From an uncultured Bacteroides sp. (GTDB taxonomy: Bacteria; Bacteroidota; Bacteroidia; Bacteroidales; Bacteroidaceae): DNA of 64,000 nt. Under the pieces are notes generated by a model, which was not told the DNA's origin, did not search any database, and was given only the letters and a program-made list of their open reading frames with translations. Shown here in pieces: positions 1 to 64,000 of the stretch (the stretch's first letter is position 1; each line of letters opens with the position of its first letter). The stretch lies in assembly GCF_963666545.1 (NCBI RefSeq), contig NZ_OY762899.1:2790001-2854000 (forward strand). The letters are read 5' to 3'. The position numbers and the translations under genes were made by a program.

Positions 1-1762
1 TCAGTGAATTGCCAACTTTGTGTTTCCACAAGACTTTTCCTGTCAAAGGCTCTAAGGCAAAGATGAGGCCACTTTTTGTGCTTCCAAATACGATCCCGTC
101 TTTCTCTACAGGCATAGAAGGAGCATGCTCGTAGCCAAAACCGACATTTGATACCCATAACTGATGAGGCTTATCTTCTTTTGTTGCAAAACAGACGATA
201 CTGTCGTTCATCGTTTTGCTGTATACTCTTTCTTTATCCTCTGATAGGGCAATAGTTTCGCGCACCACTGATTGTTTGGTTCGCCATACCGTTTCGCCTG
301 TTTCCAAATCGATGGCTGTCATAGCACGTTCAGGGTCTGTTATAAACACCTTTCCGTATGCTGCAACCGGCCATACTGCTGCCGGTGAGAAATGCATCCG
401 CGTTAGTCCGCCTGTCCATTTCCATAGTTCCTTTCCATCTGTCTTATCGAGTGCGTACAACGTATTGTCCCATGCACCAAAAATAACTTTATCCCCTGCG
501 ATGAGAGGACGAGTTTCTATGTATCCTTTCACTTGATTATATGCCCAACGGACTTTTCCTGTTTTCACCTCTATTGCACGAAAAGTATGATCACTGGCAC
601 CGATGTAAGCTACTCCGTTTTCAATCCTTACAGCTCCAAGTACAGGTTCGTTCGCATTTACTGTCCATATCACTTTACCACTTTTTGCGTTCAAGCCATA
701 GATATTCTTGTCTGCGGAGCCGAAAACAACGATCCCTTTCTCTACGGCCGGAGTTCCTACGATACGGTTACCTGATTGAAAAGCCCAGAGCTTCTTTCCG
801 CTTTTCAGTTCGTAGCAAGTTAGCGCACCCTTGTCGTCTCCTACATATACTTTTTTGTCTGCATAAGCCGGCGAACTATAAATGCCGACTCCGGAACGAA
901 CAATCCATGATTCTTTTACTTGAGAGAAGGTTTGGTTGACCGAGAAATCAGGATATTTATTGCTTGCACCTTTTTCATCATAATACTTCTTCTGGAGTGA
1001 CAGGGAAGCCCATTTTTTCATCTCGGAACCAATCTTGTGTTCATAGACAATAATGGAATCAGGAGTTACATCGTATACGGAATATCCTCCGACGCTGTCT
1101 TTAGCTCTAAGATTGGAACGATTCAATATACCCGGTATGCCGTCATAGGAAAGGAATCGATTGCTGTGATAATGTCCTCCAAGAAAAGCACGTATATTGT
1201 ATGGTCGCACGGCATCCGTTACATCAAACCAATTGTCCACGTCGCCATCTTGTAGCGGATAATGTGTTGCCAGAATTACGGGTTTCTCTTTTCCTGCTTT
1301 GCTTAGTTCCTCTTTCAGCCACGTTATATCTTGTGGAGACACATGCCCGTCTGCCATTCGCATGAGAGGTCCTGAATTAAACCCTAGAAACAAAAAGCCA
1401 TTGTGCTCAAATTCGAATCGCTCAGCACCAAAGATATGACTGAATGCAGTGACGCCTGATTCGCTCCACTTCGTTTCGTGATTTCCCAAGATAATATAAT
1501 ATTTCACTTTTAATCCGTTAAGGATATCATGCGCTATTTGCAGACTATTTCGATCACCTTCCTCTGTGATGTCTCCGGTAACCAAAACAAAATCGATATT
1601 CGGAGTTGCATTAATCTGCTTGACAGAGTTTTGCAAATCTTCTATGGATGTTGGGTTTTTAGAGATGTGGATATCCGTGACCAGCGCAAACCGAAAAGGT
1701 TGTGCAACCAGTGTAGGCAAAGCCACAAAGAGAAGAGCTAATATGATCAATCCTTTTTTCAT
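1..1762 (-). CDS. Exported metallophosphoesterase fused to PQQ-type beta-propeller (3' end cut off by window)
   Basis: The reading frame opens at ATG 1762 and runs off the left edge, giving about 587 visible residues. Residues 1-20 form a signal peptide ending VAQ. A calcineurin-like phosphoesterase domain follows, with metal-site motifs DIH at 30-32, GD at 63-64, GNHE at 93-96, a later THYP, and GGHYH. From about residue 260 the sequence turns into PQQ-like propeller blades (repeats such as GKKLWAFQSG, GKVIWTV, GKVRWAY, GKELWKW). It starts 8 bp after the amidase stop codon, so it is probably co-transcribed with the peptidoglycan-related genes. By family knowledge it hydrolyses phosphoesters outside the cytoplasm; its substrate is unknown. 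A lipid-linked or phosphorylated wall sugar is possible but is inference. Confidence 0.85.
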   Translation of the reverse strand, partial: MKKGLIILALLFVALPTLVAQPFRFALVTDIHISKNPTSIEDLQNSVKQINATPNIDFVLVTGDITEEGDRNSLQIAHDILNGLKVKYYIILGNHETKWSESGVTAFSHIFGAERFEFEHNGFLFLGFNSGPLMRMADGHVSPQDITWLKEELSKAGKEKPVILATHYPLQDGDVDNWFDVTDAVRPYNIRAFLGGHYHSNRFLSYDGIPGILNRSNLRAKDSVGGYSVYDVTPDSIIVYEHKIGSEMKKWASLSLQKKYYDEKGASNKYPDFSVNQTFSQVKESWIVRSGVGIYSSPAYADKKVYVGDDKGALTCYELKSGKKLWAFQSGNRIVGTPAVEKGIVVFGSADKNIYGLNAKSGKVIWTVNANEPVLGAVRIENGVAYIGASDHTFRAIEVKTGKVRWAYNQVKGYIETRPLIAGDKVIFGAWDNTLYALDKTDGKELWKWTGGLTRMHFSPAAVWPVAAYGKVFITDPERAMTAIDLETGETVWRTKQSVVRETIALSEDKERVYSKTMNDSIVCFATKEDKPHQLWVSNVGFGYEHAPSMPVEKDGIVFGSTKSGLIFALEPLTGKVLWKHKVGNSL

Positions 1763-1770
1763 AATTCAGT

Positions 1771-4700
1771 CTACTTATTTTTGCGTTGTTTTTCAAAGAA
1801 AGAAAGTATTGATTGCATCAATTGCTCTCTCTCACCACTTGTACGTATGGACTCGAAGGGAAATCCCAGTACACATGTTTTGTAATCTCCCTCATAAGCT
1901 ATTCCAGCACTAAGGTTGTTCTCCGAATATCGAAGTACGGTATATGCTCCTTCAGCCGAAGGCTCTAATGCATCGGGTGACTCTACTACATAAGAGTCGG
2001 AGTTCAATTCATTGTAATAACTGTATTTACCGTTGATCATGTCAAATGGTGAGGCTACACTTTTTACTTGTCCCGTTGTTGCAGCCTGACCTACACGCCA
2101 CTTGTATTTAAGAATATCAGTGGCAAAAGCTTTATCTTCTTTGTTTGCTTGAGCATTATCCCATAAATCAGAGGCAACATAGGCTCCTGAAACAAAGATA
2201 TTTCCTCCCGCTTTGGAATAAGCCGAAATCGCTTTTTGCATTTCCGGTGTGAAAGTCTTAAACTCTATTGGGATGACTCCTCCTCGTCCCATCTTCGTTT
2301 GTTTTTCTTTGCCTAAAATCAAATCGACAGATGGATAATCGTTCATGGAGGCATGTTTGTTCTCTACTGCTTCATCGTTGCAAGAAACGAAAGAGTAACC
2401 GGCTTTGAGGATTGCTGCACCATGCACAGCCGGGTAATCAAATGTATTTCCTGCAATAACCATCGTTTCGTAATTTCCATAGCTATCACCAAAACCGGAT
2501 GCATCATCGTCCATCCAAGGTATGACGCGGCGGAACTCTTTCATACTACCAATGTAACTGATGTCCTCTTTATAAGGAACTCCGTGATCTAATGGATCGA
2601 GGAATCCGGCAATACTATCTGCGGGAGCAACAAAGTCGGCCGGAGCACTGATCCGGTCGAATCCGTTGATAACCAAGACTGTACCCTTAGAGTTGAATGC
2701 TCTGCCGGTAGAAAGAATCTCCGAAGGGAAACTTTCTCCACCTTTGTTTAAGGCAGTCACTTTGTAACTGCAAACCACTCCGGCCGGAATCACAGTGCGA
2801 TAGGAATTCTGCTGAACGACTACTCCGTTATCAAAGTCTCCATCCCCTATGCGGGTATATACAATGTACTTTTCAGCTTTAGCTGTTGCCTCCAGCGGAT
2901 CATTGACCGGTTGCCAAGTCAATTCCATCTCATTTTCTCCAATGAAACGGATACTCATATTGTCCACCGGCAATGGCTGCACCACATATTCTTGTTTGTA
3001 TTGCGAACAGAGAAATTGGAGCATTCCTTTGTATATGGAGCGGCTTACAGTGAAGCGGAAACGAGGATCAATGCCATAACGCATATCTGCAAAATTCTGA
3101 TGAGACAGTAGTTCTAACAACATGGTAGGAACTTTAGGCACTCGAGCTTCAAAGTACGATTGATTCCACATACCACGGCGTGTCCATTTAGGCTCGTACA
3201 AAGCGCGAATGTCATTTACAATGTTGGTCTGTATCAAATCGGTTAGATCTCTTGATGCATAGCGGGATGTTCCATTGGCAAATGTTCCGTCATAACCTGC
3301 TGTTTGGAAAATACCTAATGTGCCGATAATGGAATCGTTCATCGTAGTTCCTGCATCCGAATGAAAGGCAAAAGCCATATCAACAGGAATTTTTAATCCT
3401 TTATCCGTAGGACAGGCAGATGATCCTCCTGCTAAATAGTTCACCCATAATCCACGTGATTTATAGTCATCCGTATAGTCATTTTTTCCTTGACTTTCGG
3501 AATAGACACTATCAGGCATGCCCGCCCACTGGAGCCAATAACGAGCACCTTCGGTAAATCTTGGATAACCACTTGTTTCGTATGGATAGTCTACTTTAGG
3601 CAACTGTTTGGTTGTTATCGGAGTTGTGATGTCAGAACTTCGAGTGTTTTCAGTAGCTATACCACCATCGGCTATTCTACGTGCTATGTTGCCATAACCT
3701 CCTCCAATCTTAATCGCATCCGCTGTGACCATTCGTCCCGACTTATCCGATTTGTTGCTTAATACAACTTTGCAAGCATCATTTCTTCCTGCATCGAAAC
3801 TAAAATGTCCCAGATAAATCCATGTGCCACCGCCCATCGTTTGGTTGACTTTGAATTGAGATACGCCACCTTTGTGATAAACAGTGTAGAGAGCATCTTC
3901 CGTACTATTCTCTACTGTTTTGTAAGACACATAAACGGCATACTTACCCGCTTTCGGAATAGAAGGAATCCACTCTGCCAAGTTCTCTTTCCCTTTCTTT
4001 ATTGTCTCCGTTAAGCGGTAAGTACCCTCTTTGAAAGGATTCTCAAAATTAATGTATTGATCACGTAAATGAGCAAATCCGGTCTCTTTACCAGTGCTCC
4101 ATCTCTTATCAGCATCCTTTTCGGTGTAGACAGATGCATTGCGGCAACCGTCATTATCAATGATAACTTCCACCGCTTGAGTGTCTCTCTCTCGAGGAAG
4201 CAATACGTTTGCTCCTGCATTCTCAAGCATTGGAACAAGGTAGGGGAGGACAAAACTCTGAGTATAGAGATCTTCTACCGTTTGAAAGATGCGGGCTCGC
4301 TGCCATTCCCAACGTGTTAGTTTAGGCTCATAATAAAATCCGTGACTTTGCCACAAAGCAATGTGTCTACTCTGCAAACCTTTTGTGGGGGCGTAAGGCA
4401 CAGAGAGTTTGCTGATTAATGGCTTATCAGACTTATTGGTAAAAGTACCTGCTTTTTTATCCTTCTTGGTCCGCAAAGCCATTGGAATAAACTCTTCAAT
4501 CGCTTTCTTGTCAGTGCAGATTTTTAGTTTGTATTTTGCTAATTCCTGGGGGAGGAGAGCTTGTACTTCACGATAAATAGTCTGCACATTGTCTTCACGA
4601 AATGGGATGTAAGAGCAATTAATGTTGGCAAAGAGAATGAGTTCATTCTTCTCAATGGCAACAGAATCAATGTTTATCCTGGCAACAGAAATCTCCTTAC

Positions 4701-4827
4701 GAGCTGTAACGGTAAGAAAGTTGCCGATTTTAGCCCGCAGTTCCGTAGAGACTTCTTGTGCAATCATGGTTTGTGGGAGCAAACCGAAAGCCAACAGAGA
4801 TAAAAATGACGCACGTTTTAAATTCAT
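1771..4827 (-). CDS. Exported N-acetylmuramoyl-L-alanine amidase-like protein, split by a golvesin domain
   Basis: A 1018-residue protein with a signal peptide at 1-24 (ending IAQ). Amidase_3-like zinc ligands can be picked out as His162 (in SHG), Glu185 (in TVEDLY), His489 (in FHSDAG) and a catalytic-type Glu572 (in LLELLSHQN). Between the second and third ligand lies an insert at about 220-380 resembling golvesin/xanthan-lyase beta domains (KAGKYAVYVSY, GTWIYLGHFSF, VTADAIKIGGG). A fibronectin III-like segment follows at about 617-710, then a C-terminal alpha/beta domain like class I glutamine amidotransferases (about 715-1010). Relatives are often annotated only as xanthan lyase. The intact metal set and the neighbouring NamZ favour cleavage of stem peptide from MurNAc. 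It starts 38 bp after the symporter stop. Domain limits are by eye. Confidence 0.78.
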   Translation of the reverse strand: MNLKRASFLSLLAFGLLPQTMIAQEVSTELRAKIGNFLTVTARKEISVARINIDSVAIEKNELILFANINCSYIPFREDNVQTIYREVQALLPQELAKYKLKICTDKKAIEEFIPMALRTKKDKKAGTFTNKSDKPLISKLSVPYAPTKGLQSRHIALWQSHGFYYEPKLTRWEWQRARIFQTVEDLYTQSFVLPYLVPMLENAGANVLLPRERDTQAVEVIIDNDGCRNASVYTEKDADKRWSTGKETGFAHLRDQYINFENPFKEGTYRLTETIKKGKENLAEWIPSIPKAGKYAVYVSYKTVENSTEDALYTVYHKGGVSQFKVNQTMGGGTWIYLGHFSFDAGRNDACKVVLSNKSDKSGRMVTADAIKIGGGYGNIARRIADGGIATENTRSSDITTPITTKQLPKVDYPYETSGYPRFTEGARYWLQWAGMPDSVYSESQGKNDYTDDYKSRGLWVNYLAGGSSACPTDKGLKIPVDMAFAFHSDAGTTMNDSIIGTLGIFQTAGYDGTFANGTSRYASRDLTDLIQTNIVNDIRALYEPKWTRRGMWNQSYFEARVPKVPTMLLELLSHQNFADMRYGIDPRFRFTVSRSIYKGMLQFLCSQYKQEYVVQPLPVDNMSIRFIGENEMELTWQPVNDPLEATAKAEKYIVYTRIGDGDFDNGVVVQQNSYRTVIPAGVVCSYKVTALNKGGESFPSEILSTGRAFNSKGTVLVINGFDRISAPADFVAPADSIAGFLDPLDHGVPYKEDISYIGSMKEFRRVIPWMDDDASGFGDSYGNYETMVIAGNTFDYPAVHGAAILKAGYSFVSCNDEAVENKHASMNDYPSVDLILGKEKQTKMGRGGVIPIEFKTFTPEMQKAISAYSKAGGNIFVSGAYVASDLWDNAQANKEDKAFATDILKYKWRVGQAATTGQVKSVASPFDMINGKYSYYNELNSDSYVVESPDALEPSAEGAYTVLRYSENNLSAGIAYEGDYKTCVLGFPFESIRTSGEREQLMQSILSFFEKQRKNK

Positions 4828-4865
4828 AATTGTGTTAAGTTTATAAATTGATTTTTGCGATTTAT

Positions 4866-6317
4866 TTATTTTTTGTCTTTTACAATCATTAGGCTGAGGC
4901 CAATGAAAGTAAAGAATGCATTAAATATCAATAGCTCGTAGCTAAACGCATATCCGTTGAACCATGCTTCCGAATTCTTTTGCAAGATGAAGCATAAAAT
5001 AGGCGAGATGATAGCCACTAACGGAATATATTTATCTCGAACTTGTTTTTTCGTGAAAATGCCGAATGCGAATAGTCCTAGTATGGGACCGTAAGTATAA
5101 CTAGCCAAAATATATACTGCATCTATGACGCTGGTATTGTTCAACATATTGAAAACAAGGATGACTAAACCCATTACTATGGCCATACCTACGTGCACGC
5201 GCTTGCGTATTTTAACGATCTCGCCTTCTGCCTTTCCCTTTGTCCCTAGTATATCTACTGTAAAAGAGGTGGTCAGAGCAGTCAGTGCAGAACCGGCGGC
5301 CGAGTATGCTGAAGAGATTAATCCGATAATGAACAGTATACCGACAATAATGGGAAAGTAATTGCCCGTGGCAATCATCGGAAACAGTTCATCACTCTTA
5401 GCCGGATTGGTAATTCCGTTTTGAGCTGTATATGTGTATAGCAATACGCCAAGCATAAGAAAAAGTAAAATTACAAAGAACTGTGATATACCACTAGTGA
5501 TCATGTTTTTTTGAGAATCTTTGAAGTTTTTGCAGCTTAGGTTTCGTTGCATCATATCCTGATCCAATCCGGTCATGGCAATCATCGTAAAGATCCCTGC
5601 CAGAAACTGTTTGAAGAAATAACGTTTATCGTTTATATCATCAAAGAAAAATAGTTTAGAAAGATCACTCTTAGTAATGCTAGCCACCATTCCGCTAAAG
5701 CTTAGTTTCAAGTCGGATGATATATAATAGATGCATAGTACTACCGATACTACTAAACAAAATGTTTTTAAAGAGTCTGTCCATATCAACGATTTCACTC
5801 CGCCACGAAAAGTATATAGCCATACTAGGGCAACAGTAGCAATCACATTCAGGATGAAAGGTAATTGTAGAGGGTCGAATACCAATAACTGCAAAGTGAG
5901 GCATACTAAGAATAAGCGGACTGCTGCTCCCAGCATTTTGGAGATAAAGAAAAACCAGGCTCCTGTTTTATAAGAAGATGTTCCGAATCTGTTCTCCAAG
6001 TACTCGTAGATGGAAACAAGATTCATTTTATAGAATAATGGTATTAATACGAAAGCAATAATGAACTGCCCTGCTACAAAACCGAGCACCATCTGTAGGT
6101 ATGCAAAATTGCTGGTTGCTACCATTCCCGGTACTGAAACAAACGTAACACCCGATATGCTCGAACCAATCATAGCAAAGGCTACTACATACCAAGATGA
6201 CTTCCGGTTTCCAACAAAGAACCCTTGATTGTCTGCTTTTCTACCCGCTATATAGGATATGGAAAATAAAATCAAAAAATAAGCTGCTATCGTAACTAAA
6301 ACTAGAACAGGGCTCAT
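4866..6317 (-). CDS. Sodium:solute symporter (SSS/SLC5 family)
   Basis: A 483-residue inner-membrane protein of about 13 hydrophobic helices, with the SSS signature region near the N terminus (SYIAGRKADNQGFFVGNRKSSWYV split over TM1-2) and GSSISGVTFVSVPG. The family imports sugars, sialic acid, amino acids or vitamins with sodium. It lies 76 bp after namZ and 38 bp before the amidase, so it most likely brings in the product these enzymes release, probably MurNAc or a MurNAc-containing disaccharide. The MurNAc transporter of Tannerella forsythia sits in a comparable setting next to a BadF-type kinase. The substrate is inference; the family call is secure. Confidence 0.9.
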   Translation of the reverse strand: MSPVLVLVTIAAYFLILFSISYIAGRKADNQGFFVGNRKSSWYVVAFAMIGSSISGVTFVSVPGMVATSNFAYLQMVLGFVAGQFIIAFVLIPLFYKMNLVSIYEYLENRFGTSSYKTGAWFFFISKMLGAAVRLFLVCLTLQLLVFDPLQLPFILNVIATVALVWLYTFRGGVKSLIWTDSLKTFCLVVSVVLCIYYISSDLKLSFSGMVASITKSDLSKLFFFDDINDKRYFFKQFLAGIFTMIAMTGLDQDMMQRNLSCKNFKDSQKNMITSGISQFFVILLFLMLGVLLYTYTAQNGITNPAKSDELFPMIATGNYFPIIVGILFIIGLISSAYSAAGSALTALTTSFTVDILGTKGKAEGEIVKIRKRVHVGMAIVMGLVILVFNMLNNTSVIDAVYILASYTYGPILGLFAFGIFTKKQVRDKYIPLVAIISPILCFILQKNSEAWFNGYAFSYELLIFNAFFTFIGLSLMIVKDKK

Positions 6318-6393
6318 AAGTATACTTTTTATTAGTACTTAATGATTAATAAACTCGCTTTTCTCTTGTTTGCAATTCGTGATATCTAGTGCG

Positions 6394-7569
6394 TCATTCT
6401 GCATATAGCAGGTATGGCCTACGCTGTGCCTTAAATTTTTCTACATCGCCTTTCCACATTGCCTTGATCTCATTTGCATCTTTCCCTTCTTCAATCATCT
6501 TTCGTACATAATCCGTACCGACCAGCGATTCGAAGAACGGGCGAAAGAAATGGTCACCCATGTTAAGGTTTCTGTAGGCATCAATAATGTAGCTCAAATC
6601 TACACCTTTTCCTCCTATTTCTTTATCAGAAAGTCCGCTTAAATTTACACCATGGCATAACTTTCCGAGTTGAGGTGGGTTTTTTGCACCCGAAATACTT
6701 TTAGGGATGAAACTGTAGCTGCATCCTGTCATGTTGGGATGTCCATAGATCTGGAATGGGAGAGAAGTTCCTCTACCTAGACTAACAGGAGTGGCTTCAA
6801 AAAAGCAAGTAGACGGATAAAGGTAAACTGCTTTCATGTTAGGTAAGTTAGGTGATGGAGGAATAGGAAGCTTATACAATGTTTGGTGTGTATAGTTTTT
6901 GCATTTGACTACTGTGACGTCACAGACTCTTGATGCGGGGAGCCATTTCTCTCCATTTACCATTAGGGCGAGTTCGCCTAAAGTCATGCCATGCACAATG
7001 GGAATAGGGAGCCATCCCACCCCTGATTTATATTTCATATCAAGTATCGGTCCGTCTACATAGTGGCCGTTAGGATTGGGACGATCTAAAATTAGCATCT
7101 TACGATTATATTCCGCGCAAGCATCCATTAGTTTCACCATAGATATATAATAGGTATAGAATCGCAAGCCTACATCTTGTATATCTACGATTAGTATATC
7201 AAATTTGCGCATAGATTCTTCGCTGGGCTTTCCAGCCTTTCCGTCATATAATGAAAGTATGGGTACCCCCGTCTTTGTATCAACAGAGCTTGAAACATGT
7301 TCTCCTGCATCTGCATTTCCACGGAACCCATGTTCCGGAGAGAAAATAGCAACTACATTGAACTTGTTTTCTAATAATACATCCAAAGTATGCTTATTGC
7401 CTATCATACCGGTATGGTTAGAAAACACCGCAATGCGCTTATTCTTCAAAATAGGGAAGTATTCTTTTGTCAGTTCAGCACCGACAATGACAGAATTCCC
7501 TTCCTTCGGTTGTGCATTCATGCAAATTGAACCGCACAATAAAATAGCTATAAGTAGAATCGTTTTCAT
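6394..7569 (-). CDS. namZ: Exo-beta-N-acetylmuramidase NamZ (DUF1343, GH171)
   Basis: A 391-residue protein with a signal peptide at 1-19 (ending NAQ). It matches the DUF1343/NamZ family over its whole length: SNHTG at 50-54, FSPEHGFRG around 76-84 with the conserved Glu79, DIQDVGLRFYTY at 129-140, and a later DRPNPNG. The family founder in Bacillus subtilis cleaves non-reducing-end MurNAc from peptidoglycan fragments. Export places it in the periplasm or at the surface. It is first in the transcription unit namZ-symporter-amidase-phosphoesterase, with a consensus -7 element 33-40 bp upstream of its ATG. Family certainty is high; exact substrate and linkage here are inferred from the family. 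Confidence 0.92.
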   Translation of the reverse strand: MKTILLIAILLCGSICMNAQPKEGNSVIVGAELTKEYFPILKNKRIAVFSNHTGMIGNKHTLDVLLENKFNVVAIFSPEHGFRGNADAGEHVSSSVDTKTGVPILSLYDGKAGKPSEESMRKFDILIVDIQDVGLRFYTYYISMVKLMDACAEYNRKMLILDRPNPNGHYVDGPILDMKYKSGVGWLPIPIVHGMTLGELALMVNGEKWLPASRVCDVTVVKCKNYTHQTLYKLPIPPSPNLPNMKAVYLYPSTCFFEATPVSLGRGTSLPFQIYGHPNMTGCSYSFIPKSISGAKNPPQLGKLCHGVNLSGLSDKEIGGKGVDLSYIIDAYRNLNMGDHFFRPFFESLVGTDYVRKMIEEGKDANEIKAMWKGDVEKFKAQRRPYLLYAE

Positions 7570-7601
7570 AAATTAGCGTTATTAGAGGAGTGCTATACCA
7601 A

Positions 7602-7609
7602 CAAAGATA
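7602..7609 (-). promoter_or_regulatory. Putative -7 element of the namZ operon
   Basis: On the minus strand this reads TATCTTTG, a perfect match to the Bacteroides -7 consensus TAnnTTTG, 33 bp before the namZ ATG. I see no good TTTG at the -33 position, so an activator may be needed. Confidence 0.55.
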
Positions 7610-7778
7610 GCATATATTTTAATATCAGGAACATCTATTCACATTATTTCTAATATATGCTTATTTATTTGCTAATACCTACAAGGGATAGTTAAAGCGT
7701 TTGAGTTTATTCTTTAAATAAAGAAGTAATAGCAACAATGTTTTTAAGTGAGTTCTTTATTTTGGTTATTTTCCTACT

Positions 7779-7829
7779 AAAAAAAAAGGAGAAAAGAAGT
7801 TGCCTCAAACATTATTGAGGCAACTTCTT
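7779..7829 (-). terminator. Rho-independent terminator after the SusCD/DUF4397 operon
   Basis: A perfect 15-bp stem (7794-7808 with 7815-7829) and a 6-base loop are followed in the minus direction by CTCC and then nine T (complement of 7779-7787). It lies 18 bp past the DUF4397 lipoprotein stop and separates that operon from namZ. Confidence 0.88.
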
Positions 7830-7847
7830 TTTTCTATTCTCAACTCT

Positions 7848-8687
7848 CTAAAGAGCCGTAAATTGCCTCACAGATGCTGCTGGTTTTGCAGATCTCATTC
7901 CACCAATTGTGTGATGGTAACGTCGGCCAATATACTCATTCTGGTAACCTGTATAGCTTACATATTTGCCATTTGAATTCCATAGTTGTAGATCATTACC
8001 AATTACTCCGTTTGCATCAACTACTTTTATTTTGTAGTCTATCCTGCAATATCCCGAAGAATTGTATACACTTTTAACGATTTTGATGGCTTGCCATCCT
8101 GTTGTTTCTCCAAATGACACAGGGTTGCCTAAATTAAGGACTTCTTTGGTCCTAGGATCTACATATTGATACTGTAGTTTTAAACTACATGGTACGCCTT
8201 CTGTTTCATATAAAAAATTGTAGAACTTTACATAAGCAGTTGAGTCTGTGTTTTCAGTAGTATTAGCACTATAAGGATATTCATTATCAAAAACAGTGGG
8301 TACTTTATTGAAGTCGTAAACAAAAACATTTTGCTTCCCTTTGCTTAAGGTTACGTTTTGATCATATACTAGCTCTAAACCAGTGCCTTTATATAATTTA
8401 ACATTTACTTCTCCCGGATCCACAGAGTAAAATCGACCAACAACAGAGCCATATGGAACGGCATTGTATGTTGAGAGCGGAGCAGTACTGTTTGCATATA
8501 ATTGGTCGTTTATTTTGATTTGATAGATATTATTGGCAGAGGTTGCTGTTACCGGTACGAAGTAGTGCAGCTGAAACTCAGCCACATCTGACGAGATGGC
8601 AGTCGTGTTGTATTCAACTTCGTTTTTATCGCATGAGATTGCAGCGATCATTACCAGAACCAAACTGATGTATTTAAATATTTTCAT
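7848..8687 (-). CDS. DUF4397-like surface lipoprotein, third gene of the second SusCD operon
   Basis: I place the start at ATG 8687, since the 9 extra upstream codons would precede the signal peptide. This gives 279 residues. Residues 1-18 form a lipoprotein signal with lipobox AISC (Cys19). The middle (about 35-130) resembles DUF4397 beta-sandwich repeats (FVPVTATSANNIYQIKIND, YGSVVGRFYSVDPGEVNV). It follows SusD by 40 bp and ends at a strong terminator. By position it is probably a surface ligand-binding protein that helps the SusCD pair capture substrate, as in other PULs. The ligand is not evident from sequence. Confidence 0.7.
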   Translation of the reverse strand: MKIFKYISLVLVMIAAISCDKNEVEYNTTAISSDVAEFQLHYFVPVTATSANNIYQIKINDQLYANSTAPLSTYNAVPYGSVVGRFYSVDPGEVNVKLYKGTGLELVYDQNVTLSKGKQNVFVYDFNKVPTVFDNEYPYSANTTENTDSTAYVKFYNFLYETEGVPCSLKLQYQYVDPRTKEVLNLGNPVSFGETTGWQAIKIVKSVYNSSGYCRIDYKIKVVDANGVIGNDLQLWNSNGKYVSYTGYQNEYIGRRYHHTIGGMRSAKPAASVRQFTAL

Positions 8688-8727
8688 ATTGTTCACTTTT
8701 CTTTGTTTATACATTTAGTCCTATATA

Positions 8728-10611
8728 TTATTTTGTAGAAGTTGGTAAGTCTCCCGGATAAGCAAACCAAGGTATGGAACATTGGTAATTGTCTGCTGTT
8801 CCGGCTATCGGTACCAAAGATTCTAGCGAGGGTTTGTTCCACATATATTCCGAATTGTAACGGGGGCGTATACGGTAGCAAGGAGAACCTTCATTTTTTG
8901 TGTCATAGGCAGTTTTACGACTTTGAACTTGCGCGGGAGATAAATATAATCCTTTATATACTTTCGTCTGGTCTGTATCCCATTTCTGGTTAATCATAGA
9001 TAGATCCCACCCATTGCCTGATGAAGGATATTCACCGCTGTAAGTAATGTCATAATGATACTTGCGCATATCGACCCATGCTTCTTGTGCTCCCCAAGGA
9101 TAAAGAGCTACCCATTTTTGCATCATAATATGTGAAAGCGAGAAATCTGACAGCGATAATCCTGCAACATAAGGGCCATTCAGATATTCATTAGCTAATG
9201 ACTGAAAAACGGCTTTTGTTATTTTATCTCCTCCGCTTGCTGATCCTTTGGTTCCAGGATAGATGTATTTTGCAGTGAAGTCCAAGTCTGCTTTTACTCC
9301 TTCCTTGAATGCACTCAATGCATTCTCCTTTTCTCCTAATTTCCAATAAGTCTCAGCCAAGCAAAGTTTTATTTGTGCACAAGTCATTATTACATAGGGG
9401 GCATCGTCACGATATAGCCATCTTCCTTTGCCATCATTAGGAGTGCCAATGTATGTTGAGGTTGCTTTACGTCCATAGAATGATGGAGCAGTACCTATTG
9501 GACCTGCTGTGGCGGTGAATGATCCTCCGTAGTATTTATGAGCTTTAATACTGTCAACGTTATCCATATTATTGAAATTGGGATCGTCGGTAGTTGCCAA
9601 TTTAACAGCTATGCGTGGGTCATAATGTCCAGTAAGATTAACGAGTGTATCGCAGATAATTTGCTTTTCGGCAAGTTCATAGGGATAATAGTCATTGCCC
9701 TCTACACGTGTTTTTTCTCCTGTGCTTTCGTCGTATTTAGGAACGCTTCCAGTAAATACTTGAACTGCATATTCATGTTGGAAATAATCCCAAGAAAGGA
9801 CTTTTCTGTTGACTCCCCAAAAATTGTTATATTCATCGTACGCTGCTTCGTCTGATCCGCCGGCAACGGTAACAGTTGCGTCGTCATCTGAGGATTGAAG
9901 AGATTTCTGGGCGCAATCAATTAGCTCTTGAGCATATTTTGTACTAAAATCGTTTTTGTTTGATAGTGAAGCTAAATTACTTACTATTACTCCATAAGCG
10001 AACTTCACCCATTTTTCTTTGTTGCCACTATAGATATAGTCGTTCCCTGTGATTTTGTTCCCATAATTATGAGTGTCTTCTTTCTCAAGATATTCGATCG
10101 CTTTATATGCCCATTCGCGAACTTGAGGGTATATTTCTTCTTGATAGTCATAATTGTGAGATAACAACCCTTCGACGAATGCTTGTTTCATCGGAAGTTC
10201 GGAGTGATACTTTGTCAATTGATCCCATGTATAGGCTTTCATTGCATATCCGATACCAGCTAAAGTCCAGTCTTCAGCTTCAATCGATTGATTGATTAGA
10301 TTTTCCAGGTTCATTCCTTGTAACCAGTAAGCTACCCGCCATATTTCGCCACCGCTATCGGTTCCTCCTGAATAATAGTGCTTGGCGAAAGAAACATAAG
10401 ACGTAGTACCCATCATTTGAGTAAGAGGACCTGTTGCACGAACATCCCAATACATACCTTGATATTGTTGCGTGATACCTGCTAGGTAAAGATAAGCTTC
10501 CACATAATCTGGAGCGTCTACATTTCTGTTGACGTCGAGATAATCATTGCAACTTGTATTTAGGCACAAGAACGATGTTATGAACGTGGCAATTATTGCT
10601 ATTTTTTTCAT
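8728..10611 (-). CDS. SusD/RagB-family outer-membrane lipoprotein (SusD-like_2 type)
   Basis: A 627-residue lipoprotein with lipobox NTSC (Cys21) followed by NDYLDVNRN, typical of the SusD-like_2 branch. Internal features include the TPR-like helical region with the segment SEAYWKLG/ALSAFKEGV and a C-terminal run IPWFAYPGDL. SusD proteins sit on the cell surface and act as a lid for the TonB-dependent SusC channel, binding oligosaccharides or peptides. It begins 21 bp after the SusC stop, the usual susC-susD spacing. It is intact, unlike the SusD of the first pair. The ligand is inferred to be a peptidoglycan fragment from the locus only. Confidence 0.92.
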   Translation of the reverse strand: MKKIAIIATFITSFLCLNTSCNDYLDVNRNVDAPDYVEAYLYLAGITQQYQGMYWDVRATGPLTQMMGTTSYVSFAKHYYSGGTDSGGEIWRVAYWLQGMNLENLINQSIEAEDWTLAGIGYAMKAYTWDQLTKYHSELPMKQAFVEGLLSHNYDYQEEIYPQVREWAYKAIEYLEKEDTHNYGNKITGNDYIYSGNKEKWVKFAYGVIVSNLASLSNKNDFSTKYAQELIDCAQKSLQSSDDDATVTVAGGSDEAAYDEYNNFWGVNRKVLSWDYFQHEYAVQVFTGSVPKYDESTGEKTRVEGNDYYPYELAEKQIICDTLVNLTGHYDPRIAVKLATTDDPNFNNMDNVDSIKAHKYYGGSFTATAGPIGTAPSFYGRKATSTYIGTPNDGKGRWLYRDDAPYVIMTCAQIKLCLAETYWKLGEKENALSAFKEGVKADLDFTAKYIYPGTKGSASGGDKITKAVFQSLANEYLNGPYVAGLSLSDFSLSHIMMQKWVALYPWGAQEAWVDMRKYHYDITYSGEYPSSGNGWDLSMINQKWDTDQTKVYKGLYLSPAQVQSRKTAYDTKNEGSPCYRIRPRYNSEYMWNKPSLESLVPIAGTADNYQCSIPWFAYPGDLPTSTK

Positions 10612-10632
10612 ATGGTTTTTATTTTATTTTTA

Positions 10633-13600
10633 TTATCTAAATGTGAGGCTTAAGCCAAATGAAATACCACGAGGATTAGGTATCGACCAAACATCATATC
10701 CTTCACCTCCCGTGCCACCTGCTGCTGCAGAGACTGTATTGCCTACGGCATCAATGCCGGAGTAATTCGTCCAGGTAAATAAATCGTTGCCTGCTGCATA
10801 GATATTTGCGTTTGAAATAAGACTCTTTTTTAGCCATTTTGCAGGCATTGTATAGGATACACGAAGCTCTTGCAGTCGCAGATAATTGACGTTTTTCTCT
10901 AACCAATCCTCATCTGCTCCTGTATAAATTGAGGCTCCGTATGTGTCATAGGATACCGTTATGTTGTTTTTAGTTGGACTAGTTGTGTTCTCATTGCCAT
11001 CTTTCAAAACGCCATTAAAAACCACTGGGCCTCGTTCGCGTAACTCAACAGATTCCCAACTGGTGCCTTTTTCCATCATCGAACGTTTTGTACCGTTCAC
11101 TACGGTTGCTTTGTAGCGTCCTGAAAACATAGCTGACAGACGCATGCCTTTGTAAGCTAAACTGGTAGTAAGCCCAAAGCGCAATTTTGGTTCACGGTCT
11201 CCAATAACACTCCATGTGCTACTTACTAAAGGTATACCGGTGGTTGGGTCAATTAATATTTCTCCTGCATCATTGCGTTGATATGCTTTACCGGTCAGAG
11301 TTGTAACTGAATGACCAACCATAATGCCGTTGCGGATGCCACCTGAATTCCATGTGCTAGAGTTGTAGTACTCGCTTACATTATCAGGTAGATAAACAAC
11401 TTTTGATTTTGTGCTTGAAACATTTACTCCAACATTCCAACGAAATCCATTTGATTTGCGAATAATGTCTGCGTCAACATGTGCTTCCCATCCCTTAGTA
11501 TCGAACGTGCCGACATTCATGTTGTTTAATACAAACCCTGTTGCGTAACTAAGCCGAAATCCTTTTACTATCTGATCGGCGCAGTGTGTCCAAAAGTAAG
11601 TGAAATCTGTATTTATCCTGTCATCCCAAAAGCGTCCTTCAAAACCTACTTCGTGTGAAGTTGTCATTTCCGGCTTTAGTTTTTCGTTGGAGCCTGTATA
11701 GCCATATTGATACCCTCCTCCAGTTAAACCTGTAGCTTGTAGCTGCGGTTTAATTTCATTTGGTCCTGCATCTTTACCAACTTGTGCAATGGAACCGCGG
11801 AGTTTTAGGAAGTTTATATATTTATTATTTTTTAAAAAGGCGAGTTCTGTTGGTATGAATGCAACTTCCATAGCCGGATAGAAAAACGACTTATTATTTG
11901 GGGGAAGTGTTGAGGACCAGTCATTTCGAGCTCGAAGAGTTAGGAAAGCCATGTTGTTATAGCCTAATTCCATTTGTCCTGAAATGGCTTGTACTCTGCG
12001 CTTGGTTGTTGTTGTGTTTGAGACTATGGTTGAAGCATCGCAGTTATTTATTGATTGAAAATTAACAACAGCAAATTTAGTTCCGTATGTTGCTAAGCGA
12101 GTGACTCCATTTTCTATCTGGTGATATCCGGCTTGGAGCGCAAGCGTTATCTTTTTGTTGAAAAAATCGTTGCTATATCCTGCTATAATATTTAATGTAG
12201 GATCTGAAAAATTTGACTTGGCAAGGTTATAAACTCCAGAGCCAGCATTGTTGTTGTAGTAATAGGGATGTTTTGACGTTTCAAATGTTTGCATTCCAAC
12301 ATCCCAACCTACTTGTGCGCGAAGAAAGGCATTTTTAAAGGGAGTTATACTGACGGCTGCATTTGTTATAAAACGATCGGATTCATCGTAATATTTGTTT
12401 TTATTTATATCAAATAGTGGATTTAAAAGATCGGTGTCCGTGTAGTAATTGGGCATGCGCATGTGTGAACCGTCGTCCGCTAAGTAATTAGACATGTTAT
12501 CTACGCTTGGCCATAACATTGATTTGTACAAGGGGCCATCTGTACCACGAAGTGCTTTGTCGTTTGTTGTAGATGTATATTGCATGGATGCTTCGAACTT
12601 CATCCAGTCAGTAATTTTTGCTTGACCTGATAGTGTGAAGTTCATCCGTGAATAGTCAGTCCCTTTCACTACACCTGTCTGGTCGAGAAAAGAAGCTGCC
12701 GCTCTTAGGGTTGCTACCTCAGAACCGGCTTCCACAGATATATTATGCTTTGAGGTAAAGCCTGTTTGCATAACTGCGTCTGTGTTGTCGTATAGTGTGG
12801 TGCCTTTCTCGTATAGACCACCGTAGCGGCTGGTATAGTAATAGTTTGTTGTTCCATAGGCCCCTTGCGCATATTTCGTTTGCATTTCCGGGTATCCATA
12901 GGCGTTATCCCAGCGGAACATATTGCTGTATGTCACCTTGCCTTTACCTACAGCTCCTTTTTTTGTGGTTATGATGATAGCCCCGTTTGAGGCATCTGAG
13001 CCATAAAGTGCAGCAGCGGCTGCACCTTTCAATACTGTCATTGATTCAATATCTTCAGGATTGAAATCGTTGCCGCGAGAGGCGAAATCTAAGTTTCTAC
13101 TTGAGTACGATGCGTCAACATCAGCAAATGTCGCGGGGTTGAACGTGGAATTATTCATTGGGATACCATCGACCACATAGAGTGGTTGATTGTTTCCTGA
13201 AATAGAAGTAATGCTTCTTAGAACAACAGTTGTTGACGATCCGGGAGCACCTCCTGTGGATGTTACTGTCATTCCTGAAACGCGTCCCTGAAGTGCTGAA
13301 ATGAAATTGTCGCGTCCAGATTCTATGATATCACTCGCTTTTACATTTTGTACAGATGAACCAATAGTGCGAGCAACACGTTTCATTCCAAATTCGGCAG
13401 TAACTACAACCTCGTCCAAGGAACGTGAGTCTTCTTCTAAAGTAATGTTAATTGTTGAACTATTGCCTACAGTAATTATTTTAGTCGTATATCCAATATA
13501 AGACACTTTTAATTGGTCTTTATCAGCCGCATTGATGTTAAAGTGTCCGTCAATATCGGTAATTGTGCCTATGCTTGTTCCTTTCACCATAACGTTTGCT

Positions 13601-13773
13601 CCGATAATCGATTCTCCTTTAGGGTCGACTATCTTGCCACTTCTTTTTTTTGTGGTTTGTTGGGCTGAAGATGTATCAGGTGGAGTGTTTGTTTTTGCTG
13701 CTAGGGGCAATGGGGACGCAAAAAGCATCAATATCGCTAGTAGCACTGTTGATGTAGCTAATTTTCTTCTCAT
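10633..13773 (-). CDS. SusC/RagA-family TonB-dependent outer-membrane transporter (pair 2)
   Basis: A 1046-residue protein with a signal peptide (1-26), an N-terminal carboxypeptidase-D-like regulatory domain at about 45-115 (GKIVDPKGESIIGANVMVKG), the SusC-type TonB-box segment DEVVVTAEFG near 120, a plug with VDGIPMNN and GAAAAALYGSDASNGAI, and a long beta-barrel ending in PRGISFGLSLTFR with a terminal aromatic/Arg. It imports bulky ligands across the outer membrane with TonB energy, together with the following SusD. A 439-bp leader/intergenic region lies upstream, suggesting its own promoter apart from the first pair. Confidence 0.94.
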   Translation of the reverse strand: MRRKLATSTVLLAILMLFASPLPLAAKTNTPPDTSSAQQTTKKRSGKIVDPKGESIIGANVMVKGTSIGTITDIDGHFNINAADKDQLKVSYIGYTTKIITVGNSSTINITLEEDSRSLDEVVVTAEFGMKRVARTIGSSVQNVKASDIIESGRDNFISALQGRVSGMTVTSTGGAPGSSTTVVLRSITSISGNNQPLYVVDGIPMNNSTFNPATFADVDASYSSRNLDFASRGNDFNPEDIESMTVLKGAAAAALYGSDASNGAIIITTKKGAVGKGKVTYSNMFRWDNAYGYPEMQTKYAQGAYGTTNYYYTSRYGGLYEKGTTLYDNTDAVMQTGFTSKHNISVEAGSEVATLRAAASFLDQTGVVKGTDYSRMNFTLSGQAKITDWMKFEASMQYTSTTNDKALRGTDGPLYKSMLWPSVDNMSNYLADDGSHMRMPNYYTDTDLLNPLFDINKNKYYDESDRFITNAAVSITPFKNAFLRAQVGWDVGMQTFETSKHPYYYNNNAGSGVYNLAKSNFSDPTLNIIAGYSNDFFNKKITLALQAGYHQIENGVTRLATYGTKFAVVNFQSINNCDASTIVSNTTTTKRRVQAISGQMELGYNNMAFLTLRARNDWSSTLPPNNKSFFYPAMEVAFIPTELAFLKNNKYINFLKLRGSIAQVGKDAGPNEIKPQLQATGLTGGGYQYGYTGSNEKLKPEMTTSHEVGFEGRFWDDRINTDFTYFWTHCADQIVKGFRLSYATGFVLNNMNVGTFDTKGWEAHVDADIIRKSNGFRWNVGVNVSSTKSKVVYLPDNVSEYYNSSTWNSGGIRNGIMVGHSVTTLTGKAYQRNDAGEILIDPTTGIPLVSSTWSVIGDREPKLRFGLTTSLAYKGMRLSAMFSGRYKATVVNGTKRSMMEKGTSWESVELRERGPVVFNGVLKDGNENTTSPTKNNITVSYDTYGASIYTGADEDWLEKNVNYLRLQELRVSYTMPAKWLKKSLISNANIYAAGNDLFTWTNYSGIDAVGNTVSAAAGGTGGEGYDVWSIPNPRGISFGLSLTFR

Positions 13774-13946
13774 ATTTATGTGAGTTTAGATTTATTTGTG
13801 AACATATAAATGTTCTTTTGGCATATAAAAGGTTATGTTAAGAGAGGCTCTCATTTGCTTTTTTTTGAGCAGAATGAATGCTTTTGTCAGATTAGGCCTA
13901 ACCCTTCACTAAAGTTGGGTTTCGGCTTCTTTACGAGATGTTTTTT

Positions 13947-13972
13947 GATTACTAAAAGGCTATTTAGTAATC
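13947..13972. promoter_or_regulatory. Perfect hairpin in the leader region of SusC pair 2
   Basis: GATTACTAAA (13947-13956) and TTTAGTAATC (13963-13972) form a perfect 10-bp stem with a 6-base loop, about 175-200 bp upstream of the SusC start. No T-run follows in the minus direction. The gap 13774-14168 holds no convincing ORF and no clear TAnnTTTG element on the minus strand. The hairpin could be an operator, a leader structure or a processed transcript end. Confidence 0.4.
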
Positions 13973-14168
13973 GGGTTCTTTTGTTATTTGGTAATGTTTC
14001 TATTTTGTCAGATCTTAGTGTTTACCACATAACAATAGTGCATTTTTCTTAATAAACTTAGGGGCATGCTTATTATTTACTTTAGCATTGGTCGACTTTT
14101 ATTCATACGTAGATTGTGATTTAATTGTTAATATTAATAATGAATGGGGGATAATTAGGTCTTGATAG

Positions 14169-14200
14169 AAGAGGGTGTGTCAAAAGCTGACCACCCTCTT
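14169..14200 (-). terminator. Terminator-like hairpin after SusD of pair 1
   Basis: A 9-bp stem AAGAGGGTG/CACCCTCTT (14169-14177 with 14192-14200), extended by an inner GTCA/TGAC pairing, begins 13 bp past the SusD stop. The trailing T-tract is poor. It probably separates the two SusCD units. Confidence 0.6.
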
Positions 14201-14212
14201 TATAGTCCCTCT

Positions 14213-15903
14213 TTATTCCCAACCGGAATTATTAGGCGCTAAATTTGGATTTAGACTGATTTGATCTGAAGAAAGTGGATACAAATAATATTTTTTATTA
14301 TAGGTACGGACTTTACCTTTGCTGCCATCAATATAATTTCCTATTTTCGTTGCATTGTAGCTTGGGTCGTTAATTACATTTGCCCCTTTAAGAATATTAG
14401 GATTTGTTGTAGAATCTAATTTGTCCAGTTGATGCCAACGAATTAAATCCCAGTAACGATTCCAATTATCAAACATTAGCTCACAACGACGTTCGCGGCG
14501 AATTTCCCAGATTAAATCACTTACGCTATGATCATTTTTAGGATCACTAAAGCCTACAGCTCGGCTTAAGTGTGGCAAACCAGCACGATCTTTTAGTAAG
14601 TTGATAGTGTTGTCCAGATCGCTCTGAGTAGTAATGCCCAATTCTGCACAAGCTTCTGCATAGTTCAAATAAATAACGGCTAACCAAAATAGTGGAGCGT
14701 GCGTATAGTTACTACTAGTTTGATTTCTATATATAGTTGGGATGCTTTTGTTATCATACTTAGCTACACCATAACCAGTAGATGAGGTCATTCCCATACC
14801 ATCATTAAAACGAGTAAAAGCTCTACCTTGATAAAATACTACCGTGTCAATTGTTTGCGCCAATCGCTTGTCGCGAATGGATAGCATATCATTCAAAGAC
14901 AAATGCCCGTATTTTAACGGAGCAGCGTCGCTTTTATCGAAGCTCGTCAATGATAATGGCTTACCATCAGTGAACAAATACGCTTCAAAAGCATTTTTTG
15001 ACATACCACTGATTTGTGTAGAAGAACAAGTATAATCAATTAGTGAATGTGTAAGTATACTCTGCTTGTATGCCTTGTAGAAGATCATTTCTGTATTTGT
15101 GCTTAAATCTATAGAGTTATAATTACCTTGGTATGAAGCATTTAGTTTATAGCTCTTAGACATAATTGCCGAACAGGCTTCTTTGCATGCTGTTAAGAAT
15201 TTAGTTGCGCCTTGTGTGTCTGGTGCATCTTGCCCATCCTCACTTTTACGATATTTACGAAAAGTTCCCTCGTATAAACAAATCTCAGCTTTCATAGCAT
15301 TAGCCAATGAACGACTCCAAGTTGTTTTAGAAGTTACGTCATTGATATTTGTTGCGGCAAAGTTTAAATCCTCTAGAACTTTATCCATTACATCATCTCT
15401 TTTATCTCGACTGCCGTAAAGAATCCCTTCGTCAGTAATATCTAGTGATTTTTCTATCCATTGTACGTTACCAAACATACGTACCAGATGGTAATATTGC
15501 CATGCGCGCATGAGATGTGCAACGCCCAACCAATGATTTCTCACATCGTCACTCATGGTTGAAATACCAGCCACTTTCTCTAGCATTATATTTGCACGAC
15601 GAACTTCAATCCATGCATCTCTCCAAGTAGTATTACTCGCTGGAATATTTAGATAAGGCCAATCAGAGAAACTTTGGCCAGCCTGATCGTCAGATAGTGT
15701 TTTATAATAGAAATCACCAGCTCCACCTGCGTTCCCATATCCAAGGAATTGCTCATAAAAGTTATTAGCATAGCTAGAAACAGTATTTTCATTTACCCAG
15801 AAATTAGTGTTAGTAAAAGTGTCCAGAGTTCTTTATCTAGAATACTGTCGCAACTAATAAACGTAGCAAGCAACAATAGATATATTGAGTTTATTTTTTT
15901 CAT
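14213..15903 (-). pseudogene. SusD/RagB lipoprotein gene of pair 1, broken by a one-base deletion
   Basis: The lipoprotein start lies at ATG 15903: a signal with lipobox FISC (Cys18) and then DSILDKE. That frame hits a stop 17 codons later. The neighbouring frame carries on as LDTFTNTNFWVNENTV and through the whole SusD domain to 14213. The minus-strand text GATAAAGAACTCTGGAC lacks one C relative to the expected GAA CCT CTG (SusD proteins often read DKEPLDT there); the shift is at about 15826-15829. Restoring one base gives 1692 nt, a normal 563-residue SusD. As written, only a product starting at an internal Met (15586) without signal could be made. It may be a true mutation or a sequencing/assembly error. 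Confidence 0.85.
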
Positions 15904-15935
15904 ATATATATTTATATTATTGTTAATTCTTCATG

Positions 15936-18900
15936 TTAAAAAGTAACCTGCAACCCAAATGATATTGTACGGTACATTGGATCTACGCGACCCCAAGTGC
16001 CATTTCCATAGTCATCGGTATTGGTGCTGCTGAGAACCGTAGCTTCACTGGTATTAACTTCGGGATCCACGGGTGCATTACTTTTATTTATTAGTTCACA
16101 AACATTATTTGCACTAAAATAAACACGAACTTTATCCATATAAGCTTTACGTGTCAATGACTTAGGTATCGTATAGCCAATTGTTAGATTTTTGAAACGT
16201 AAATAAGCCATGTTGACTAAATATTTACTTTGAGGATAAAAATTATGGTTTCCTCTTTCTATGACAGAAATATTACCTTGTCCAGCATTCCCTGGCCATA
16301 GACGTGGAAAATCAGCATTGGGATCAGGGTTCTCTTTTGTCCAATAACTTGTTTGATTGGCGTAAATAGCATCGGCACCACGCATCATTGGCATAACAAA
16401 TGCTGATTGAGTCCACACGTCTCTTTTCCCAATACCTTGAAAGAACAGATCAACATCTATACCCTTCCATTCACCTCCTAAGCGGAAGCTATACTGATAT
16501 CGTGGAGTCGTGTTGCCAATAACTTTTAAGTCACCATGATCATCTGCGGTACCTTTACCACCGTCAATTACATTATCGTCATTCAAATTTTTGAATTTGA
16601 TATCACCAGGTCCATATACAAAACCGTTTTGTTGTAATCCAGTCTGCTTTGCAATGCCTTCTTTATAGCTTCCATCAGTATTGAAATCATCTGCGGTAAA
16701 GTATCGGTCGGTCTCAAATCCCCAGATATCGCCATATACTTTGCCACTATAATTTGAATTCAGCAATTTAGTATCATCATCCCATTTAGTAATAACGGTT
16801 TTAAAGTCACCAATTGAGGCATTTGCATAAACAGTTACTTTGTTAAATAGGTGATGCCAATCAACGGACAATTCCCAACCTCTAGTTCTCAATGTACCGG
16901 CATTGATTTTTGGCGGATCAGTACCAAGTGTTTGAGGCATGGTTTGTCCAGGTGCCAACATATCTTTCGTAGTACGTTGATACCAGTCCAAAGATATATT
17001 TAGGTCGTTATTAATAAATGTCAAATCAGTTCCAAGGTCTAAAGTTTGGATACGCTCCCACTTCAATTTAGGAGAGACCAGTGTTGGCATATCATAGCTA
17101 ACGACTTTACTTCCTCCGTCTAGCCAATGAACATTGGAATCAAGTTTTTTGCTTAATGTAGAAAGAAACATATAGTCACCAATAGCTTGATTACCTATTT
17201 CACCGTATGACGCACGTAATTTAGCATTATTGACAACTTTTTTTAGAGGTTCAAAATACTTTTCTTCACTTATGCGATATCCTACTGAACCTGATGGGAA
17301 AAATGCCCAACGGTCACTTGACGGAAATTTGGAAGAGCCATCATAGCGCCCATTCAATTCCAATAACCATACACCATTGTAATCATAGTTAATGCGGCCA
17401 AACCAACCAGCAGTTCCCCATTCCCTATGCGAGCCTCCTACCGTTTGATCACCTATTTCTAAATTGAATTCAGGCATATTACCATCTAATAGATTGGCAC
17501 GCTGCCCCCAATGTGATTTATATTCTCCTTCTTCCGCATTAGCACCTATCATAAAATTGAAGTGATTCTTTTTTGCCAGATTTAACTCATAGTTGGCATA
17601 AACATTTAAAGCATAAGATTGGTCATGGATAGATTCTTGCTTAACATAGGTGGAGGTATTGCCAATAAGCGCTGTGGGTGTCGTAATCTTGCCTCCCCAG
17701 GAATTCCACGAAGTGACAGGAAGCCCCGCTTTTTCTTCATCCGAGTTGCGTATGCTTAATGTGTAGTCAGCATTCAGCGTTAATCCTTTAATTATAGTGG
17801 CTTTCAAAAAGCCTCCTATACGAGTATAAGAGTCATTTGTGTTGTCGTCACCAGCTTGTTTGAGATAGGCAATATCATTACGCATATCTGTCCCTTGGTA
17901 TGTGCCATATGGACCAAAGAAACTGCCCCATCGCCACAAATATGTATATGTATTCCGTTGTGTATTGGGGGTTGTATAATCTTTGTCACTGTAACTAAAA
18001 CGGCCTCCCACTTGCAGCCAGTTGGTGATGTCTGATGTGACATTCATAGTTGCATTATACTTATTCAGTTTATCTGGGTTAAAATTTAGAACACCTTCCT
18101 CATGATTATAACCCAATGACATAAAATAAGAAGTTTTCCCGCTTGTTCCTTGCACAGAGATATTGTGGCTTTGTCCTGGTTTCCAATTACGGAACATAAT
18201 ACCTACTACATCCCAGTCTGCATAATATAGAGCGCTACCATCCGCAGACAAGTCAAAATCATCACCTGGAACCATTTCACGATAGCCTGTTTTACCTCCA
18301 TGTCTTTGTTTCCAACCCTCTGCTTTGCTTATAAAACTATCATCCATAACCATACCGAATAATTCATTTGATAGTCCGGCTCGAAGGTTTGCTGACCTAA
18401 GAGCTTTTGCCTGGGAAGCAACATCTGGATAGTCAGGAAGTATCGTTGGAGTATCCCAAGAGAAATTATTGGTATAGTTTATAGTAACTCTATCAGTCTT
18501 TTTTGCTGATTTCGTAGTAATTAGAATAACACCGAAAGCTGCACGTGTTCCATAAATAGAAGTTGAAGCTGCATCTTTTAATACTGATATGTTTTGTATA
18601 TCCTGTGTATTAAGATATGAAATGTCATCCATTGGGACGCCATCTACAACGATCAAAGGGTTGCTTTTGGCGCCATCGCTCAATGTGCCTGTACCACGAA
18701 TAGTAATAGTCGGTTTAGAGTTAAGTTTGCCATTGGTATTCATTATTGACAGGCCCGGAACAACACCTTGCAATGCCTTTGTTATGTCCGATTGAGGACG
18801 GGCTTCCAACGTTTTCCCTACATCTACGGTAGATACAGCACCTGTGAGGTTAGCCTTCTTCTGTACGCCATAGCCAACTACTACTACTTCGTCTAAAAGC

Positions 18901-19271
18901 TCGGTGTCTTCTTTTAGAATCACTTGCATATTCTTGGAGGCTTTTATCTCTTGAGATTTATAACCTACATAAGAGACAATTAGAGTCGCTCCGGGCTTTG
19001 CATTTAATGAGAATTTACCATCTATATCAGAAATAGTACCGTTAGTAGTTCCTTTTTCTAGGACACTAGCTCCAATGATTGCTTCTCCTTTAGAATCAAC
19101 AATTAGCCCTTGGATGGCTTGCGATTGCTGTTGTTCATTTGCTGAGTAGTTGCTGTTGGGAATACTTTTGTTGGCTATTGCTTCACCGCTGCCTATAAAT
19201 AGTGCAGTGATAGTTAGTGCCGTGAGGAGTTTACCGTGAGTAATACCTCGTTTTTTTCGATCTTCATTCAT
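15936..19271 (-). CDS. SusC/RagA-family TonB-dependent outer-membrane transporter (pair 1)
   Basis: An 1111-residue protein with an N-terminal signal (about 1-34), a carboxypeptidase-D-like domain at about 52-125 (GLIVDSKGEAIIGASVLEKG), the classic SusC TonB-box segment DEVVVVGYG, a plug with VDGVPMDD and DAASTSIYGTRAAFGVI, and a barrel ending in TISFGLQVTF with terminal Phe. It stands 32 bp before the start of the frameshifted SusD. It is the longer, standard SusC type, whereas pair 2 belongs to a different branch, so the two pairs may take up different fragments. It is intact. Confidence 0.94.
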   Translation of the reverse strand: MNEDRKKRGITHGKLLTALTITALFIGSGEAIANKSIPNSNYSANEQQQSQAIQGLIVDSKGEAIIGASVLEKGTTNGTISDIDGKFSLNAKPGATLIVSYVGYKSQEIKASKNMQVILKEDTELLDEVVVVGYGVQKKANLTGAVSTVDVGKTLEARPQSDITKALQGVVPGLSIMNTNGKLNSKPTITIRGTGTLSDGAKSNPLIVVDGVPMDDISYLNTQDIQNISVLKDAASTSIYGTRAAFGVILITTKSAKKTDRVTINYTNNFSWDTPTILPDYPDVASQAKALRSANLRAGLSNELFGMVMDDSFISKAEGWKQRHGGKTGYREMVPGDDFDLSADGSALYYADWDVVGIMFRNWKPGQSHNISVQGTSGKTSYFMSLGYNHEEGVLNFNPDKLNKYNATMNVTSDITNWLQVGGRFSYSDKDYTTPNTQRNTYTYLWRWGSFFGPYGTYQGTDMRNDIAYLKQAGDDNTNDSYTRIGGFLKATIIKGLTLNADYTLSIRNSDEEKAGLPVTSWNSWGGKITTPTALIGNTSTYVKQESIHDQSYALNVYANYELNLAKKNHFNFMIGANAEEGEYKSHWGQRANLLDGNMPEFNLEIGDQTVGGSHREWGTAGWFGRINYDYNGVWLLELNGRYDGSSKFPSSDRWAFFPSGSVGYRISEEKYFEPLKKVVNNAKLRASYGEIGNQAIGDYMFLSTLSKKLDSNVHWLDGGSKVVSYDMPTLVSPKLKWERIQTLDLGTDLTFINNDLNISLDWYQRTTKDMLAPGQTMPQTLGTDPPKINAGTLRTRGWELSVDWHHLFNKVTVYANASIGDFKTVITKWDDDTKLLNSNYSGKVYGDIWGFETDRYFTADDFNTDGSYKEGIAKQTGLQQNGFVYGPGDIKFKNLNDDNVIDGGKGTADDHGDLKVIGNTTPRYQYSFRLGGEWKGIDVDLFFQGIGKRDVWTQSAFVMPMMRGADAIYANQTSYWTKENPDPNADFPRLWPGNAGQGNISVIERGNHNFYPQSKYLVNMAYLRFKNLTIGYTIPKSLTRKAYMDKVRVYFSANNVCELINKSNAPVDPEVNTSEATVLSSTNTDDYGNGTWGRVDPMYRTISFGLQVTF

Positions 19272-19703
19272 ATGAGACTGATGATTTTAATTGTTAGATA
19301 ATTCGTTTTTTTAGAGTAATGGGGATCTCTGAAATACTTGGATAAAACTTTATCCCTCGGTAATCTTGTTTCTTCATCATAGGCTATAAGCATTATATTA
19401 TCTCTTGTTTATTGATAGCATTTACAGGGTTACTCAGTCTCTGCTATAGCAGAATATTGACCTGCTGAAATATTGTTTTGGTTAGGTTGTTTTAAGAGAT
19501 CAATCTGTGTAATCAACAAAGGAACAAAACTTTAAAAGGCTTTGTCTTAGCAAATATATAAATAGTTTTTGCATTAAGAACTATTTTTTGCATTATTTTG
19601 TATTTATAGGTATATTTTTGGCTATTGAGGGGCGAATGGAATGTGATTATTAATATATGTATTTATGTTGTAGGAAGAAACAATTTTGTGATTTCTACAA
19701 TAT
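19272..19703. other. 432-bp gap between the kinase and SusC pair 1
   Basis: No coding sequence is supported here. On the minus strand TATATTTG at 19552-19559 fits the -7 consensus and would give a leader of about 275 nt before SusC. A near-palindrome GGATAAAACTTTATCC lies at 19340-19355, about 70 bp upstream of the SusC start, and could be an operator. Confidence 0.45.
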
Positions 19704-20552
19704 TTAGGCCTCTTCAATATTCATAGAGTGAAATTCTATCAGCCCGGACATTGGAGTCTCTTCAATAACTTCGAGTTTGACATCAAACTCGTTGGCTATA
19801 TCGCACAATACTTCGGAATAGCTATATGCTACTGAACCAACAAAACGAATAGGGTAATTTTTGTAATCATATTGGCACACACTGCGTGTAAAGAAGCTGC
19901 GTAAATTTTCAGTAAGCATGCTATAGACATAATCGTTGTCTAAATAGTCTGCCAAAAAATAGGAGATGGTAGCTAAAAAACGGTTAGGAAAGGGGCGATT
20001 ATAAACAGATTCCATCACGTCATTGGCGTTGATGCGGAATTTTTCATAAAAATCGTTCGTAATATCTTTAGGTGCTAATCCTTTAAGGGCATCTGATAAA
20101 AATATTTTGCCAAATACGGCACCACTACCTTCATCGCCTAGGATATAACCTGCAGCTTTTACGTTTTTTGCGATAATTTTTCCGTCATAAAAGCATGAAT
20201 TTGATCCTGTACCTAGAATGCAGGCAATTCCCGCTTCGTCTTTGAATAAACCACGAGCAGCTGCAAGTAGATCGCTTTCCACTTGGATAGGGGTTTTAAA
20301 TTGGGCTACTAATGATGCGCCTAAAATATTTTTTTTCTCATTTGAGGTACATCCAGCACCATAGAAGTAAACTTGTTCTATCTTTTTTCTAAAGAAAGAT
20401 TCAGGTAAGCCAAGTCTGACGCTTCTACTAATCTCTCTCCGAGTTTGAAAAAAAGGATTCAACCCTTCTGTAAAGACACGTTGTATGAGATGATTATCTT
20501 CAATTAATGCCCATTCTGTCCTCGTAGAACCGCTTTCTGCAATAAGTTTCAT
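19704..20552 (-). CDS. BadF/BadG-family amino-sugar kinase, MurK-like
   Basis: A 282-residue protein of the ASKHA fold with the BadF-type phosphate-1 motif ESGSTRTEW at 6-14, AGCTSNE, a LGTGSNSCFYDG adenosine/sugar loop, and GDEGSGA. Members phosphorylate N-acetylglucosamine and/or N-acetylmuramic acid; Clostridium and Tannerella MurK belong to this group. It has no signal peptide, so it acts in the cytoplasm. It is the first gene of the minus-strand block, with TATATTTG (20578-20585 on the minus strand) as a possible -7 element 26 bp upstream. Together with NamZ it points to MurNAc salvage. MurQ, which would open MurNAc-6-phosphate, is not in the window. GlcNAc kinase is the main alternative. 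Confidence 0.8.
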   Translation of the reverse strand: MKLIAESGSTRTEWALIEDNHLIQRVFTEGLNPFFQTRREISRSVRLGLPESFFRKKIEQVYFYGAGCTSNEKKNILGASLVAQFKTPIQVESDLLAAARGLFKDEAGIACILGTGSNSCFYDGKIIAKNVKAAGYILGDEGSGAVFGKIFLSDALKGLAPKDITNDFYEKFRINANDVMESVYNRPFPNRFLATISYFLADYLDNDYVYSMLTENLRSFFTRSVCQYDYKNYPIRFVGSVAYSYSEVLCDIANEFDVKLEVIEETPMSGLIEFHSMNIEEA

Positions 20553-20796
20553 TCCGTAGATGTATTTTATTCCGATACAAATATATAGTTTTTTTTTATA
20601 CTATCTGCTAAAACAATAAATTGTTCCTTGTTTTTTGTACAAATCGTGTGATTTTATCGATCTATTGAGAAAAGATAAGAACAGACTTCTTAGTGCTGCT
20701 AGGGATTGTACTTGTATTATATTGAAATTGAATATATAGACAAAAAGGCAAGATGATACTTCTTCTGCTTTTTGAAAGGCTTAGATTACTTTCAGA

Positions 20797-20888
20797 AACA
20801 TCCCCATGTTATGGGATAAAACATCTGGATGTTCTTTGGGATAAGTTGGGGATGTTTTATCATACAACATCCCCATGTTGTATGAGGT
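20797..20888. repeat. Four-unit, 23-bp tandem array of small palindromes
   Basis: Units begin at 20797, 20820, 20843 and 20866, exactly 23 bp apart. Units 1 and 4 start AACATCCCCATGTT, unit 2 AACATCTGGATGTT and unit 3 the more degenerate AAGTTGGGGATGTT; each is followed by a 9-bp spacer. Segments also pair between units (GATAAAACATC 20815-20825 with GATGTTTTATC 20851-20861), and unit 4 extends to a 10-bp stem CATACAACAT/ATGTTGTATG. The surrounding gap 20553-20968 carries no supported gene. A 68-codon frame across the array is a by-product of the repeats. Confidence 0.85.
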
Positions 20889-20968
20889 GAATTCTCGTTT
20901 AATAAAACGTTTCGTCTGTAGATATGATTGAAGATGTTTGAATGTCTCTTGGGAGGAGTAACTTGCAC

Positions 20969-21022
20969 ATATTGAAAAGCCTCGCAAAAATCGGTTTACG
21001 GTTCTGCGAGGCTTTTCAATAT
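20969..21022 (-). terminator. Hairpin terminator after asd
   Basis: An 18-bp perfect stem (20969-20986 with 21005-21022) with an 18-base loop starts 31 bp past the asd stop. The stem is strong, but the T-run after it on the minus strand is weak. Confidence 0.7.
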
Positions 21023-21052
21023 TTAGAGTGTAGTCAGAGAATAAACTCTCTT

Positions 21053-22060
21053 TTATACATTCTTCTCTTTAATCAGATATTCAGCAATCTGCACTGCGTT
21101 GAGTGCGGCTCCTTTTTTGATTTGGTCGCCTACTACCCAAAAGGTTAGTCCGTTTTCGTTGGTCAGGTCCTTGCGGATTCGACCTACGTATACGGGGTCT
21201 TTGCCTGCAATGAAGAGGGGCATTGGATAATCTTTTTCGGCAGGATTATCCTGAAGGATCACGCCTTCTGCTTTGGCAAATGCTTCGCGGGCTTCTTCTA
21301 TGGATACCGGACGTTCTGTTTCTATCCAGATGCTTTCGGAATGTGCTCTCAATGCGGGAACACGTACACAGGTTGCACTAACTTTTACGTCGGAGTGCAT
21401 GATTTTACGTGTCTCGTTAAACATCTTCATTTCTTCCTTGGTGTAGCCGTTTTCTGTGAATACGTCTACTTGAGGTATGAGGTTGAAGGCCAATTGGTAA
21501 GCAAACTTCTCTACGGTTACTTCTTCACCAGCTAATATCTGACGATATTGTTCATATAGTTCGTCCATAGCTGCAGCTCCTGCACCGCTGGCGGCTTGGT
21601 AGGTAGACACATGAACGGTCTTGATATGTGAGAGTTGCTCTATTGCTTTCAAAGCTACTACCATTTGTATGGTGGTGCAGTTAGGATTAGCAATAATGCC
21701 ACGAGGACGATCTTTTGCGTCGGCTGCATTTACTTCCGGAACAACCAATGGAATATCTGCATCCATACGGAAAGCGCTTGAATTGTCGATCATTATAGCT
21801 CCATATTTAGTGATTGTTTCGGCAAATTCTTTTGATGTTCCTGCACCGGCAGAGGTGAAAGCGATGTCAACCCCTTTAAAGTCATCGTTGTGTTGCAGAA
21901 GTTTGACTTCGATCTGTTTACCGCCAAAAGTGTATTTACTTCCGGCACTACGTTTAGAACCGAACAATACTAACTCGTCCAACGGGAAACTTCTCTCATC
22001 GAGCACGCGCAGAAACTCTTGTCCTACGGCTCCGCTTACGCCAACAATAGCTACTTTCAT
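21053..22060 (-). CDS. asd: Aspartate-semialdehyde dehydrogenase
   Basis: A 335-residue cytoplasmic enzyme that reduces beta-aspartyl phosphate to aspartate semialdehyde with NADPH, on the route to lysine/diaminopimelate, threonine and methionine. It shows the N-terminal NADP loop GVSGAVG at 7-13, DNSSAFRMD at 92-100, and the active-site cysteine in NPNCTT (Cys128). Length is normal for the family. It appears to be a single-gene unit; TAATTTTG on the minus strand at 22130-22137 could be its -7 element. It feeds diaminopimelate for cell wall, but there is no direct link to the salvage locus. Confidence 0.96.
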
Positions 22061-22225
22061 CTTTTCTTTTGTTTTATATGAATAATTTTATTCCTATCCA
22101 TCTACTCTTTGTGAATAGGCAATTGGCTGCAAAATTATAACATTTCATCAGATTATAAGCTATGATAAGCAGAGAATTGATATCTTTTTCGTTATTTTGC
22201 GGAAGAATCCTAAAAATCAAGAGTA

Positions 22226-24361
22226 ATGAAGTGGCTTGACCTCAGTTTACAATTTCCTATTACAGACCCTACCTGGGTGTTTCTCTTGGTACTTATCATT
22301 ATTCTTTTTGCTCCTATTCTGCTTGGGCGCTTACGCATTCCACATATCATAGGCATGATTCTGGCTGGTGTAGTCATCGGCGAACATGGTTTTAATATTC
22401 TTCTGCGAGATAGCAGCTTTGAACTTTTTGGCAAGGTGGGGCTTTACTACATCATGTTTCTTGCCGGACTGGAGATGGACATGGAGGACTTTAAAAAGAA
22501 TAGAATGAAAGGGGTTGTGTTTGGTTGCCTTACTTTCTCAATACCTATGATCATCGGTATTTGGAGTGGCATCAATTTGCTTGAATATGGCGTGACAACT
22601 GCCGTTCTTTTGGCAAGCATGTATGCTTCTCATACTTTGATTGCATATCCTATTATCAGTCGTTATGGATTGGCGCGTCTTCGATGTGTCAGTATAGCAA
22701 TAAGTGGAACTGTGTTCACCGATACTTTGGCTTTGTTGGTTCTGGCTGTTATTGCAGGTATGTACAAGGGGAATATTGACCAATATTTCTGGATATCTCT
22801 TGGAGTTAAGGTTGTTGCTGTCAGCTTTCTAATCATTTATTTCTTCCCTAGAATAGGGCGTTGGTTTTTTCGTACGCATGACAATAATATAACGCAGTTT
22901 ATCTTTGTTCTGGTTATGCTCTTTCTTGGAGCGGGAATGTTGGAAGTGGCGGGACTTGAGGGGATATTGGGTGCATTTTTGGTGGGGCTTGTACTCAACC
23001 GCTTGATTCCGCATGTTTCTCCTCTGATGAATAGGATTGAGTTTGTAGGTAATGCATTGTTTATTCCTTATTTTCTGATAGGTGTGGGGATGATTATCAA
23101 TGTACGCGCAATTTTCACGGGGGGGGAATCATTAAAGGTTGCTATTGTGATGACGTTAGTTGCCGTGACGGGCAAATGGTTGGCTGCTTGGTTAACACAG
23201 AAAGTGTTTCACATGCACAAAAATGAACGTCAGATCATATTCGGACTTAGTAATGCGCAGGCTGCTGCTACACTAGCGGCCGTGCTTGTGGGTAATAAGA
23301 TAGAAATATCTCCCGGCGTGTTATTACTCAATAATGATGTGTTAAATGGTACGGTGGTGATGATACTTGTTACTTGTATCATCAGTTCTTTTGCAGCAGA
23401 GCGGGCTGCACGTAAAATCTCTTTGGGTGGAGAGTCTGAGATTTCAGAAGAAAAACTGAAGGAAGAAGAAAATATTTTGATTTCCGTTGCTAATCCCGAT
23501 ACGATCAGAAGTTTGGTGAGCATGGCTTTGTTGATGAAAGAACCTAAGCGCAAAGACGGAATAATGGCTTTGAATGTGATCAATGATGGTAATGCTTCTG
23601 AGGCTCTTCTGACGCAAGGAAAAAAAACCTTGGAATATGCTGCTATGATAGGAGCAGCAGCGGATGTAACAGTAAATACGATCACTCGATTCGACCAAAA
23701 TACGGCTTCAGGCATTATCCATACTTTGAAAGAGTACAATGCCTCCGAAGTGATACTTGGACTGCACCGTAAAGCTACATTGGTCGATTCTTTCTTTGGT
23801 GTTTTGACGGGAAACCTTTTAAAAGGCATGCATCGACAGGTGATGATTGTAAAGAGCTTGATGCCTGCTAATACTTTGCGGTGCATCATTGTGGCCGTTC
23901 CGGCTAAGGCGGAATACGAGGTGGGATTCTTTAAATGGATGGAGAGACTTTGCCGGATGGCGGGGCAATTGGGGTGCCGATTGCATTTCTTCGCTCACCC
24001 CGATACGCTGCCTTATATTGAAGGGTATGTGAAGAAGAAGCATAGAGGGGTGCGAGGAGAATTCTCTGAACAGGCTGATTGGGACGACCTTTTGTTGCTA
24101 ACCGGGCAGGTGAATTATGATCATCTACTGGTTATCGTAAGTGCTCGTCGAGGATCTACCTCTTATAACTCTTTGTTTGAAACTCTTCCGATACAGATTA
24201 CTAAATATTTTAATAATAATAGTCTTATTGTTTTGTTCCCCGACCAGTATGGAGATCCGCAAGAAACAATGGTTTCTTTCTCCGATTTGGGACATCCCAA
24301 TGAGTCGCAGCATTATGAAGATGTAGGCCGATGGTTTTATAAATGGTTTAAGAAGAATTGA
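22226..24361 (+). CDS. CPA2-family cation/proton antiporter with C-terminal USP-like domains
   Basis: A 711-residue inner-membrane protein. Residues about 15-400 form 12 or so helices of the Kef/NhaP-like Na+/H+ exchanger fold (RLRIPHIIGMILAGVVIGEHG, LEGILGAFLVGLVLNRLIP). Residues about 420-700 are soluble and resemble tandem universal-stress-protein domains (VILGLHRKATLVDSFFG, HLLVIVSARRGSTSYN). It probably exchanges K+ or Na+ for protons and helps pH or osmotic balance; the soluble part may bind a nucleotide. There is no TrkA-N domain. It is followed by lolD-like 23 bp downstream, possibly in one transcript. The ion is not predictable. Confidence 0.88.
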   Translation: MKWLDLSLQFPITDPTWVFLLVLIIILFAPILLGRLRIPHIIGMILAGVVIGEHGFNILLRDSSFELFGKVGLYYIMFLAGLEMDMEDFKKNRMKGVVFGCLTFSIPMIIGIWSGINLLEYGVTTAVLLASMYASHTLIAYPIISRYGLARLRCVSIAISGTVFTDTLALLVLAVIAGMYKGNIDQYFWISLGVKVVAVSFLIIYFFPRIGRWFFRTHDNNITQFIFVLVMLFLGAGMLEVAGLEGILGAFLVGLVLNRLIPHVSPLMNRIEFVGNALFIPYFLIGVGMIINVRAIFTGGESLKVAIVMTLVAVTGKWLAAWLTQKVFHMHKNERQIIFGLSNAQAAATLAAVLVGNKIEISPGVLLLNNDVLNGTVVMILVTCIISSFAAERAARKISLGGESEISEEKLKEEENILISVANPDTIRSLVSMALLMKEPKRKDGIMALNVINDGNASEALLTQGKKTLEYAAMIGAAADVTVNTITRFDQNTASGIIHTLKEYNASEVILGLHRKATLVDSFFGVLTGNLLKGMHRQVMIVKSLMPANTLRCIIVAVPAKAEYEVGFFKWMERLCRMAGQLGCRLHFFAHPDTLPYIEGYVKKKHRGVRGEFSEQADWDDLLLLTGQVNYDHLLVIVSARRGSTSYNSLFETLPIQITKYFNNNSLIVLFPDQYGDPQETMVSFSDLGHPNESQHYEDVGRWFYKWFKKN

Positions 24362-24384
24362 TGTTTAATTTTAAATAGGCGAAA

Positions 24385-25047
24385 GTGATAAAATTAGAAG
24401 GAATTACCAAAAGTTTTGGGTCTCTGCAAGTGCTTAAAGGCATTGATATGGAGATTGGCAAGGGAGAGATAGTCAGCATTGTTGGTCCCAGTGGTGCGGG
24501 CAAAACAACATTGCTACAGATCATGGGTACGCTCGATGAACCTGATGCCGGACTTGTTAGCATTGATGAAACAAATGTTAGCCGGATGAAACAGAAAGAG
24601 TTGTCTGCTTTTCGTAATACCCATATTGGTTTCGTGTTTCAGTTTCATCAGTTACTGCCCGAATTTACAGCTATAGAGAATGTGATGATTCCTGCTTTCA
24701 TTGCCGGTGTATCTACCAAGGAATCGCTGACGAGGGCTTCTGAAATCCTTGACTTTATGGGACTTAAAGAACGTGCTTCGCACAAACCGAATGAACTTTC
24801 GGGAGGAGAAAAACAACGGGTGGCGGTAGCTCGTGCGTTAATCAATAATCCTGCCGTAATTTTAGCGGATGAACCTTCGGGTAGCTTGGATACACGCAAT
24901 AAAGAGGAACTTCATCAACTCTTCTTTGACTTGCGCAATAAGTTCGGCCAAACGTTTGTTATCGTGACTCATGATGAGGCTTTGGCTCAGATTACCGACC
25001 GTACGGTGCACATGATTGATGGAACTATTTATTCAAAGCAAACATAA
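24385..25047 (+). CDS. LolD-like ABC transporter ATP-binding protein
   Basis: A 220-residue ATPase beginning at GTG 24385. It has Walker A GPSGAGKT at 34-41, the Q-loop [10 protein letters not shown], signature LSGGEKQR, Walker [10 protein letters not shown], and the switch His in VTHD. The sequence is closest to the MacB/LolD group, which drives lipoprotein release from the inner membrane or export. No permease gene adjoins it, so its partner (LolC/E or an FtsX-like protein) must be encoded elsewhere. It overlaps tail-to-tail by 19 bp with the HHH protein on the other strand. Confidence 0.88.
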
Positions 25048-25931
25048 TGGCTGATACGTTCGAAATCTTTTTGAGTGAACTCATTGTATAGTGTCAATTG
25101 CTTCAAACTTCTTAACGGGCCGTTTTTCTCCCGATGTTCCACAATAACTTTTGCCTGATAGAAGTTCAGGTATGGATGTGCTTTCAGGCGTTCTACGCTT
25201 GCCTTGTTCAGGTTGATCCGACGAGTTTGTTCGTTTCCTATACGAAACCAAGGTCTGACTTTCTCCACATTCAGATTAATCTCACTCAATTGCTCTATTC
25301 GGTAAAACCCACCAAGTTGCTTTCTGTAGCCTATTATCATTCGGGCAATGCCTCCTCCAATGCCGGGGATTTTTTTCAGTTCGGTGGTGTCACTCAGGTT
25401 AAGATCAACCACCGTTCCGGCTGCATACTTGATTACTTTGAGAGAGTCCTGCGGGTTACGTTTAATTAATATTCCGGTGGTGTCTTTCTTTTGGAATGTG
25501 TCATTGACATATATATAAGGTAGGAGAGTGGCGTATTGCTCCTCTGTGAGGCCATAGACCTTTTTAAACTCTTCGGGTTTGCGAAACTTACCGCCTTTTG
25601 CCCGATAGTGCATGATGTTGTGTGCCATCCATGGTTGTAACCCTAAACGAACGAAAGTTGCGGAATCGCTCACGTTCGGATCAAAAGGGGCTAAGTGGAT
25701 CTCACGTGGCTGGTAATGGGCATACTTTGCATAAAACTGCCGGTAGTCCCTTTTCTTCAGCGAATGAATGAAACCTACATACTCTTCCTCAAAGTTTTCT
25801 TTGGGGCGAGCTTTCTCATCGTTGTATACAAAGATGGTGAATGTGCATACAACTACAATTGCGATGCATGCAACAAGTACTATAATTCCCCGACGTTCAC
25901 CGTCTGAGAAATAGAAGAAATCTTTCCACAT
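25029..25931 (-). CDS. Membrane-anchored helix-hairpin-helix (ComEA-like) protein
   Basis: A 300-residue protein with one membrane helix at about 16-37 and the rest outside. It holds several helix-hairpin-helix units: [67 protein letters not shown]. The layout resembles ComEA-type DNA-binding proteins, but with more HHH copies than ComEA. A role in DNA uptake or handling at the envelope is possible; no other competence gene is nearby. Its 3' end overlaps lolD-like, and it starts 7 bp after the NSS transporter stop, so the two are likely co-transcribed. Confidence 0.82.
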
Positions 25932-25938
25932 ATTGATT

Positions 25939-27303
25939 TTACCTTAGTAATCCGAGTTCGTTGATGAAGATGAACGAAATGGCTATTGGGGCGATAAATT
26001 TGAGTATAAAGATGAATAACTTATAGAAAGGTGTCCTCAGCGAGCCGCTGTTGCTAACTTCTTCCCATACAATCTTTTTATCGAGGTACCATCCTGTGAA
26101 TATAGAGATAAATAGTCCTCCGATCGGAAGCATGATCTTAGCCGTTACAAAGTCGAAGAGATCAAAGATTCCCAATCCGAAAAGCATATAGCCTTTTGCT
26201 ACACCAAGCGAGAGCGAGCAAAAGATGCCGAAGAAGATACAGCAAGCCGTAACGATCCTTGCAGCCTTGCCGCGGGTAAAATGATATTCTTCGTGCAGAT
26301 AGGCCGTGACCACCTCATGTAGTGATATGGTGGAGGTAAGTGCGGCTACAGCTAGTAGTACGTAGAACAGAACAGAGAAGAGATAGGCCAGTGCAGGTAT
26401 ACCACTGAATGCTTGTTGAAAAACATTTGGTAGGGTGATAAAGATTAAGCTTGGCCCTGCGTCAGGCTGTATGCCAACAGAGAAAGCTGCCGGGAAAATG
26501 ATGAAGCCTGCGAGTACAGCCACAATGGTGTCGATAATACCCACACTGAGAGCCGTCTTCGTTAGGTTGGTATCTTTGCCGAAGTAAGACGCATACGTGC
26601 ATAAACATCCCATACCAAGGCTGAGAGAGAAGAATGCCTGTCCCATTGCCCCGAGAAATACACTGCTATCCACTTTACTGAAATCGGGCTTTAGGAGAAA
26701 TTCAATGCCTCTTTCGGCACCCGGAAGAGTAACAGAGCAAGCTACCAATACTAAAAGAAGTATAAACAGCATGGGCATCATTATTTTTGAAGACTTTTCA
26801 ATGCCTTTCTCCACACCTTTTACTATAATAAAGTGAGTGGCTAGTAGAAATACGATGAGCCAGAGGATTGGTTTCCAAGGGTTGGAAGAGAAGCTTTGAA
26901 AAGAAACGACGAAATCATTGGGCGATTTGTCCGCAAAGCTATTGGTTACAGCTTCCATAATATACTCTAATGTCCATCCGGCCACAACAGAATAATAACT
27001 AAGAATCAACAGGCCCGCCAAAACTCCCATGCGTCCTATCCAACGCCAATGAGTTCCCGGAGCCAGTATTTGGAATGCTCCCGCTGTATTAGCACGTGAA
27101 TGTCTGCCGATAAGAAACTCTGCTATCATAATAGGAAGTCCCAGAAGGATGACACATCCTAAATAGACCAATATAAAGGCAGCACCTCCATGGTTTCCCG
27201 TTTCATAAGGGAATCTCCAAATATTACCTAATCCCACTGCCGATCCGGCAGAAGCCAGTATTACGCCCATTTTGCTCCCGAAATTGGCCCTGTCGTTTTT
27301 CAT
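25939..27303 (-). CDS. Neurotransmitter:sodium symporter (NSS/SNF) family transporter
   Basis: A 454-residue inner-membrane protein of about 11-12 helices. The NSS signature is clear: AGSAVGLGNIWRFPYETG at 19-36, with the unwound TM1 sodium/substrate site, and GRHSRANTAGAF. Members such as LeuT, MhsT and TnaT import amino acids with sodium. The amino acid cannot be told from sequence. TATATTTG on the minus strand at 27355-27362 is a possible -7 element; the VanZ-like gene is divergent on the other side of the 106-bp gap. Confidence 0.93.
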   Translation of the reverse strand: MKNDRANFGSKMGVILASAGSAVGLGNIWRFPYETGNHGGAAFILVYLGCVILLGLPIMIAEFLIGRHSRANTAGAFQILAPGTHWRWIGRMGVLAGLLILSYYSVVAGWTLEYIMEAVTNSFADKSPNDFVVSFQSFSSNPWKPILWLIVFLLATHFIIVKGVEKGIEKSSKIMMPMLFILLLVLVACSVTLPGAERGIEFLLKPDFSKVDSSVFLGAMGQAFFSLSLGMGCLCTYASYFGKDTNLTKTALSVGIIDTIVAVLAGFIIFPAAFSVGIQPDAGPSLIFITLPNVFQQAFSGIPALAYLFSVLFYVLLAVAALTSTISLHEVVTAYLHEEYHFTRGKAARIVTACCIFFGIFCSLSLGVAKGYMLFGLGIFDLFDFVTAKIMLPIGGLFISIFTGWYLDKKIVWEEVSNSGSLRTPFYKLFIFILKFIAPIAISFIFINELGLLR

Positions 27304-27409
27304 CTTTTCTTCTATTTTGTCTTACTATTCGATATTATAAGTCTAAATTAGCTGCAAATATAGAAAATGTTTCTTATTTTTGTACTCTATAAGTCAATAA
27401 ACTTAGCCT

Positions 27410-27802
27410 ATGTTTCGTTATATAAAAAGATATCCCGTATCGCTTTCCATTATTTTGGTAGTGATTTATTTGTCCTTTTTTAAGCCACCTTCCACTGAAC
27501 TGAGTAAGATTCCTTATTTTGATAAAGTCGTGCATCTTTGTATGTATTTTGGCATGTCGGGTATGTTGTGGCTCGAATTCTTGCGTACTCACCGAAAAGA
27601 TGCTGCTCCAGTGTGGCATGGATGGGTGGGAGCTCTTCTTTGCCCTATCTTTTTTAGCGGATGTGTGGAACTGCTTCAGGCTTATTGCACGACCTATCGT
27701 GGAGGCGACTGGCTTGATTTTGCGGCCAACTCTACAGGAGCCGTACTGGCTAGTTTAGTGGCATACTACGTTGTTCGCCCGTGGATATTGAAGAGGGCGT
27801 GA
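27410..27802 (+). CDS. VanZ-like small membrane protein
   Basis: A 130-residue protein of about four hydrophobic helices with the VanZ-family pattern FDKVVHLCMYFGMSGMLW and GCVELLQAY...RGGDWLDFAANSTGA, interrupted here for brevity. VanZ in enterococci gives low teicoplanin resistance; most members have no known function. A -7-like TATTTTTG lies at 27375-27382, 28 bp upstream of the start. It is followed 31 bp later by the S41 peptidase gene and may share its transcript. Confidence 0.85.
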   Translation: MFRYIKRYPVSLSIILVVIYLSFFKPPSTELSKIPYFDKVVHLCMYFGMSGMLWLEFLRTHRKDAAPVWHGWVGALLCPIFFSGCVELLQAYCTTYRGGDWLDFAANSTGAVLASLVAYYVVRPWILKRA

Positions 27803-27833
27803 ATTGTTATAGGATAAACTAATAATTGAGAAT

Positions 27834-29297
27834 ATGAAGAAAAACCAATGGAAATTACTTGCTGTGCTATTAATCTTGGCAAGCGTTACATTTTTAAGCA
27901 GCTGTAATGATGATGATCCAGCAGATGATGAAGGTGCTGTTCCTGCAGCGACGCAGAAGGTCAACCAATTTGCACTCGATGTACTACAAGATGTTTATTT
28001 ATGGAGCTCTGAGATTCCAACAGTTAATGTCAAGACGGAGGCAGATCCGATTTCTATGGTAGAAAGAATTAAATATTCGGCCGACCATTGGACTACTCTG
28101 ACAGATGACGTTGCTGGTCTGAGTGATAATTTTGCTGGCGTAGGCACTTCTTTTGGTTATTCGCTTGGTGTATATCTTTTCAGCAATTCTAAAACGGATT
28201 GTTATGCTGTTGTTCAGTTTGTCTATCCCGGTACTCCGGCAGAGAAGGCCGGATTGAAACGAGGTGATATCATTCAACAGATGAATGGGGCCAATATTAC
28301 GACAAGCAATTACACTAATCTGTTTTATTCGTCTTCTATTGTTCTTGGTATGGCCACTTTGAGTGGTACTGTTATTAGCCTTAATGATAAAACGATATCT
28401 CTAACTGCAGTGGATATGTATCAAGATCCTGTTAATATATATAAGGTAATATATGCAGGTACACATAGAGTCGGCTACTTGTTCTACACGGATTATGTTT
28501 TGAAATCACATGATAAATTGCTTGAAGTCTTTAAGTCTTTCAAGGACGCCGGAGTGACTGACGTGGTACTTGACTTACGTTATAACGGAGGAGGGTATTC
28601 GCTTACAGCTCAGCTGTTGAGTAGCATGCTTGCACCAAAGGAGATTGTCGCTTCTGGAGATAACATCTACTTGAAACAGACGTGGAATGATACTTATTCT
28701 AAATATTGGGAGTCGAAAGGAGAAGATTTGAACGAATATTTTAAGTATAGCTTTAGTTATGAGGATGAGGAAGGGAAAAGCAAAACTCTTTCCGTTAAAG
28801 ATGCTAACTTGAATGGGATTAATCTGTATGTATTGGTGTCAGGTGGCACTGCATCGGCTTCCGAAGCTACCATTACTGGGCTTTTACCATATATGTCTGT
28901 GAAAACCATCGGTGGGCAAACTGCCGGTAAATATTGTGGCGGCATTGTCTTTACGCCAGACATGGTATATAAAAGTCCGGATAAGGCTCTTAACAATTGG
29001 GGAATATATGCAATGGTCTATCGATATTCCGATAAGAAGGGCGAAACACCGTGTATGCCTAATGGTTTTACGCCAACATATGAAGTAGCTGATGATATCT
29101 TTGGTGGTCATTTGTTGGGTGATGACACTGAACCTCTTTTAGCTAAAGCCTTGGAAGTGATTACCGATAATGTCTCTGCTAAAAAAACAAGAGCTCTCTC
29201 TTTTACTCCGAAGGCATTAAGTGGTGCTGTGAACCGTTCAGGATCATTGAATGGAAAAATGATAGAACTTCCTAAACGTTTTGAACTGAATAAATAA
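27834..29297 (+). CDS. S41-family peptidase lipoprotein with PDZ domain
   Basis: A 487-residue lipoprotein, lipobox LSSC (Cys24) followed by Asn-Asp-Asp-Asp. A PDZ-like region is seen around 125-185 (FVYPGTPAEKAGLKRGDIIQQMNG). The C-terminal-processing-peptidase domain includes VVLDLRYNGGGY and the nucleophile region VSGGTASASEAT. It probably cleaves proteins at the cell envelope. Family knowledge: Bacteroides encode many such lipoprotein S41 peptidases, and their substrates are mostly unknown. The gene ends at a strong terminator. Confidence 0.9.
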   Translation: MKKNQWKLLAVLLILASVTFLSSCNDDDPADDEGAVPAATQKVNQFALDVLQDVYLWSSEIPTVNVKTEADPISMVERIKYSADHWTTLTDDVAGLSDNFAGVGTSFGYSLGVYLFSNSKTDCYAVVQFVYPGTPAEKAGLKRGDIIQQMNGANITTSNYTNLFYSSSIVLGMATLSGTVISLNDKTISLTAVDMYQDPVNIYKVIYAGTHRVGYLFYTDYVLKSHDKLLEVFKSFKDAGVTDVVLDLRYNGGGYSLTAQLLSSMLAPKEIVASGDNIYLKQTWNDTYSKYWESKGEDLNEYFKYSFSYEDEEGKSKTLSVKDANLNGINLYVLVSGGTASASEATITGLLPYMSVKTIGGQTAGKYCGGIVFTPDMVYKSPDKALNNWGIYAMVYRYSDKKGETPCMPNGFTPTYEVADDIFGGHLLGDDTEPLLAKALEVITDNVSAKKTRALSFTPKALSGAVNRSGSLNGKMIELPKRFELNK

Positions 29298-29322
29298 GCT
29301 CATAGCAATCAGGCTTCATAAG

Positions 29323-29366
29323 AGATGGCTGTATTGAGAACAATTCTCGATACAGCCATCTTTTGT
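29323..29366 (+). terminator. Terminator after the S41 peptidase
   Basis: An 18-bp stem with one wobble pair (29323-29340 with 29344-29361), a 3-base loop, then TTTTGTTTTTT. It sits between two convergent genes and serves the plus strand best. Confidence 0.9.
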
Positions 29367-29369
29367 TTT

Positions 29370-30041
29370 TTATTTATTGTCCGACTTCGGTTTAGACTTG
29401 GCCTTTGCAATCTCGTATATTGCTGGTAGAATGGAAACAAAGACAATAAGGAGAACAACCTTGTCTAAATTCTTTTCTACCCACTCTAACCGTCCGATGA
29501 GTGCTCCTAATGCACAGAAAATAGAAATCCATGCGATACTTCCTATCACATTAAATGAGAAGAAGTGCTTGTAACTCATCTTACTCATACCCGCTACAAA
29601 CGGTGCAAATGTACGGACGATGGGGACAAAGCGGGCAAGGATAATTGTTTTACCTCCATGTCTCTCATAAAAGTGGTTTGTTTTCTCCAGATACTCTTGC
29701 TTAAATATTTTGGAATGTGGATTGCTAAATAGTTTTTCTCCAAAAAGGCGGCCGATAGTGTAGTTCATTGCGTCTCCAAGTATGGCTGAGAATATCAGAA
29801 TGATGATAAGCAGATAAAGATTCAACGGATTATCAGGACGTACTGCTATAGCCCCGCCTAAAAATAATAATGAATCACCTGGGAGGAAAGGAGTTACAAC
29901 CAGACCCGTTTCACAAAAGATTATTATAAATAAGATGGCATAAACCCATAACCCGTATTCTGTTACCCACATGTCCAATGTGCCACCTGTATCTCTTAGT
30001 AAATTAAGGAATAAGCTCCAGAACTCATGTAATAACTCCAT
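29370..30041 (-). CDS. DedA-family membrane protein
   Basis: A 223-residue inner-membrane protein with DedA features: ETGLVVTPFLPGDSLLFLGGA, the short helix-turn motif ARFVPIVRTFAPFVAGM with the conserved arginines, and a C-terminal helix. Recent work links bacterial DedA proteins to recycling (flipping) of undecaprenyl phosphate and other lipid carriers. It lies 20 bp after murF, so the two wall-related genes are likely one operon. Which DedA subgroup it belongs to is not resolved. Confidence 0.92.
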   Translation of the reverse strand: MELLHEFWSLFLNLLRDTGGTLDMWVTEYGLWVYAILFIIIFCETGLVVTPFLPGDSLLFLGGAIAVRPDNPLNLYLLIIILIFSAILGDAMNYTIGRLFGEKLFSNPHSKIFKQEYLEKTNHFYERHGGKTIILARFVPIVRTFAPFVAGMSKMSYKHFFSFNVIGSIAWISIFCALGALIGRLEWVEKNLDKVVLLIVFVSILPAIYEIAKAKSKPKSDNK

Positions 30042-30061
30042 TCTTGTTTAATACTTATCTA

Positions 30062-31360
30062 TTATAAATCATTTAATACTTTGCTCAGCTTTGTCCCGTT
30101 AGATCCTTTCACCAAGATCGTATATCCTTTAGGTTTGTTCTCTTGAAATGTTCTAATCACTTTGTCTACACTGTTATAACACTTGTAAGAGTGCTTTGTA
30201 GCAGCAAACTCGGCACCAACGAGAATCACTTCTTCAAAGTTGCATTCATTAATATAGTCTACTATCTTCTGATGTTCGTTTATACTATCGGCACCCAATT
30301 CCCGCATTTCTCCCAACAGAAGCATCTTGTGCTCGGCTTTCATATTGTGGAAGTTTTGAAGAGCAGCCATCATACTAGTGGGATTTGCATTGTATGCATC
30401 AATAATAAGGATGTTGTCTTCAGTCTTTTTTAGTTGCGAACGATTGTTTTGTGGCACATATCCTGCCAGAGCTTCGTCTATTTTCTGAGGTTCCACTCCG
30501 AAATACCTCCCGATGGTGACCGCAGCTAATGCGTTTGAAAAGTTATATTCACCGATGAGTTGTGTCTCTACTTTGTGATATTCACCATTGGCACCCGCTT
30601 TCCATTCAAAAGCAAGGTAAGGTGAATTTCCTGTAACCTTCCCGTTCACATAAAGAGCATTATCACTTCCATAAGGGATTAAGTTCACTCCTTTAGCAAT
30701 ATCCATCAGGAACGGATTGTCGTGGTGAATGAATATAGTTGAATCTCCTTTTTCTCGCAGATAGTCATACAACTCTCCCTTTGTCTTTATCACTCCTTCG
30801 AAAGAACCAAAACCTTCCAGATGTGCTTTACCTACATTGGTAATGATTCCATAGTCAGGTTCGGCAATATGAACTAAAGTTTTAATCTCTCCGGGATGAT
30901 TGGCACCCATCTCAATAACAGCTAAGTCGTGCTCGGAGGTAAGTTGCAGTAGAGTTAGCGGTACGCCGATGTGATTATTCAGGTTACCTTGAGTGTAGAG
31001 TACGCGATGGGATTTTAGCAATACAGCAGCGATCAATTCTTTCGTAGTTGTTTTTCCGTTTGTTCCTGTGATGCCAATAACTTTCGTGGCTAGTCGGCGG
31101 CGATGGAAATTGGCTAATTGTTGCAGAGTGCTCAAGCAATCATCTACTACGATGAATCGCTTATCTTCGGCAACAGCATATTGTGACTCGTCAATTACTA
31201 CGTACGCACATCCGTCCTTGAGAGCTTGAGCAGCAAAGGCATTGCCATTAAACGACTCGCCCTTGAGGGCAATGAATAGTGAACCTGCAGGGCAGTGACG
31301 GCTATCTGTCGTTACACCGCAGCAGCTTAGGAAAACTTGGTATAGAGCTGAAATATCCAT
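30062..31360 (-). CDS. murF: UDP-MurNAc-tripeptide--D-Ala-D-Ala ligase
   Basis: A 432-residue Mur ligase that adds D-Ala-D-Ala to the UDP-MurNAc-tripeptide in the cytoplasm, the last soluble step of the wall precursor. It shows the N-terminal MurF fold (VTTDSRHCPAGSLFIALKG), the P-loop GTNGKTT at 99-105, EMGANHPGEI typical of MurF, NALAAV, and DAYNANPTSM. Length is normal. TATATTTG on the minus strand at 31384-31391 lies 24 bp upstream as a possible -7 element. Confidence 0.96.
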   Translation of the reverse strand: MDISALYQVFLSCCGVTTDSRHCPAGSLFIALKGESFNGNAFAAQALKDGCAYVVIDESQYAVAEDKRFIVVDDCLSTLQQLANFHRRRLATKVIGITGTNGKTTTKELIAAVLLKSHRVLYTQGNLNNHIGVPLTLLQLTSEHDLAVIEMGANHPGEIKTLVHIAEPDYGIITNVGKAHLEGFGSFEGVIKTKGELYDYLREKGDSTIFIHHDNPFLMDIAKGVNLIPYGSDNALYVNGKVTGNSPYLAFEWKAGANGEYHKVETQLIGEYNFSNALAAVTIGRYFGVEPQKIDEALAGYVPQNNRSQLKKTEDNILIIDAYNANPTSMMAALQNFHNMKAEHKMLLLGEMRELGADSINEHQKIVDYINECNFEEVILVGAEFAATKHSYKCYNSVDKVIRTFQENKPKGYTILVKGSNGTKLSKVLNDL

Positions 31361-31383
31361 TTCTTTGTTTTTTTTACAGGGGA

Positions 31384-31461
31384 CAAATATACGTGATATT
31401 CTTTTAGGTCGTAACTTTTTTATATATGAATAAGTTTATACGAGAATAATCTGTATTTTTG
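31384..31461. promoter_or_regulatory. Divergent promoter region of murF and folP
   Basis: Two -7-like elements face apart: TATATTTG on the minus strand (31384-31391) towards murF and TATTTTTG on the plus strand (31454-31461) towards folP. The -33 boxes are poor in both cases. Confidence 0.5.
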
Positions 31462-31489
31462 CAATACTCAATCTCCAAATTCATACATA

Positions 31490-32344
31490 ATGATGTCATC
31501 TTTCCCTAAATATATTAATGTAAATGGACGTTTACTCGATCTATCTGTTCCTCAGGTAATGGGTATTCTCAACGTAACTCCCGATTCGTTCTACGCAGAT
31601 AGTCGCAAGCAGACTGAAGCCGAAATAGCTACACGCACTCAACAAATACTTGATGAAGGTGCGTCAATCATTGATATCGGGGCCTATTCTTCACGGCCCA
31701 ATGCCGAACATATTTCTCCTGAAGAAGAGATGAAACGCTTGCAGACGGGACTCGAGATCATTAATCGTAATCATCCGGGCGCAGTGATATCAGTAGATAC
31801 CTTTCGGGCCGACGTGGCAGAATGGTGTGTGAAAGAATACGGAGTAGCTATTATTAATGACATCGCTGCCGGAGAGATGGACGAACACATGTTCGATACT
31901 GTGGCAAAGTTGAATGTACCTTATATAATGATGCATATGCAGGGAACTCCTCAAAATATGCAGAAAGCTCCTCATTATGATAATCTGATAAAAGAGGTGT
32001 TCCTTTATTTTGCAAGGAAGGTGGAACAATTGAGAGAGTTGGGAATGAATGACATCATTCTTGATCCCGGCTTTGGCTTTGGGAAAACACTCGAACATAA
32101 CTATGAACTGATGGGGTGCCTCGACGATTTTAGAGTGTTTGAACTTCCTCTGTTGGTTGGCGTTTCGCGTAAGTCAATGATTACTCACTTGCTTAATGTA
32201 CCTTCGGAAGAAGCATTAAACGGGACAACTGCTCTTAACACTATCGCACTGATGAAGGGGGCCGATATCTTGCGTGTGCATGATGTGAAGCAGGCGGTAG
32301 AAGCGGTTAAAATGGTTGGCTACGTGCATTCTTTCGAGAAATAA
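31490..32344 (+). CDS. folP: Dihydropteroate synthase
   Basis: A 284-residue TIM-barrel enzyme that joins p-aminobenzoate to dihydropterin pyrophosphate in folate synthesis, the sulfonamide target. Signatures are MGILNVTPDSF at 24-34, IIDIGAYSSRP, ILDPGFGFGKT and GVSRKS. The chosen ATG is the first of two adjacent Met codons. The next gene, cdaA, begins 35 bp downstream, the folP-cdaA order common in Bacteroidota. Confidence 0.96.
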   Translation: MMSSFPKYINVNGRLLDLSVPQVMGILNVTPDSFYADSRKQTEAEIATRTQQILDEGASIIDIGAYSSRPNAEHISPEEEMKRLQTGLEIINRNHPGAVISVDTFRADVAEWCVKEYGVAIINDIAAGEMDEHMFDTVAKLNVPYIMMHMQGTPQNMQKAPHYDNLIKEVFLYFARKVEQLRELGMNDIILDPGFGFGKTLEHNYELMGCLDDFRVFELPLLVGVSRKSMITHLLNVPSEEALNGTTALNTIALMKGADILRVHDVKQAVEAVKMVGYVHSFEK

Positions 32345-32379
32345 CAGAAGAGGATACTTTTAAATTATAAATAAGAACT

Positions 32380-33144
32380 ATGTTTTTTGAGTTTGGAATA
32401 AAAGATTTTATCGACATACTATCCGTTGCTTTGTTGCTGTATTACACATACAAGTTGATGAAGGCGTCGGGTTCCATTAATGTGTTTACAGGCATTCTGG
32501 TCTTTATCCTCATCTGGTTAGTGGTGTCTCAAGTACTTGAAATGCGTTTACTGGGCTCCATCTTTGATAAATTGGTAAGTGTAGGTGTGTTGGCCCTCAT
32601 CGTGCTGTTTCAAGATGAGATTCGTCGCTTTTTGCTAACATTGGGTTCACACCAACGAGCAAGCATACTGGTGCGTTTTCTGATGGGAAGCAAGAAAGAA
32701 ACCTTAGAACACGATGATATTATGCCTATCGTAATGGCCTGTATCAGCATGAGTAAGCAGAAAATCGGGGCGCTGATTGTGATGGAGCATAATATACCGC
32801 TGGATGATGTGTTGCGTTCCGGAGAAATGATCAATGCGGATATTAATCAAAGACTGATTGAAAATATCTTTTTTAAGAATAGCCCGTTGCATGATGGTGC
32901 AATGATTATAGGAAAGAGCAAAATAAAGGCAGCGGGATGTATCTTGCCGGTTTCGCATAATTTGGATATTCCTAAGGAACTGGGTTTGCGCCACCGTGCA
33001 GCAATGGGAGTTTGCCAACATTCTGATGCGCATGCCATCATTGTCTCCGAAGAGACAGGATCTATCTCGGTGGCATATCGCGGACAATTCTATCTTCGAC
33101 TGAATGCCGAAGAATTGGAGAGCTTGATTACTAAAGATGATTAA
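32380..33144 (+). CDS. cdaA: Membrane-bound diadenylate cyclase (c-di-AMP synthase)
   Basis: A 254-residue protein with three N-terminal membrane helices (about 10-78) and a DisA_N catalytic domain at about 95-250. The active-site motifs DGA (172-174) and RHR (204-206) are intact, followed by EETGSIS. It makes cyclic di-AMP from two ATP, a second messenger for osmolyte and cell-wall control. It probably shares a transcript with folP. No CdaR-type regulator follows; the next gene is tldD, 42 bp on. Confidence 0.95.
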   Translation: MFFEFGIKDFIDILSVALLLYYTYKLMKASGSINVFTGILVFILIWLVVSQVLEMRLLGSIFDKLVSVGVLALIVLFQDEIRRFLLTLGSHQRASILVRFLMGSKKETLEHDDIMPIVMACISMSKQKIGALIVMEHNIPLDDVLRSGEMINADINQRLIENIFFKNSPLHDGAMIIGKSKIKAAGCILPVSHNLDIPKELGLRHRAAMGVCQHSDAHAIIVSEETGSISVAYRGQFYLRLNAEELESLITKDD

Positions 33145-33186
33145 AGTAAACCATAAATAGTTGAGTAACCTATAAAGTATATTATT

Positions 33187-34710
33187 ATGGATAGACGTAA
33201 CTTTTTAAAAACCGGAGGTATGATTGTGCTAGGCTCAGTAGCAGCACCATCGGTGCTACATGCAAGCTTGAGTGGACCTCATGATTTGTCGGGTGTTTCT
33301 TCCGCCTTGAAGCATTTTGGAGTGAGTGAAGAGGATTTGAAGAAAGTTCTTGCTGCGGCTCTCGAAAAAGGAGGAGATTATGCCGATCTTTTCTTTGAAC
33401 ATACGTTTAATAACTATGTTGGCTTGCAAGATGGAGCAGTGAATCGTTGTAACTCGAGCATAGACTTTGGTGTGGGCGTCAGGGTACTTGCGGGAGATCA
33501 AAGTGGTTATGCTTATGTGGAAAACGTTACGGTGGATGAAATGCTAAAAGCTGCTCGTACGGCTGCGCGCATTGCCACAAGAGGTAAAGTAAAATCCCCG
33601 GTGAATCTTAGCGTGAAATCGATTAAGAAGAACTATTACTCTATAAAAACGGCATGGGAAGAGATTATCCTAAAAGATAAAATGCCTTTCCTGCAACGTC
33701 TCAACGATAAGATTTTTGCTCTTGATAAGAGAGTGCACAAAGTATCGGCTTCGCTCACAGATACCACCTCGCATATTCTATTCTGCAATTCCGAAGGAGT
33801 GATGTATTACGACTATCGGCCGATGGTGACTTTTGGGGCTGTCTGTATTATGGAGGAGAACGGAAAGATAGAAAATGGATATGCGGCTCGTGCTTATCGT
33901 ATGGGCTTCGAGTTTCTGACGGATGATATTGTTGATCTCATTGCGCAGGAAGCGGTAGCGAGGACGTCCATCCTTTTTAAAGCAGTGAAACCCAAAGGAG
34001 GTGAAATGCCTGTTGTGATGGGAGCGGGTGGCTCCGGTATTTTGCTTCATGAGGCCATCGGGCATGCCTTTGAGGCTGATTTTAACCGGAAAAACATATC
34101 AATTTTCTCCAATCAATTGAATAAGAAGGTATGTAGTGAACATATCAATGTGGTGGATGATGGTACGATTCCTTTCAACAGAGGATCGATAAATGTAGAC
34201 GATGAAGGTACTGAAGGGCAAAAGACGTATATTGTGAAGAGCGGTGTACTGACAAGTTATTTGCACGATCGTATCAGTGCCAAGCATTACGGAATTGCTT
34301 CTACTGGCAACGGACGTCGCGAATCTTTTCGCAGCACTCCTATTCCCCGTATGCGAGCCACTTACATGGAAGCGGGTAATCTAAAAGAAGAAGATATCAT
34401 TGCTTCCGTAAAGAAAGGTATTTTTGTTGATCAGTTTACCAATGGACAGGTGCAGATTGGTGCAGGCGACTTTACTTTCTTTGTGAAATCAGGATATCTG
34501 ATAGAGGATGGCAAATTGACACAACCGATCAAAGACATTAATATCATTGGTAATGGACCGAAAGCATTGGCTGATATTACAATGGTGGCTGATAATGATA
34601 AGATTGATAATGGTACTTGGACGTGTGGGAAAGACGGACAGTCTTGCCCTGTAACTTGTGGTATGCCTTCTGCATTGGTCAGCAAGCTTACTGTCGGTGG
34701 CGAAAATTAA
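33187..34710 (+). CDS. TldD-family metalloprotease with twin-arginine-like signal
   Basis: A 507-residue TldD homologue. The zinc motif HEAIGH at 288-293 is intact. The N terminus reads MDRRNFLKTGG and then a hydrophobic stretch ending in SVLHA, a good twin-arginine (Tat) signal; ordinary cytoplasmic TldD lacks this. TldD pairs with TldE to degrade unstructured peptides, and in other bacteria matures microcin B17 or clears antitoxin. The partner gene follows 27 bp downstream. If exported, this pair would work in the periplasm. Whether the signal is functional is not known from sequence. Confidence 0.9.
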   Translation: MDRRNFLKTGGMIVLGSVAAPSVLHASLSGPHDLSGVSSALKHFGVSEEDLKKVLAAALEKGGDYADLFFEHTFNNYVGLQDGAVNRCNSSIDFGVGVRVLAGDQSGYAYVENVTVDEMLKAARTAARIATRGKVKSPVNLSVKSIKKNYYSIKTAWEEIILKDKMPFLQRLNDKIFALDKRVHKVSASLTDTTSHILFCNSEGVMYYDYRPMVTFGAVCIMEENGKIENGYAARAYRMGFEFLTDDIVDLIAQEAVARTSILFKAVKPKGGEMPVVMGAGGSGILLHEAIGHAFEADFNRKNISIFSNQLNKKVCSEHINVVDDGTIPFNRGSINVDDEGTEGQKTYIVKSGVLTSYLHDRISAKHYGIASTGNGRRESFRSTPIPRMRATYMEAGNLKEEDIIASVKKGIFVDQFTNGQVQIGAGDFTFFVKSGYLIEDGKLTQPIKDINIIGNGPKALADITMVADNDKIDNGTWTCGKDGQSCPVTCGMPSALVSKLTVGGEN

Positions 34711-34737
34711 TTTGTTAACGGTTAAGAATAATACATT

Positions 34738-36057
34738 ATGATATCAGATAATAATAAGAAACTGGCACAATGGGCGATGGACTTCGCTCAGAAAAATGGT
34801 TGTCAGGCTGCAAGGGTTAGTCTTTACTCTGGTTCCAACAGTTCTTTCGAATTGCGTGATACGAAAATTGATAAACTACAACAAGCTTCTGAAAACGGGC
34901 TCAATCTGACTCTCTTTGTTGATGGTCGTTATGGTTCTATCTCAACCAATCGGTTGGATAAGAAGGAACTGGAGTCTTTTATCGTTAATGGCATTGAATC
35001 TACTCGCTATTTAGCGGAAGATAAATTTCGGATGCTTCCTGATAGCTCTCGCTATTATAAAGGAGGAAAGCCTGATTTGCAACTCTTAGACTCGAAGTTC
35101 GAGTCTGTGCAACCAGATGATAAAGTTGCTTTGGCCAAAGCCATTGCCGAGGAGGTTTATGGTTCGGATAAACGAATTATTTCTGTAGAATCATCTTATA
35201 GTGATGGAGTTGATTTTAGATATACGTTGGCCAGTAATGGATTCGAAGGCGAAACGCAAAGCTCTTGGTATTCACTTTCAGCGAGTGTGAGTGTAAGAGG
35301 TGAAGGTGAAGCTCGTCCTTCTTCTTATTGGTACGACTCTTCACTCTATTTTGATAAACTGATTAAAGAAGGAATAGGACACAAAGCTTTGGAACGTGTG
35401 TTGCGTAAACTCGGACAGCAGAAAGTGAAATCGGGTAAATACACCATGGTTGTTGATCCGCTCAACTCTAGTCGTTTGGTGTCTCCTTTATTGCAGGCGT
35501 TATATGGCTCTGCACTTCAGCAAAAGAACTCGTTTATGCTCAATAAGTTGGGCGAAAAAATAGGAGCGGAGAAACTAACATTGATCGATGAGCCACATTT
35601 GTTGCAATCGTCCGGTGCTCGTTACTTCGATAACGAAGGTGTTGCTACTCAACGTATGCCGGTCTTTGAAAATGGGGTGTTGAAGACTTACTTCATAGAT
35701 ACCTATAATGCTAAAAAGATGAATGTGGATCCAACAATCAGTCAGCCTTCTTTATTGGTGATGCAAATGGGTGGGAAAGATCTTGATGGATTGATTGCCG
35801 GAGTTGATAGAGGCATCTTGATTGCAGGATTCAATGGCGGGAATTGCAATAGTTCCACCGGGGATTTTTCTTATGGTATCGAAGGCTTTTTGATCGAAAA
35901 GGGTAAGTTGACCACTCCTGTTTCTGAGATGAACGTAACGGGAAATATGATTAGCTTGTGGTCGTCTTTACTTGAGACAGGTAATGATCCGCGACTTTCT
36001 TCTTCTTGGAGAATACCTTCACTCGTGTTTGAAGGAGTTGACTTCAGTGGATTATAA
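34738..36057 (+). CDS. TldE/PmbA-family protein
   Basis: A 439-residue homologue of TldE/PmbA, the non-catalytic partner of TldD. It has no HExxxH motif, which is normal for TldE. Family segments include NGLNLTLFVDGRYGSISTN and the C-terminal GGNCNSSTGDFSYGIEGFLI. No signal peptide is visible, so it would have to travel with the signal-bearing TldD or the pair is cytoplasmic after all. A terminator follows 9 bp later. Confidence 0.9.
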   Translation: MISDNNKKLAQWAMDFAQKNGCQAARVSLYSGSNSSFELRDTKIDKLQQASENGLNLTLFVDGRYGSISTNRLDKKELESFIVNGIESTRYLAEDKFRMLPDSSRYYKGGKPDLQLLDSKFESVQPDDKVALAKAIAEEVYGSDKRIISVESSYSDGVDFRYTLASNGFEGETQSSWYSLSASVSVRGEGEARPSSYWYDSSLYFDKLIKEGIGHKALERVLRKLGQQKVKSGKYTMVVDPLNSSRLVSPLLQALYGSALQQKNSFMLNKLGEKIGAEKLTLIDEPHLLQSSGARYFDNEGVATQRMPVFENGVLKTYFIDTYNAKKMNVDPTISQPSLLVMQMGGKDLDGLIAGVDRGILIAGFNGGNCNSSTGDFSYGIEGFLIEKGKLTTPVSEMNVTGNMISLWSSLLETGNDPRLSSSWRIPSLVFEGVDFSGL

Positions 36058-36065
36058 AGAATTGA

Positions 36066-36104
36066 AAAAGGGTTGTCTCTATAGGCAATCCTTTTAAGTT
36101 TTTT
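36066..36104 (+). terminator. Terminator after tldE
   Basis: A 10-bp stem with one wobble (36066-36075 with 36086-36095) and a 10-base loop, followed by a six-T run at 36099-36104. Confidence 0.75.
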
Positions 36105-36149
36105 ATAATCTAAGAAAGTTTCTATCGGCGGAAAGATTGGCTTGTTCTT

Positions 36150-37166
36150 TTAGTTGAGCATCAAACTCATGTACGGTTGTAGTGATGCAAAGATCTTTAG
36201 CGCCAACATTTCAATATTCATCCGTTGATGAGTACCGGGTAGTCGCTCTTCGCTTTTCATACACTTCCCATTATTAATGTAGTAGTATCCATTGTTCGCT
36301 GCTAATGTATCATCCGTTAGTTCAAGATTCATCTCTTCCTGAGGAAAAGCAGCGGCGAAGAGTTGCAATACTCTCTTGGCATCTATAATGCGTGCCATAC
36401 CCAAGTGGTGCTCTTCAAGTCCTTGTTTGATAGGACGGATGACTGTTATTTTGTCGCACTTCCATTGTCTGGCAGCCTCAGCCAATACTGCTTCTTCTAT
36501 TTCCGCATTGTCCGCCAGCAATTCGTTTACCCGAAGTGTTTCTCCATCGGGGTAGCAAAATGCGACTCCACAGATGCTCTTCTCACGAAGAGCAGCGAAA
36601 AGGCGGCCATTTGCTAATTCAAGATCGGCAAGAATTACGTTGAAGTCTCCTGCTGTATGCTGTATGCAGCATGGGCGTTCTTCCATCTTGTGAGAAACAT
36701 ACTTGTATACATCTTCCCTAAAATCAGTCAATGTTTCTATTCTTAATCCCTTTGCACTGAAAGCTATATCTTTAGTGAAGTAGTTTTCTTCTGTGTAATT
36801 GAAGATAGAAGCATATCCGTTTTTTTGGTAATAATCAAATAAATAGTCGCTGGCAGGAATCAGGGTGCTAAGTGCTACTCCCTGACTTTGCATACGGGCA
36901 AATGCTTGTGAAAGCAATTCGTGCATCACGCCTTTGCCTCTATAATCGGGATGGGTACAAGCTCCCGAAATATATGCCGTTGGGATTTCGTTACTGCAAA
37001 AGGTCATTTGATAGGGCAACATCTGCAGCGCAGAGATAATTTCTTCACCGCTTTGGATGTAGATGTTAACATCATTATTATACCGATGAGTGAAATACAG
37101 CTCGATAAAAGCTTCGCTGTCATTGAAGCAAAGTTGCCATAAGTCTTTTATTTGTTTTTTTAGCAT
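36150..37166 (-). CDS. GNAT-family N-acetyltransferase (two-domain, Eis-like)
   Basis: A 338-residue protein. The first GNAT fold (about 10-130) has the acetyl-CoA loop YRGKGVM around 75-81 within ACTHPDYRGKG. The second half looks like a degenerate second acyltransferase domain, as in Eis-type enzymes. No signal peptide. The substrate is unknown. It starts 35 bp after the stop of the upstream DUF2156 gene, another acyl/aminoacyl-transferase-like protein, so both may act on the same small molecule or on lipids. Confidence 0.82.
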   Translation of the reverse strand: MLKKQIKDLWQLCFNDSEAFIELYFTHRYNNDVNIYIQSGEEIISALQMLPYQMTFCSNEIPTAYISGACTHPDYRGKGVMHELLSQAFARMQSQGVALSTLIPASDYLFDYYQKNGYASIFNYTEENYFTKDIAFSAKGLRIETLTDFREDVYKYVSHKMEERPCCIQHTAGDFNVILADLELANGRLFAALREKSICGVAFCYPDGETLRVNELLADNAEIEEAVLAEAARQWKCDKITVIRPIKQGLEEHHLGMARIIDAKRVLQLFAAAFPQEEMNLELTDDTLAANNGYYYINNGKCMKSEERLPGTHQRMNIEMLALKIFASLQPYMSLMLN

Positions 37167-37201
37167 GTAATGAATCCTTTATTTTCTATTTATTTGTTTT
37201 G

Positions 37202-38095
37202 TTAGTCATATTTCAAGCAAGCCATATATTTATCCAGAATGATGGTTGGTTGATAAGATAGTTTAGCTTTTCTCAAGCCTTCTATGCCAAGATCTTCTTC
37301 ACGGTTGATGTATATGAACTGTTCAGGAATGTGATTGGCAAATTCATAATTAATCATGGTATAAGCTCCATCTATTGTGGTGTCTGCTTTTTCTACATGC
37401 ACACCAAATGTTTCTTTATTAATGGGCATTCCGAAAGTAAAAGCGACTATGTTATCATTGACATAGAGCATTCCACCGGTAAGTCCAATCTCCTCGAAAT
37501 GCGTTAGTGCGTAAATAATGGCTTGTCGCTCATTGCCTGTGCCATCCTTCTTGTCGCAATCGTTCATTTTACACCATTTGGCTTCAAGGTCAATGCATTC
37601 TTGGATACGATCCGGAGTGATTGGTATGTATTGGTGGTTATATTCTTTTTTGAATTTATTGATATGGTTCCTTTTTGACTGAAACTTTTTTCCTTTTAAC
37701 GTGGCCAAATCACTACGCAAATAGATGTAATCGGCATAGTCTCTGTCTGCAGTGAAAGTGAATTGATCCGGCATAATGGCTTCAAGCTCTGTACATACTC
37801 CCGAACAGGTTCCCAACATGCAAAAAGGTTCTCCCTCTTGGCGGGCGTCTTCTTCCAGATCCAATAACACTTTTTTAAGATCTCCTTGACCGACAGGCAT
37901 CATGTAGGCTAATTTGTTTTCGGCTCTAAATTTGAAGACTAAAAAATCATCGACTATTGCAAACTTGGTGTTGTACATAAACCTCCAACTACATAGATTT
38001 GAGAAAGAAAGATCACAATTGCGTCGGTAACTGTTCATTGTGAATGAGGTGATGGTAGCTTTGTCTTGCAATGTAATATCATTAAATACTATCAT
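37202..38095 (-). CDS. DUF2156 (LPG_synthase C-terminal-like) protein
   Basis: I take ATG 38095 as start, giving 297 residues; a 13-codon longer form from 38134 is possible but adds only a polar tail. It matches the DUF2156 fold, a double-GNAT domain found at the C terminus of lysylphosphatidylglycerol synthases, here without the membrane part (FKSKRNHINKFKKEYN-like core, FTFGMPINKETFGVHVEKAD, INREEDLGIEGLRKAKLSYQP). Function of the stand-alone form is unknown; transfer of an aminoacyl or acyl group is likely by fold. It is followed by the GNAT gene. Confidence 0.8.
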   Translation of the reverse strand: MIVFNDITLQDKATITSFTMNSYRRNCDLSFSNLCSWRFMYNTKFAIVDDFLVFKFRAENKLAYMMPVGQGDLKKVLLDLEEDARQEGEPFCMLGTCSGVCTELEAIMPDQFTFTADRDYADYIYLRSDLATLKGKKFQSKRNHINKFKKEYNHQYIPITPDRIQECIDLEAKWCKMNDCDKKDGTGNERQAIIYALTHFEEIGLTGGMLYVNDNIVAFTFGMPINKETFGVHVEKADTTIDGAYTMINYEFANHIPEQFIYINREEDLGIEGLRKAKLSYQPTIILDKYMACLKYD

Positions 38096-38150
38096 AGAAT
38101 TTTCATTGTTTTTATTAATCCATATAGATAACAAAAAAATACTGATTTTG

Positions 38151-38846
38151 TTACAGTAGGCCTAAAAGGCGGAGGATTGTAGGGGTTAGTAGTGCGGTAA
38201 AGATACCATTTAATGTCAATCCTAAGCTAGCATAAGCACCATGTTTGCGGCTCACATCCATAGCCGTTGATGTACCCACGGCATGGGCGGCTGTTCCCAT
38301 CGACAGACCTTGTGCAATGGGACTGTCAACCTTGAAGAGACGCAAAACTTTGAATCCAAAGATAGCGCCAAGTAAACCTACGGCAACAACTACTGCGGCT
38401 GTTAGAGCAGGTATGCCTCCTATCGCTTTGGTCACTTCCATAGCAATGGGTGTTGTGACTGATTTTGGTGCAAGTGATAGTATTACTTCTTGGCTTGCCC
38501 CCATTAGTTTGGCGATTAACACTACGGAGACTATCCCAACGATGCAACCAGCCAACTGAGAAAGAAGGATGGGCATTAATTGTTTCTTTATGCTTTCTAA
38601 TTGCAAATACAAAGGAACTCCCAAGGCCACGACTGCCGGCTTGAGCCAGAACTCGATGAGTTGACCACCTTTATTGTATGTTTCATAACTAATATTGAAT
38701 ACTTTTAGAAAGAGGATAATGGCAGCAATAGCCAGTAAGATCGGATTTAGTAAAATAAATCCGGTTTTCTTTTGTAGGAGTTTAGCTAAGAAGTAAACGC
38801 CAAACGTTATAGCCAAAAGAAAAAATGTATTTTCGAAGTAACTCAT
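38151..38846 (-). CDS. LrgB/CidB-family membrane protein
   Basis: A 231-residue protein of about 6-7 helices, with the family segments LLSLAPKSVTTPIAME and SMGTAAHAVGTSTA. LrgB/CidB proteins act with LrgA/CidA holin-like partners in murein hydrolase control, overflow metabolism and glycolate or pyruvate transport in various species. It overlaps lrgA by 4 bp (ATGA), which points to translational coupling. Confidence 0.92.
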   Translation of the reverse strand: MSYFENTFFLLAITFGVYFLAKLLQKKTGFILLNPILLAIAAIILFLKVFNISYETYNKGGQLIEFWLKPAVVALGVPLYLQLESIKKQLMPILLSQLAGCIVGIVSVVLIAKLMGASQEVILSLAPKSVTTPIAMEVTKAIGGIPALTAAVVVAVGLLGAIFGFKVLRLFKVDSPIAQGLSMGTAAHAVGTSTAMDVSRKHGAYASLGLTLNGIFTALLTPTILRLLGLL

Positions 38847-39181
38847 TTGATTTTACGTATTAATTGATGTACCCATCCCGTGACGAGAAGAACCAGAATC
38901 GTACTGACTAAGGTGGCTACAACAATAGGTATAAGTTCAGCTGCGATAATATCAAAGTAAAGCATTAATGCTACTCCGGGGGGAATAAAGAAAAATCCGA
39001 GATTAGCAACCAAGAAGTCGGACAGACCTTGCACCCATTGCAATTTGATCCAACCTAATTTTAAAAATAGAGTGAGTAATAGCATTCCTATAATGCTGGA
39101 TGGGAGTTTAATTCCTGTGAGAAAAACAATTAATTCACCTAAGGCTAAACAGCCGAACAGAATGGTGCATTGTCGTATCAT
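38843..39181 (-). CDS. LrgA/CidA-family holin-like protein
   Basis: I place the start at ATG 39181 (112 residues, MIRQCTILFG). Longer forms from 39202 or 39223 exist, but TACATTTG on the minus strand at 39205-39212 fits the -7 consensus, so those codons would lie at or before the transcript start. The protein has four helices and the family segment KLPSSIIGMLLLTLFL. It forms a bicistronic unit with lrgB. Confidence 0.85.
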   Translation of the reverse strand: MIRQCTILFGCLALGELIVFLTGIKLPSSIIGMLLLTLFLKLGWIKLQWVQGLSDFLVANLGFFFIPPGVALMLYFDIIAAELIPIVVATLVSTILVLLVTGWVHQLIRKIK

Positions 39182-39473
39182 AACTACCTTTTTTGAAAAC
39201 ATTGCAAATGTACGAAAAATCAATGCTTCAAGTTGTTCTTGGTGATTAATGTTGTGCTAGTTTAACCTTTTACTTTCTATTCTCCTTTTACAATACTGAG
39301 TCAACGGCATACCCTTTTAATGATGGTTGGAGAATCGATTTGTTGTTTTACTTTAATTAAGCTCTACTTTTTTGTTGGAACTTGTGTTTGTTCGTCTGAA
39401 ACAGCTTCTTCTCACGATCTTCGGCTAATGTTAAAGATTATAATAATTGTATTTTTAAGGAGCAAAAATACCT

Positions 39474-39512
39474 ATAATTGCAATGTAGATATTGCAATTA
39501 TGAGTACTTTTG
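39474..39512 (+). promoter_or_regulatory. Perfect 11-bp inverted repeat next to the pta -7 element
   Basis: ATAATTGCAAT (39474-39484) and ATTGCAATTAT (39491-39501) are perfect inverted copies with a 6-bp gap. Four bases later TACTTTTG (39505-39512) matches the -7 consensus, 52 bp before the pta ATG. The repeat covers the place where the -33 box should be, so it looks like an operator. The rest of the 39182-39473 gap shows nothing else. Confidence 0.6.
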
Positions 39513-39564
39513 CAGCGTAAAAACACTTTCCACTTAAATTTGTACACATATTAATATTTCTATA

Positions 39565-40581
39565 ATGGATTTAATAAGCGAAATTATTGCGCGTGCGAAA
39601 GCGAATCTCCAGCGCATAGTTCTTCCTGAAGGAACGGAAGAGCGTACTCTTAAAGCTGCCGATCAAATTCTGGCAGATAAAGTTGCGGATTTAATTATTC
39701 TGGGCAATTCTGCCGAAATTAAGAATCTGGCAATAGAATGGGAATTAACTAACATCGACAAGGCTCTCATTATTGATCCTGATAATCATCCAAAGAAAGA
39801 GGAATATGCTCAGCTTCTTTTTGAACTTCGCAAAAAGAAAGGGATGACGATAGAAGAGGCCCGCAAGTTGGTTCTTGATCCTCTATATCTTGGTTGCTTG
39901 ATGGTGAAGAACGGCGATGCCGATGGCCAATTGGCAGGTGCTCGCAATACTACGGGCAATGTACTTCGCCCTGCTCTGCAGATTATCAAAACAGTTCCGG
40001 GCATTACTTGTGTATCGGGAGCTATGTTGTTGATCTCTAAAAACACTCAATATGGTAAGAATGGGGTGCTTGTGATGGGCGATGTGGCGGTTACTCCGAT
40101 TCCCGATGCCGGGCAACTTGCTCAGATAGCGATCTCTACTGCACGTACTGCCAAAGCGGTTGCCGGTATTGAAGATCCTAAAGTGGCAATGCTTAGCTTC
40201 TCGACAAAAGGATCTGCTAAGCATGAAGCGGTAGACAAAGTTGTTGAAGCTTTCAAACTTGCTAAAGAAATGGATCCTACATTAAAGATAGATGGTGAAT
40301 TGCAGGCAGATGCTGCTTTGGTTCCTTCTATCGGTGCTAGCAAAGCGCCGGGTTCTGAAATTGCGGGACATGCTAATGTTCTTATCGTTCCTAACCTGGA
40401 GGTTGGTAATATTGCTTATAAGATTGCTCAACGCTTAGGTAATGTTGATGCCATCGGCCCTATCCTTCAAGGTATTGCTCGTCCGGTAAACGACCTTTCT
40501 CGTGGTTGTTCTATTGATGATGTTTACAAAATGGTAGCAATCACTGCTAACCAGGCTATTGCAAGTAAAAACGCAAAATAA
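39565..40581 (+). CDS. pta: Phosphate acetyltransferase
   Basis: A 338-residue stand-alone PTA_PTB domain, the short form without the DRTGG regulatory region. It converts acetyl-CoA and phosphate to acetyl phosphate in the cytoplasm. Family segments are RIVLPEGTEERTLKAADQI, GADGQLAGA-like loop NGDADGQLAGARNTTG, DGELQADAAL and KAPGSEIAGHANVLIVP. ackA follows 9 bp downstream, so the pair makes acetate and ATP from acetyl-CoA, and can run backwards. Confidence 0.96.
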   Translation: MDLISEIIARAKANLQRIVLPEGTEERTLKAADQILADKVADLIILGNSAEIKNLAIEWELTNIDKALIIDPDNHPKKEEYAQLLFELRKKKGMTIEEARKLVLDPLYLGCLMVKNGDADGQLAGARNTTGNVLRPALQIIKTVPGITCVSGAMLLISKNTQYGKNGVLVMGDVAVTPIPDAGQLAQIAISTARTAKAVAGIEDPKVAMLSFSTKGSAKHEAVDKVVEAFKLAKEMDPTLKIDGELQADAALVPSIGASKAPGSEIAGHANVLIVPNLEVGNIAYKIAQRLGNVDAIGPILQGIARPVNDLSRGCSIDDVYKMVAITANQAIASKNAK

Positions 40582-40590
40582 AATAATGAG

Positions 40591-41790
40591 ATGAAAATAT
40601 TGGTATTGAACTGTGGGAGTTCATCAATCAAGTACAAGCTGTTCGATATGGACAGTAAGGAAGTGATGGCTCAGGGTGGTATTGAGAGAATCGGTTTACA
40701 GGGGTCTTTCCTGAAATTTACATTGCCTAGTGGTGAGAAGGTTGTTCTTGAACGTGAGATTCCCGAACACACAGTAGGTATTGAATTTATCTTGGAAACG
40801 TTGACCAGTGAAAAGTATGGCTGTATCAAATCGCTTGACGAGATTACTGCCGTAGGTCACCGTGTGGTGCATGGAGGCGAAAAGTTCAATTCATCGGTGC
40901 TGATAACTAATGATGTTATTGAGCAGATGATACAATGTTCGGAGCTTGCTCCACTACATAATCCGGCTAACTTAAAAGGTATTTATACTATAACTAAGTT
41001 ACTCCCTAAGGTTCCTCAGATAGGCGTGTTCGATACCGCTTTTCATCAGACGATGCCTGATTATGCTTATATGTATGCTCTTCCTTACGAGTTATATACT
41101 AAATACGGTGTTCGTAGATATGGTTTTCACGGAACCAGCCACCGATATGTTTCAGCTCGCGTATGTGAATTCTTAGGCGTAAGTCCTGAAGGAAAGCGCA
41201 TTATCACTTGTCACATTGGAAACGGTGGTTCTATTACTGCAGTGAAAGATGGAAAATCCATTGATACTTCGATGGGGCTTACTCCGGTAGAAGGCTTGAT
41301 GATGGGTACTCGTTCGGGTGATATTGATGCAGGTGCGTTGACTTATATCATGGAGAAAGAAGGTCTTGATGCGGCGGGTCTTTCAGACCTTGTCAACAAA
41401 AAAAGCGGTGTGCTTGGTATCTTCGAAGTTTCTTCGGATATGCGTGAGTTGGAAGATGCTGTGGCAAGAAAAGAAGAGCGCGCGTTGTTGGCTGAAAACA
41501 TGTATTTCTATCGCATTAAAAAATATATTGGAGCTTATGCTGCTGCTCTTGGTGGAGTGGATATCATTGTCTTCACCGGTGGTGTAGGTGAGAACCAGAC
41601 AACATGCCGTTCGGGTGTTTGCTCAGGCTTAGAGTTTATGGGCGTGAAAATAGATGAAGAATACAATGCTAAGATTCGTGGAAAAGAGGCTGTTATAAGT
41701 ACTCCTGACTCACACGTGAAGGTGGTTGTTATTCCTACTGATGAAGAGTTTATGATTGCGTCAGATACGATGGTAATTCTAAGTAAATAA
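40591..41790 (+). CDS. ackA: Acetate kinase
   Basis: A 399-residue ASKHA kinase that transfers phosphate from acetyl phosphate to ADP. Motifs: NCGSSSIK near the N terminus (Asn7), VFDTAFHQTMP, RRYGFHGTSHRYVS with the catalytic His, HIGNGGSITAV, TGGVGEN. Length is typical. It ends at a clear terminator. Confidence 0.97.
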   Translation: MKILVLNCGSSSIKYKLFDMDSKEVMAQGGIERIGLQGSFLKFTLPSGEKVVLEREIPEHTVGIEFILETLTSEKYGCIKSLDEITAVGHRVVHGGEKFNSSVLITNDVIEQMIQCSELAPLHNPANLKGIYTITKLLPKVPQIGVFDTAFHQTMPDYAYMYALPYELYTKYGVRRYGFHGTSHRYVSARVCEFLGVSPEGKRIITCHIGNGGSITAVKDGKSIDTSMGLTPVEGLMMGTRSGDIDAGALTYIMEKEGLDAAGLSDLVNKKSGVLGIFEVSSDMRELEDAVARKEERALLAENMYFYRIKKYIGAYAAALGGVDIIVFTGGVGENQTTCRSGVCSGLEFMGVKIDEEYNAKIRGKEAVISTPDSHVKVVVIPTDEEFMIASDTMVILSK

Positions 41791-41824
41791 GACTCCTTTT
41801 CATTTGTTTATCATAAATATGGAG

Positions 41825-41861
41825 GGGCATTTCGCACATTATGTTGCGGGATGCCCTTTTT
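41825..41861 (+). terminator. Terminator of pta-ackA
   Basis: GGGCAT...ATGCCC (41825-41830 with 41851-41856), extended inward by wobble pairs and CGCA/TGCG to about 12 bp, followed by five T. Confidence 0.8.
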
Positions 41862-42044
41862 CTATGGTGATGAATGGAGTTTGAATATTACTGATTCTTC
41901 ATCCGTTTGTAATGTTGCGTCGATTGAGAATGGTTGGCGATAACGTGCTGATAGTAAGTCCTATAAATGTCTGCTGCTAAGTGTTGCCGCATTTGTTTAA
42001 TGGAATATTAACAGTGAAAAGGAAGCGGTAAGAGGCAAAAAAAT

Positions 42045-42052
42045 TATCTTTG
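42045..42052 (+). promoter_or_regulatory. Putative -7 element of the alkaline phosphatase gene
   Basis: TATCTTTG matches the -7 consensus exactly, 34 bp before the ATG. No TTTG stands at -33 and I see no clear Pho box. The remainder of the gap after the terminator holds no gene. Confidence 0.55.
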
Positions 42053-42086
42053 TGTTAGTAAATCAATTAAATATAAAATAATAATC

Positions 42087-43487
42087 ATGAAGAGATTTGT
42101 TTATGCATTGATTTTTGTCTTAGTATCCGGTGCGGCTTTTGCACAAGGGCAGGCAAAATATGTATTCTTTTTTATTGGAGATGGAATGGGTGTTAATCAG
42201 GTGAATGGTACGGAAATGTATCTTGCTGAGAAGGCGGGACGCATTGGCACTACTCCTTTGCTTTTCACTCAATTTCCGGTAGCAAGTGTTGCTACCACTT
42301 TTTCTGCAACCAATTCTGTTACTGATTCGGCGGCAGCAGGCACTGCGCTTTCAACTGGCACAAAAACGTATAATGGTGCTATTTGTGTAGATCAAAAGAA
42401 AAACTCTTTGACGACTGTGGCCGAAAAGGCTAAGAAAGCAGGTAAAAGAGTGGGCGTTGCTACAACTGTAAGTATTGACCATGCTACTCCTGCAGCATTT
42501 TATGCGCACCAAGCCAGTCGTAAGATGTATTATGAAATAGCAACCGACTTGCCAAAAGCAGGTTTTGACTTTTATGCAGGTTCCGGCTTTCTTAGCCCTG
42601 ACAAGACGATAGATAAAAAAGATGCCCCCAGTATTTATCCGATGTTTGATAAAGCCGGCTACGTATTGGCAAAAGGATATGATGAGTTTAAAACAAAGGC
42701 TTCTAAGGCTAATAAAATAATTCTGGTTCAGAGAGATGGTAAGGCTGTGGATGCTGTTCCTTATGCTATTGATAGCAAATCGGATGATTTAACTCTGACA
42801 CAAATTACTGAAGCTGCGATCTCTTTTTTGACCAAAGATGCTAAAAAGGGCTTTTTTGTAATGCTTGAAGGGGGTAAAATTGATTGGGCTTGTCATAATA
42901 ATGATGCAGCAACAGCTTTTAATGAGGTAGTGGATATGGACAATGCTATCAAGGTGGCTTATGAATTTTATAAAAAACATCCGAAAGAAACGCTTATTGT
43001 TGTTACGGCCGATCATGAAACCGGTGGTATTGGCTTGGGTACTGGCAAAATGGAGTTGAACCTCAAAGCACTTCAATCTCAAAAAGTGTCTCAAGAGGTA
43101 CTTTCAGCTAATATCAGCGCATTACGAAAATCAAAGAACAACCATGTGTCATGGGATGATGTGGAAACGCTACTGTCAGAGCAAATGGGCTTCTGGAAGG
43201 AATTACCAATCTCTTGGGAACAAGAAAAGAAACTGCGTGATGAATATGAAAACTCTTTTGTGAAGAACAAAGTAGTGTTTGAGAAGAGTGAATATGCCGA
43301 AAGCGAACCTCTTGCAGCCAAAGCGAAAGAAGTGATGGATGAAATCTCTATGGTGGGTTGGGTTAGTGGTAACCATACCGCAGGTTATGCACCTGTTTAT
43401 GCTGTAGGCGCCGGAGCTGATTTGTTCATTGGTAAGATGGATAATACAGATATACCCAAACGTATAGCTAAAGCCGCTGGTTATTAA
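42087..43487 (+). CDS. Alkaline phosphatase (PF00245 type), exported
   Basis: A 466-residue protein with a signal peptide at 1-20 (ending FAQ). The metal and nucleophile motifs are FFIGDGMGVNQ (Asp32) and VTDSAAAGTALSTG with the phosphoserine Ser81. Later come EGGKIDWACHNND and VTADHETGG, the remaining zinc ligands. It removes phosphate from monoesters in the periplasm. It is a single-gene unit with its own likely promoter and a shared terminator. A role in phosphate scavenging is expected from the family. Confidence 0.94.
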   Translation: MKRFVYALIFVLVSGAAFAQGQAKYVFFFIGDGMGVNQVNGTEMYLAEKAGRIGTTPLLFTQFPVASVATTFSATNSVTDSAAAGTALSTGTKTYNGAICVDQKKNSLTTVAEKAKKAGKRVGVATTVSIDHATPAAFYAHQASRKMYYEIATDLPKAGFDFYAGSGFLSPDKTIDKKDAPSIYPMFDKAGYVLAKGYDEFKTKASKANKIILVQRDGKAVDAVPYAIDSKSDDLTLTQITEAAISFLTKDAKKGFFVMLEGGKIDWACHNNDAATAFNEVVDMDNAIKVAYEFYKKHPKETLIVVTADHETGGIGLGTGKMELNLKALQSQKVSQEVLSANISALRKSKNNHVSWDDVETLLSEQMGFWKELPISWEQEKKLRDEYENSFVKNKVVFEKSEYAESEPLAAKAKEVMDEISMVGWVSGNHTAGYAPVYAVGAGADLFIGKMDNTDIPKRIAKAAGY

Positions 43488-43525
43488 GCTTAAGGAAGTA
43501 AGTTTCATGAGTTTTGTATGCTATA

Positions 43526-43618
43526 AAACTTTTGTTTTCACGCTTGGAAACCAATCGTTTCAACGTGTTAAACTTTTTGTTTCAACGTGAGAAAACTTTA
43601 GTTTCATTACTAGAAAAC
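43526..43618. repeat. Four-unit, 22-bp tandem array of GTTTC...GAAAC palindromes
   Basis: AAAC steps begin at 43526, 43548, 43570, 43592 and 43614, a 22-bp period. Each unit carries a degenerate palindrome opening GTTTC or GTTTTC and closing GAAAC, TAAAC or GAAAAC; two units share GTTTCAACGTG. It lies just after the alkaline phosphatase gene, before the big terminator. No ORF covers it and the rest of the gap (43619-43722) shows nothing else. Confidence 0.8.
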
Positions 43619-43722
43619 ACATAGAAGCAAGGGAGGCCTGACTTTTACTGAATTGAGTAGATTACAGAAGGGCATTGGCTTACTCCTTTCAAAAGGTAGT
43701 ACATCCTTGTTTCAAGTGTGAT

Positions 43723-43783
43723 AATATAAAAAGGAAGAGGCTTCTCTCAAACTAAATGAGAGAAGCCTCTTCCTTTTTATATT
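43723..43783. terminator. Bidirectional terminator, 27-bp perfect stem
   Basis: 43723-43749 pairs perfectly with 43757-43783 around a 7-base loop. The stem ends in A-rich/T-rich arms, so both strands get a U-tract. CAAGTG (43713-43718) and CACTTG (43785-43790) extend it after small gaps. It separates the convergent alkaline phosphatase and lpxH genes. Confidence 0.93.
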
Positions 43784-43811
43784 GCACTTGTTTGTGTAGT
43801 TGTCGAAAATA

Positions 43812-44576
43812 TTATAACGAAGTTTCCCCTTCAACGAATTCCTCCAAAAGAAGGTTCTCTCCATCGAACACAGCGTAAGAAAAATAGTTGATCCAGTCGC
43901 CGAGAATGGTGACACGAGCTGTGGCACTTAGCATCAGGTCGAGCATGATGTGGCGGTGCCCATAAATGAAGTAGTTGATATCAGGGTGTTGTTTGAGATA
44001 CTCTTTAGTAAAAAGGATCAGGTATTCTTTGTTCTCACCCATATATTCGGGTTCTTTTCCATCTGCCCGCTTCATGCGACTGCGTTTGGCCCAACTGAGC
44101 CCTAGCTCCATGCTCCAGCGTGGATGAATGGCCGAAAAGATGGTTTGTAATGTATGGTTATGGAATAGCGACCGGAGGAATTTGAATTTCGCATCCGGAT
44201 CTCCCAATCCGTCGCCGTGGGCCAGATAGAACTCCTTACCGTAGATCTCTACCGTTAGCGGCTTTGTGTGCATTATCACTCCACACTCTTTCGTTAAATA
44301 GTCGCCGCACCAAATATCGTGATTACCTGTGAAGAAGTGCACCTCCACGCCCATATCCGTTAGTTCCGAAAGCTTGCCCAGAAAACGGGTATAGCCTTTT
44401 GGCACTACAGTCCGGAACTCATACCAAAAGTCGAACATATCACCCAGTAAGTAGATGGCTGATGCCTTTTGCTTGATGCTATCAAGAAAGTTCACAAGTC
44501 TTCGTTCCTGTGTGCGTCCATGCTCTATGGCACGAGATCCCAGATGGGCGTCAGAGATGAAATAGACATTCTTCAT
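43812..44576 (-). CDS. lpxH: UDP-2,3-diacylglucosamine diphosphatase
   Basis: A 254-residue calcineurin-like phosphoesterase with the LpxH motif order: SDAHLGS (Asp9, His11), LLGDMFDFWYE, TGNHDIWCG, LAHGDGLGD and YGHRHIM. It hydrolyses UDP-2,3-diacylglucosamine to lipid X, the fourth step of lipid A synthesis, at the inner face of the inner membrane. Its ATG overlaps the end of the DUF59 gene by 4 bp, so they are translated together. Confidence 0.93.
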   Translation of the reverse strand: MKNVYFISDAHLGSRAIEHGRTQERRLVNFLDSIKQKASAIYLLGDMFDFWYEFRTVVPKGYTRFLGKLSELTDMGVEVHFFTGNHDIWCGDYLTKECGVIMHTKPLTVEIYGKEFYLAHGDGLGDPDAKFKFLRSLFHNHTLQTIFSAIHPRWSMELGLSWAKRSRMKRADGKEPEYMGENKEYLILFTKEYLKQHPDINYFIYGHRHIMLDLMLSATARVTILGDWINYFSYAVFDGENLLLEEFVEGETSL

Positions 44577-44884
44577 AAGAATCCAAGTTCGAATTTAGCT
44601 TCTTCACTCATCATGTCTTTGTCCCACTGTGGCTCAAAAACAAGGTTTATAGTGACTTTATTCACTCCTTCAACCGATTCTACCTTTTGATGTACGTCCT
44701 CTACTATGAAATCGGCAGCAGGACAGTTCGGAGCAGTCAAAGTCATTTCCAATGCTACTTCTCCGTTTTCGCCTACATCGATTCTGTAGATCAATCCAAG
44801 GTCGTACACATTGACAGGTATTTCAGGGTCGAAGACTGTTTTAAGTACTTCTACTATTTTTACTTCTGTTTCAAATTTGGTCAT
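44573..44884 (-). CDS. DUF59/MIP18-family Fe-S assembly-type protein
   Basis: The start is ATG 44884 (MTKFETEV), 103 residues; a longer frame to 44986 would run into radC and adds no family sequence. It matches the MIP18/PaaD-like fold with DPEIPVNVYDLGLIY and the conserved cysteine in LTAPNCPAADFI. Relatives (SufT, PaaD, CIA2) help load iron-sulfur clusters. The gene lies between radC (43 bp upstream) and lpxH (4-bp overlap). Confidence 0.9.
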   Translation of the reverse strand: MTKFETEVKIVEVLKTVFDPEIPVNVYDLGLIYRIDVGENGEVALEMTLTAPNCPAADFIVEDVHQKVESVEGVNKVTINLVFEPQWDKDMMSEEAKFELGFL

Positions 44885-44927
44885 AAGAGTAAATTTGTTG
44901 TTTTTGCAAAGATATGAATAAATTCGA

Positions 44928-45626
44928 TTATACAATTTCTCCTTCGTCGGCAAAGCTGTAAAACTTACCGTCGCAAATAATAACATGATCAGAGAGACGA
45001 ATGTTCATTGTTTGTGCTGCCTGATTGATATGAGCGGTGAGTCTTTTATCTTCTCCGCTAGGGTGCGGATTGCCCGAAGGATGATTGTGTATGAGAATGA
45101 GTCCGGTAGCTCTTTGTAGGAGTGCTTCGCGCAGGATAGTTCGTACATCGGCATACGTGCCGTCTATGCCTCCTGTGCTGATGCGCACTCTGTCGATTAC
45201 TTTATTGGCTTGGTTGAGGAGTAGTATCCAGAACTCTTCTTGCGACAGGTCGCACATGAGAGGATGGAGCAAGTTATATACATCGGTTGAGCAAGTGATT
45301 TGGCTACGTTCTTTGGGTTCCTGAAGTTTTCTTCGTTTTCCCAATTCGAGGGCAGCCATAATGGTGATACTTTTTGCCGGGCCGAAACCTTTGAAAGCAG
45401 AGAAGTTGTGTATGTCCCATTTTGCCAGTTCGTTTAGGTTGTTGCTGCACGAAGCAAGTATTCGCTTCATTAGTTCTACGGCTGTCTCATCCGTGTTGCC
45501 CGATCCAATCAATATGGCTAGTAATTCGGCATCACTGAGTGCGTCAGCACCTTTCTTCATCATCTTCTCACGCGGGCGATCTTCTTCAGCCCACTGATTG
45601 ATGTTTAGTTTTTGTTTGTTTTCCAT
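44928..45626 (-). CDS. radC: RadC/UPF0758-family JAMM protein
   Basis: A 232-residue protein with an N-terminal HhH-like region (FKGFGPAKSITIMAALELGKR) and a C-terminal MPN/JAMM domain. The metal motif HNHPSG is followed by the partner Asp in PSGEDKRLT. RadC was once tied to DNA repair, but its biochemical role is unsettled. It is likely first in a small operon with the DUF59 gene and lpxH. Confidence 0.94.
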   Translation of the reverse strand: MENKQKLNINQWAEEDRPREKMMKKGADALSDAELLAILIGSGNTDETAVELMKRILASCSNNLNELAKWDIHNFSAFKGFGPAKSITIMAALELGKRRKLQEPKERSQITCSTDVYNLLHPLMCDLSQEEFWILLLNQANKVIDRVRISTGGIDGTYADVRTILREALLQRATGLILIHNHPSGNPHPSGEDKRLTAHINQAAQTMNIRLSDHVIICDGKFYSFADEGEIV

Positions 45627-45661
45627 TTTGAATAAGAAAAACGACTCGTCTTCATCGATTA

Positions 45662-46651
45662 TTATTTATAGAAATTCTTATTAAATGCCGCAAACTCATC
45701 CTTACCGCATGCGCAACGTTGCCACCAAGCTCTCCAGAATCCACTTCCGTAGCCGATGAGTTGGATGAAAGATGCAGCAATGGAATATATTCCAATTCTA
45801 CAGCTCTTATTTTGTAAGGCAGAGTCGGTACCCACTAAAATGGCATAGAGAAGGATGGGTATGAAGCTTAGCAGAGTAAAAGGAGCAGCCAGTAATAGCA
45901 AAGCTACACCAAGTGTAAAGATGCCCGGAAGCAGATGTACAGCCTTTAATGATTCAGGATACTTTTTATATAGATTAATTCGGGCTATCCCAGAGTTATG
46001 TACCTGTTTGAAGAACTTCTTCAGATCCGTGCGCCTTTTGTGATATACCCATGCATCGGGGAAAAGCCGACAAGTGTATGCGTTCTTGAAGATCCGAATA
46101 CTGAAATCGATGTCTTCACCGAAACGCATGTTAGAGAAGCCGCCTAATGCTTCATATACTTCTCGTCGCACGCCCATGTTAAAGCTGCGCGGGTAGAATT
46201 TATCCATCTTTTTTTTGCCTCCGCGGATACCACCGGTGGTGAAGAAAGAAGTCATGGAGTAGTTGATCGCTTTCTGAATGTCGGAAAATGATTCGTGCGC
46301 TTTATCGGGACCGCCAAAAGCATCTGAAGCAGAGGAAGCCAGTTCTTTCTCTATGTTGTCGAAATAAGTTGGTGGGAGAATGCAGTCTGAGTCTAATATG
46401 ATAAGGTAATCACCCGTGCTTCTTTCGGCTCCGTAATTGCGGGTTTGCCCAGGGCCTGAATTTGGTTTTGAGAAGTATTTGAGGTTGAGGCTCTCTACAT
46501 ATTTTTCCAAAACATGTTCGCAAGGGAGTGACGAACCGTCTTCGACGATGATGACTTCGAAATGTTTGAAGTATTGGTTGGCAAGGCTTTGCAGTAATTC
46601 GTCCACTTCGTCGGGACGGTTGTATACGGGAATGATGACGGAATAGAACAT
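45662..46651 (-). CDS. Family 2 glycosyltransferase with C-terminal membrane helices
   Basis: A 329-residue GT-A enzyme: VIIPVYNRPDEVDELL, EDGSS, the DxD-type LDSDC, GPDKAHESF and FGEDIDFSIRI (ED acceptor-base region). Two hydrophobic helices near 245-290 tie it to the inner membrane. It probably adds a sugar to a lipid-linked glycan or polysaccharide; neither donor nor acceptor can be told. It begins 87 bp after efp, across a hairpin, and 35 bp ahead of radC. Confidence 0.88.
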   Translation of the reverse strand: MFYSVIIPVYNRPDEVDELLQSLANQYFKHFEVIIVEDGSSLPCEHVLEKYVESLNLKYFSKPNSGPGQTRNYGAERSTGDYLIILDSDCILPPTYFDNIEKELASSASDAFGGPDKAHESFSDIQKAINYSMTSFFTTGGIRGGKKKMDKFYPRSFNMGVRREVYEALGGFSNMRFGEDIDFSIRIFKNAYTCRLFPDAWVYHKRRTDLKKFFKQVHNSGIARINLYKKYPESLKAVHLLPGIFTLGVALLLLAAPFTLLSFIPILLYAILVGTDSALQNKSCRIGIYSIAASFIQLIGYGSGFWRAWWQRCACGKDEFAAFNKNFYK

Positions 46652-46666
46652 CTGATTGTTTACTAT

Positions 46667-46734
46667 TTAACCATTGACCATTTACTGTTTAAAACCCGTT
46701 GGGTGAGTAAATAGTAAATGGTTAAATGGTAAAT
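46667..46734. repeat. Long imperfect AT-rich hairpin between efp and the glycosyltransferase gene
   Basis: 46667-46692 and 46709-46734 are near-perfect inverted copies (26 nt each, one small shift), with an inner ACCC/GGGT pairing. There is no clear T-tract. It fills nearly the whole 87-bp gap after efp and may end or process the efp transcript. Confidence 0.6.
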
Positions 46735-46738
46735 CTGT

Positions 46739-47305
46739 TTATGCTTTCACACGACCTTGGTATGAACCGTCGCGAGTATCTACTTCTATAAGTTCGCCTT
46801 CGTTGATAAACAAAGGGACGCGTACGACAGCGCCGGTTTCAAGAGTTGCCGGTTTGGTAGCGTTGGTGGCAGTATCTCCTTTGAGGCCCGGTTCGGTATA
46901 AGTGATTTGCAAAACAACCTTAACCGGAAGTTCTGCGAAGAGAACTGTCTCAGTCGAAGCATCTGAAACAACCTCTACCATGTTACCTTCTTTCAGGAAG
47001 TCAACCCCTGTAACCAGATCTTTTGGAATAGGAGCTTGTTCAAAGCTTTCTTGATTCATGAAGATATAATCTTCGCCTTCTTTATATAAGAATTGGAAAG
47101 GACGGCGCTCAACGCGGACATCTTCTAATTTGAAACCAACTTGAAATGTACGGTCAAGGACGCGGCCATTGACAACATCCTTCAGCTTGGTGCGCATGAT
47201 GGTATTGCCTTTTCCCGGCTTAACATGGAGGAATTCGATAACGAAATAGAGACGTCCATCTAATCTGATGCACATTCCATTCTTGACATCTTGTGAATTG
47301 ATCAT
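46739..47305 (-). CDS. efp: Elongation factor P
   Basis: A 188-residue three-domain EF-P that relieves ribosome stalling at proline runs. The loop KPGKGN places Lys32 at the tip that reaches the peptidyl-transferase centre. No epmA/epmB-type modification gene lies nearby. The promoter upstream is a complete match to the Bacteroides consensus, and the neighbouring rpmH is divergent, so two translation genes share this region. Confidence 0.97.
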
Positions 47306-47370
47306 ACTTTTTTTATACTTTATATTTATTGTGTATTATTCTAGTAGCTATCTATGGCCGTTTGGAAGTG

Positions 47371-47402
47371 CAAAAGTAATCTAAATAGGTAAAAAACACA
47401 AA
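47371..47402 (-). promoter_or_regulatory. Consensus promoter of efp
   Basis: On the minus strand TTTG (47399-47402) and TACTTTTG (47371-47378) stand 20 bp apart, matching the Bacteroides -33/-7 consensus. The transcript would have a leader of about 60 nt. Confidence 0.85.
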
Positions 47403-47429
47403 ATCTTTTGACTAAAAATGAGTTATCTC

Positions 47430-47460
47430 TTGGTTAATTTAAAAAAAGTGCCTATTTTTG
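47430..47460 (+). promoter_or_regulatory. Consensus promoter of rpmH
   Basis: TTG (47430-47432) and TATTTTTG (47453-47460) are 20 bp apart, 46 bp before the rpmH ATG. Only 27 bp separate this from the efp promoter on the other strand. Confidence 0.8.
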
Positions 47461-47506
47461 CATCCCGATTTCCAGATAGCAATAACATAAAAAACGAGAT
47501 ACAGTA

Positions 47507-47665
47507 ATGAAAAGAACATTTCAACCCTCTAACAGAAAGAGAAAAAACAAGCACGGATTCCGTGAGAGAATGGCTTCAGCCAATGGTCGTAGAGTTTTGG
47601 CTGCACGTCGTGCAAAAGGCAGAAAGAAATTAACTGTTTCTGACGAGTACAACGGAACGAAGTAA
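47507..47665 (+). CDS. rpmH: 50S ribosomal protein L34
   Basis: A 52-residue, Arg/Lys-rich protein read directly from the sequence. It starts [17 protein letters not shown] and continues [25 protein letters not shown], the L34 signature over its whole length, followed by a short acidic/polar tail. It is a small-gene call supported by an upstream consensus promoter and a strong terminator 19 bp downstream. rnpA does not follow, unlike the order in many other bacteria. Confidence 0.97.
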
Positions 47666-47683
47666 TTTAGCTTCGTTACACAA

Positions 47684-47728
47684 GGCATAAAAAAAAGCAA
47701 AGGGTACTCCTTTGCTTTTTTTTATGCC
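47684..47728 (+). terminator. Terminator of rpmH
   Basis: A 20-bp stem (47684-47703 with 47709-47728), a 5-base loop, and an eight-T run inside the descending arm. The A/T-rich arms make it work on both strands. Confidence 0.9.
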
Positions 47729-47743
47729 TATATTTTATCTATT

Positions 47744-47775
47744 ATTGAGCTTATCAACTAATTGTACTATCTTTG
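47744..47775 (+). promoter_or_regulatory. Promoter of the PASTA-rluD-ddl operon
   Basis: ATTG (47744-47747) and TATCTTTG (47768-47775) are 20 bp apart. It lies 28 bp upstream of ATG 47804, which rules out the upstream TTG at 47762 as the start of the PASTA gene. Confidence 0.75.
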
Positions 47776-47803
47776 GGGCCGAATAATTGTTTATAGAATA
47801 GAT

Positions 47804-48451
47804 ATGACGATAAAGAAATTCTTTTCTTTCAAAGAAAATAAGTACTTCTGGGTAAATATCATTGCCATGATAGTGGTTGCTATTCTCTTGATAGTTGGTT
47901 TGCTCAAGGGATTGGATATTTATACCCGGCATGGGGAAGGCATTGTAGTACCTGATGCGAAAGACATGACTGTGGAACAGGCGAAAATATTATTCAGCCA
48001 CAGAGGATTGCTGTGCGTAGTTGCCGATTCCGGTTATGTGAAAAATAAGCCGGCCGGCTGTGTACTTGATCATAATCCTGTTGCCGGACAAAAAGTGAAA
48101 GAAGGACGGATCATTTATCTTACAATCAATACACTTGACGTACCATTGCGTTCCGTTCCTGATGTAGCCGACAATAGCTCAGTGCGACAGGCACAAGCTC
48201 GTGTCATGGCCTCGGGCTTCAAACTGACTGAAAATGAGTTTGTAAGTGGTGAGAGGGATTGGGTTTATGGTGTTAAGTATAGAGGTCGTCAACTCCTTAC
48301 CGGAGAGAAAGTGCCACTAGGTGCTACGCTAACCCTGATGGTTGGAGATGGAACAGAGGTTAAAGATACGCTTGATCAAGAGGTCGATAGTTTAGGCGGG
48401 ACGAACAATGACTCTGAGGCTGCTCCTGCAAAAGATGATTCTTGGTTTTAA
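47804..48451 (+). CDS. Membrane-anchored PASTA-domain protein
   Basis: Start ATG 47804 (MTIKKFFSF), 215 residues. A single membrane helix at about 17-35 is followed by two or so PASTA repeats at about 45-185 (VVPDAKDMTVEQAKILFSHRG, VLDHNPVAGQKVKEGR, SVPDVADNSSVRQAQARVMASG) and an acidic tail. PASTA domains in Gram-positive kinases and PBPs bind wall fragments; here there is no kinase or PBP domain. It leads an operon with rluD and ddl, so a link to the wall is plausible but unproven. Confidence 0.88.
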   Translation: MTIKKFFSFKENKYFWVNIIAMIVVAILLIVGLLKGLDIYTRHGEGIVVPDAKDMTVEQAKILFSHRGLLCVVADSGYVKNKPAGCVLDHNPVAGQKVKEGRIIYLTINTLDVPLRSVPDVADNSSVRQAQARVMASGFKLTENEFVSGERDWVYGVKYRGRQLLTGEKVPLGATLTLMVGDGTEVKDTLDQEVDSLGGTNNDSEAAPAKDDSWF

Positions 48452-48484
48452 ATGAACTTACGTTACCCAATTGATCGACAATAG

Positions 48485-49555
48485 ATGATGCAAGAACTAC
48501 CTGACGACATAGAGAATGATATTGATGACATAGAACCTGTAGGTGATGCTGCTGAGTTGTATGAGCACTTTCGTGTGGTAGTAGATAAGGGACAGGCGCT
48601 TGTTCGCGTGGATAAATATTTGTTTGACCGAATTGTGAACGCTTCCCGAAACCGAATTCAGAAAGCTGCGGAGGCAGGCTTTGTGATGGTGAACGATAAG
48701 CCTGTGAAAAGTAGCTATAAGGTAAAGCCACTTGATGTTATAACAGTGATGATGGATCGCCCCCGCTATGAAAACGAGGTGATTCCAGAAGATATTCCCC
48801 TAAACATTGTATACGAGGACAAATACCTGATGGTGGTGAACAAACCGGCAGGCTTAGTGGTGCATCCGGGACATGGAAACTATAGCGGCACGTTGGTCAA
48901 TGCACTGGCTTGGCATTTGAAAGATGATCCAGATTATGATGTCAATGATCCGCGCGTCGGATTAGTGCATCGAATAGATAAAGATACTTCGGGATTGTTG
49001 GTCATAGCTAAAACTGCGGATGCTAAAACACATCTTGGTTTACAGTTCTTCAATAAGACAACCAAGCGACAATATCGCGCATTGGTATGGGGACTTGTAG
49101 AAGAAGATGAGGGAACCATTGTAGGAAACGTAGCCCGCAACCCCAGAGATAGGATGCAAATGGCTGTCTTTTCAGATCCCGAAATAGGAAAACATGCGGT
49201 TACTCATTATCGGGTACTCGAACGTTTGGGTTATGTTACTTTGGTAGAGTGCATCCTTGAAACGGGGCGTACTCATCAAATCAGAGTACACATGAAGCAT
49301 ATAGGCCACGTACTGTTTAACGATGAACGCTACGGAGGTCACGAAATTCTTAAAGGAACTCATTTTAGTAAATACAAACAGTTTGTAAACAATTGCTTTG
49401 ACGTTTGTCCTCGGCAGGCCTTGCACGCCATGACATTGGGGTTTGTACACCCTCACACAGGTGAGGAGATGTATTTTACTTCCGAGATGCCCGACGACAT
49501 GACCCTGCTGATCGATAAATGGCGAAGCTACATAAGTAACAGAGATTTAGAATGA
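48485..49555 (+). CDS. rluD: RluA/RluD-family 23S rRNA pseudouridine synthase
   Basis: A 356-residue enzyme with an acidic lead (1-25), an S4 RNA-binding domain at about 38-90 (VRVDKYLFDRIVNASRNRIQKAAEAG), and the catalytic domain with HRIDKDTSG at 162-170 (Asp165), ETGRTHQIRVH and AGLVVHPGHGN. It converts uridines of 23S rRNA to pseudouridine. RluD is the best guess by domain order; RluA or RluC cannot be fully ruled out. Its stop overlaps the ddl start by 4 bp. Confidence 0.9.
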   Translation: MMQELPDDIENDIDDIEPVGDAAELYEHFRVVVDKGQALVRVDKYLFDRIVNASRNRIQKAAEAGFVMVNDKPVKSSYKVKPLDVITVMMDRPRYENEVIPEDIPLNIVYEDKYLMVVNKPAGLVVHPGHGNYSGTLVNALAWHLKDDPDYDVNDPRVGLVHRIDKDTSGLLVIAKTADAKTHLGLQFFNKTTKRQYRALVWGLVEEDEGTIVGNVARNPRDRMQMAVFSDPEIGKHAVTHYRVLERLGYVTLVECILETGRTHQIRVHMKHIGHVLFNDERYGGHEILKGTHFSKYKQFVNNCFDVCPRQALHAMTLGFVHPHTGEEMYFTSEMPDDMTLLIDKWRSYISNRDLE

Positions 49556-50526
49556 AACGCATCATCGCCATTGTTGCCGGAGGAGATTCTTCCGAACTCC
49601 CCGTTTCCCTTCGCAGTGCCCAGGGACTTTATTCCTTTATTGATAAGGAAAAGTACGATTTGTATATTGTAGAAATGCAGGGCCTTCGTTGGGAAGTTCA
49701 GCTTGCCGACGAACAAAAGGTACCTGTAGACCGTAACGATTTTAGTTTTGATAACGGAACAGAGAAAGTCAAATTTGATTTTGCTTATATCACGATTCAT
49801 GGCACACCGGGCGAGAACGGTTTGTTGCAAGGATATCTGGATATGCTCCATGTCCCTTATTCTTGTTGTGACGTACTTCCTGCTGCTATCACTTTCAACA
49901 AGTTTACCTGTAACCAGTATCTGAAAGGATTTGGTATCCGTGTAGCAGAATCTTTAATGATTCGCCAAGGACACGAGATTCTGGATGAAGAGGTGATGAA
50001 TAAGGTAAGCTTACCTTGCTTTATAAAGCCCAATTTGGGCGGATCTAGTTTCGGCGTAACAAAAGTGAAAATCCAAGAACAGATACAGCCCGCTATACAA
50101 AAGGCTTTTGATGAAGCTCCTGAAGTGGTCATTGAAGCTTTTATGGATGGAACCGAAATAACCTGCGGATGTTACAAAACAAAAACGAAAGAAGTGGTGT
50201 TTCCTATAACAGAGGTGGTTACAGGTAATGAATTTTTTGATTACGATGCGAAATATAATGGTCAAGTCCAGGAGATTACCCCCGCTCGCTTGTCAGATGA
50301 ACTGACTGAAAGGGTACAACTGCTCACTTCGGCTATTTACGACATCTTGGGATGCTCGGGTATCATTCGCATTGACTATATCATTACTGCCGGTGAAAAG
50401 GTGAACTTGCTTGAAATTAATACAACTCCCGGCATGACACTTACTAGCTTCATTCCTCAGCAAATTGCTGCAGCAGGCCTCGATATTAAAGATGTTATGA
50501 CTGATATTATTGAAGATAAATTATGA
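49552..50526 (+). CDS. ddl: D-alanine--D-alanine ligase
   Basis: A 324-residue ATP-grasp ligase that makes D-Ala-D-Ala for MurF. Motifs: IVAGGDSSE near the N terminus, TIHGTPGENGLLQGYLD, FIKPNLGGSSFGVTKV (ATP loop), and LLEINTTPGMT with the Mg2+ residues. Start and stop overlap both neighbours by 4 bp, so the operon is translationally coupled. Confidence 0.95.
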   Translation: MKRIIAIVAGGDSSELPVSLRSAQGLYSFIDKEKYDLYIVEMQGLRWEVQLADEQKVPVDRNDFSFDNGTEKVKFDFAYITIHGTPGENGLLQGYLDMLHVPYSCCDVLPAAITFNKFTCNQYLKGFGIRVAESLMIRQGHEILDEEVMNKVSLPCFIKPNLGGSSFGVTKVKIQEQIQPAIQKAFDEAPEVVIEAFMDGTEITCGCYKTKTKEVVFPITEVVTGNEFFDYDAKYNGQVQEITPARLSDELTERVQLLTSAIYDILGCSGIIRIDYIITAGEKVNLLEINTTPGMTLTSFIPQQIAAAGLDIKDVMTDIIEDKL

Positions 50527-51668
50527 ACATAACAGAGTTTGATGAGATTCGTCCTTATGATGATGAGGAACTTCCTCAGATCTTTGAAGAACTGATTGCT
50601 GATCCGGCCTTTCAGAATGCGGCGTGCATAGCCATGCCGAGCGTACCTTTTGAAACTATTGCTCAAAAGATGCGTGGTTGCAAAACTAAACTGGAGTTTC
50701 AGAAAACGTTTTGCTATGGCCTTTTGTGGAAGATAGTCAGTGATTTTGCAGACGGATTAACATTAGACCATACAGCTTTGCCCGATATGAGTAAAGCGTG
50801 TACTTATATATCCAATCACCGCGATATTATTCTCGATTCAGGATTTCTTTCTATTTTGTTGATCGATCTTAAGGTGAATACTGTGGAAATAGCCATTGGG
50901 GACAATCTTCTCATTTATCCTTGGATCAAGAAACTGGTTCGAATAAATAAATCTTTTATTGTGCAACGTGGATTGGCTATGCGCCAAATGCTGGAGGCAT
51001 CTGCCCGCATGTCTCGCTACATGCATCTCACCATTATGCAAAAGCAACAATCCATTTGGATTGCCCAGCGTGAGGGACGTGCAAAAGACTCAAATGATCG
51101 TACACAAGAAAGTGTGTTGAAGATGCTGGCTATAGCTGGAGAGGGCAACTTAATTGAACGTTTGTTAGAAATGAATATTGCTCCTTTGGCACTTTCTTAC
51201 GAATATGACCCGTGCGACTATCTTAAAGCACAGGAATTTCAACTTAAAAGAGATATTGAAGATTATAAAAAATCTACGACGGATGATCTGATGAATATGA
51301 AGATCGGACTTTTTGGGTATAAAGGCAGGGTGCACTTTCAGGTGGCTGAGACTATTAATCATGAGTTGCTGCAATTGGATCCTACTTTACCTAAGCCTGA
51401 ACTATATGCTTGTATTTCAGCTTTGATAGATAAAAAAATACATGCCAATTACCGTATGTATCCCGGAAACTATGTAGCTCACGATTTGCTTAACGGTGAT
51501 GATACGTTTGTTTCTCATTATACAGAAGCTGAGAAGCAACGCTTTGAATCGTATATAGAGCAACAACTCGAACGAATAGAAATCCCACATAAGGACTTAC
51601 CGTTCTTGCGTGAGAAGCTTCTACTGATGTATGCCAATCCATTGACCAATTATCTGGCCGCCCGCTGA
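50523..51668 (+). CDS. PlsC-like glycerolipid acyltransferase with an unusual HX5D motif
   Basis: A 381-residue cytoplasmic protein with a PlsC/PlsB-type acyltransferase region at about 95-230. Where the family usually has HX4D, this reads SNHRDIILDS, so five residues lie between His and the second Asp. The later QREGRAKDSND fits the glycerol-phosphate-binding EGxR region. It has no membrane helix of clear length. It may acylate glycerol-phosphate, an amino-acid lipid or another small acceptor. It is coupled to ddl (4-bp overlap) and to the NigD-like gene (1-bp overlap). Confidence 0.78.
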   Translation: MNITEFDEIRPYDDEELPQIFEELIADPAFQNAACIAMPSVPFETIAQKMRGCKTKLEFQKTFCYGLLWKIVSDFADGLTLDHTALPDMSKACTYISNHRDIILDSGFLSILLIDLKVNTVEIAIGDNLLIYPWIKKLVRINKSFIVQRGLAMRQMLEASARMSRYMHLTIMQKQQSIWIAQREGRAKDSNDRTQESVLKMLAIAGEGNLIERLLEMNIAPLALSYEYDPCDYLKAQEFQLKRDIEDYKKSTTDDLMNMKIGLFGYKGRVHFQVAETINHELLQLDPTLPKPELYACISALIDKKIHANYRMYPGNYVAHDLLNGDDTFVSHYTEAEKQRFESYIEQQLERIEIPHKDLPFLREKLLLMYANPLTNYLAAR

Positions 51669-52351
51669 TGAAGAAGACTGCGTTCCATATTGTATTGCTC
51701 TTTATTTCATTACTCTTTTTCTCTTGTGGAGAAGATGATGGCTATGTATATCCTTCGGTAAAACTAGAGTTTCTCACTGCCGAATCGGGGAGCGATGGCT
51801 TCTTGAATTATCTTGTTACCGATAATGGAGAACGTTTGGTGGTATCTGAGGATCTTTCGGAGACGCAAATAGATGCAAATAGTAGCGTGCGGATTGTTAG
51901 TAATTACGAGGAGTTGGATGAAACTGAGGCGGGGATAAAGAAAGCGAAGGTTTATGCTCTATTGAAAGCGGTATCTCCACAACCATCTCCGGCTTCCGGT
52001 TTTGCTGATGGCGTAAAAACAGATCCTGCCGATGTACTGAGTATCTGGTTGGGAAGGGATTACCTCAACATGACGCTATCTATAAAGATGCAAAATGGTA
52101 AGCACCTCTTCCATTTTGTAGAAGATAAAGTAGAGACAGATCAAACAACTGGACGTAAAACCGTTTATCTAACGCTTTATCATGATGCAGGGGACGACTT
52201 GGAAGCATTTACGAGGCGTGCTTATCTTTCTGTCCCCCTCAGCAAGTATACCGAGAACAATACGAGGGAAACAATTGTTTATTTTAGCGTTAACACTTAT
52301 GATGATGGAGTTCAAACATACCGTTTTGATTATACTCCTACATCTAATTAG
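51668..52351 (+). CDS. NigD-like lipoprotein
   Basis: A 227-residue lipoprotein with lipobox FFSC (Cys20) followed by GEDDG. The body shows the NigD-like pattern of beta strands (KVYALLKAVSP, SIWLGRDYLNMTLSIKM, DGVQTYRFDY). NigD is named from bacteriocin immunity-like genes in Bacteroidota, but this broad family has no agreed function. Its ATG shares one base with the acyltransferase stop. Confidence 0.75.
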   Translation: MKKTAFHIVLLFISLLFFSCGEDDGYVYPSVKLEFLTAESGSDGFLNYLVTDNGERLVVSEDLSETQIDANSSVRIVSNYEELDETEAGIKKAKVYALLKAVSPQPSPASGFADGVKTDPADVLSIWLGRDYLNMTLSIKMQNGKHLFHFVEDKVETDQTTGRKTVYLTLYHDAGDDLEAFTRRAYLSVPLSKYTENNTRETIVYFSVNTYDDGVQTYRFDYTPTSN

Positions 52352-52373
52352 TTGACCATTAATAATTTAGACA

Positions 52374-52742
52374 ATGAACCTCTTATTTACAAGCATTATG
52401 TTTCTATTATCGTCTTTGTTTGGTTGTCAGCAACCTAAAAATTATACTTCACTTTCTACGGGTGAATTCGAATCATTGATTAAGGATGAGCATGTGCAGC
52501 GGCTTGATGTGCGCACACCTGCAGAGTATTCCGAAGATCACATAGCGAAGTCAATCAATATTAATGTGTTTGACTCTTCTTTTGCTTCATTAGCCGATTC
52601 ATTATTGAAAAAAGAGGCTCCTGTTGCTATTTATTGTCATAGTGGGCAACGTAGTAAGCAGGCAGCGTCCATCCTTGCTGAAAAAGGATACACTGTGTAT
52701 GAACTTAATGGCGGATTTGCTGCTTGGCAAAAAAAACAGTAA
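52374..52742 (+). CDS. Rhodanese-like lipoprotein
   Basis: A 122-residue protein with a short lipoprotein signal (lipobox LFGC, Cys18) and one rhodanese domain: RLDVRTPAEYSEDHI, the active-site cysteine in YCHSGQRS (Cys88), and LNGGFAAW. It may carry sulfane sulfur in the periplasm or at the outer membrane. It is the last gene of the PASTA-ddl operon, 22 bp after the NigD-like gene, and is followed by a terminator. Confidence 0.9.
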   Translation: MNLLFTSIMFLLSSLFGCQQPKNYTSLSTGEFESLIKDEHVQRLDVRTPAEYSEDHIAKSININVFDSSFASLADSLLKKEAPVAIYCHSGQRSKQAASILAEKGYTVYELNGGFAAWQKKQ

Positions 52743-52776
52743 GAAGGAAAGATAAACAAGTTTTAAAATAAGAAGC

Positions 52777-52819
52777 ACTCATAGCGCATACTCTTTACTT
52801 GTGCTATGAGTGTTTTTTA
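52777..52819 (+). terminator. Terminator after the rhodanese gene
   Basis: CACTCATAGC (52777-52786) pairs with GCTATGAGTG (52804-52813), loop 17 bases, then six T. The convergent argF' gene ends 75 bp away and may use it from the other side. Confidence 0.82.
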
Positions 52820-52893
52820 TTTTATTGCCACATTACAATACGGATTGCTTCAGTTTAGGCAATTCCCGATTCTTTGGCGTTGTTTCTATGAAG

Positions 52894-53850
52894 TTACTTT
52901 AGCCCTTCCAGCATTCTTTTCAATACCACAGTGGCTGATATCTCACGGTTAGCAGCTTCCGGAATAACGATAGACTGTGGACTTTCAATAACACTATCAG
53001 TCACAATCATGTTTCTTCTTACAGGAAGACAATGCATGAAGTAAGCATTGTTAGTCACAGCCATTTGTCGGTTGCTAACCGTCCATTCGAGATCTCGACT
53101 CAAAACCTGTCCGTAATTGTCGCCGGAGTAGGCTGCCCAATTCTTGGCATAGATAAAATCGGCACCTTCAAAAGCCTTCATTTGGTCATATTCTACACGG
53201 GCGCTGCCTACGAATTCGGGAGCCAATTCATATCCTTCGGGATGAGTAATGACAAAGTCGTAATCAGTAGCATTCATCCATTCGGCAAATGAGTTTGGTA
53301 CTGCCTGAGGTAATGCACGTGGGTGTGGAGCCCATGTCATAACAACCTTAGGGCGAGTAGTTTTTTTATATTCTTCAATGGTAATAAGGTCGGCAAAACT
53401 TTGAAGCGGGTGACGGGTGGCGGCCTCCATGGAGAATACCGGGCGTCCGGAATACTGTATAAATTGATTGATAATTACTTCATTATAATCATGATCACGA
53501 TCTTCAAAGCGGGCAAAAGAACGAACGCCGATAATGTCGCAGTAGCAGCCCATCACCGGAATAGCTTCCAGCAAATGCTCGGGCTTGTCTCCGTCCATAA
53601 TGACGCCTCGTTCAGTTTCCAACTTCCAGGCACCTTGCGTGATATCCAGTACCATCACGCTCATTCCCAGATTGATTGCAGCCTTTTGGGTACTTAGGCG
53701 TGTGCGCAGACTTGAATTGAAGAATATCATCATCAAGGTTTTGTTGCGGCCTAGCTCCACATATTTAAACCGATCTTTTTTTATTTCGAAAGCTTCTTCT
53801 AAAGCAGGCTTTAAATCACCTAGATCTTGTACACAAGTAAAATTCTTCAT
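52894..53850 (-). CDS. argF': N-succinylornithine carbamoyltransferase
   Basis: A 318-residue transcarbamylase with the carbamoyl-phosphate motif NSSLRTR (45-51; the family has S-x-R-T-R) and the C-terminal MHCLPVRR. Residue 90 is Pro (GDKPEH), the residue that published work on the Bacteroides fragilis enzyme ties to N-succinyl-ornithine; N-acetylornithine enzymes have Glu there. It carries out the carbamoyl step of arginine synthesis on the succinylated intermediate. It lies 38 bp after proA, in one unit with proB. Confidence 0.92.
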   Translation of the reverse strand: MKNFTCVQDLGDLKPALEEAFEIKKDRFKYVELGRNKTLMMIFFNSSLRTRLSTQKAAINLGMSVMVLDITQGAWKLETERGVIMDGDKPEHLLEAIPVMGCYCDIIGVRSFARFEDRDHDYNEVIINQFIQYSGRPVFSMEAATRHPLQSFADLITIEEYKKTTRPKVVMTWAPHPRALPQAVPNSFAEWMNATDYDFVITHPEGYELAPEFVGSARVEYDQMKAFEGADFIYAKNWAAYSGDNYGQVLSRDLEWTVSNRQMAVTNNAYFMHCLPVRRNMIVTDSVIESPQSIVIPEAANREISATVVLKRMLEGLK

Positions 53851-53888
53851 TACTATCTATTTTTGTAGGTTATTGAATGTTGTTTCTT

Positions 53889-55139
53889 TTATTGTCTGAT
53901 TTGGCCGTCTCCTTCGATGATCCATTTGTAAGAGGTGATCTCTTCCAGTCCCATGGGGCCGCGGGCGTGTAGCTTCTGTGTGCTGATTCCTATTTCGGCT
54001 CCCAAACCGAATTGAGCTCCGTCGGTAAAAGCCGTTGAGACGTTGGTGTACACGCAGGCCGCATCTACTACTTTGAGAAAGAAGCTTACATGCTCCTTGT
54101 TCTCTGTAACGATGCATTCGCTGTGTTTGGAACTGTATGCGTGTATGTGTTCCAATGCCTCCTCGAAAGTCCGAACTGTTTTAATGGCCATGGCATACGA
54201 AAGAAATTCGGTACCGAAGCTTTCCGGTGTGGCTTGTTTCAGCAACTCTTTTGGATAGTTGTTTTGCAAGGTTTGGTAAGCTTCTTTATCGGCATAGATA
54301 ATCACATTGTTCTCTTGCAACTTTTCGCAAAGCAAAGGTAAGTCACTGAGCCGTTTCTGGTGAATGATGACACAATCCAGAGCATTGCATACGCTTACCC
54401 TGCGGGTCTTGGCATTGTTGATGATGGCAGCCCCTTTCGTGCAATCTCCATCTTCATCAAAATAAGTATGGCAGATGCCTGCACCTGTTTCGATTACAGG
54501 AATAGAAGCATTTTGTCGAACAAAGTTGATGAGGCTGCTACTGCCTCGGGGGATGATAAGATCGACATAGCCCACTGCGTGAAGTAATTCCGTTGTAGCC
54601 TCTCTATCGGCTGGCAAAAGTTCAACGGTATGCGTATCTGTTCCAAAGGCTTTGAGGACAGAATGGATCACACTTATGATAGCACGATTGGAACAATCGG
54701 CATCGCTTCCTCCTTTTAACACGCATGCATTGCCACTTTTTAGGCAAAGGGAAAATACATCGAAGCTAACATTTGGGCGGGCTTCATAGATGATGCCAAT
54801 GACGCCAAAAGGAACACTAATCTTCTTTAGCGTTATGCCATTGGGGCGAATGGTTTCTTTTAGTATTCTGCCTAGTGGAGAGGGTAGTGCGGCTACGTTT
54901 CTCATATCGGCGGCAATCTCTTTAATTCTTTGCGCAGTAAGCTTTAAACGGTCATATTTAGGGTCTGTAGCCTTCATTCGTGCCAGATCTTTTTCGTTCT
55001 CTGCAAGAATGAAAGGGGTTTGTTCAACAGCAGCATCGGCTACAGCGAGCAATATATGATTTATTTGTTCGTCGGTTAGCAAAGCCAACTTGCGACTTGC
55101 TGTTTGCACGGCGGCAAAAGTTTCTTTTAATTGTTTCAT
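53889..55139 (-). CDS. proA: Glutamate-5-semialdehyde dehydrogenase
   Basis: A 416-residue aldehyde-dehydrogenase-fold enzyme reducing glutamyl phosphate for proline. Features: [32 protein letters not shown], the catalytic cysteine in [13 protein letters not shown], and the C-terminal [21 protein letters not shown] segment shortened here. It follows proB by 13 bp. Co-operonic argF' links proline and arginine synthesis, both from glutamate. Confidence 0.96.
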
Positions 55140-55152
55140 GATGCAACTTGTT

Positions 55153-56235
55153 TTATTCTACATATAAATAGTCGTAGTGCACAACAGCTTTCTTGCCGTG
55201 TTTTCCTATTGCTTCCCGCGCTTGGGCAGAGTCACAATTGGCTTTTCCTACTCCTACGGGATTGCCTGAATAGTCGATGATACGCACTATATCATCTTTC
55301 TCAAACTCGCCTTCGATGTGCGTGATACCTATAGGCAGAATACTCACGGCCTTGTCTGCATTAAGCACTTCTGTAGCTTGTTGGTTGATGTGTATTTCTC
55401 CTTTAGCAAAACCTTCACTGTGCGCAATCCATTTTTTGATGCTTGATACAGGTTGAGGTGATGGGATGAAACGAGTACAGAGAGTCTCCTCAGGGTGTTG
55501 CAGCAGGTCGACGAGAATGTTGTCTCGTTTACCATTAGCTATAATTACGGTGATTCCTTCGTCGGCTACCTTGCGGGCTATGTTGGTTTTGGTGAGCATC
55601 CCTCCGCGGCCGAAGCTCGATTTGGAAGCTTGTATGTAGCTTGACAGATCTTTCCGTTGCCCTATTTCTCGGATAACGGTTGATGCGGGATCTGCTGGTG
55701 AACCGTTGTATATGCCGTCAATATTACTTAGGATAATAAGTGCTTGCGCATCCATCATTGATGCGATGAGGCCGGATAGTTCATCATTGTCGGTAAACAT
55801 GAGTTCGCTTACAGAGATGGTATCATTTTCATTGACTATCGGGATCACGCCATTCTCGAGCATAACCGTCATGCAATTCTTTTGATTAAGATAGTGCCTG
55901 CGTGTGCCGAAATTTTCTTTTGTTGTTAGTACTTGCCCCACAGCAATGCCATGTTCGCGAAAAAGTTCGTAGTAACGGTTAATGAGTTTCGCTTGCCCCA
56001 CAGCCGAAAAGAGTTGTCGTTGATTTACGCTATCCAGTTTCTTTGATGTCTGTATCTCACTTCGCCCGGAAGCTACCGCACCTGATGAGATGAGAATTAC
56101 TTCCACACCCGATTTATGTAGTTCGGCTATTTGATCGGTGAGGGCAGACATGCGCGTCACATCCAGCGTGCCATCAGTTCTGGTTAGAACGTTGCTACCC
56201 ACCTTTACAGCAATTCGTGTAAACTGTTGTCCCAT
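55153..56235 (-). CDS. proB: Glutamate 5-kinase
   Basis: I use ATG 56235 ([18 protein letters not shown]), 360 residues. A 43-codon longer frame from 56364 exists, but TATATTTG on the minus strand at 56256-56263 fits a -7 element and the extra sequence is not family-like. It has the amino-acid-kinase fold ([26 protein letters not shown]) and a C-terminal PUA domain (about 270-355). It phosphorylates glutamate, first step of proline synthesis, normally inhibited by proline. Confidence 0.93.
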
Positions 56236-56263
56236 TTTTATTACGATTTGAACCACAAATATA

Positions 56264-56602
56264 GCTATTTCTATGAAACTGTAAGTAGGATACCCTGATA
56301 AAAGCATCGCTAAAAACCATTTCTCAAGATAAAAGACTTCCATTGGCAGGAGTGTTGAACTCATTCACGTCAAGAACTGAATTGCAAATAATGAACGAGC
56401 AGAAAGTCCTTCGTAGCAAATAAACATCCTCTGATGGCAATAGAAGGAAATCTCCTTCTCATTATAAGTTATTCCCATAAAAAATAATCAAATGAATGAA
56501 GAGAAACCTTCTTATAAAGGAAAAGAATGCTGCAGTTAACCCAACTGCACTGTTCTTTTACCTTGTAAGAAATAAGCTCTTGAGCCTTTTGGAGGGACAA
56601 AA
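56264..56602. other. Gap upstream of proB without a gene
   Basis: About 340 bp between the proB -7 element and the DUF2007 terminator. It holds the spurious N-terminal extension of the proB frame. I see no RNA gene, repeat or extra ORF I can support. Confidence 0.5.
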
Positions 56603-56636
56603 TAAAAAAAGAGAACTCCTTTTAAGGAATCCTCTT
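56603..56636 (-). terminator. Terminator after the DUF2007 gene
   Basis: On the minus strand AGAGGATTCCTT and AAGGAGTTCTCT form a stem with wobble pairs, followed by seven T. It lies about 100 bp past the stop codon. Confidence 0.7.
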
Positions 56637-56732
56637 CTATTTCAGTTTAATCTGAAGTTAGTTTGATATTAGTAATACAAATATACGACAACAGAGCGTT
56701 AAAAGCCAGATTTAGCTTCACTTTTCTTTCTT

Positions 56733-56966
56733 TTATTCATCATTCTTCTTATCTCTTTCTCTAATAATTTGCATGCTCAATTCGTAATCCTTTTCGTTAA
56801 CAAGAATCGCTACCTCGGGACTAAGATAAGGAGCTAGTGTTCCCATTATTCCATCTTTCACGACGGACTCTATTCCATTACTCTCTAGTAGACCTTTAAT
56901 CAACTCTGCTTCCCAAGGTGTTCCTGAGAAGATTTCGGTTAGAATAGTGTTTTCTTCTGCTTCCAT
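56733..56966 (-). CDS. DUF2007-family small protein
   Basis: A 77-residue cytoplasmic protein matching the DUF2007 (putative signal-transducing) family: TEIFSGTPWEAELIKGLLESNGIESVVKDG and then a beta strand VAILVNEKDYELSMQIIRE, shown here in part. Family members resemble PII-like or ACT-like folds, but none has a firm function. It starts 70 bp after the end of murI. Confidence 0.85.
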   Translation of the reverse strand: MEAEENTILTEIFSGTPWEAELIKGLLESNGIESVVKDGIMGTLAPYLSPEVAILVNEKDYELSMQIIRERDKKNDE

Positions 56967-57036
56967 GGCATCTGTTTATTAATAGGTTATTTGTTAATAG
57001 TATAACAAATAACTCTGTATAATGTTATGTGAATTA

Positions 57037-57879
57037 TTATTCTAGAGATATTCTTTGTACGGAGATGGCCTCATTTAAGAAGATGGATGCTGATTCAGTG
57101 AATTTCTCTTCTGCCTCGGTTGTGCAAAATATGGTGTTTCCACCTTTTGTGCATTTCTTATCTATCTCCGGATGGCGTTGAAGATAATTTTTCAGACTAG
57201 TTGCAACATAGTCGCCTTGAGTCATAATCTGTATTCCTTCAGGCATGAACTGCTCTATTTTAGGAAGGAGCAAGGGGTAGTGCGTGCAACCTAAGATAAC
57301 AGTGTCAATTTGGGAATCTTTACTGATGAGTTGGTCTATACTTTTTTTTATAAAATAGTCTGCACCTGGCCCGTCGGCTTCATTGTTTTCCACCAATGAT
57401 ACCCACATTGGACAAGCTTCTCCACTTACCTTAATGTCGGGAAAGAGCTTATGTATCTCAAGAGGGTACGATTCCGATTTGATGGTGCCTGCTGTGGCGA
57501 GGACACCAATATGTCGGCTTCTGGTAATTTCGCCGATGCATTCTACCGTTGGGCGAATTACACCTAACACTCTTCTGGCGGGGTCTATACGTGGCAAATC
57601 ATTTACCTGTATACTTCTTAGAGCCTTGGCCGATGCTGTATTGCAAGCCAGTATCACTAGATGGCAACCCATCTCAAATAGTTTTTCCACGGCTTGGCGG
57701 GTAAACTCGTATACCACTTCAAATGACCGTGTGCCGTAAGGGGTACGGGCATTATCTCCCAAATAAATGTAATCATATTCAGGAAGAGTCTCCCTGATCT
57801 GCTTCAAGATAGTTAATCCTCCGTAACCTGAATCAAATACTCCGATGGGTCCCGGGACTGTAGGTAAATCTTGCTTCAT
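57037..57879 (-). CDS. murI: Glutamate racemase
   Basis: A 280-residue enzyme making D-glutamate for the wall stem peptide. The two catalytic cysteines are Cys79 (LACNTASA) and Cys197 (LGCTHYPLL); GVFDSGYGGLT is at 13-23. Length is typical. It lies after the uppS-bamA-skp-skp block, with a strong terminator between, so it is likely a separate unit. Confidence 0.95.
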   Translation of the reverse strand: MKQDLPTVPGPIGVFDSGYGGLTILKQIRETLPEYDYIYLGDNARTPYGTRSFEVVYEFTRQAVEKLFEMGCHLVILACNTASAKALRSIQVNDLPRIDPARRVLGVIRPTVECIGEITRSRHIGVLATAGTIKSESYPLEIHKLFPDIKVSGEACPMWVSLVENNEADGPGADYFIKKSIDQLISKDSQIDTVILGCTHYPLLLPKIEQFMPEGIQIMTQGDYVATSLKNYLQRHPEIDKKCTKGGNTIFCTTEAEEKFTESASIFLNEAISVQRISLE

Positions 57880-57902
57880 CGTTTTTCAATTTAATAGCAT
57901 CT

Positions 57903-57943
57903 AAAAAAACGCGGATAGAGCGAATTTGCGCTCTATCCGCGTT
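57903..57943 (-). terminator. Terminator of the uppS-bamA-skp operon
   Basis: A perfect 15-bp stem (57908-57922 with 57929-57943), loop AATTTG, then a seven-T run on the minus strand. A 9-bp piece TATCCGCGT is repeated at its upstream edge (about 57935-57952). Confidence 0.92.
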
Positions 57944-57969
57944 ATCCGCGTTCTTATATCGTGAAGTTA

Positions 57970-58485
57970 TTACTTCAAACCAAGCTTGGTCTTTACAAGA
58001 GGAGTTACATTTACACTAACTTTTTCGTTAACATAAGGGATAGCCGTTCTAGCAAGGTCAAAAATGTAAGTTAGGCCTTCAGCTTCACCTACTGCCTTAA
58101 TCGCTTCATCTACTTTTTTAGAGATAGGTGCCATCAAATCAGTTTGAGCCTTTTGCATATTCTGCTGAGCCTCTTGTTGGAATTGCTCGCTTCTTTGCAT
58201 CATGTCCTGCAACTCTTTTTGCCTTCTTTCAGCAATATTTTGTGGCAGAGAGTCTTTCTGTACTGCTTGCTGATATTCCTGATACTTCTTGTTGAACTCT
58301 TCGCTTGTTCTCTGAATTTCTTCAGTGTATTTTTTCTCTAATGCCTGTAGGTCGGCTTGGGCTTTTGCGAATTCCGGCATAGCCGTAATGATTTCGTTCG
58401 ATACAACGTGCCCGAATTTAAGAGTTTGTGCAGATACGCCCATCGGGAGGATGAACATAATTGCGAGTGCAATTTTTTTAAGCAT
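57970..58485 (-). CDS. OmpH/Skp-family periplasmic chaperone (copy 2)
   Basis: Start ATG 58485 (MLKKIALAIM), 171 residues; a 16-codon extension upstream is not signal-like. Signal peptide 1-20 (VSAQ). The rest is a long coiled-coil (about 40-130, rich in Glu/Gln/Lys: KKYTEEIQRTSEEFNKKYQ) flanked by the Skp beta core. Skp holds unfolded outer-membrane proteins in the periplasm. It sits 58 bp after the first skp, in the bamA unit. Confidence 0.92.
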   Translation of the reverse strand: MLKKIALAIMFILPMGVSAQTLKFGHVVSNEIITAMPEFAKAQADLQALEKKYTEEIQRTSEEFNKKYQEYQQAVQKDSLPQNIAERRQKELQDMMQRSEQFQQEAQQNMQKAQTDLMAPISKKVDEAIKAVGEAEGLTYIFDLARTAIPYVNEKVSVNVTPLVKTKLGLK

Positions 58486-58543
58486 AATTAAATTATTTGT
58501 TTTAATGATTATTTCTTGTGTTCTTGGATGCAAATGTATGAAA

Positions 58544-59059
58544 TTAATTTGAATATCCTAATTTCGATAATATTTCATTGCTAATATCAATGCGTGGAGA
58601 GGCAAAGATTATACTTGTAGCAGAAGCTCTATCTAAGACGACTGAATATCCTTTAAGTTCTGCTATTTCTTTCACTGCATTGTAAATTTGATCTTGTATA
58701 GGCTTGATAAAACTTTCTCTTTGCTTGAAGAGTTCGCCATCCTGCCCAAAATATTTTCGTTTCAACTCAGCTATTGCTTTTTCTTTGGCTACAATCGTTT
58801 CTTCTCTTTTTGTTCTTTGTTCTTCCGAGAGAGATTTAGCTTCCGATTGATACTTTTTATACAATGCCTGAGCCTCCTTCGTTAAAGCTTCCACTTCGCC
58901 TTGCCACTTAGTGGAGGTCTGGTTCAGTTGCTCGTTCGCACTTTCGTAAGCCGGGATATTTTTTAGGATATACTCCATATCTATCAAAGCGAACTTTTGT
59001 GCACTTGCTGTTAAAAATGAGGCAAACAGCAAGATAATGAATAGAACAGATTTTCTCAT
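58544..59059 (-). CDS. OmpH/Skp-family periplasmic chaperone (copy 1)
   Basis: A 171-residue protein with signal peptide 1-20 (TASAQ), the beta core FALIDMEYILKNIP, and a coiled-coil arm at about 45-110 (KEAQALYKKYQSEAKSLSEEQRTKRE in part). It lies 26 bp after bamA. Two adjacent skp copies behind bamA are usual in Bacteroidota; their separate clients are not known. Confidence 0.93.
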   Translation of the reverse strand: MRKSVLFIILLFASFLTASAQKFALIDMEYILKNIPAYESANEQLNQTSTKWQGEVEALTKEAQALYKKYQSEAKSLSEEQRTKREETIVAKEKAIAELKRKYFGQDGELFKQRESFIKPIQDQIYNAVKEIAELKGYSVVLDRASATSIIFASPRIDISNEILSKLGYSN

Positions 59060-59085
59060 GACGTTCAGTTTTTTTAGTGAAACAA

Positions 59086-61674
59086 TTAGAATTCTTGTCC
59101 TAGGATAAAGTGAAATTGACTTCCACCATATTGTTTAGATCCAAAGACTTTATCGAAACCATAAGCCCAGTCAATACCCATCATACCAATCATTGGTAAG
59201 AAGATACGGACACCTACTCCGGCCGAACGCTTCAAGTCAAAAGGATTGAAGTTTTTAATATCATGCCATGCATTACCTGCTTCAAGGAAAGTAAGGGCAT
59301 AGATACTTGTACTGGTCTCGAGCATTAAGGGGTATCTTAATTCCAGCCCCAAGCGAGTATAAGCATAGCCTTCGTTGCCGTAAGGAGTTAGAGAACTATT
59401 CTCATAACCACGAAGAGCGACACTTTCAGTGGCATAGCTAGAGTAGCCCGTCATACCGTCTCCTCCCATGTCGAATGTCTCAAATGGAGATCTTTTGTGA
59501 CTGTTGAAATGTCCTAGGAGGCCAAAATCCGCACGAGTCATTAAAACAGGGGTTTTAGCACCTGAAGTAAATGCGGTAAAGGTTTTTGATTTCAATTTCC
59601 ATTTGTGGTATTCTACCCATTTATGCATTTTGTTCACATCATCTTGATTCCTTAGATTGTATGAATTGTAATCAACGCCGTCGAACAATGAGTAGGGAGG
59701 AGTTACCTGAACAGAGAATGAGAAATCCGATCCTTGACGAGGATAGAGGGGATTGTCTGTTGAATTTCTCGCTAGGGTAAGACTTAAACTGATGTTGTTA
59801 CATTTCCCATTAGTAACAGGAAAGTAATTCCATTCTTTCAGTATGTATCTTTGATAAGAAAGCTCTGCTGAAAGAGTGAAATAGTCATCCGGCCAGTTAA
59901 GTCGTTTTCCCCATCCTAAAGAAAGTCCAAACATCTGGATATATTTATCTGGATCGTAATAGTTGGATACGTTATTATTATAACTATTGTTGTAATAATT
60001 AGTAAGGTAGCTTTGACTATAATAGCTGTCACTTACGCTTGTTTGCCTTGAGTAGAAAGCGGATACAGAAAATGAATTCGGACGTTTACCTCCAAACCAA
60101 GGGTCAAAAAAGGAAACGCTGTATGATTGATAGTATTTAGCGTTAGTTTGACCACTAATAGTAAGAGTCTGTCCATCTCCTTGTGGAAGAATACCACGAT
60201 AGTTCTCTCCCGGGCGTAGCAAATTTGGCAAAGAGAAGTTAGTAAACTTCAAGCTTAATTTTCCTATCACTCCCGTTTGACCCCAGCCGGCAGAGAATTC
60301 CACTTGGTCGTTTGCTTTCGATACGAGGTCGAATCCTATATCTACCGTACCGTTCTCTTGATTGGGTTGAACATCCGGCTTGATATTTTCAGGATCAAAG
60401 TGTCCCATTTGTTGAAGCTCACGCATAGAACGCATTAGGTCTTCTTTACTGAAGAGTTGCCCCGGACGAGTACGAAGCTCCCGACGTACTACGTTTTCAT
60501 AAACACGGTCGTTACCGTTTATCTTCACTTTGCTAATAGTCGCTTGGCGACCTTCATAGATTCTCATTTCAAGATCAATAGAATCATTATCTATATTCAC
60601 TTCAACCGGATCGAGATTATAGAATAAGTATCCGTTATTATAATATAAGTTACCGATGGCATCATCATCTGTAGACACACGTTCGTTGAGTAACTTTTGA
60701 TTGTATACATCACCTTTCTTCATTCGCAGCATATAGTTCAATTGCTCCGCAGGGTACAGTGTGTTCCCTATCCAACTAATATTTCGAAGATAGTATTTAT
60801 CACCTTCTTCCAATTTCAAGAATACATTTACTGTTTTCTCATTGTACGGCGATACACTATCGACGACAATACGTGCATCACGATATCCCAGTTCGTTATA
60901 TTTATCTATAATAAGCTGTTTGTCGGCTGCATAGTTCTCATTGACAAATTTCTTAGTGCGGAACAGATTCATGATCTTTCCTTTCTCATTCGTCTTTTTC
61001 ATCACTTTTTTAAGTTTCGCAGTCTTGATTGCCTGGTTGCCTACAATGGTGATTTTATGGACTTTTATTTTTTCTTTTTTGTCGATGTTGACATCTACTA
61101 TGACTTGATTTTCATTGGCTGCATCGTCTTTCTGCACTATAACTACGTCTGCATTTTTAAAACCTTTGTCATCAAAGTATCTTTTGATAAGAGTTTTGGC
61201 GCGATCTGTTAAGTTTGGTGTGATTTGGCTACCCTTTACGAGCCCAAGCTTCGTTTCCAAATCTTCTTTCTCGGACTTTTTAACCCCATTATAACGTATC
61301 TCTGAAATGCGAGGGCGTTGAGTTAGACTTATTTTTAGGAAAACCTTACTTCCTTCTATTTTCTCAGCGGTGATGGCCACATTAGAGAAAAGGCCATGCT
61401 TCCAATAGCGCTTAATGGCTTGTGTGATTTCATCTCCCGGGATTGTAATGGTTTGACCTACAGAGAGTCCCGACAATCCGATCAGAACATAATCTTCATA
61501 GTTCTTCACTCCAGAGACTTCTATTCCGCCTATTTCGTACTTCTTAGGCGTACCTGAATATAGAATAACAGGTTTTGATTCATCTGTGGTAGTTACGTTC
61601 TGTGCAATGCCCGAAGTAGCCAAGCTAAATAGGCTGATAAATGTTATGAATATGGCAGAAATACGATAATACAT
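59086..61674 (-). CDS. bamA: Outer-membrane protein assembly factor BamA
   Basis: An 862-residue Omp85 protein with a signal peptide (1-24), five POTRA domains (about 45-440) and a 16-strand barrel. In the barrel, SVALRGYENSSLTPYGNEG carries the VRGY-type loop-6 motif (here LRGY). It ends in FHFILGQEF with the C-terminal Phe. It inserts beta-barrel proteins, including the SusC channels of this window. It starts 35 bp after uppS. Confidence 0.96.
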   Translation of the reverse strand: MYYRISAIFITFISLFSLATSGIAQNVTTTDESKPVILYSGTPKKYEIGGIEVSGVKNYEDYVLIGLSGLSVGQTITIPGDEITQAIKRYWKHGLFSNVAITAEKIEGSKVFLKISLTQRPRISEIRYNGVKKSEKEDLETKLGLVKGSQITPNLTDRAKTLIKRYFDDKGFKNADVVIVQKDDAANENQVIVDVNIDKKEKIKVHKITIVGNQAIKTAKLKKVMKKTNEKGKIMNLFRTKKFVNENYAADKQLIIDKYNELGYRDARIVVDSVSPYNEKTVNVFLKLEEGDKYYLRNISWIGNTLYPAEQLNYMLRMKKGDVYNQKLLNERVSTDDDAIGNLYYNNGYLFYNLDPVEVNIDNDSIDLEMRIYEGRQATISKVKINGNDRVYENVVRRELRTRPGQLFSKEDLMRSMRELQQMGHFDPENIKPDVQPNQENGTVDIGFDLVSKANDQVEFSAGWGQTGVIGKLSLKFTNFSLPNLLRPGENYRGILPQGDGQTLTISGQTNAKYYQSYSVSFFDPWFGGKRPNSFSVSAFYSRQTSVSDSYYSQSYLTNYYNNSYNNNVSNYYDPDKYIQMFGLSLGWGKRLNWPDDYFTLSAELSYQRYILKEWNYFPVTNGKCNNISLSLTLARNSTDNPLYPRQGSDFSFSVQVTPPYSLFDGVDYNSYNLRNQDDVNKMHKWVEYHKWKLKSKTFTAFTSGAKTPVLMTRADFGLLGHFNSHKRSPFETFDMGGDGMTGYSSYATESVALRGYENSSLTPYGNEGYAYTRLGLELRYPLMLETSTSIYALTFLEAGNAWHDIKNFNPFDLKRSAGVGVRIFLPMIGMMGIDWAYGFDKVFGSKQYGGSQFHFILGQEF

Positions 61675-61709
61675 TTAAATTATGTGTTTTGGGTTATAAG
61701 TTCTAAATA

Positions 61710-62444
61710 TTAGCTAACCTGCTCGCTAGTTTTGCCGAAGCGGCGTTCTCTTTTCTGATAATCACAAATTGCTTTTTGAAATTCGTCTTCCTTAAAGTCT
61801 GGCCAAAAGGTTTCACAAAAATATAATTCGGAATAAGCACATTGCCATAGTAGGTAATTGCTTAATCGGATTTCACCTCCTGTTCGGATCAGTAAATCCG
61901 GATCCGGCATGAAACTCGTAACTAGATGTGCCGAGACACAGTCGCAGTCTATCTTTTCAGGTGATATCTCTCCCTTCTGAACCTGTAATGCTATATTACG
62001 TACAGCAGTTGTAATTTCCCAACGTGATGAGTAACTAAGAGCCAGCACGAGGCACATTCCTGAATTTGAGGATGTATGCTTTACGCAGTCGTACAATCGT
62101 TTCTGTACGTCTTCCGGGAGTTTATTAATATCGCCAACAATGCGAAAACTGATATTATTTTTCATGAAAATTTCTTCCTCTATGGAGTCTATAAGCAGGC
62201 TCATCAATGTCGCTACCTCATCAGTTGGCCTATTCCAGTTTTCGGTCGAAAAAGTATAGAGCGTGAGATATTTAATGCCTATTCGGGCAGCTTCTTCGGC
62301 TATAATGTGCACCGTTTGCGCTCCGGCTTGATGCCCATAGCTCCGCTCTCGTCCGTGCTGCTTGGCCCATCTCCCGTTACCATCCATTATGATCGCTACG
62401 TGCTGAGGTATGCGGCTTAAATCTATTTGCTCTTTATTTGGCAT
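61710..62444 (-). CDS. uppS: Isoprenyl transferase (undecaprenyl diphosphate synthase)
   Basis: A 244-residue cis-prenyltransferase making the C55 lipid carrier for wall and O-glycans. Signatures: [14 protein letters not shown] with Asp21, the region [19 protein letters not shown], and [23 protein letters not shown], quoted in part. It is first in uppS-bamA-skp-skp, a common Bacteroidota order linking lipid carrier supply and outer-membrane assembly. Confidence 0.96.
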
Positions 62445-62517
62445 CTTATTCAGTTGTTACATTCTCTGCATTTGCAAATATTGTAGGATATAATTAGATT
62501 GAATGACGAATTGCTAA

Positions 62518-63801
62518 TTATTTTATTTTGAACCCTAGTCTATTAATTCGTCCTCGCCATACTTCGTCCTGTTTTTGCCCCTTGCTCCATATAATCCAAA
62601 TGAAGTTGTTTTGATCTACTACCATTGAGTAATGCTCTCTTCCACTGAAAGCTGTAGGGAAAAGGACTTTCTTTTTAATCTTGTTCCATACGAGACCTTC
62701 TTTTGATAGATAAAAAGAACTGAAGTCTCCTCCGAATGCATAAAACTTATCATTGTAGTGAATAATAGATGGATTACTCATTGGAGGGCAATAATAATCA
62801 GAGGTGGTTGAGGCTTCTTCCCAACTTTTGCCATCAAGTGAAAACCAAGGTGTTGTCTGGGTAGCGCCTGTCTTTTTCCCCATCAAGAAGGATTGCTCAA
62901 GTCCGGTATTTGTAGTATATATCGTTGATGAGATATTTTCCTGTGGGAAATCGCTTGGAACTTCATTCCCAATTTCCCAACCTGTCATTGCTTTGTTTGA
63001 AACACAAAATTTGAGAGTTGCGCCGTCTTGTATAATTCCGCTTATAGCACCAGAAAAATTAGTGATTAGGGTTGCCACATTTCCACTTAATGCTTCTTGT
63101 TTTTGCCAAGCGTTTCCATCTTCTGAATAGAATACTTCTCCGGTTGCGGTGGCTATGTAAAGTTTGTTGCTATAATTAAGCATAGAGGATATATTCGCAT
63201 TATCAGGTAATCCCGTAACGGCTATTTTGCTCCAAGCATGTCCGTCTGAAATAAGGGTGGTGTATGCTGTGTTGTAAGATGCATATACAAACAAAGTGTT
63301 ATTCAATATAATCGATTTTTGTTTGCCGGTAACAGTTCCTGCCGAAAAAGAATCGCTCATTTTATTCCAGACTAGCGAGTCGGGATCTTGCTGATGAACA
63401 CGTACTTCAATTGAATATTCTTTTGTGTGTGTGCCATCCGGAGCCCAAACTTTAAGCTTTAGAGGCGTCTTCATTGTTTTGCTCAAATCGATAGAGTCAG
63501 TTGTGTAGTTAAAAGTGCTATCACCTATAGATACAGTCCCCATGTAAGTAAGGGTCTTTATTAACGTTTTATCAATGATGGTGTCGGCTCTGAACGGCAG
63601 AGAATCGACGTTGTATATTATCTTATTGGCTTGGTCGATAGTGAAAGCGTAATTTACCCCTCCTATGGTGTTCAGAGCAAAAGCGTGGACTGTATCGTCT
63701 GAACTATATTCTACCGCTTCATTGTCTGTACTGAGGCACGAAGTAACAGCGAGCGATACTAGTAGAGAAATTGCGATTACTGATAAAAACTTTATTTTCA
63801 T
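62518..63801 (-). CDS. DUF6242-type lipoprotein with repeated propeller-like motifs
   Basis: A 427-residue lipoprotein (lipobox VTSC, Cys22). The first part (about 30-135) is a beta domain; from about 140 on there are repeated SDGHAWSKI, SEDGNAWQKQ, SLDGKSWEEA and SKEGLVWNKI motifs, like the blades of a sialidase or BNR-type propeller. It matches what is called DUF6242 in Bacteroides. Function is unknown; a surface binding role is possible. It lies 73 bp before uppS and could be co-transcribed with it. Confidence 0.75.
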   Translation of the reverse strand: MKIKFLSVIAISLLVSLAVTSCLSTDNEAVEYSSDDTVHAFALNTIGGVNYAFTIDQANKIIYNVDSLPFRADTIIDKTLIKTLTYMGTVSIGDSTFNYTTDSIDLSKTMKTPLKLKVWAPDGTHTKEYSIEVRVHQQDPDSLVWNKMSDSFSAGTVTGKQKSIILNNTLFVYASYNTAYTTLISDGHAWSKIAVTGLPDNANISSMLNYSNKLYIATATGEVFYSEDGNAWQKQEALSGNVATLITNFSGAISGIIQDGATLKFCVSNKAMTGWEIGNEVPSDFPQENISSTIYTTNTGLEQSFLMGKKTGATQTTPWFSLDGKSWEEASTTSDYYCPPMSNPSIIHYNDKFYAFGGDFSSFYLSKEGLVWNKIKKKVLFPTAFSGREHYSMVVDQNNFIWIIWSKGQKQDEVWRGRINRLGFKIK

Positions 63802-63937
63802 TTGAGGGATTTTGTTTATTTACAAGTTGCAAAAATAGGAACAATTTTCTCTATATTGAACATTGTCGGTAAGTTTTATATAAAATTATAGATAATAATG
63901 CTGTTTTTATCGATGGAAATTCTAAATGGAGGCTTTT

Positions 63938-64000
63938 CTATTCATCTTTTTCATTGGTGTAATGGTAAACGATAACTCCAAAGTGTTTCTCGACAGAATG
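63938..64000 (-). CDS. C-terminal end of an unidentified protein (5' part beyond the window)
   Basis: The minus strand from 64000 reads 20 codons (HSVEKHFGVIVYHYTNEKDE) to a TAG at 63938. It reads like the end of a real protein, but it is too short to name. It ends 136 bp before the DUF6242 gene. Confidence 0.45.
   Translation of the reverse strand, partial: HSVEKHFGVIVYHYTNEKDE

Follow-up and report, generated by a model that had tools for sequence, protein, structure and literature searches.

The window analysed here, a 64,000-nucleotide stretch from an uncultured Bacteroides species, opens inside a run of co-oriented genes. All ten protein genes at 1-20552 lie on the minus strand, and the genes named in a preliminary description are confirmed at the coordinates given for them, subject to the corrections below. 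That description let the locus end at base 1; the same-strand gene run extends 13.5 kb further left. Only one half of the locus falls inside the window, and the whole is larger than 1-20552. At the other end, AACATCCnnATGTT-type palindromes 5' of the kinase gene (20790-20885, no strand assigned) are conserved across five Bacteroides genomes and form a candidate operator. Searches for tRNA genes and for Rfam families gave no matches, and the five matches to a Bacteroides-type promoter pattern in the window, against 2.4 expected, are uninformative.

The kinase gene (19704-20552, minus strand) encodes a BadF-like member of the family of kinases for MurNAc, a bacterial cell-wall sugar, and has no Pfam match at E<=1. 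It was initially taken for MurK, but its closest solved relative is K1058 of the gum-disease bacterium Tannerella forsythia (PDB 8oqk, 454 bits, versus 241 bits to MurK, PDB 8oqw), and its position 132 is basic (K) and followed by alanine, as in K1058, where MurK has S-P-L. The S/T-P-L motif occurs in 32 of 41 MurK-type proteins, eight others giving no motif match and one differing. The true MurK lies outside the window (L003:8590-9420; 391 bits to T. forsythia MurK 8oqw versus 280 to K1058). Turnover of MurNAc by K1058 is roughly 200-fold slower than by MurK, and those who described K1058 doubt that MurNAc is the substrate.

Two SusC/SusD pairs are present as described, their adjacent SusC and SusD products passing the family cut-offs, but the first SusD gene is broken. 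SusC1 (15936-19271, minus strand) is a TonB-dependent outer-membrane transporter (TIGR04056, 847 bits). The gene of its surface lipoprotein partner SusD1 (14213-15903, minus strand) has its main frame at 14213-15586 and a lipoprotein start at about 15903 in a different frame, the break lying near 15.82 kb. Because SusD1 is broken, pair 1 may fail to work in the present strain; orthologues in L209 and L210 are intact (563 and 565 aa). SusC2 (10633-13773, minus strand; 668 bits) is a 71% orthologue of the T. forsythia SusC adjoining K1058 (Omp121/TF1057 by mass), SusD2 (8728-10611, minus strand; SusD-like_2) reaches 70% against the equivalent T. forsythia protein (TF1056 by mass), and a lipoprotein, LP (7848-8714, minus strand), 59% against its own equivalent (TF1055 by mass). 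The LP gene stands behind SusD2 in the loci examined. LP has no known domain, and its original designation as a DUF4397 lipoprotein is not borne out, the model giving no match at E<=5 in LP and two relatives (three members).

The next gene encodes NamZ-A (6394-7569, minus strand), a predicted exo-beta-N-acetylmuramidase whose family assignment agrees with NamZ_N (252 bits) and NamZ_C (104 bits) matches, both above the Pfam cut-offs, and with a score of 731 bits to PDB 4jja. A PF00474 match likewise bears out the sodium:solute symporter, SSF (4866-6317, minus strand), a candidate MurNAc importer whose gene directly follows that for NamZ-A at 54 of 80 named loci (the best 80 of at least 584 confirmed NamZ-A loci). 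The phosphoesterase-propeller protein, a metallophosphatase with a PQQ/BamB-like propeller (PF00149, PF13360), was also correctly recognised; its gene (1-1762, minus strand) runs past the window edge, and the full-length product has 617 aa.

The claim of an amidase-like zinc enzyme (1771-4827, minus strand) survives in part. This candidate periplasmic protein, with an inserted Golvesin_C domain (93 bits), is by similarity and position the orthologue of T. forsythia Tanf_08345, annotated as a xanthan lyase. Its Amidase_3 score of 16 bits (E 0.012) falls under the Pfam cut-off of 27, but matches at E<=1 occur in 10 of 12 family members, the best at E 4e-4. The Amidase_3 motif comprises a His-Glu-His zinc site and a catalytic Glu; H162, E185, H489 and E572 are invariant in all 12 members. 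Aligned by hhalign, the family gave nothing against the clear Amidase_3 protein of its own genome and 48% identity over 960 columns against the paralogue G000:C1:763165; an AlphaFold model built from the 12 sequences had a mean pLDDT of 48, which is too low to support a fold search. Inspected by eye, NamZ, the phosphoesterase and the amidase-like protein each have a signal peptide but no clear lipobox, and they probably act in the periplasm.

Left of base 1, on the same strand, follow LytB, an AmpG-like permease, a second NamZ, a D-lactate-dehydrogenase-like (GlcD-like) flavoprotein, MurT, MurK and MurQ. LytB and the second NamZ score over their model cut-offs, the AmpG-like permease lies under its own (180 bits, cut-off 350), and MurT is named from position and similarity alone. 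The MurQ etherase gene, whose presence the preliminary description had proposed to check, is in this run (TIGR00274, 312 bits, cut-off 302). The GlcD-like gene lies within 300 bp of MurT, MurK, MurQ or NamZ-B in 12 of 13 loci. Peptidoglycan/MurNAc salvage, the reading of the preliminary description, is strongly supported by this run, which joins murQ to MurK, the MurT orthologue, a second NamZ, LytB and the AmpG-like permease. Apart from the GlcD-like gene, the left-hand core corresponds to the published T. forsythia MurNAc/muropeptide operon (Tanf_08345-08385; PMC5388701, in its available portion), with LytB-AmpG-NamZ-MurT-MurK-MurQ agreeing in order and similarity; with the corrections given here, we consider that reading right.

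Both operons hold, in the same order, the amidase-like 'xanthan lyase', a pair of genes carrying glycosyltransferase annotations (GT2 and DUF4922 in the present Bacteroides), LytB, AmpG, NamZ (ybbC), MurT, MurK and MurQ, and both have K1058 next door with a SusC-SusD-lipoprotein unit beside it. The Bacteroides locus adds a second NamZ with the SSF symporter, the phosphoesterase-propeller protein, the GlcD-like flavoprotein and a PBP4B-like gene, and has two SusCD units in tandem. In the T. forsythia genome, whose K1058 is 100% identical to 8oqk, K1058-SusC2-SusD2-LP adjoins the core; Tannerella does have a SusCD-linked locus. The three T. forsythia orthologues, at 113.7, 71.2 and 32.6 kDa, have the masses of Tanf_08335, Tanf_08330 and Tanf_08325 and match Omp121 (TF1057), TF1056 and TF1055 by mass and position. 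These are prominent T. forsythia vesicle proteins with no cargo assigned in the literature covered. The available portions of the operon papers (PMC5388701 and the further operon and K1058 papers PMC7670621, PMC5790795 and PMC10465942) make no tie between the SusCD unit and MurNAc, and among the matches listed from open-licence literature no SusCD pair is tied to MurNAc or muropeptide uptake.

Next to K1058, relatives hold SusC1-D1, SusC2-D2-LP or, as in the window, both in tandem, and these units have been exchanged between flanks of 87-93% DNA identity. Tannerella shows the same states, and B. fragilis (L080) is among the strains with the locus. Sequence comparison shows which genes are present, their orthology to the T. 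forsythia operon and a specific linkage, and it shows the SusCD unit to be exchangeable, as a cassette of C1-D1, C2-D2-LP or the tandem of both. We consider it probable that the region at 1-20552 forms the arm of a complete MurNAc/muropeptide salvage locus that handles uptake across the outer membrane, its interchangeable outer-membrane pumps beside the MurNAc pathway probably bringing in bacterial cell-wall pieces.

The route that we infer, including its cargo and direction of flow, would begin with soluble wall fragments, from other bacteria or the cell itself, bound at the surface by the SusD-type lipoproteins and LP, with TonB-driven SusC pulling them across the outer membrane. Once they are in the periplasm, stem peptides would be removed by the amidase-like protein and MurNAc freed by the two NamZ enzymes; SSF, MurT and AmpG would move MurNAc, disaccharides or muropeptides inward. 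MurK would phosphorylate MurNAc, MurQ would then split the product into D-lactate, which the GlcD-like flavoprotein may oxidise, and GlcNAc-6-phosphate, while K1058 would phosphorylate some cargo-derived sugar. The original scheme placed digestion ahead of SusCD import. That order is unlikely given the signal peptides without clear lipobox; import would precede digestion because the enzymes look periplasmic, and free MurNAc is a less likely cargo at the outer membrane than a muropeptide or a disaccharide. On a wider proposal, which could as easily fail as hold, Bacteroidales would possess dedicated TonB-driven peptidoglycan-fragment uptake, with interchangeable SusCD cassettes recognising different fragment types and usually teamed with K1058, whose true substrate would be an imported fragment or its product; Omp121/TF1056/TF1055 would be the route of T. 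forsythia, a MurNAc auxotroph, to its essential growth factor.

The nearest solved relative of SusC2 is BT_2264/OMP121 (305 bits; the next scores 197 bits), which we take to be an oligopeptide importer. The SusCD pairs, or at least SusC2-SusD2-LP, might accordingly import peptides, free stem or general oligopeptides, instead of glycan-bearing fragments, and the amidase-like protein would set peptides free. Within the genus, SusC2-SusD2-LP is unlinked to salvage genes in 3 of 14 places, which fits peptide import; it adjoins K1058 and/or NamZ-A in six, and five are undecidable, among them a copy cut upstream (G184 C196). Copies away from NamZ-A have neighbours sharing no clue to cargo. The unit stands behind K1058 in both Tannerella-genus genomes that have it. 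Peptide import is unlikely in view of this repeated adjacency to a sugar kinase and to NamZ, and the locus genes scanned include no clear peptidase, with the possible exception of the PBP4B-like protein, which might act on wall peptides.

A K1058/MurK or NamZ gene stands within 20 kb of SusC1 orthologues in 28 of 43 places and of next-tier SusCs in 0 of 39, among the matches listed; seven candidates were scored per genome, relatedness is uncorrected, and matches split in two pieces, such as that of G195, are left out. The orthologue line of 770 bits was drawn after seeing the score gap from 779 to 643, and in the 15 unlinked places the anchor gene is absent from the same contig, at least one such contig exceeding 145 kb. 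These counts argue against a chance neighbourhood. Of 35 genomes with SusC1, 31 also have K1058, compared with 13 of 64 that lack SusC1 (Fisher p 3e-11, relatedness uncorrected and G195 put into the SusC1 set by hand). In all eight further genomes, selected for having a known pair at the locus, the top-scoring SusC1 match genome-wide is the one at the present locus or, in two of the eight, at a separate K1058/core cluster. A midpoint-rooted tree does not test the linkage independently, since the sequences in it mostly came from around NamZ or K1058 genes.

The SusCD-salvage link is specific and exceeds chance, yet it is optional. The linkage, sought in other Bacteroidales, is missing at most NamZ-A loci: no SusC1- or SusC2-type gene occurs in the flank examined, at most 10 kb on each side, at 66 of 80 named loci (the best 80 of at least 584), and the SusC1-type pair is found at only 7 of 40 in a family sample. 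Outside Bacteroides, 9 of 12 K1058 loci (>=50% identity) have no such gene in the stretch examined, one being partial and two having it; G650 and G642 carry K1058 without one. So many NamZ-A and K1058 loci without cassettes would suit a SusCD exchange hotspot beside the salvage locus, its cargo being some other host or dietary glycan, as would the rapid swapping between near-identical flanks and the richness of Bacteroides in SusCs. In G176, moreover, GH32, GH76 and arabinofuranosidase genes neighbour the SusC2 module on the other strand. Random filling, however, would bring many SusC families, which the SusC1 and next-tier counts contradict, as does the K1058 distribution, and the unit stays next to K1058 in Tannerella and in G176 itself; the hotspot explanation is quite improbable.

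That the system salvages wall fragments shed by the cell itself instead of foraging on other bacteria, as recycling-type genes (AmpG-like, LytB, PBP4B-like) could suggest, is highly improbable, since the similarly arranged T. forsythia grows on foreign wall fragments (available portions of PMC5388701 and PMC7670621) and the two NamZ, SSF and D-lactate oxidiser look catabolic.

Uptake of wall fragments through the SusCD cassettes would supply named importer candidates, including prominent T. forsythia outer-membrane proteins, for a step that the available portions of the cited T. forsythia papers do not address, the passage of wall fragments across the outer membrane in MurNAc-scavenging Bacteroidales. 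K1058, an orphan kinase, is connected to a transporter, and importer exchange is documented between near-identical flanks. The amidase-like protein is a candidate source of the strong amidase activity that has been inferred for the T. forsythia periplasm (PMC7670621, available portion). If gut Bacteroides forage in this way, they might also shape the gut pool of NOD ligands.

The sialic-acid uptake system NanO/NanU of T. forsythia (PMC3969230, available portion) resembles the present arrangement in having a SusCD-type pair that serves one acidic amino sugar, but SusD1 reaches only 32 bits against the NanU model (cut-off 425), and the genes scanned here include no sialic-acid genes. Like Sus-like polysaccharide utilisation loci, the present locus clusters SusCD pairs with enzymes that are probably periplasmic, with inner-membrane transporters and with one further lipoprotein. 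Unlike them, it has no adjacent regulator or recognisable surface glycanase among the genes scanned; its likely target is wall fragments, and its cassettes swap between species.

The window covers positions 2,790,001-2,854,000 of a genome assembled as a single contig of 4.45 Mb, from a close relative of Bacteroides ihuae (NamZ-A identity 96%). From position 20552 to base 1, ten genes lie on the minus strand in the order K1058-type kinase, SusC1, SusD1 (broken), SusC2, SusD2, a lipoprotein (LP) and NamZ-A, followed by a symporter of the SSF family, an amidase-like protein into which a Golvesin_C domain is inserted, and a protein that joins a metallophosphatase to a PQQ propeller. The window edge at base 1 is an artificial locus boundary: the directly adjoining stretch of the same genome (L003) adds ten more same-strand genes with intergenic gaps of at most 110 bp, namely GT2, DUF4922, SpoIID/LytB, an AmpG-like MFS permease, NamZ-B, a 949-aa FAD/Fe-S GlcD-like protein, a NagX-like protein at the MurT position, MurK, MurQ and a PBP4B-like protein. 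The AmpG, GlcD, NagX and PBP4B names denote similarity and position only, because all four NCBIfam models score below cut-off on these proteins. Spacing of 432 bp upstream of SusC1, 439 bp upstream of SusC2 and 278 bp upstream of NamZ-A suggests a division into four putative separate units: K1058, SusC1-SusD1, SusC2-SusD2-LP and the core. The SusD1 reading frame is broken near 15820, soon after the lipoprotein signal, and orthologues with an intact frame are present in two other fetched loci (L209, L210); the break may reflect genuine decay of the gene, phase variation or an error in the sequence. At L003 17367-19870, the GT2 protein has an additional N-terminal region and stands with the DUF4922 (GalT/Ap4A-phosphorylase-like) protein; both go along with LytB-AmpG in many loci examined.

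The accessible text of the Tannerella forsythia reports describes a 'xanthan lyase', two glycosyltransferases, lytB, ampG, ybbC and murTKQ as a single transcript regulated by GppX (PMC5388701), with K1058 immediately upstream of the MurNAc cluster (PMC10465942). The T. forsythia locus (L228, L229) holds relatives of the core genes at 57-80% identity in the same order, which bears out the peptidoglycan/MurNAc salvage theme of the preliminary description; murQ, which remained to be sought in the genome, lies in the same-strand run of L003. The locus is real and its core already known; in the literature searched, the outer-membrane arm and the exchangeable cassettes were not found tied to MurNAc. 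The T. forsythia operon, as far as its published description was accessible, is without a GlcD-like gene, whereas here one lies inside the MurNAc operon (L003 10567-13416). The protein at the MurT position (L003 9417-10562) resembles the NagX/HGSNAT acetyltransferase family, whereas the accessible account of T. forsythia MurT calls it a sodium symporter (PMC5790795).

The window kinase had been taken for MurK, which does not hold: it scores 454 bits to K1058 (structure 8oqk) versus 241 bits to MurK (8oqw), and the L003 kinase 391 bits to MurK versus 280 bits to K1058. K1058 Arg132-Ala133 aligns with Ser-Pro of MurK and reads Lys-Ala in the window kinase. Among 34 K1058-type sequences, 28 had at least 55% identity and 26 of these a recognizable motif; the basic residue (Lys or Arg) is present in 23 of the 26, and Ser/Thr-Pro-Leu in 32 of 41 MurK-type sequences. 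According to the accessible text, K1058 has high measured affinity but a rate 200-fold below that of MurK, and its authors now assume a natural substrate other than MurNAc (PMC10465942). The conserved basic residue would fit an acidic, MurNAc-derived ligand. Upstream of K1058, five Bacteroides genomes carry palindromes of the AACATCCnnATGTT type together with a conserved box, TATATTTG (window 20797-20879; L076 3040-3120; L059 6392-6426; L061 920-931; L209 5551-5562), a candidate regulator site; of the 237 loci fetched, 8 contain ACATGGGGATGT, all from the same five genomes and by position upstream of K1058.

Linkage of SusCD to salvage genes was scored in 99 evenly drawn genomes of the genus, with seven candidates per genome. 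Among the matches listed, SusC1 matches form two score classes: 43 places score at least 779 bits, and all others at most 643 bits. A K1058/MurK or NamZ gene stands no more than 20 kb away at 28 of these 43 listed places and is absent from the contig at the other 15; next-tier SusC places (600-645 bits) are linked in 0 of 39. In all nine genomes tested, the window's own included, the highest-scoring SusC1 match within the genome is a linked one; all nine had been chosen for an already known pair at the locus. In three of them this match is split, its two parts together outscoring the next match. The top match heads a separate K1058/core cluster in G002 and G091, with the runner-up at NamZ-A. 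K1058 is present in 31 of 35 genomes with SusC1 versus 13 of 64 without, and three of these 13 (G203, G239, G176) have SusC2-SusD2-LP beside K1058 instead. A tree was built from 68 SusC sequences, most of them fetched because of salvage genes nearby. The SusC1 type forms one group of 43 in it; for 41 of the other 42 members of this group the fetched stretch also contains a salvage gene, which is within 550 bp for 23 of them.

The pairs themselves are cassettes exchanged among close relatives. The B. ihuae locus reads K1058-SusC1-SusD1-NamZ-A, and despite flank proteins 95-98% identical to those of the window its SusC and SusD are only 46% and 32% identical; DNA homology ends at 7649 and starts again at 18819, within SusC1. 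G203 has K1058-SusC2-SusD2-LP-NamZ-A without SusC1-SusD1 (flank proteins 95-99%), G167 and G227 have SusC1-SusD1 alone between K1058 and NamZ-A (SusC 85% and 79%), and the window genome has both cassettes in tandem. SusC1-type pairs are doubled, in tandem or on either side of K1058, in G157, G184, G209, G225 and others. SusC2-SusD2-LP occurs at 14 places in 13 of the 99 genomes: six beside K1058 and/or NamZ-A, three elsewhere and five at contig or stretch ends. G176 carries a second K1058 (69%) with SusC2-SusD2-LP apart from its main salvage cluster (L062 9464-16892), as if the four genes were a single portable unit. AmpG (L003 14735-16036) is 61% identical in B. ihuae and 59% in G239, its neighbouring proteins 92-97% and 79-89%, and in G203 AmpG reaches 100% over a 94% stretch; by these identities, the inner-membrane muropeptide permease also looks exchanged.

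Counterparts are found in Tannerella. G656 is T. forsythia, because its K1058 matches 8oqk at 100% identity (277 residues). The gene order there is K1058-SusC-SusD-LP-SusC-SusD, and the three genes that directly follow K1058 are 71%, 70% and 59% identical to the window's SusC2, SusD2 and LP. The computed masses are identical to those printed in the accessible part of the T. forsythia vesicle proteome (PMC4604654): SusC, 113.7 kDa (Tanf_08335; Omp121, TF1057); SusD, 71.2 kDa (Tanf_08330, TF1056); LP, 32.6 kDa (Tanf_08325, TF1055); and second SusC, 117.4 kDa (Tanf_08320, TF1053). Tanf_08335 scores 2063 there, NanO alone being higher among TonB-associated entries (PMC4604654), and TF1056 was already known as a glycoprotein, per the accessible text of PMC4030854. 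G591 has SusC1-SusD1 and one other pair, whereas the arrangement in G655, SusC1-SusD1-SusC2-SusD2-LP, is that of the window; thus all three cassette states recur in a second family. SusD2 (E≤1e-30) is found in two of 31 Tannerella-genus genomes (G655, G656), in each as part of the gene run that follows K1058; G650 and G642 have no SusC2-SusD2-LP-type genes beside K1058.

The association of SusCD with salvage genes is optional. Among the best 80 named NamZ-A loci of at least 584, 14 show a SusC of this kind in the flanking DNA that was fetched, by label Bacteroides, Dysgonomonas, Parabacteroides, Massilibacteroides, Prevotella (MAG) and Paludibacteraceae. A family sample has a SusC1-type pair at 7 of 40 fetched NamZ-A loci. 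For K1058 loci outside Bacteroides (at least 50% identity, n=12), the pair is present in two, partially matched in one and absent from the fetched stretch in nine.

SSF lies directly behind NamZ-A in 54 of the best 80 named NamZ-A loci among at least 584, an order that reduced loci from other families share; this direct succession suggests that SSF imports the product released by NamZ-A. Some reduced loci group NamZ-A, SSF, a GlcD-like gene and MurK. Since MurQ releases D-lactate, as the accessible text of PMC5790795 states, the GlcD-like FAD/Fe-S protein is likely to oxidize it. In 12 of the 13 loci holding a GlcD-like gene, that gene lies within 300 bp of MurT, MurK, MurQ or NamZ-B.

By Pfam, the amidase-like protein comprises Golvesin_C and a weak Amidase_3 tail. 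Amidase_3 has the residue layout His, Glu, His, Glu, which we take to be readable in H162, E185, H489 and E572, with Golvesin_C between E185 and H489; these four residues and also E174 are invariant in 12 sequences. A structure model and hhalign gave no fold support for the Amidase_3 reading. The investigators of T. forsythia inferred a strong periplasmic amidase activity (accessible text of PMC7670621), and the amidase-like protein is a candidate source of such activity. A 978-aa paralogue, 48% identical, lies elsewhere in the window's genome (G000:C1:763165; L235); its Amidase_3 match is stronger at 25.9 bits, yet below the cut-off of 27.
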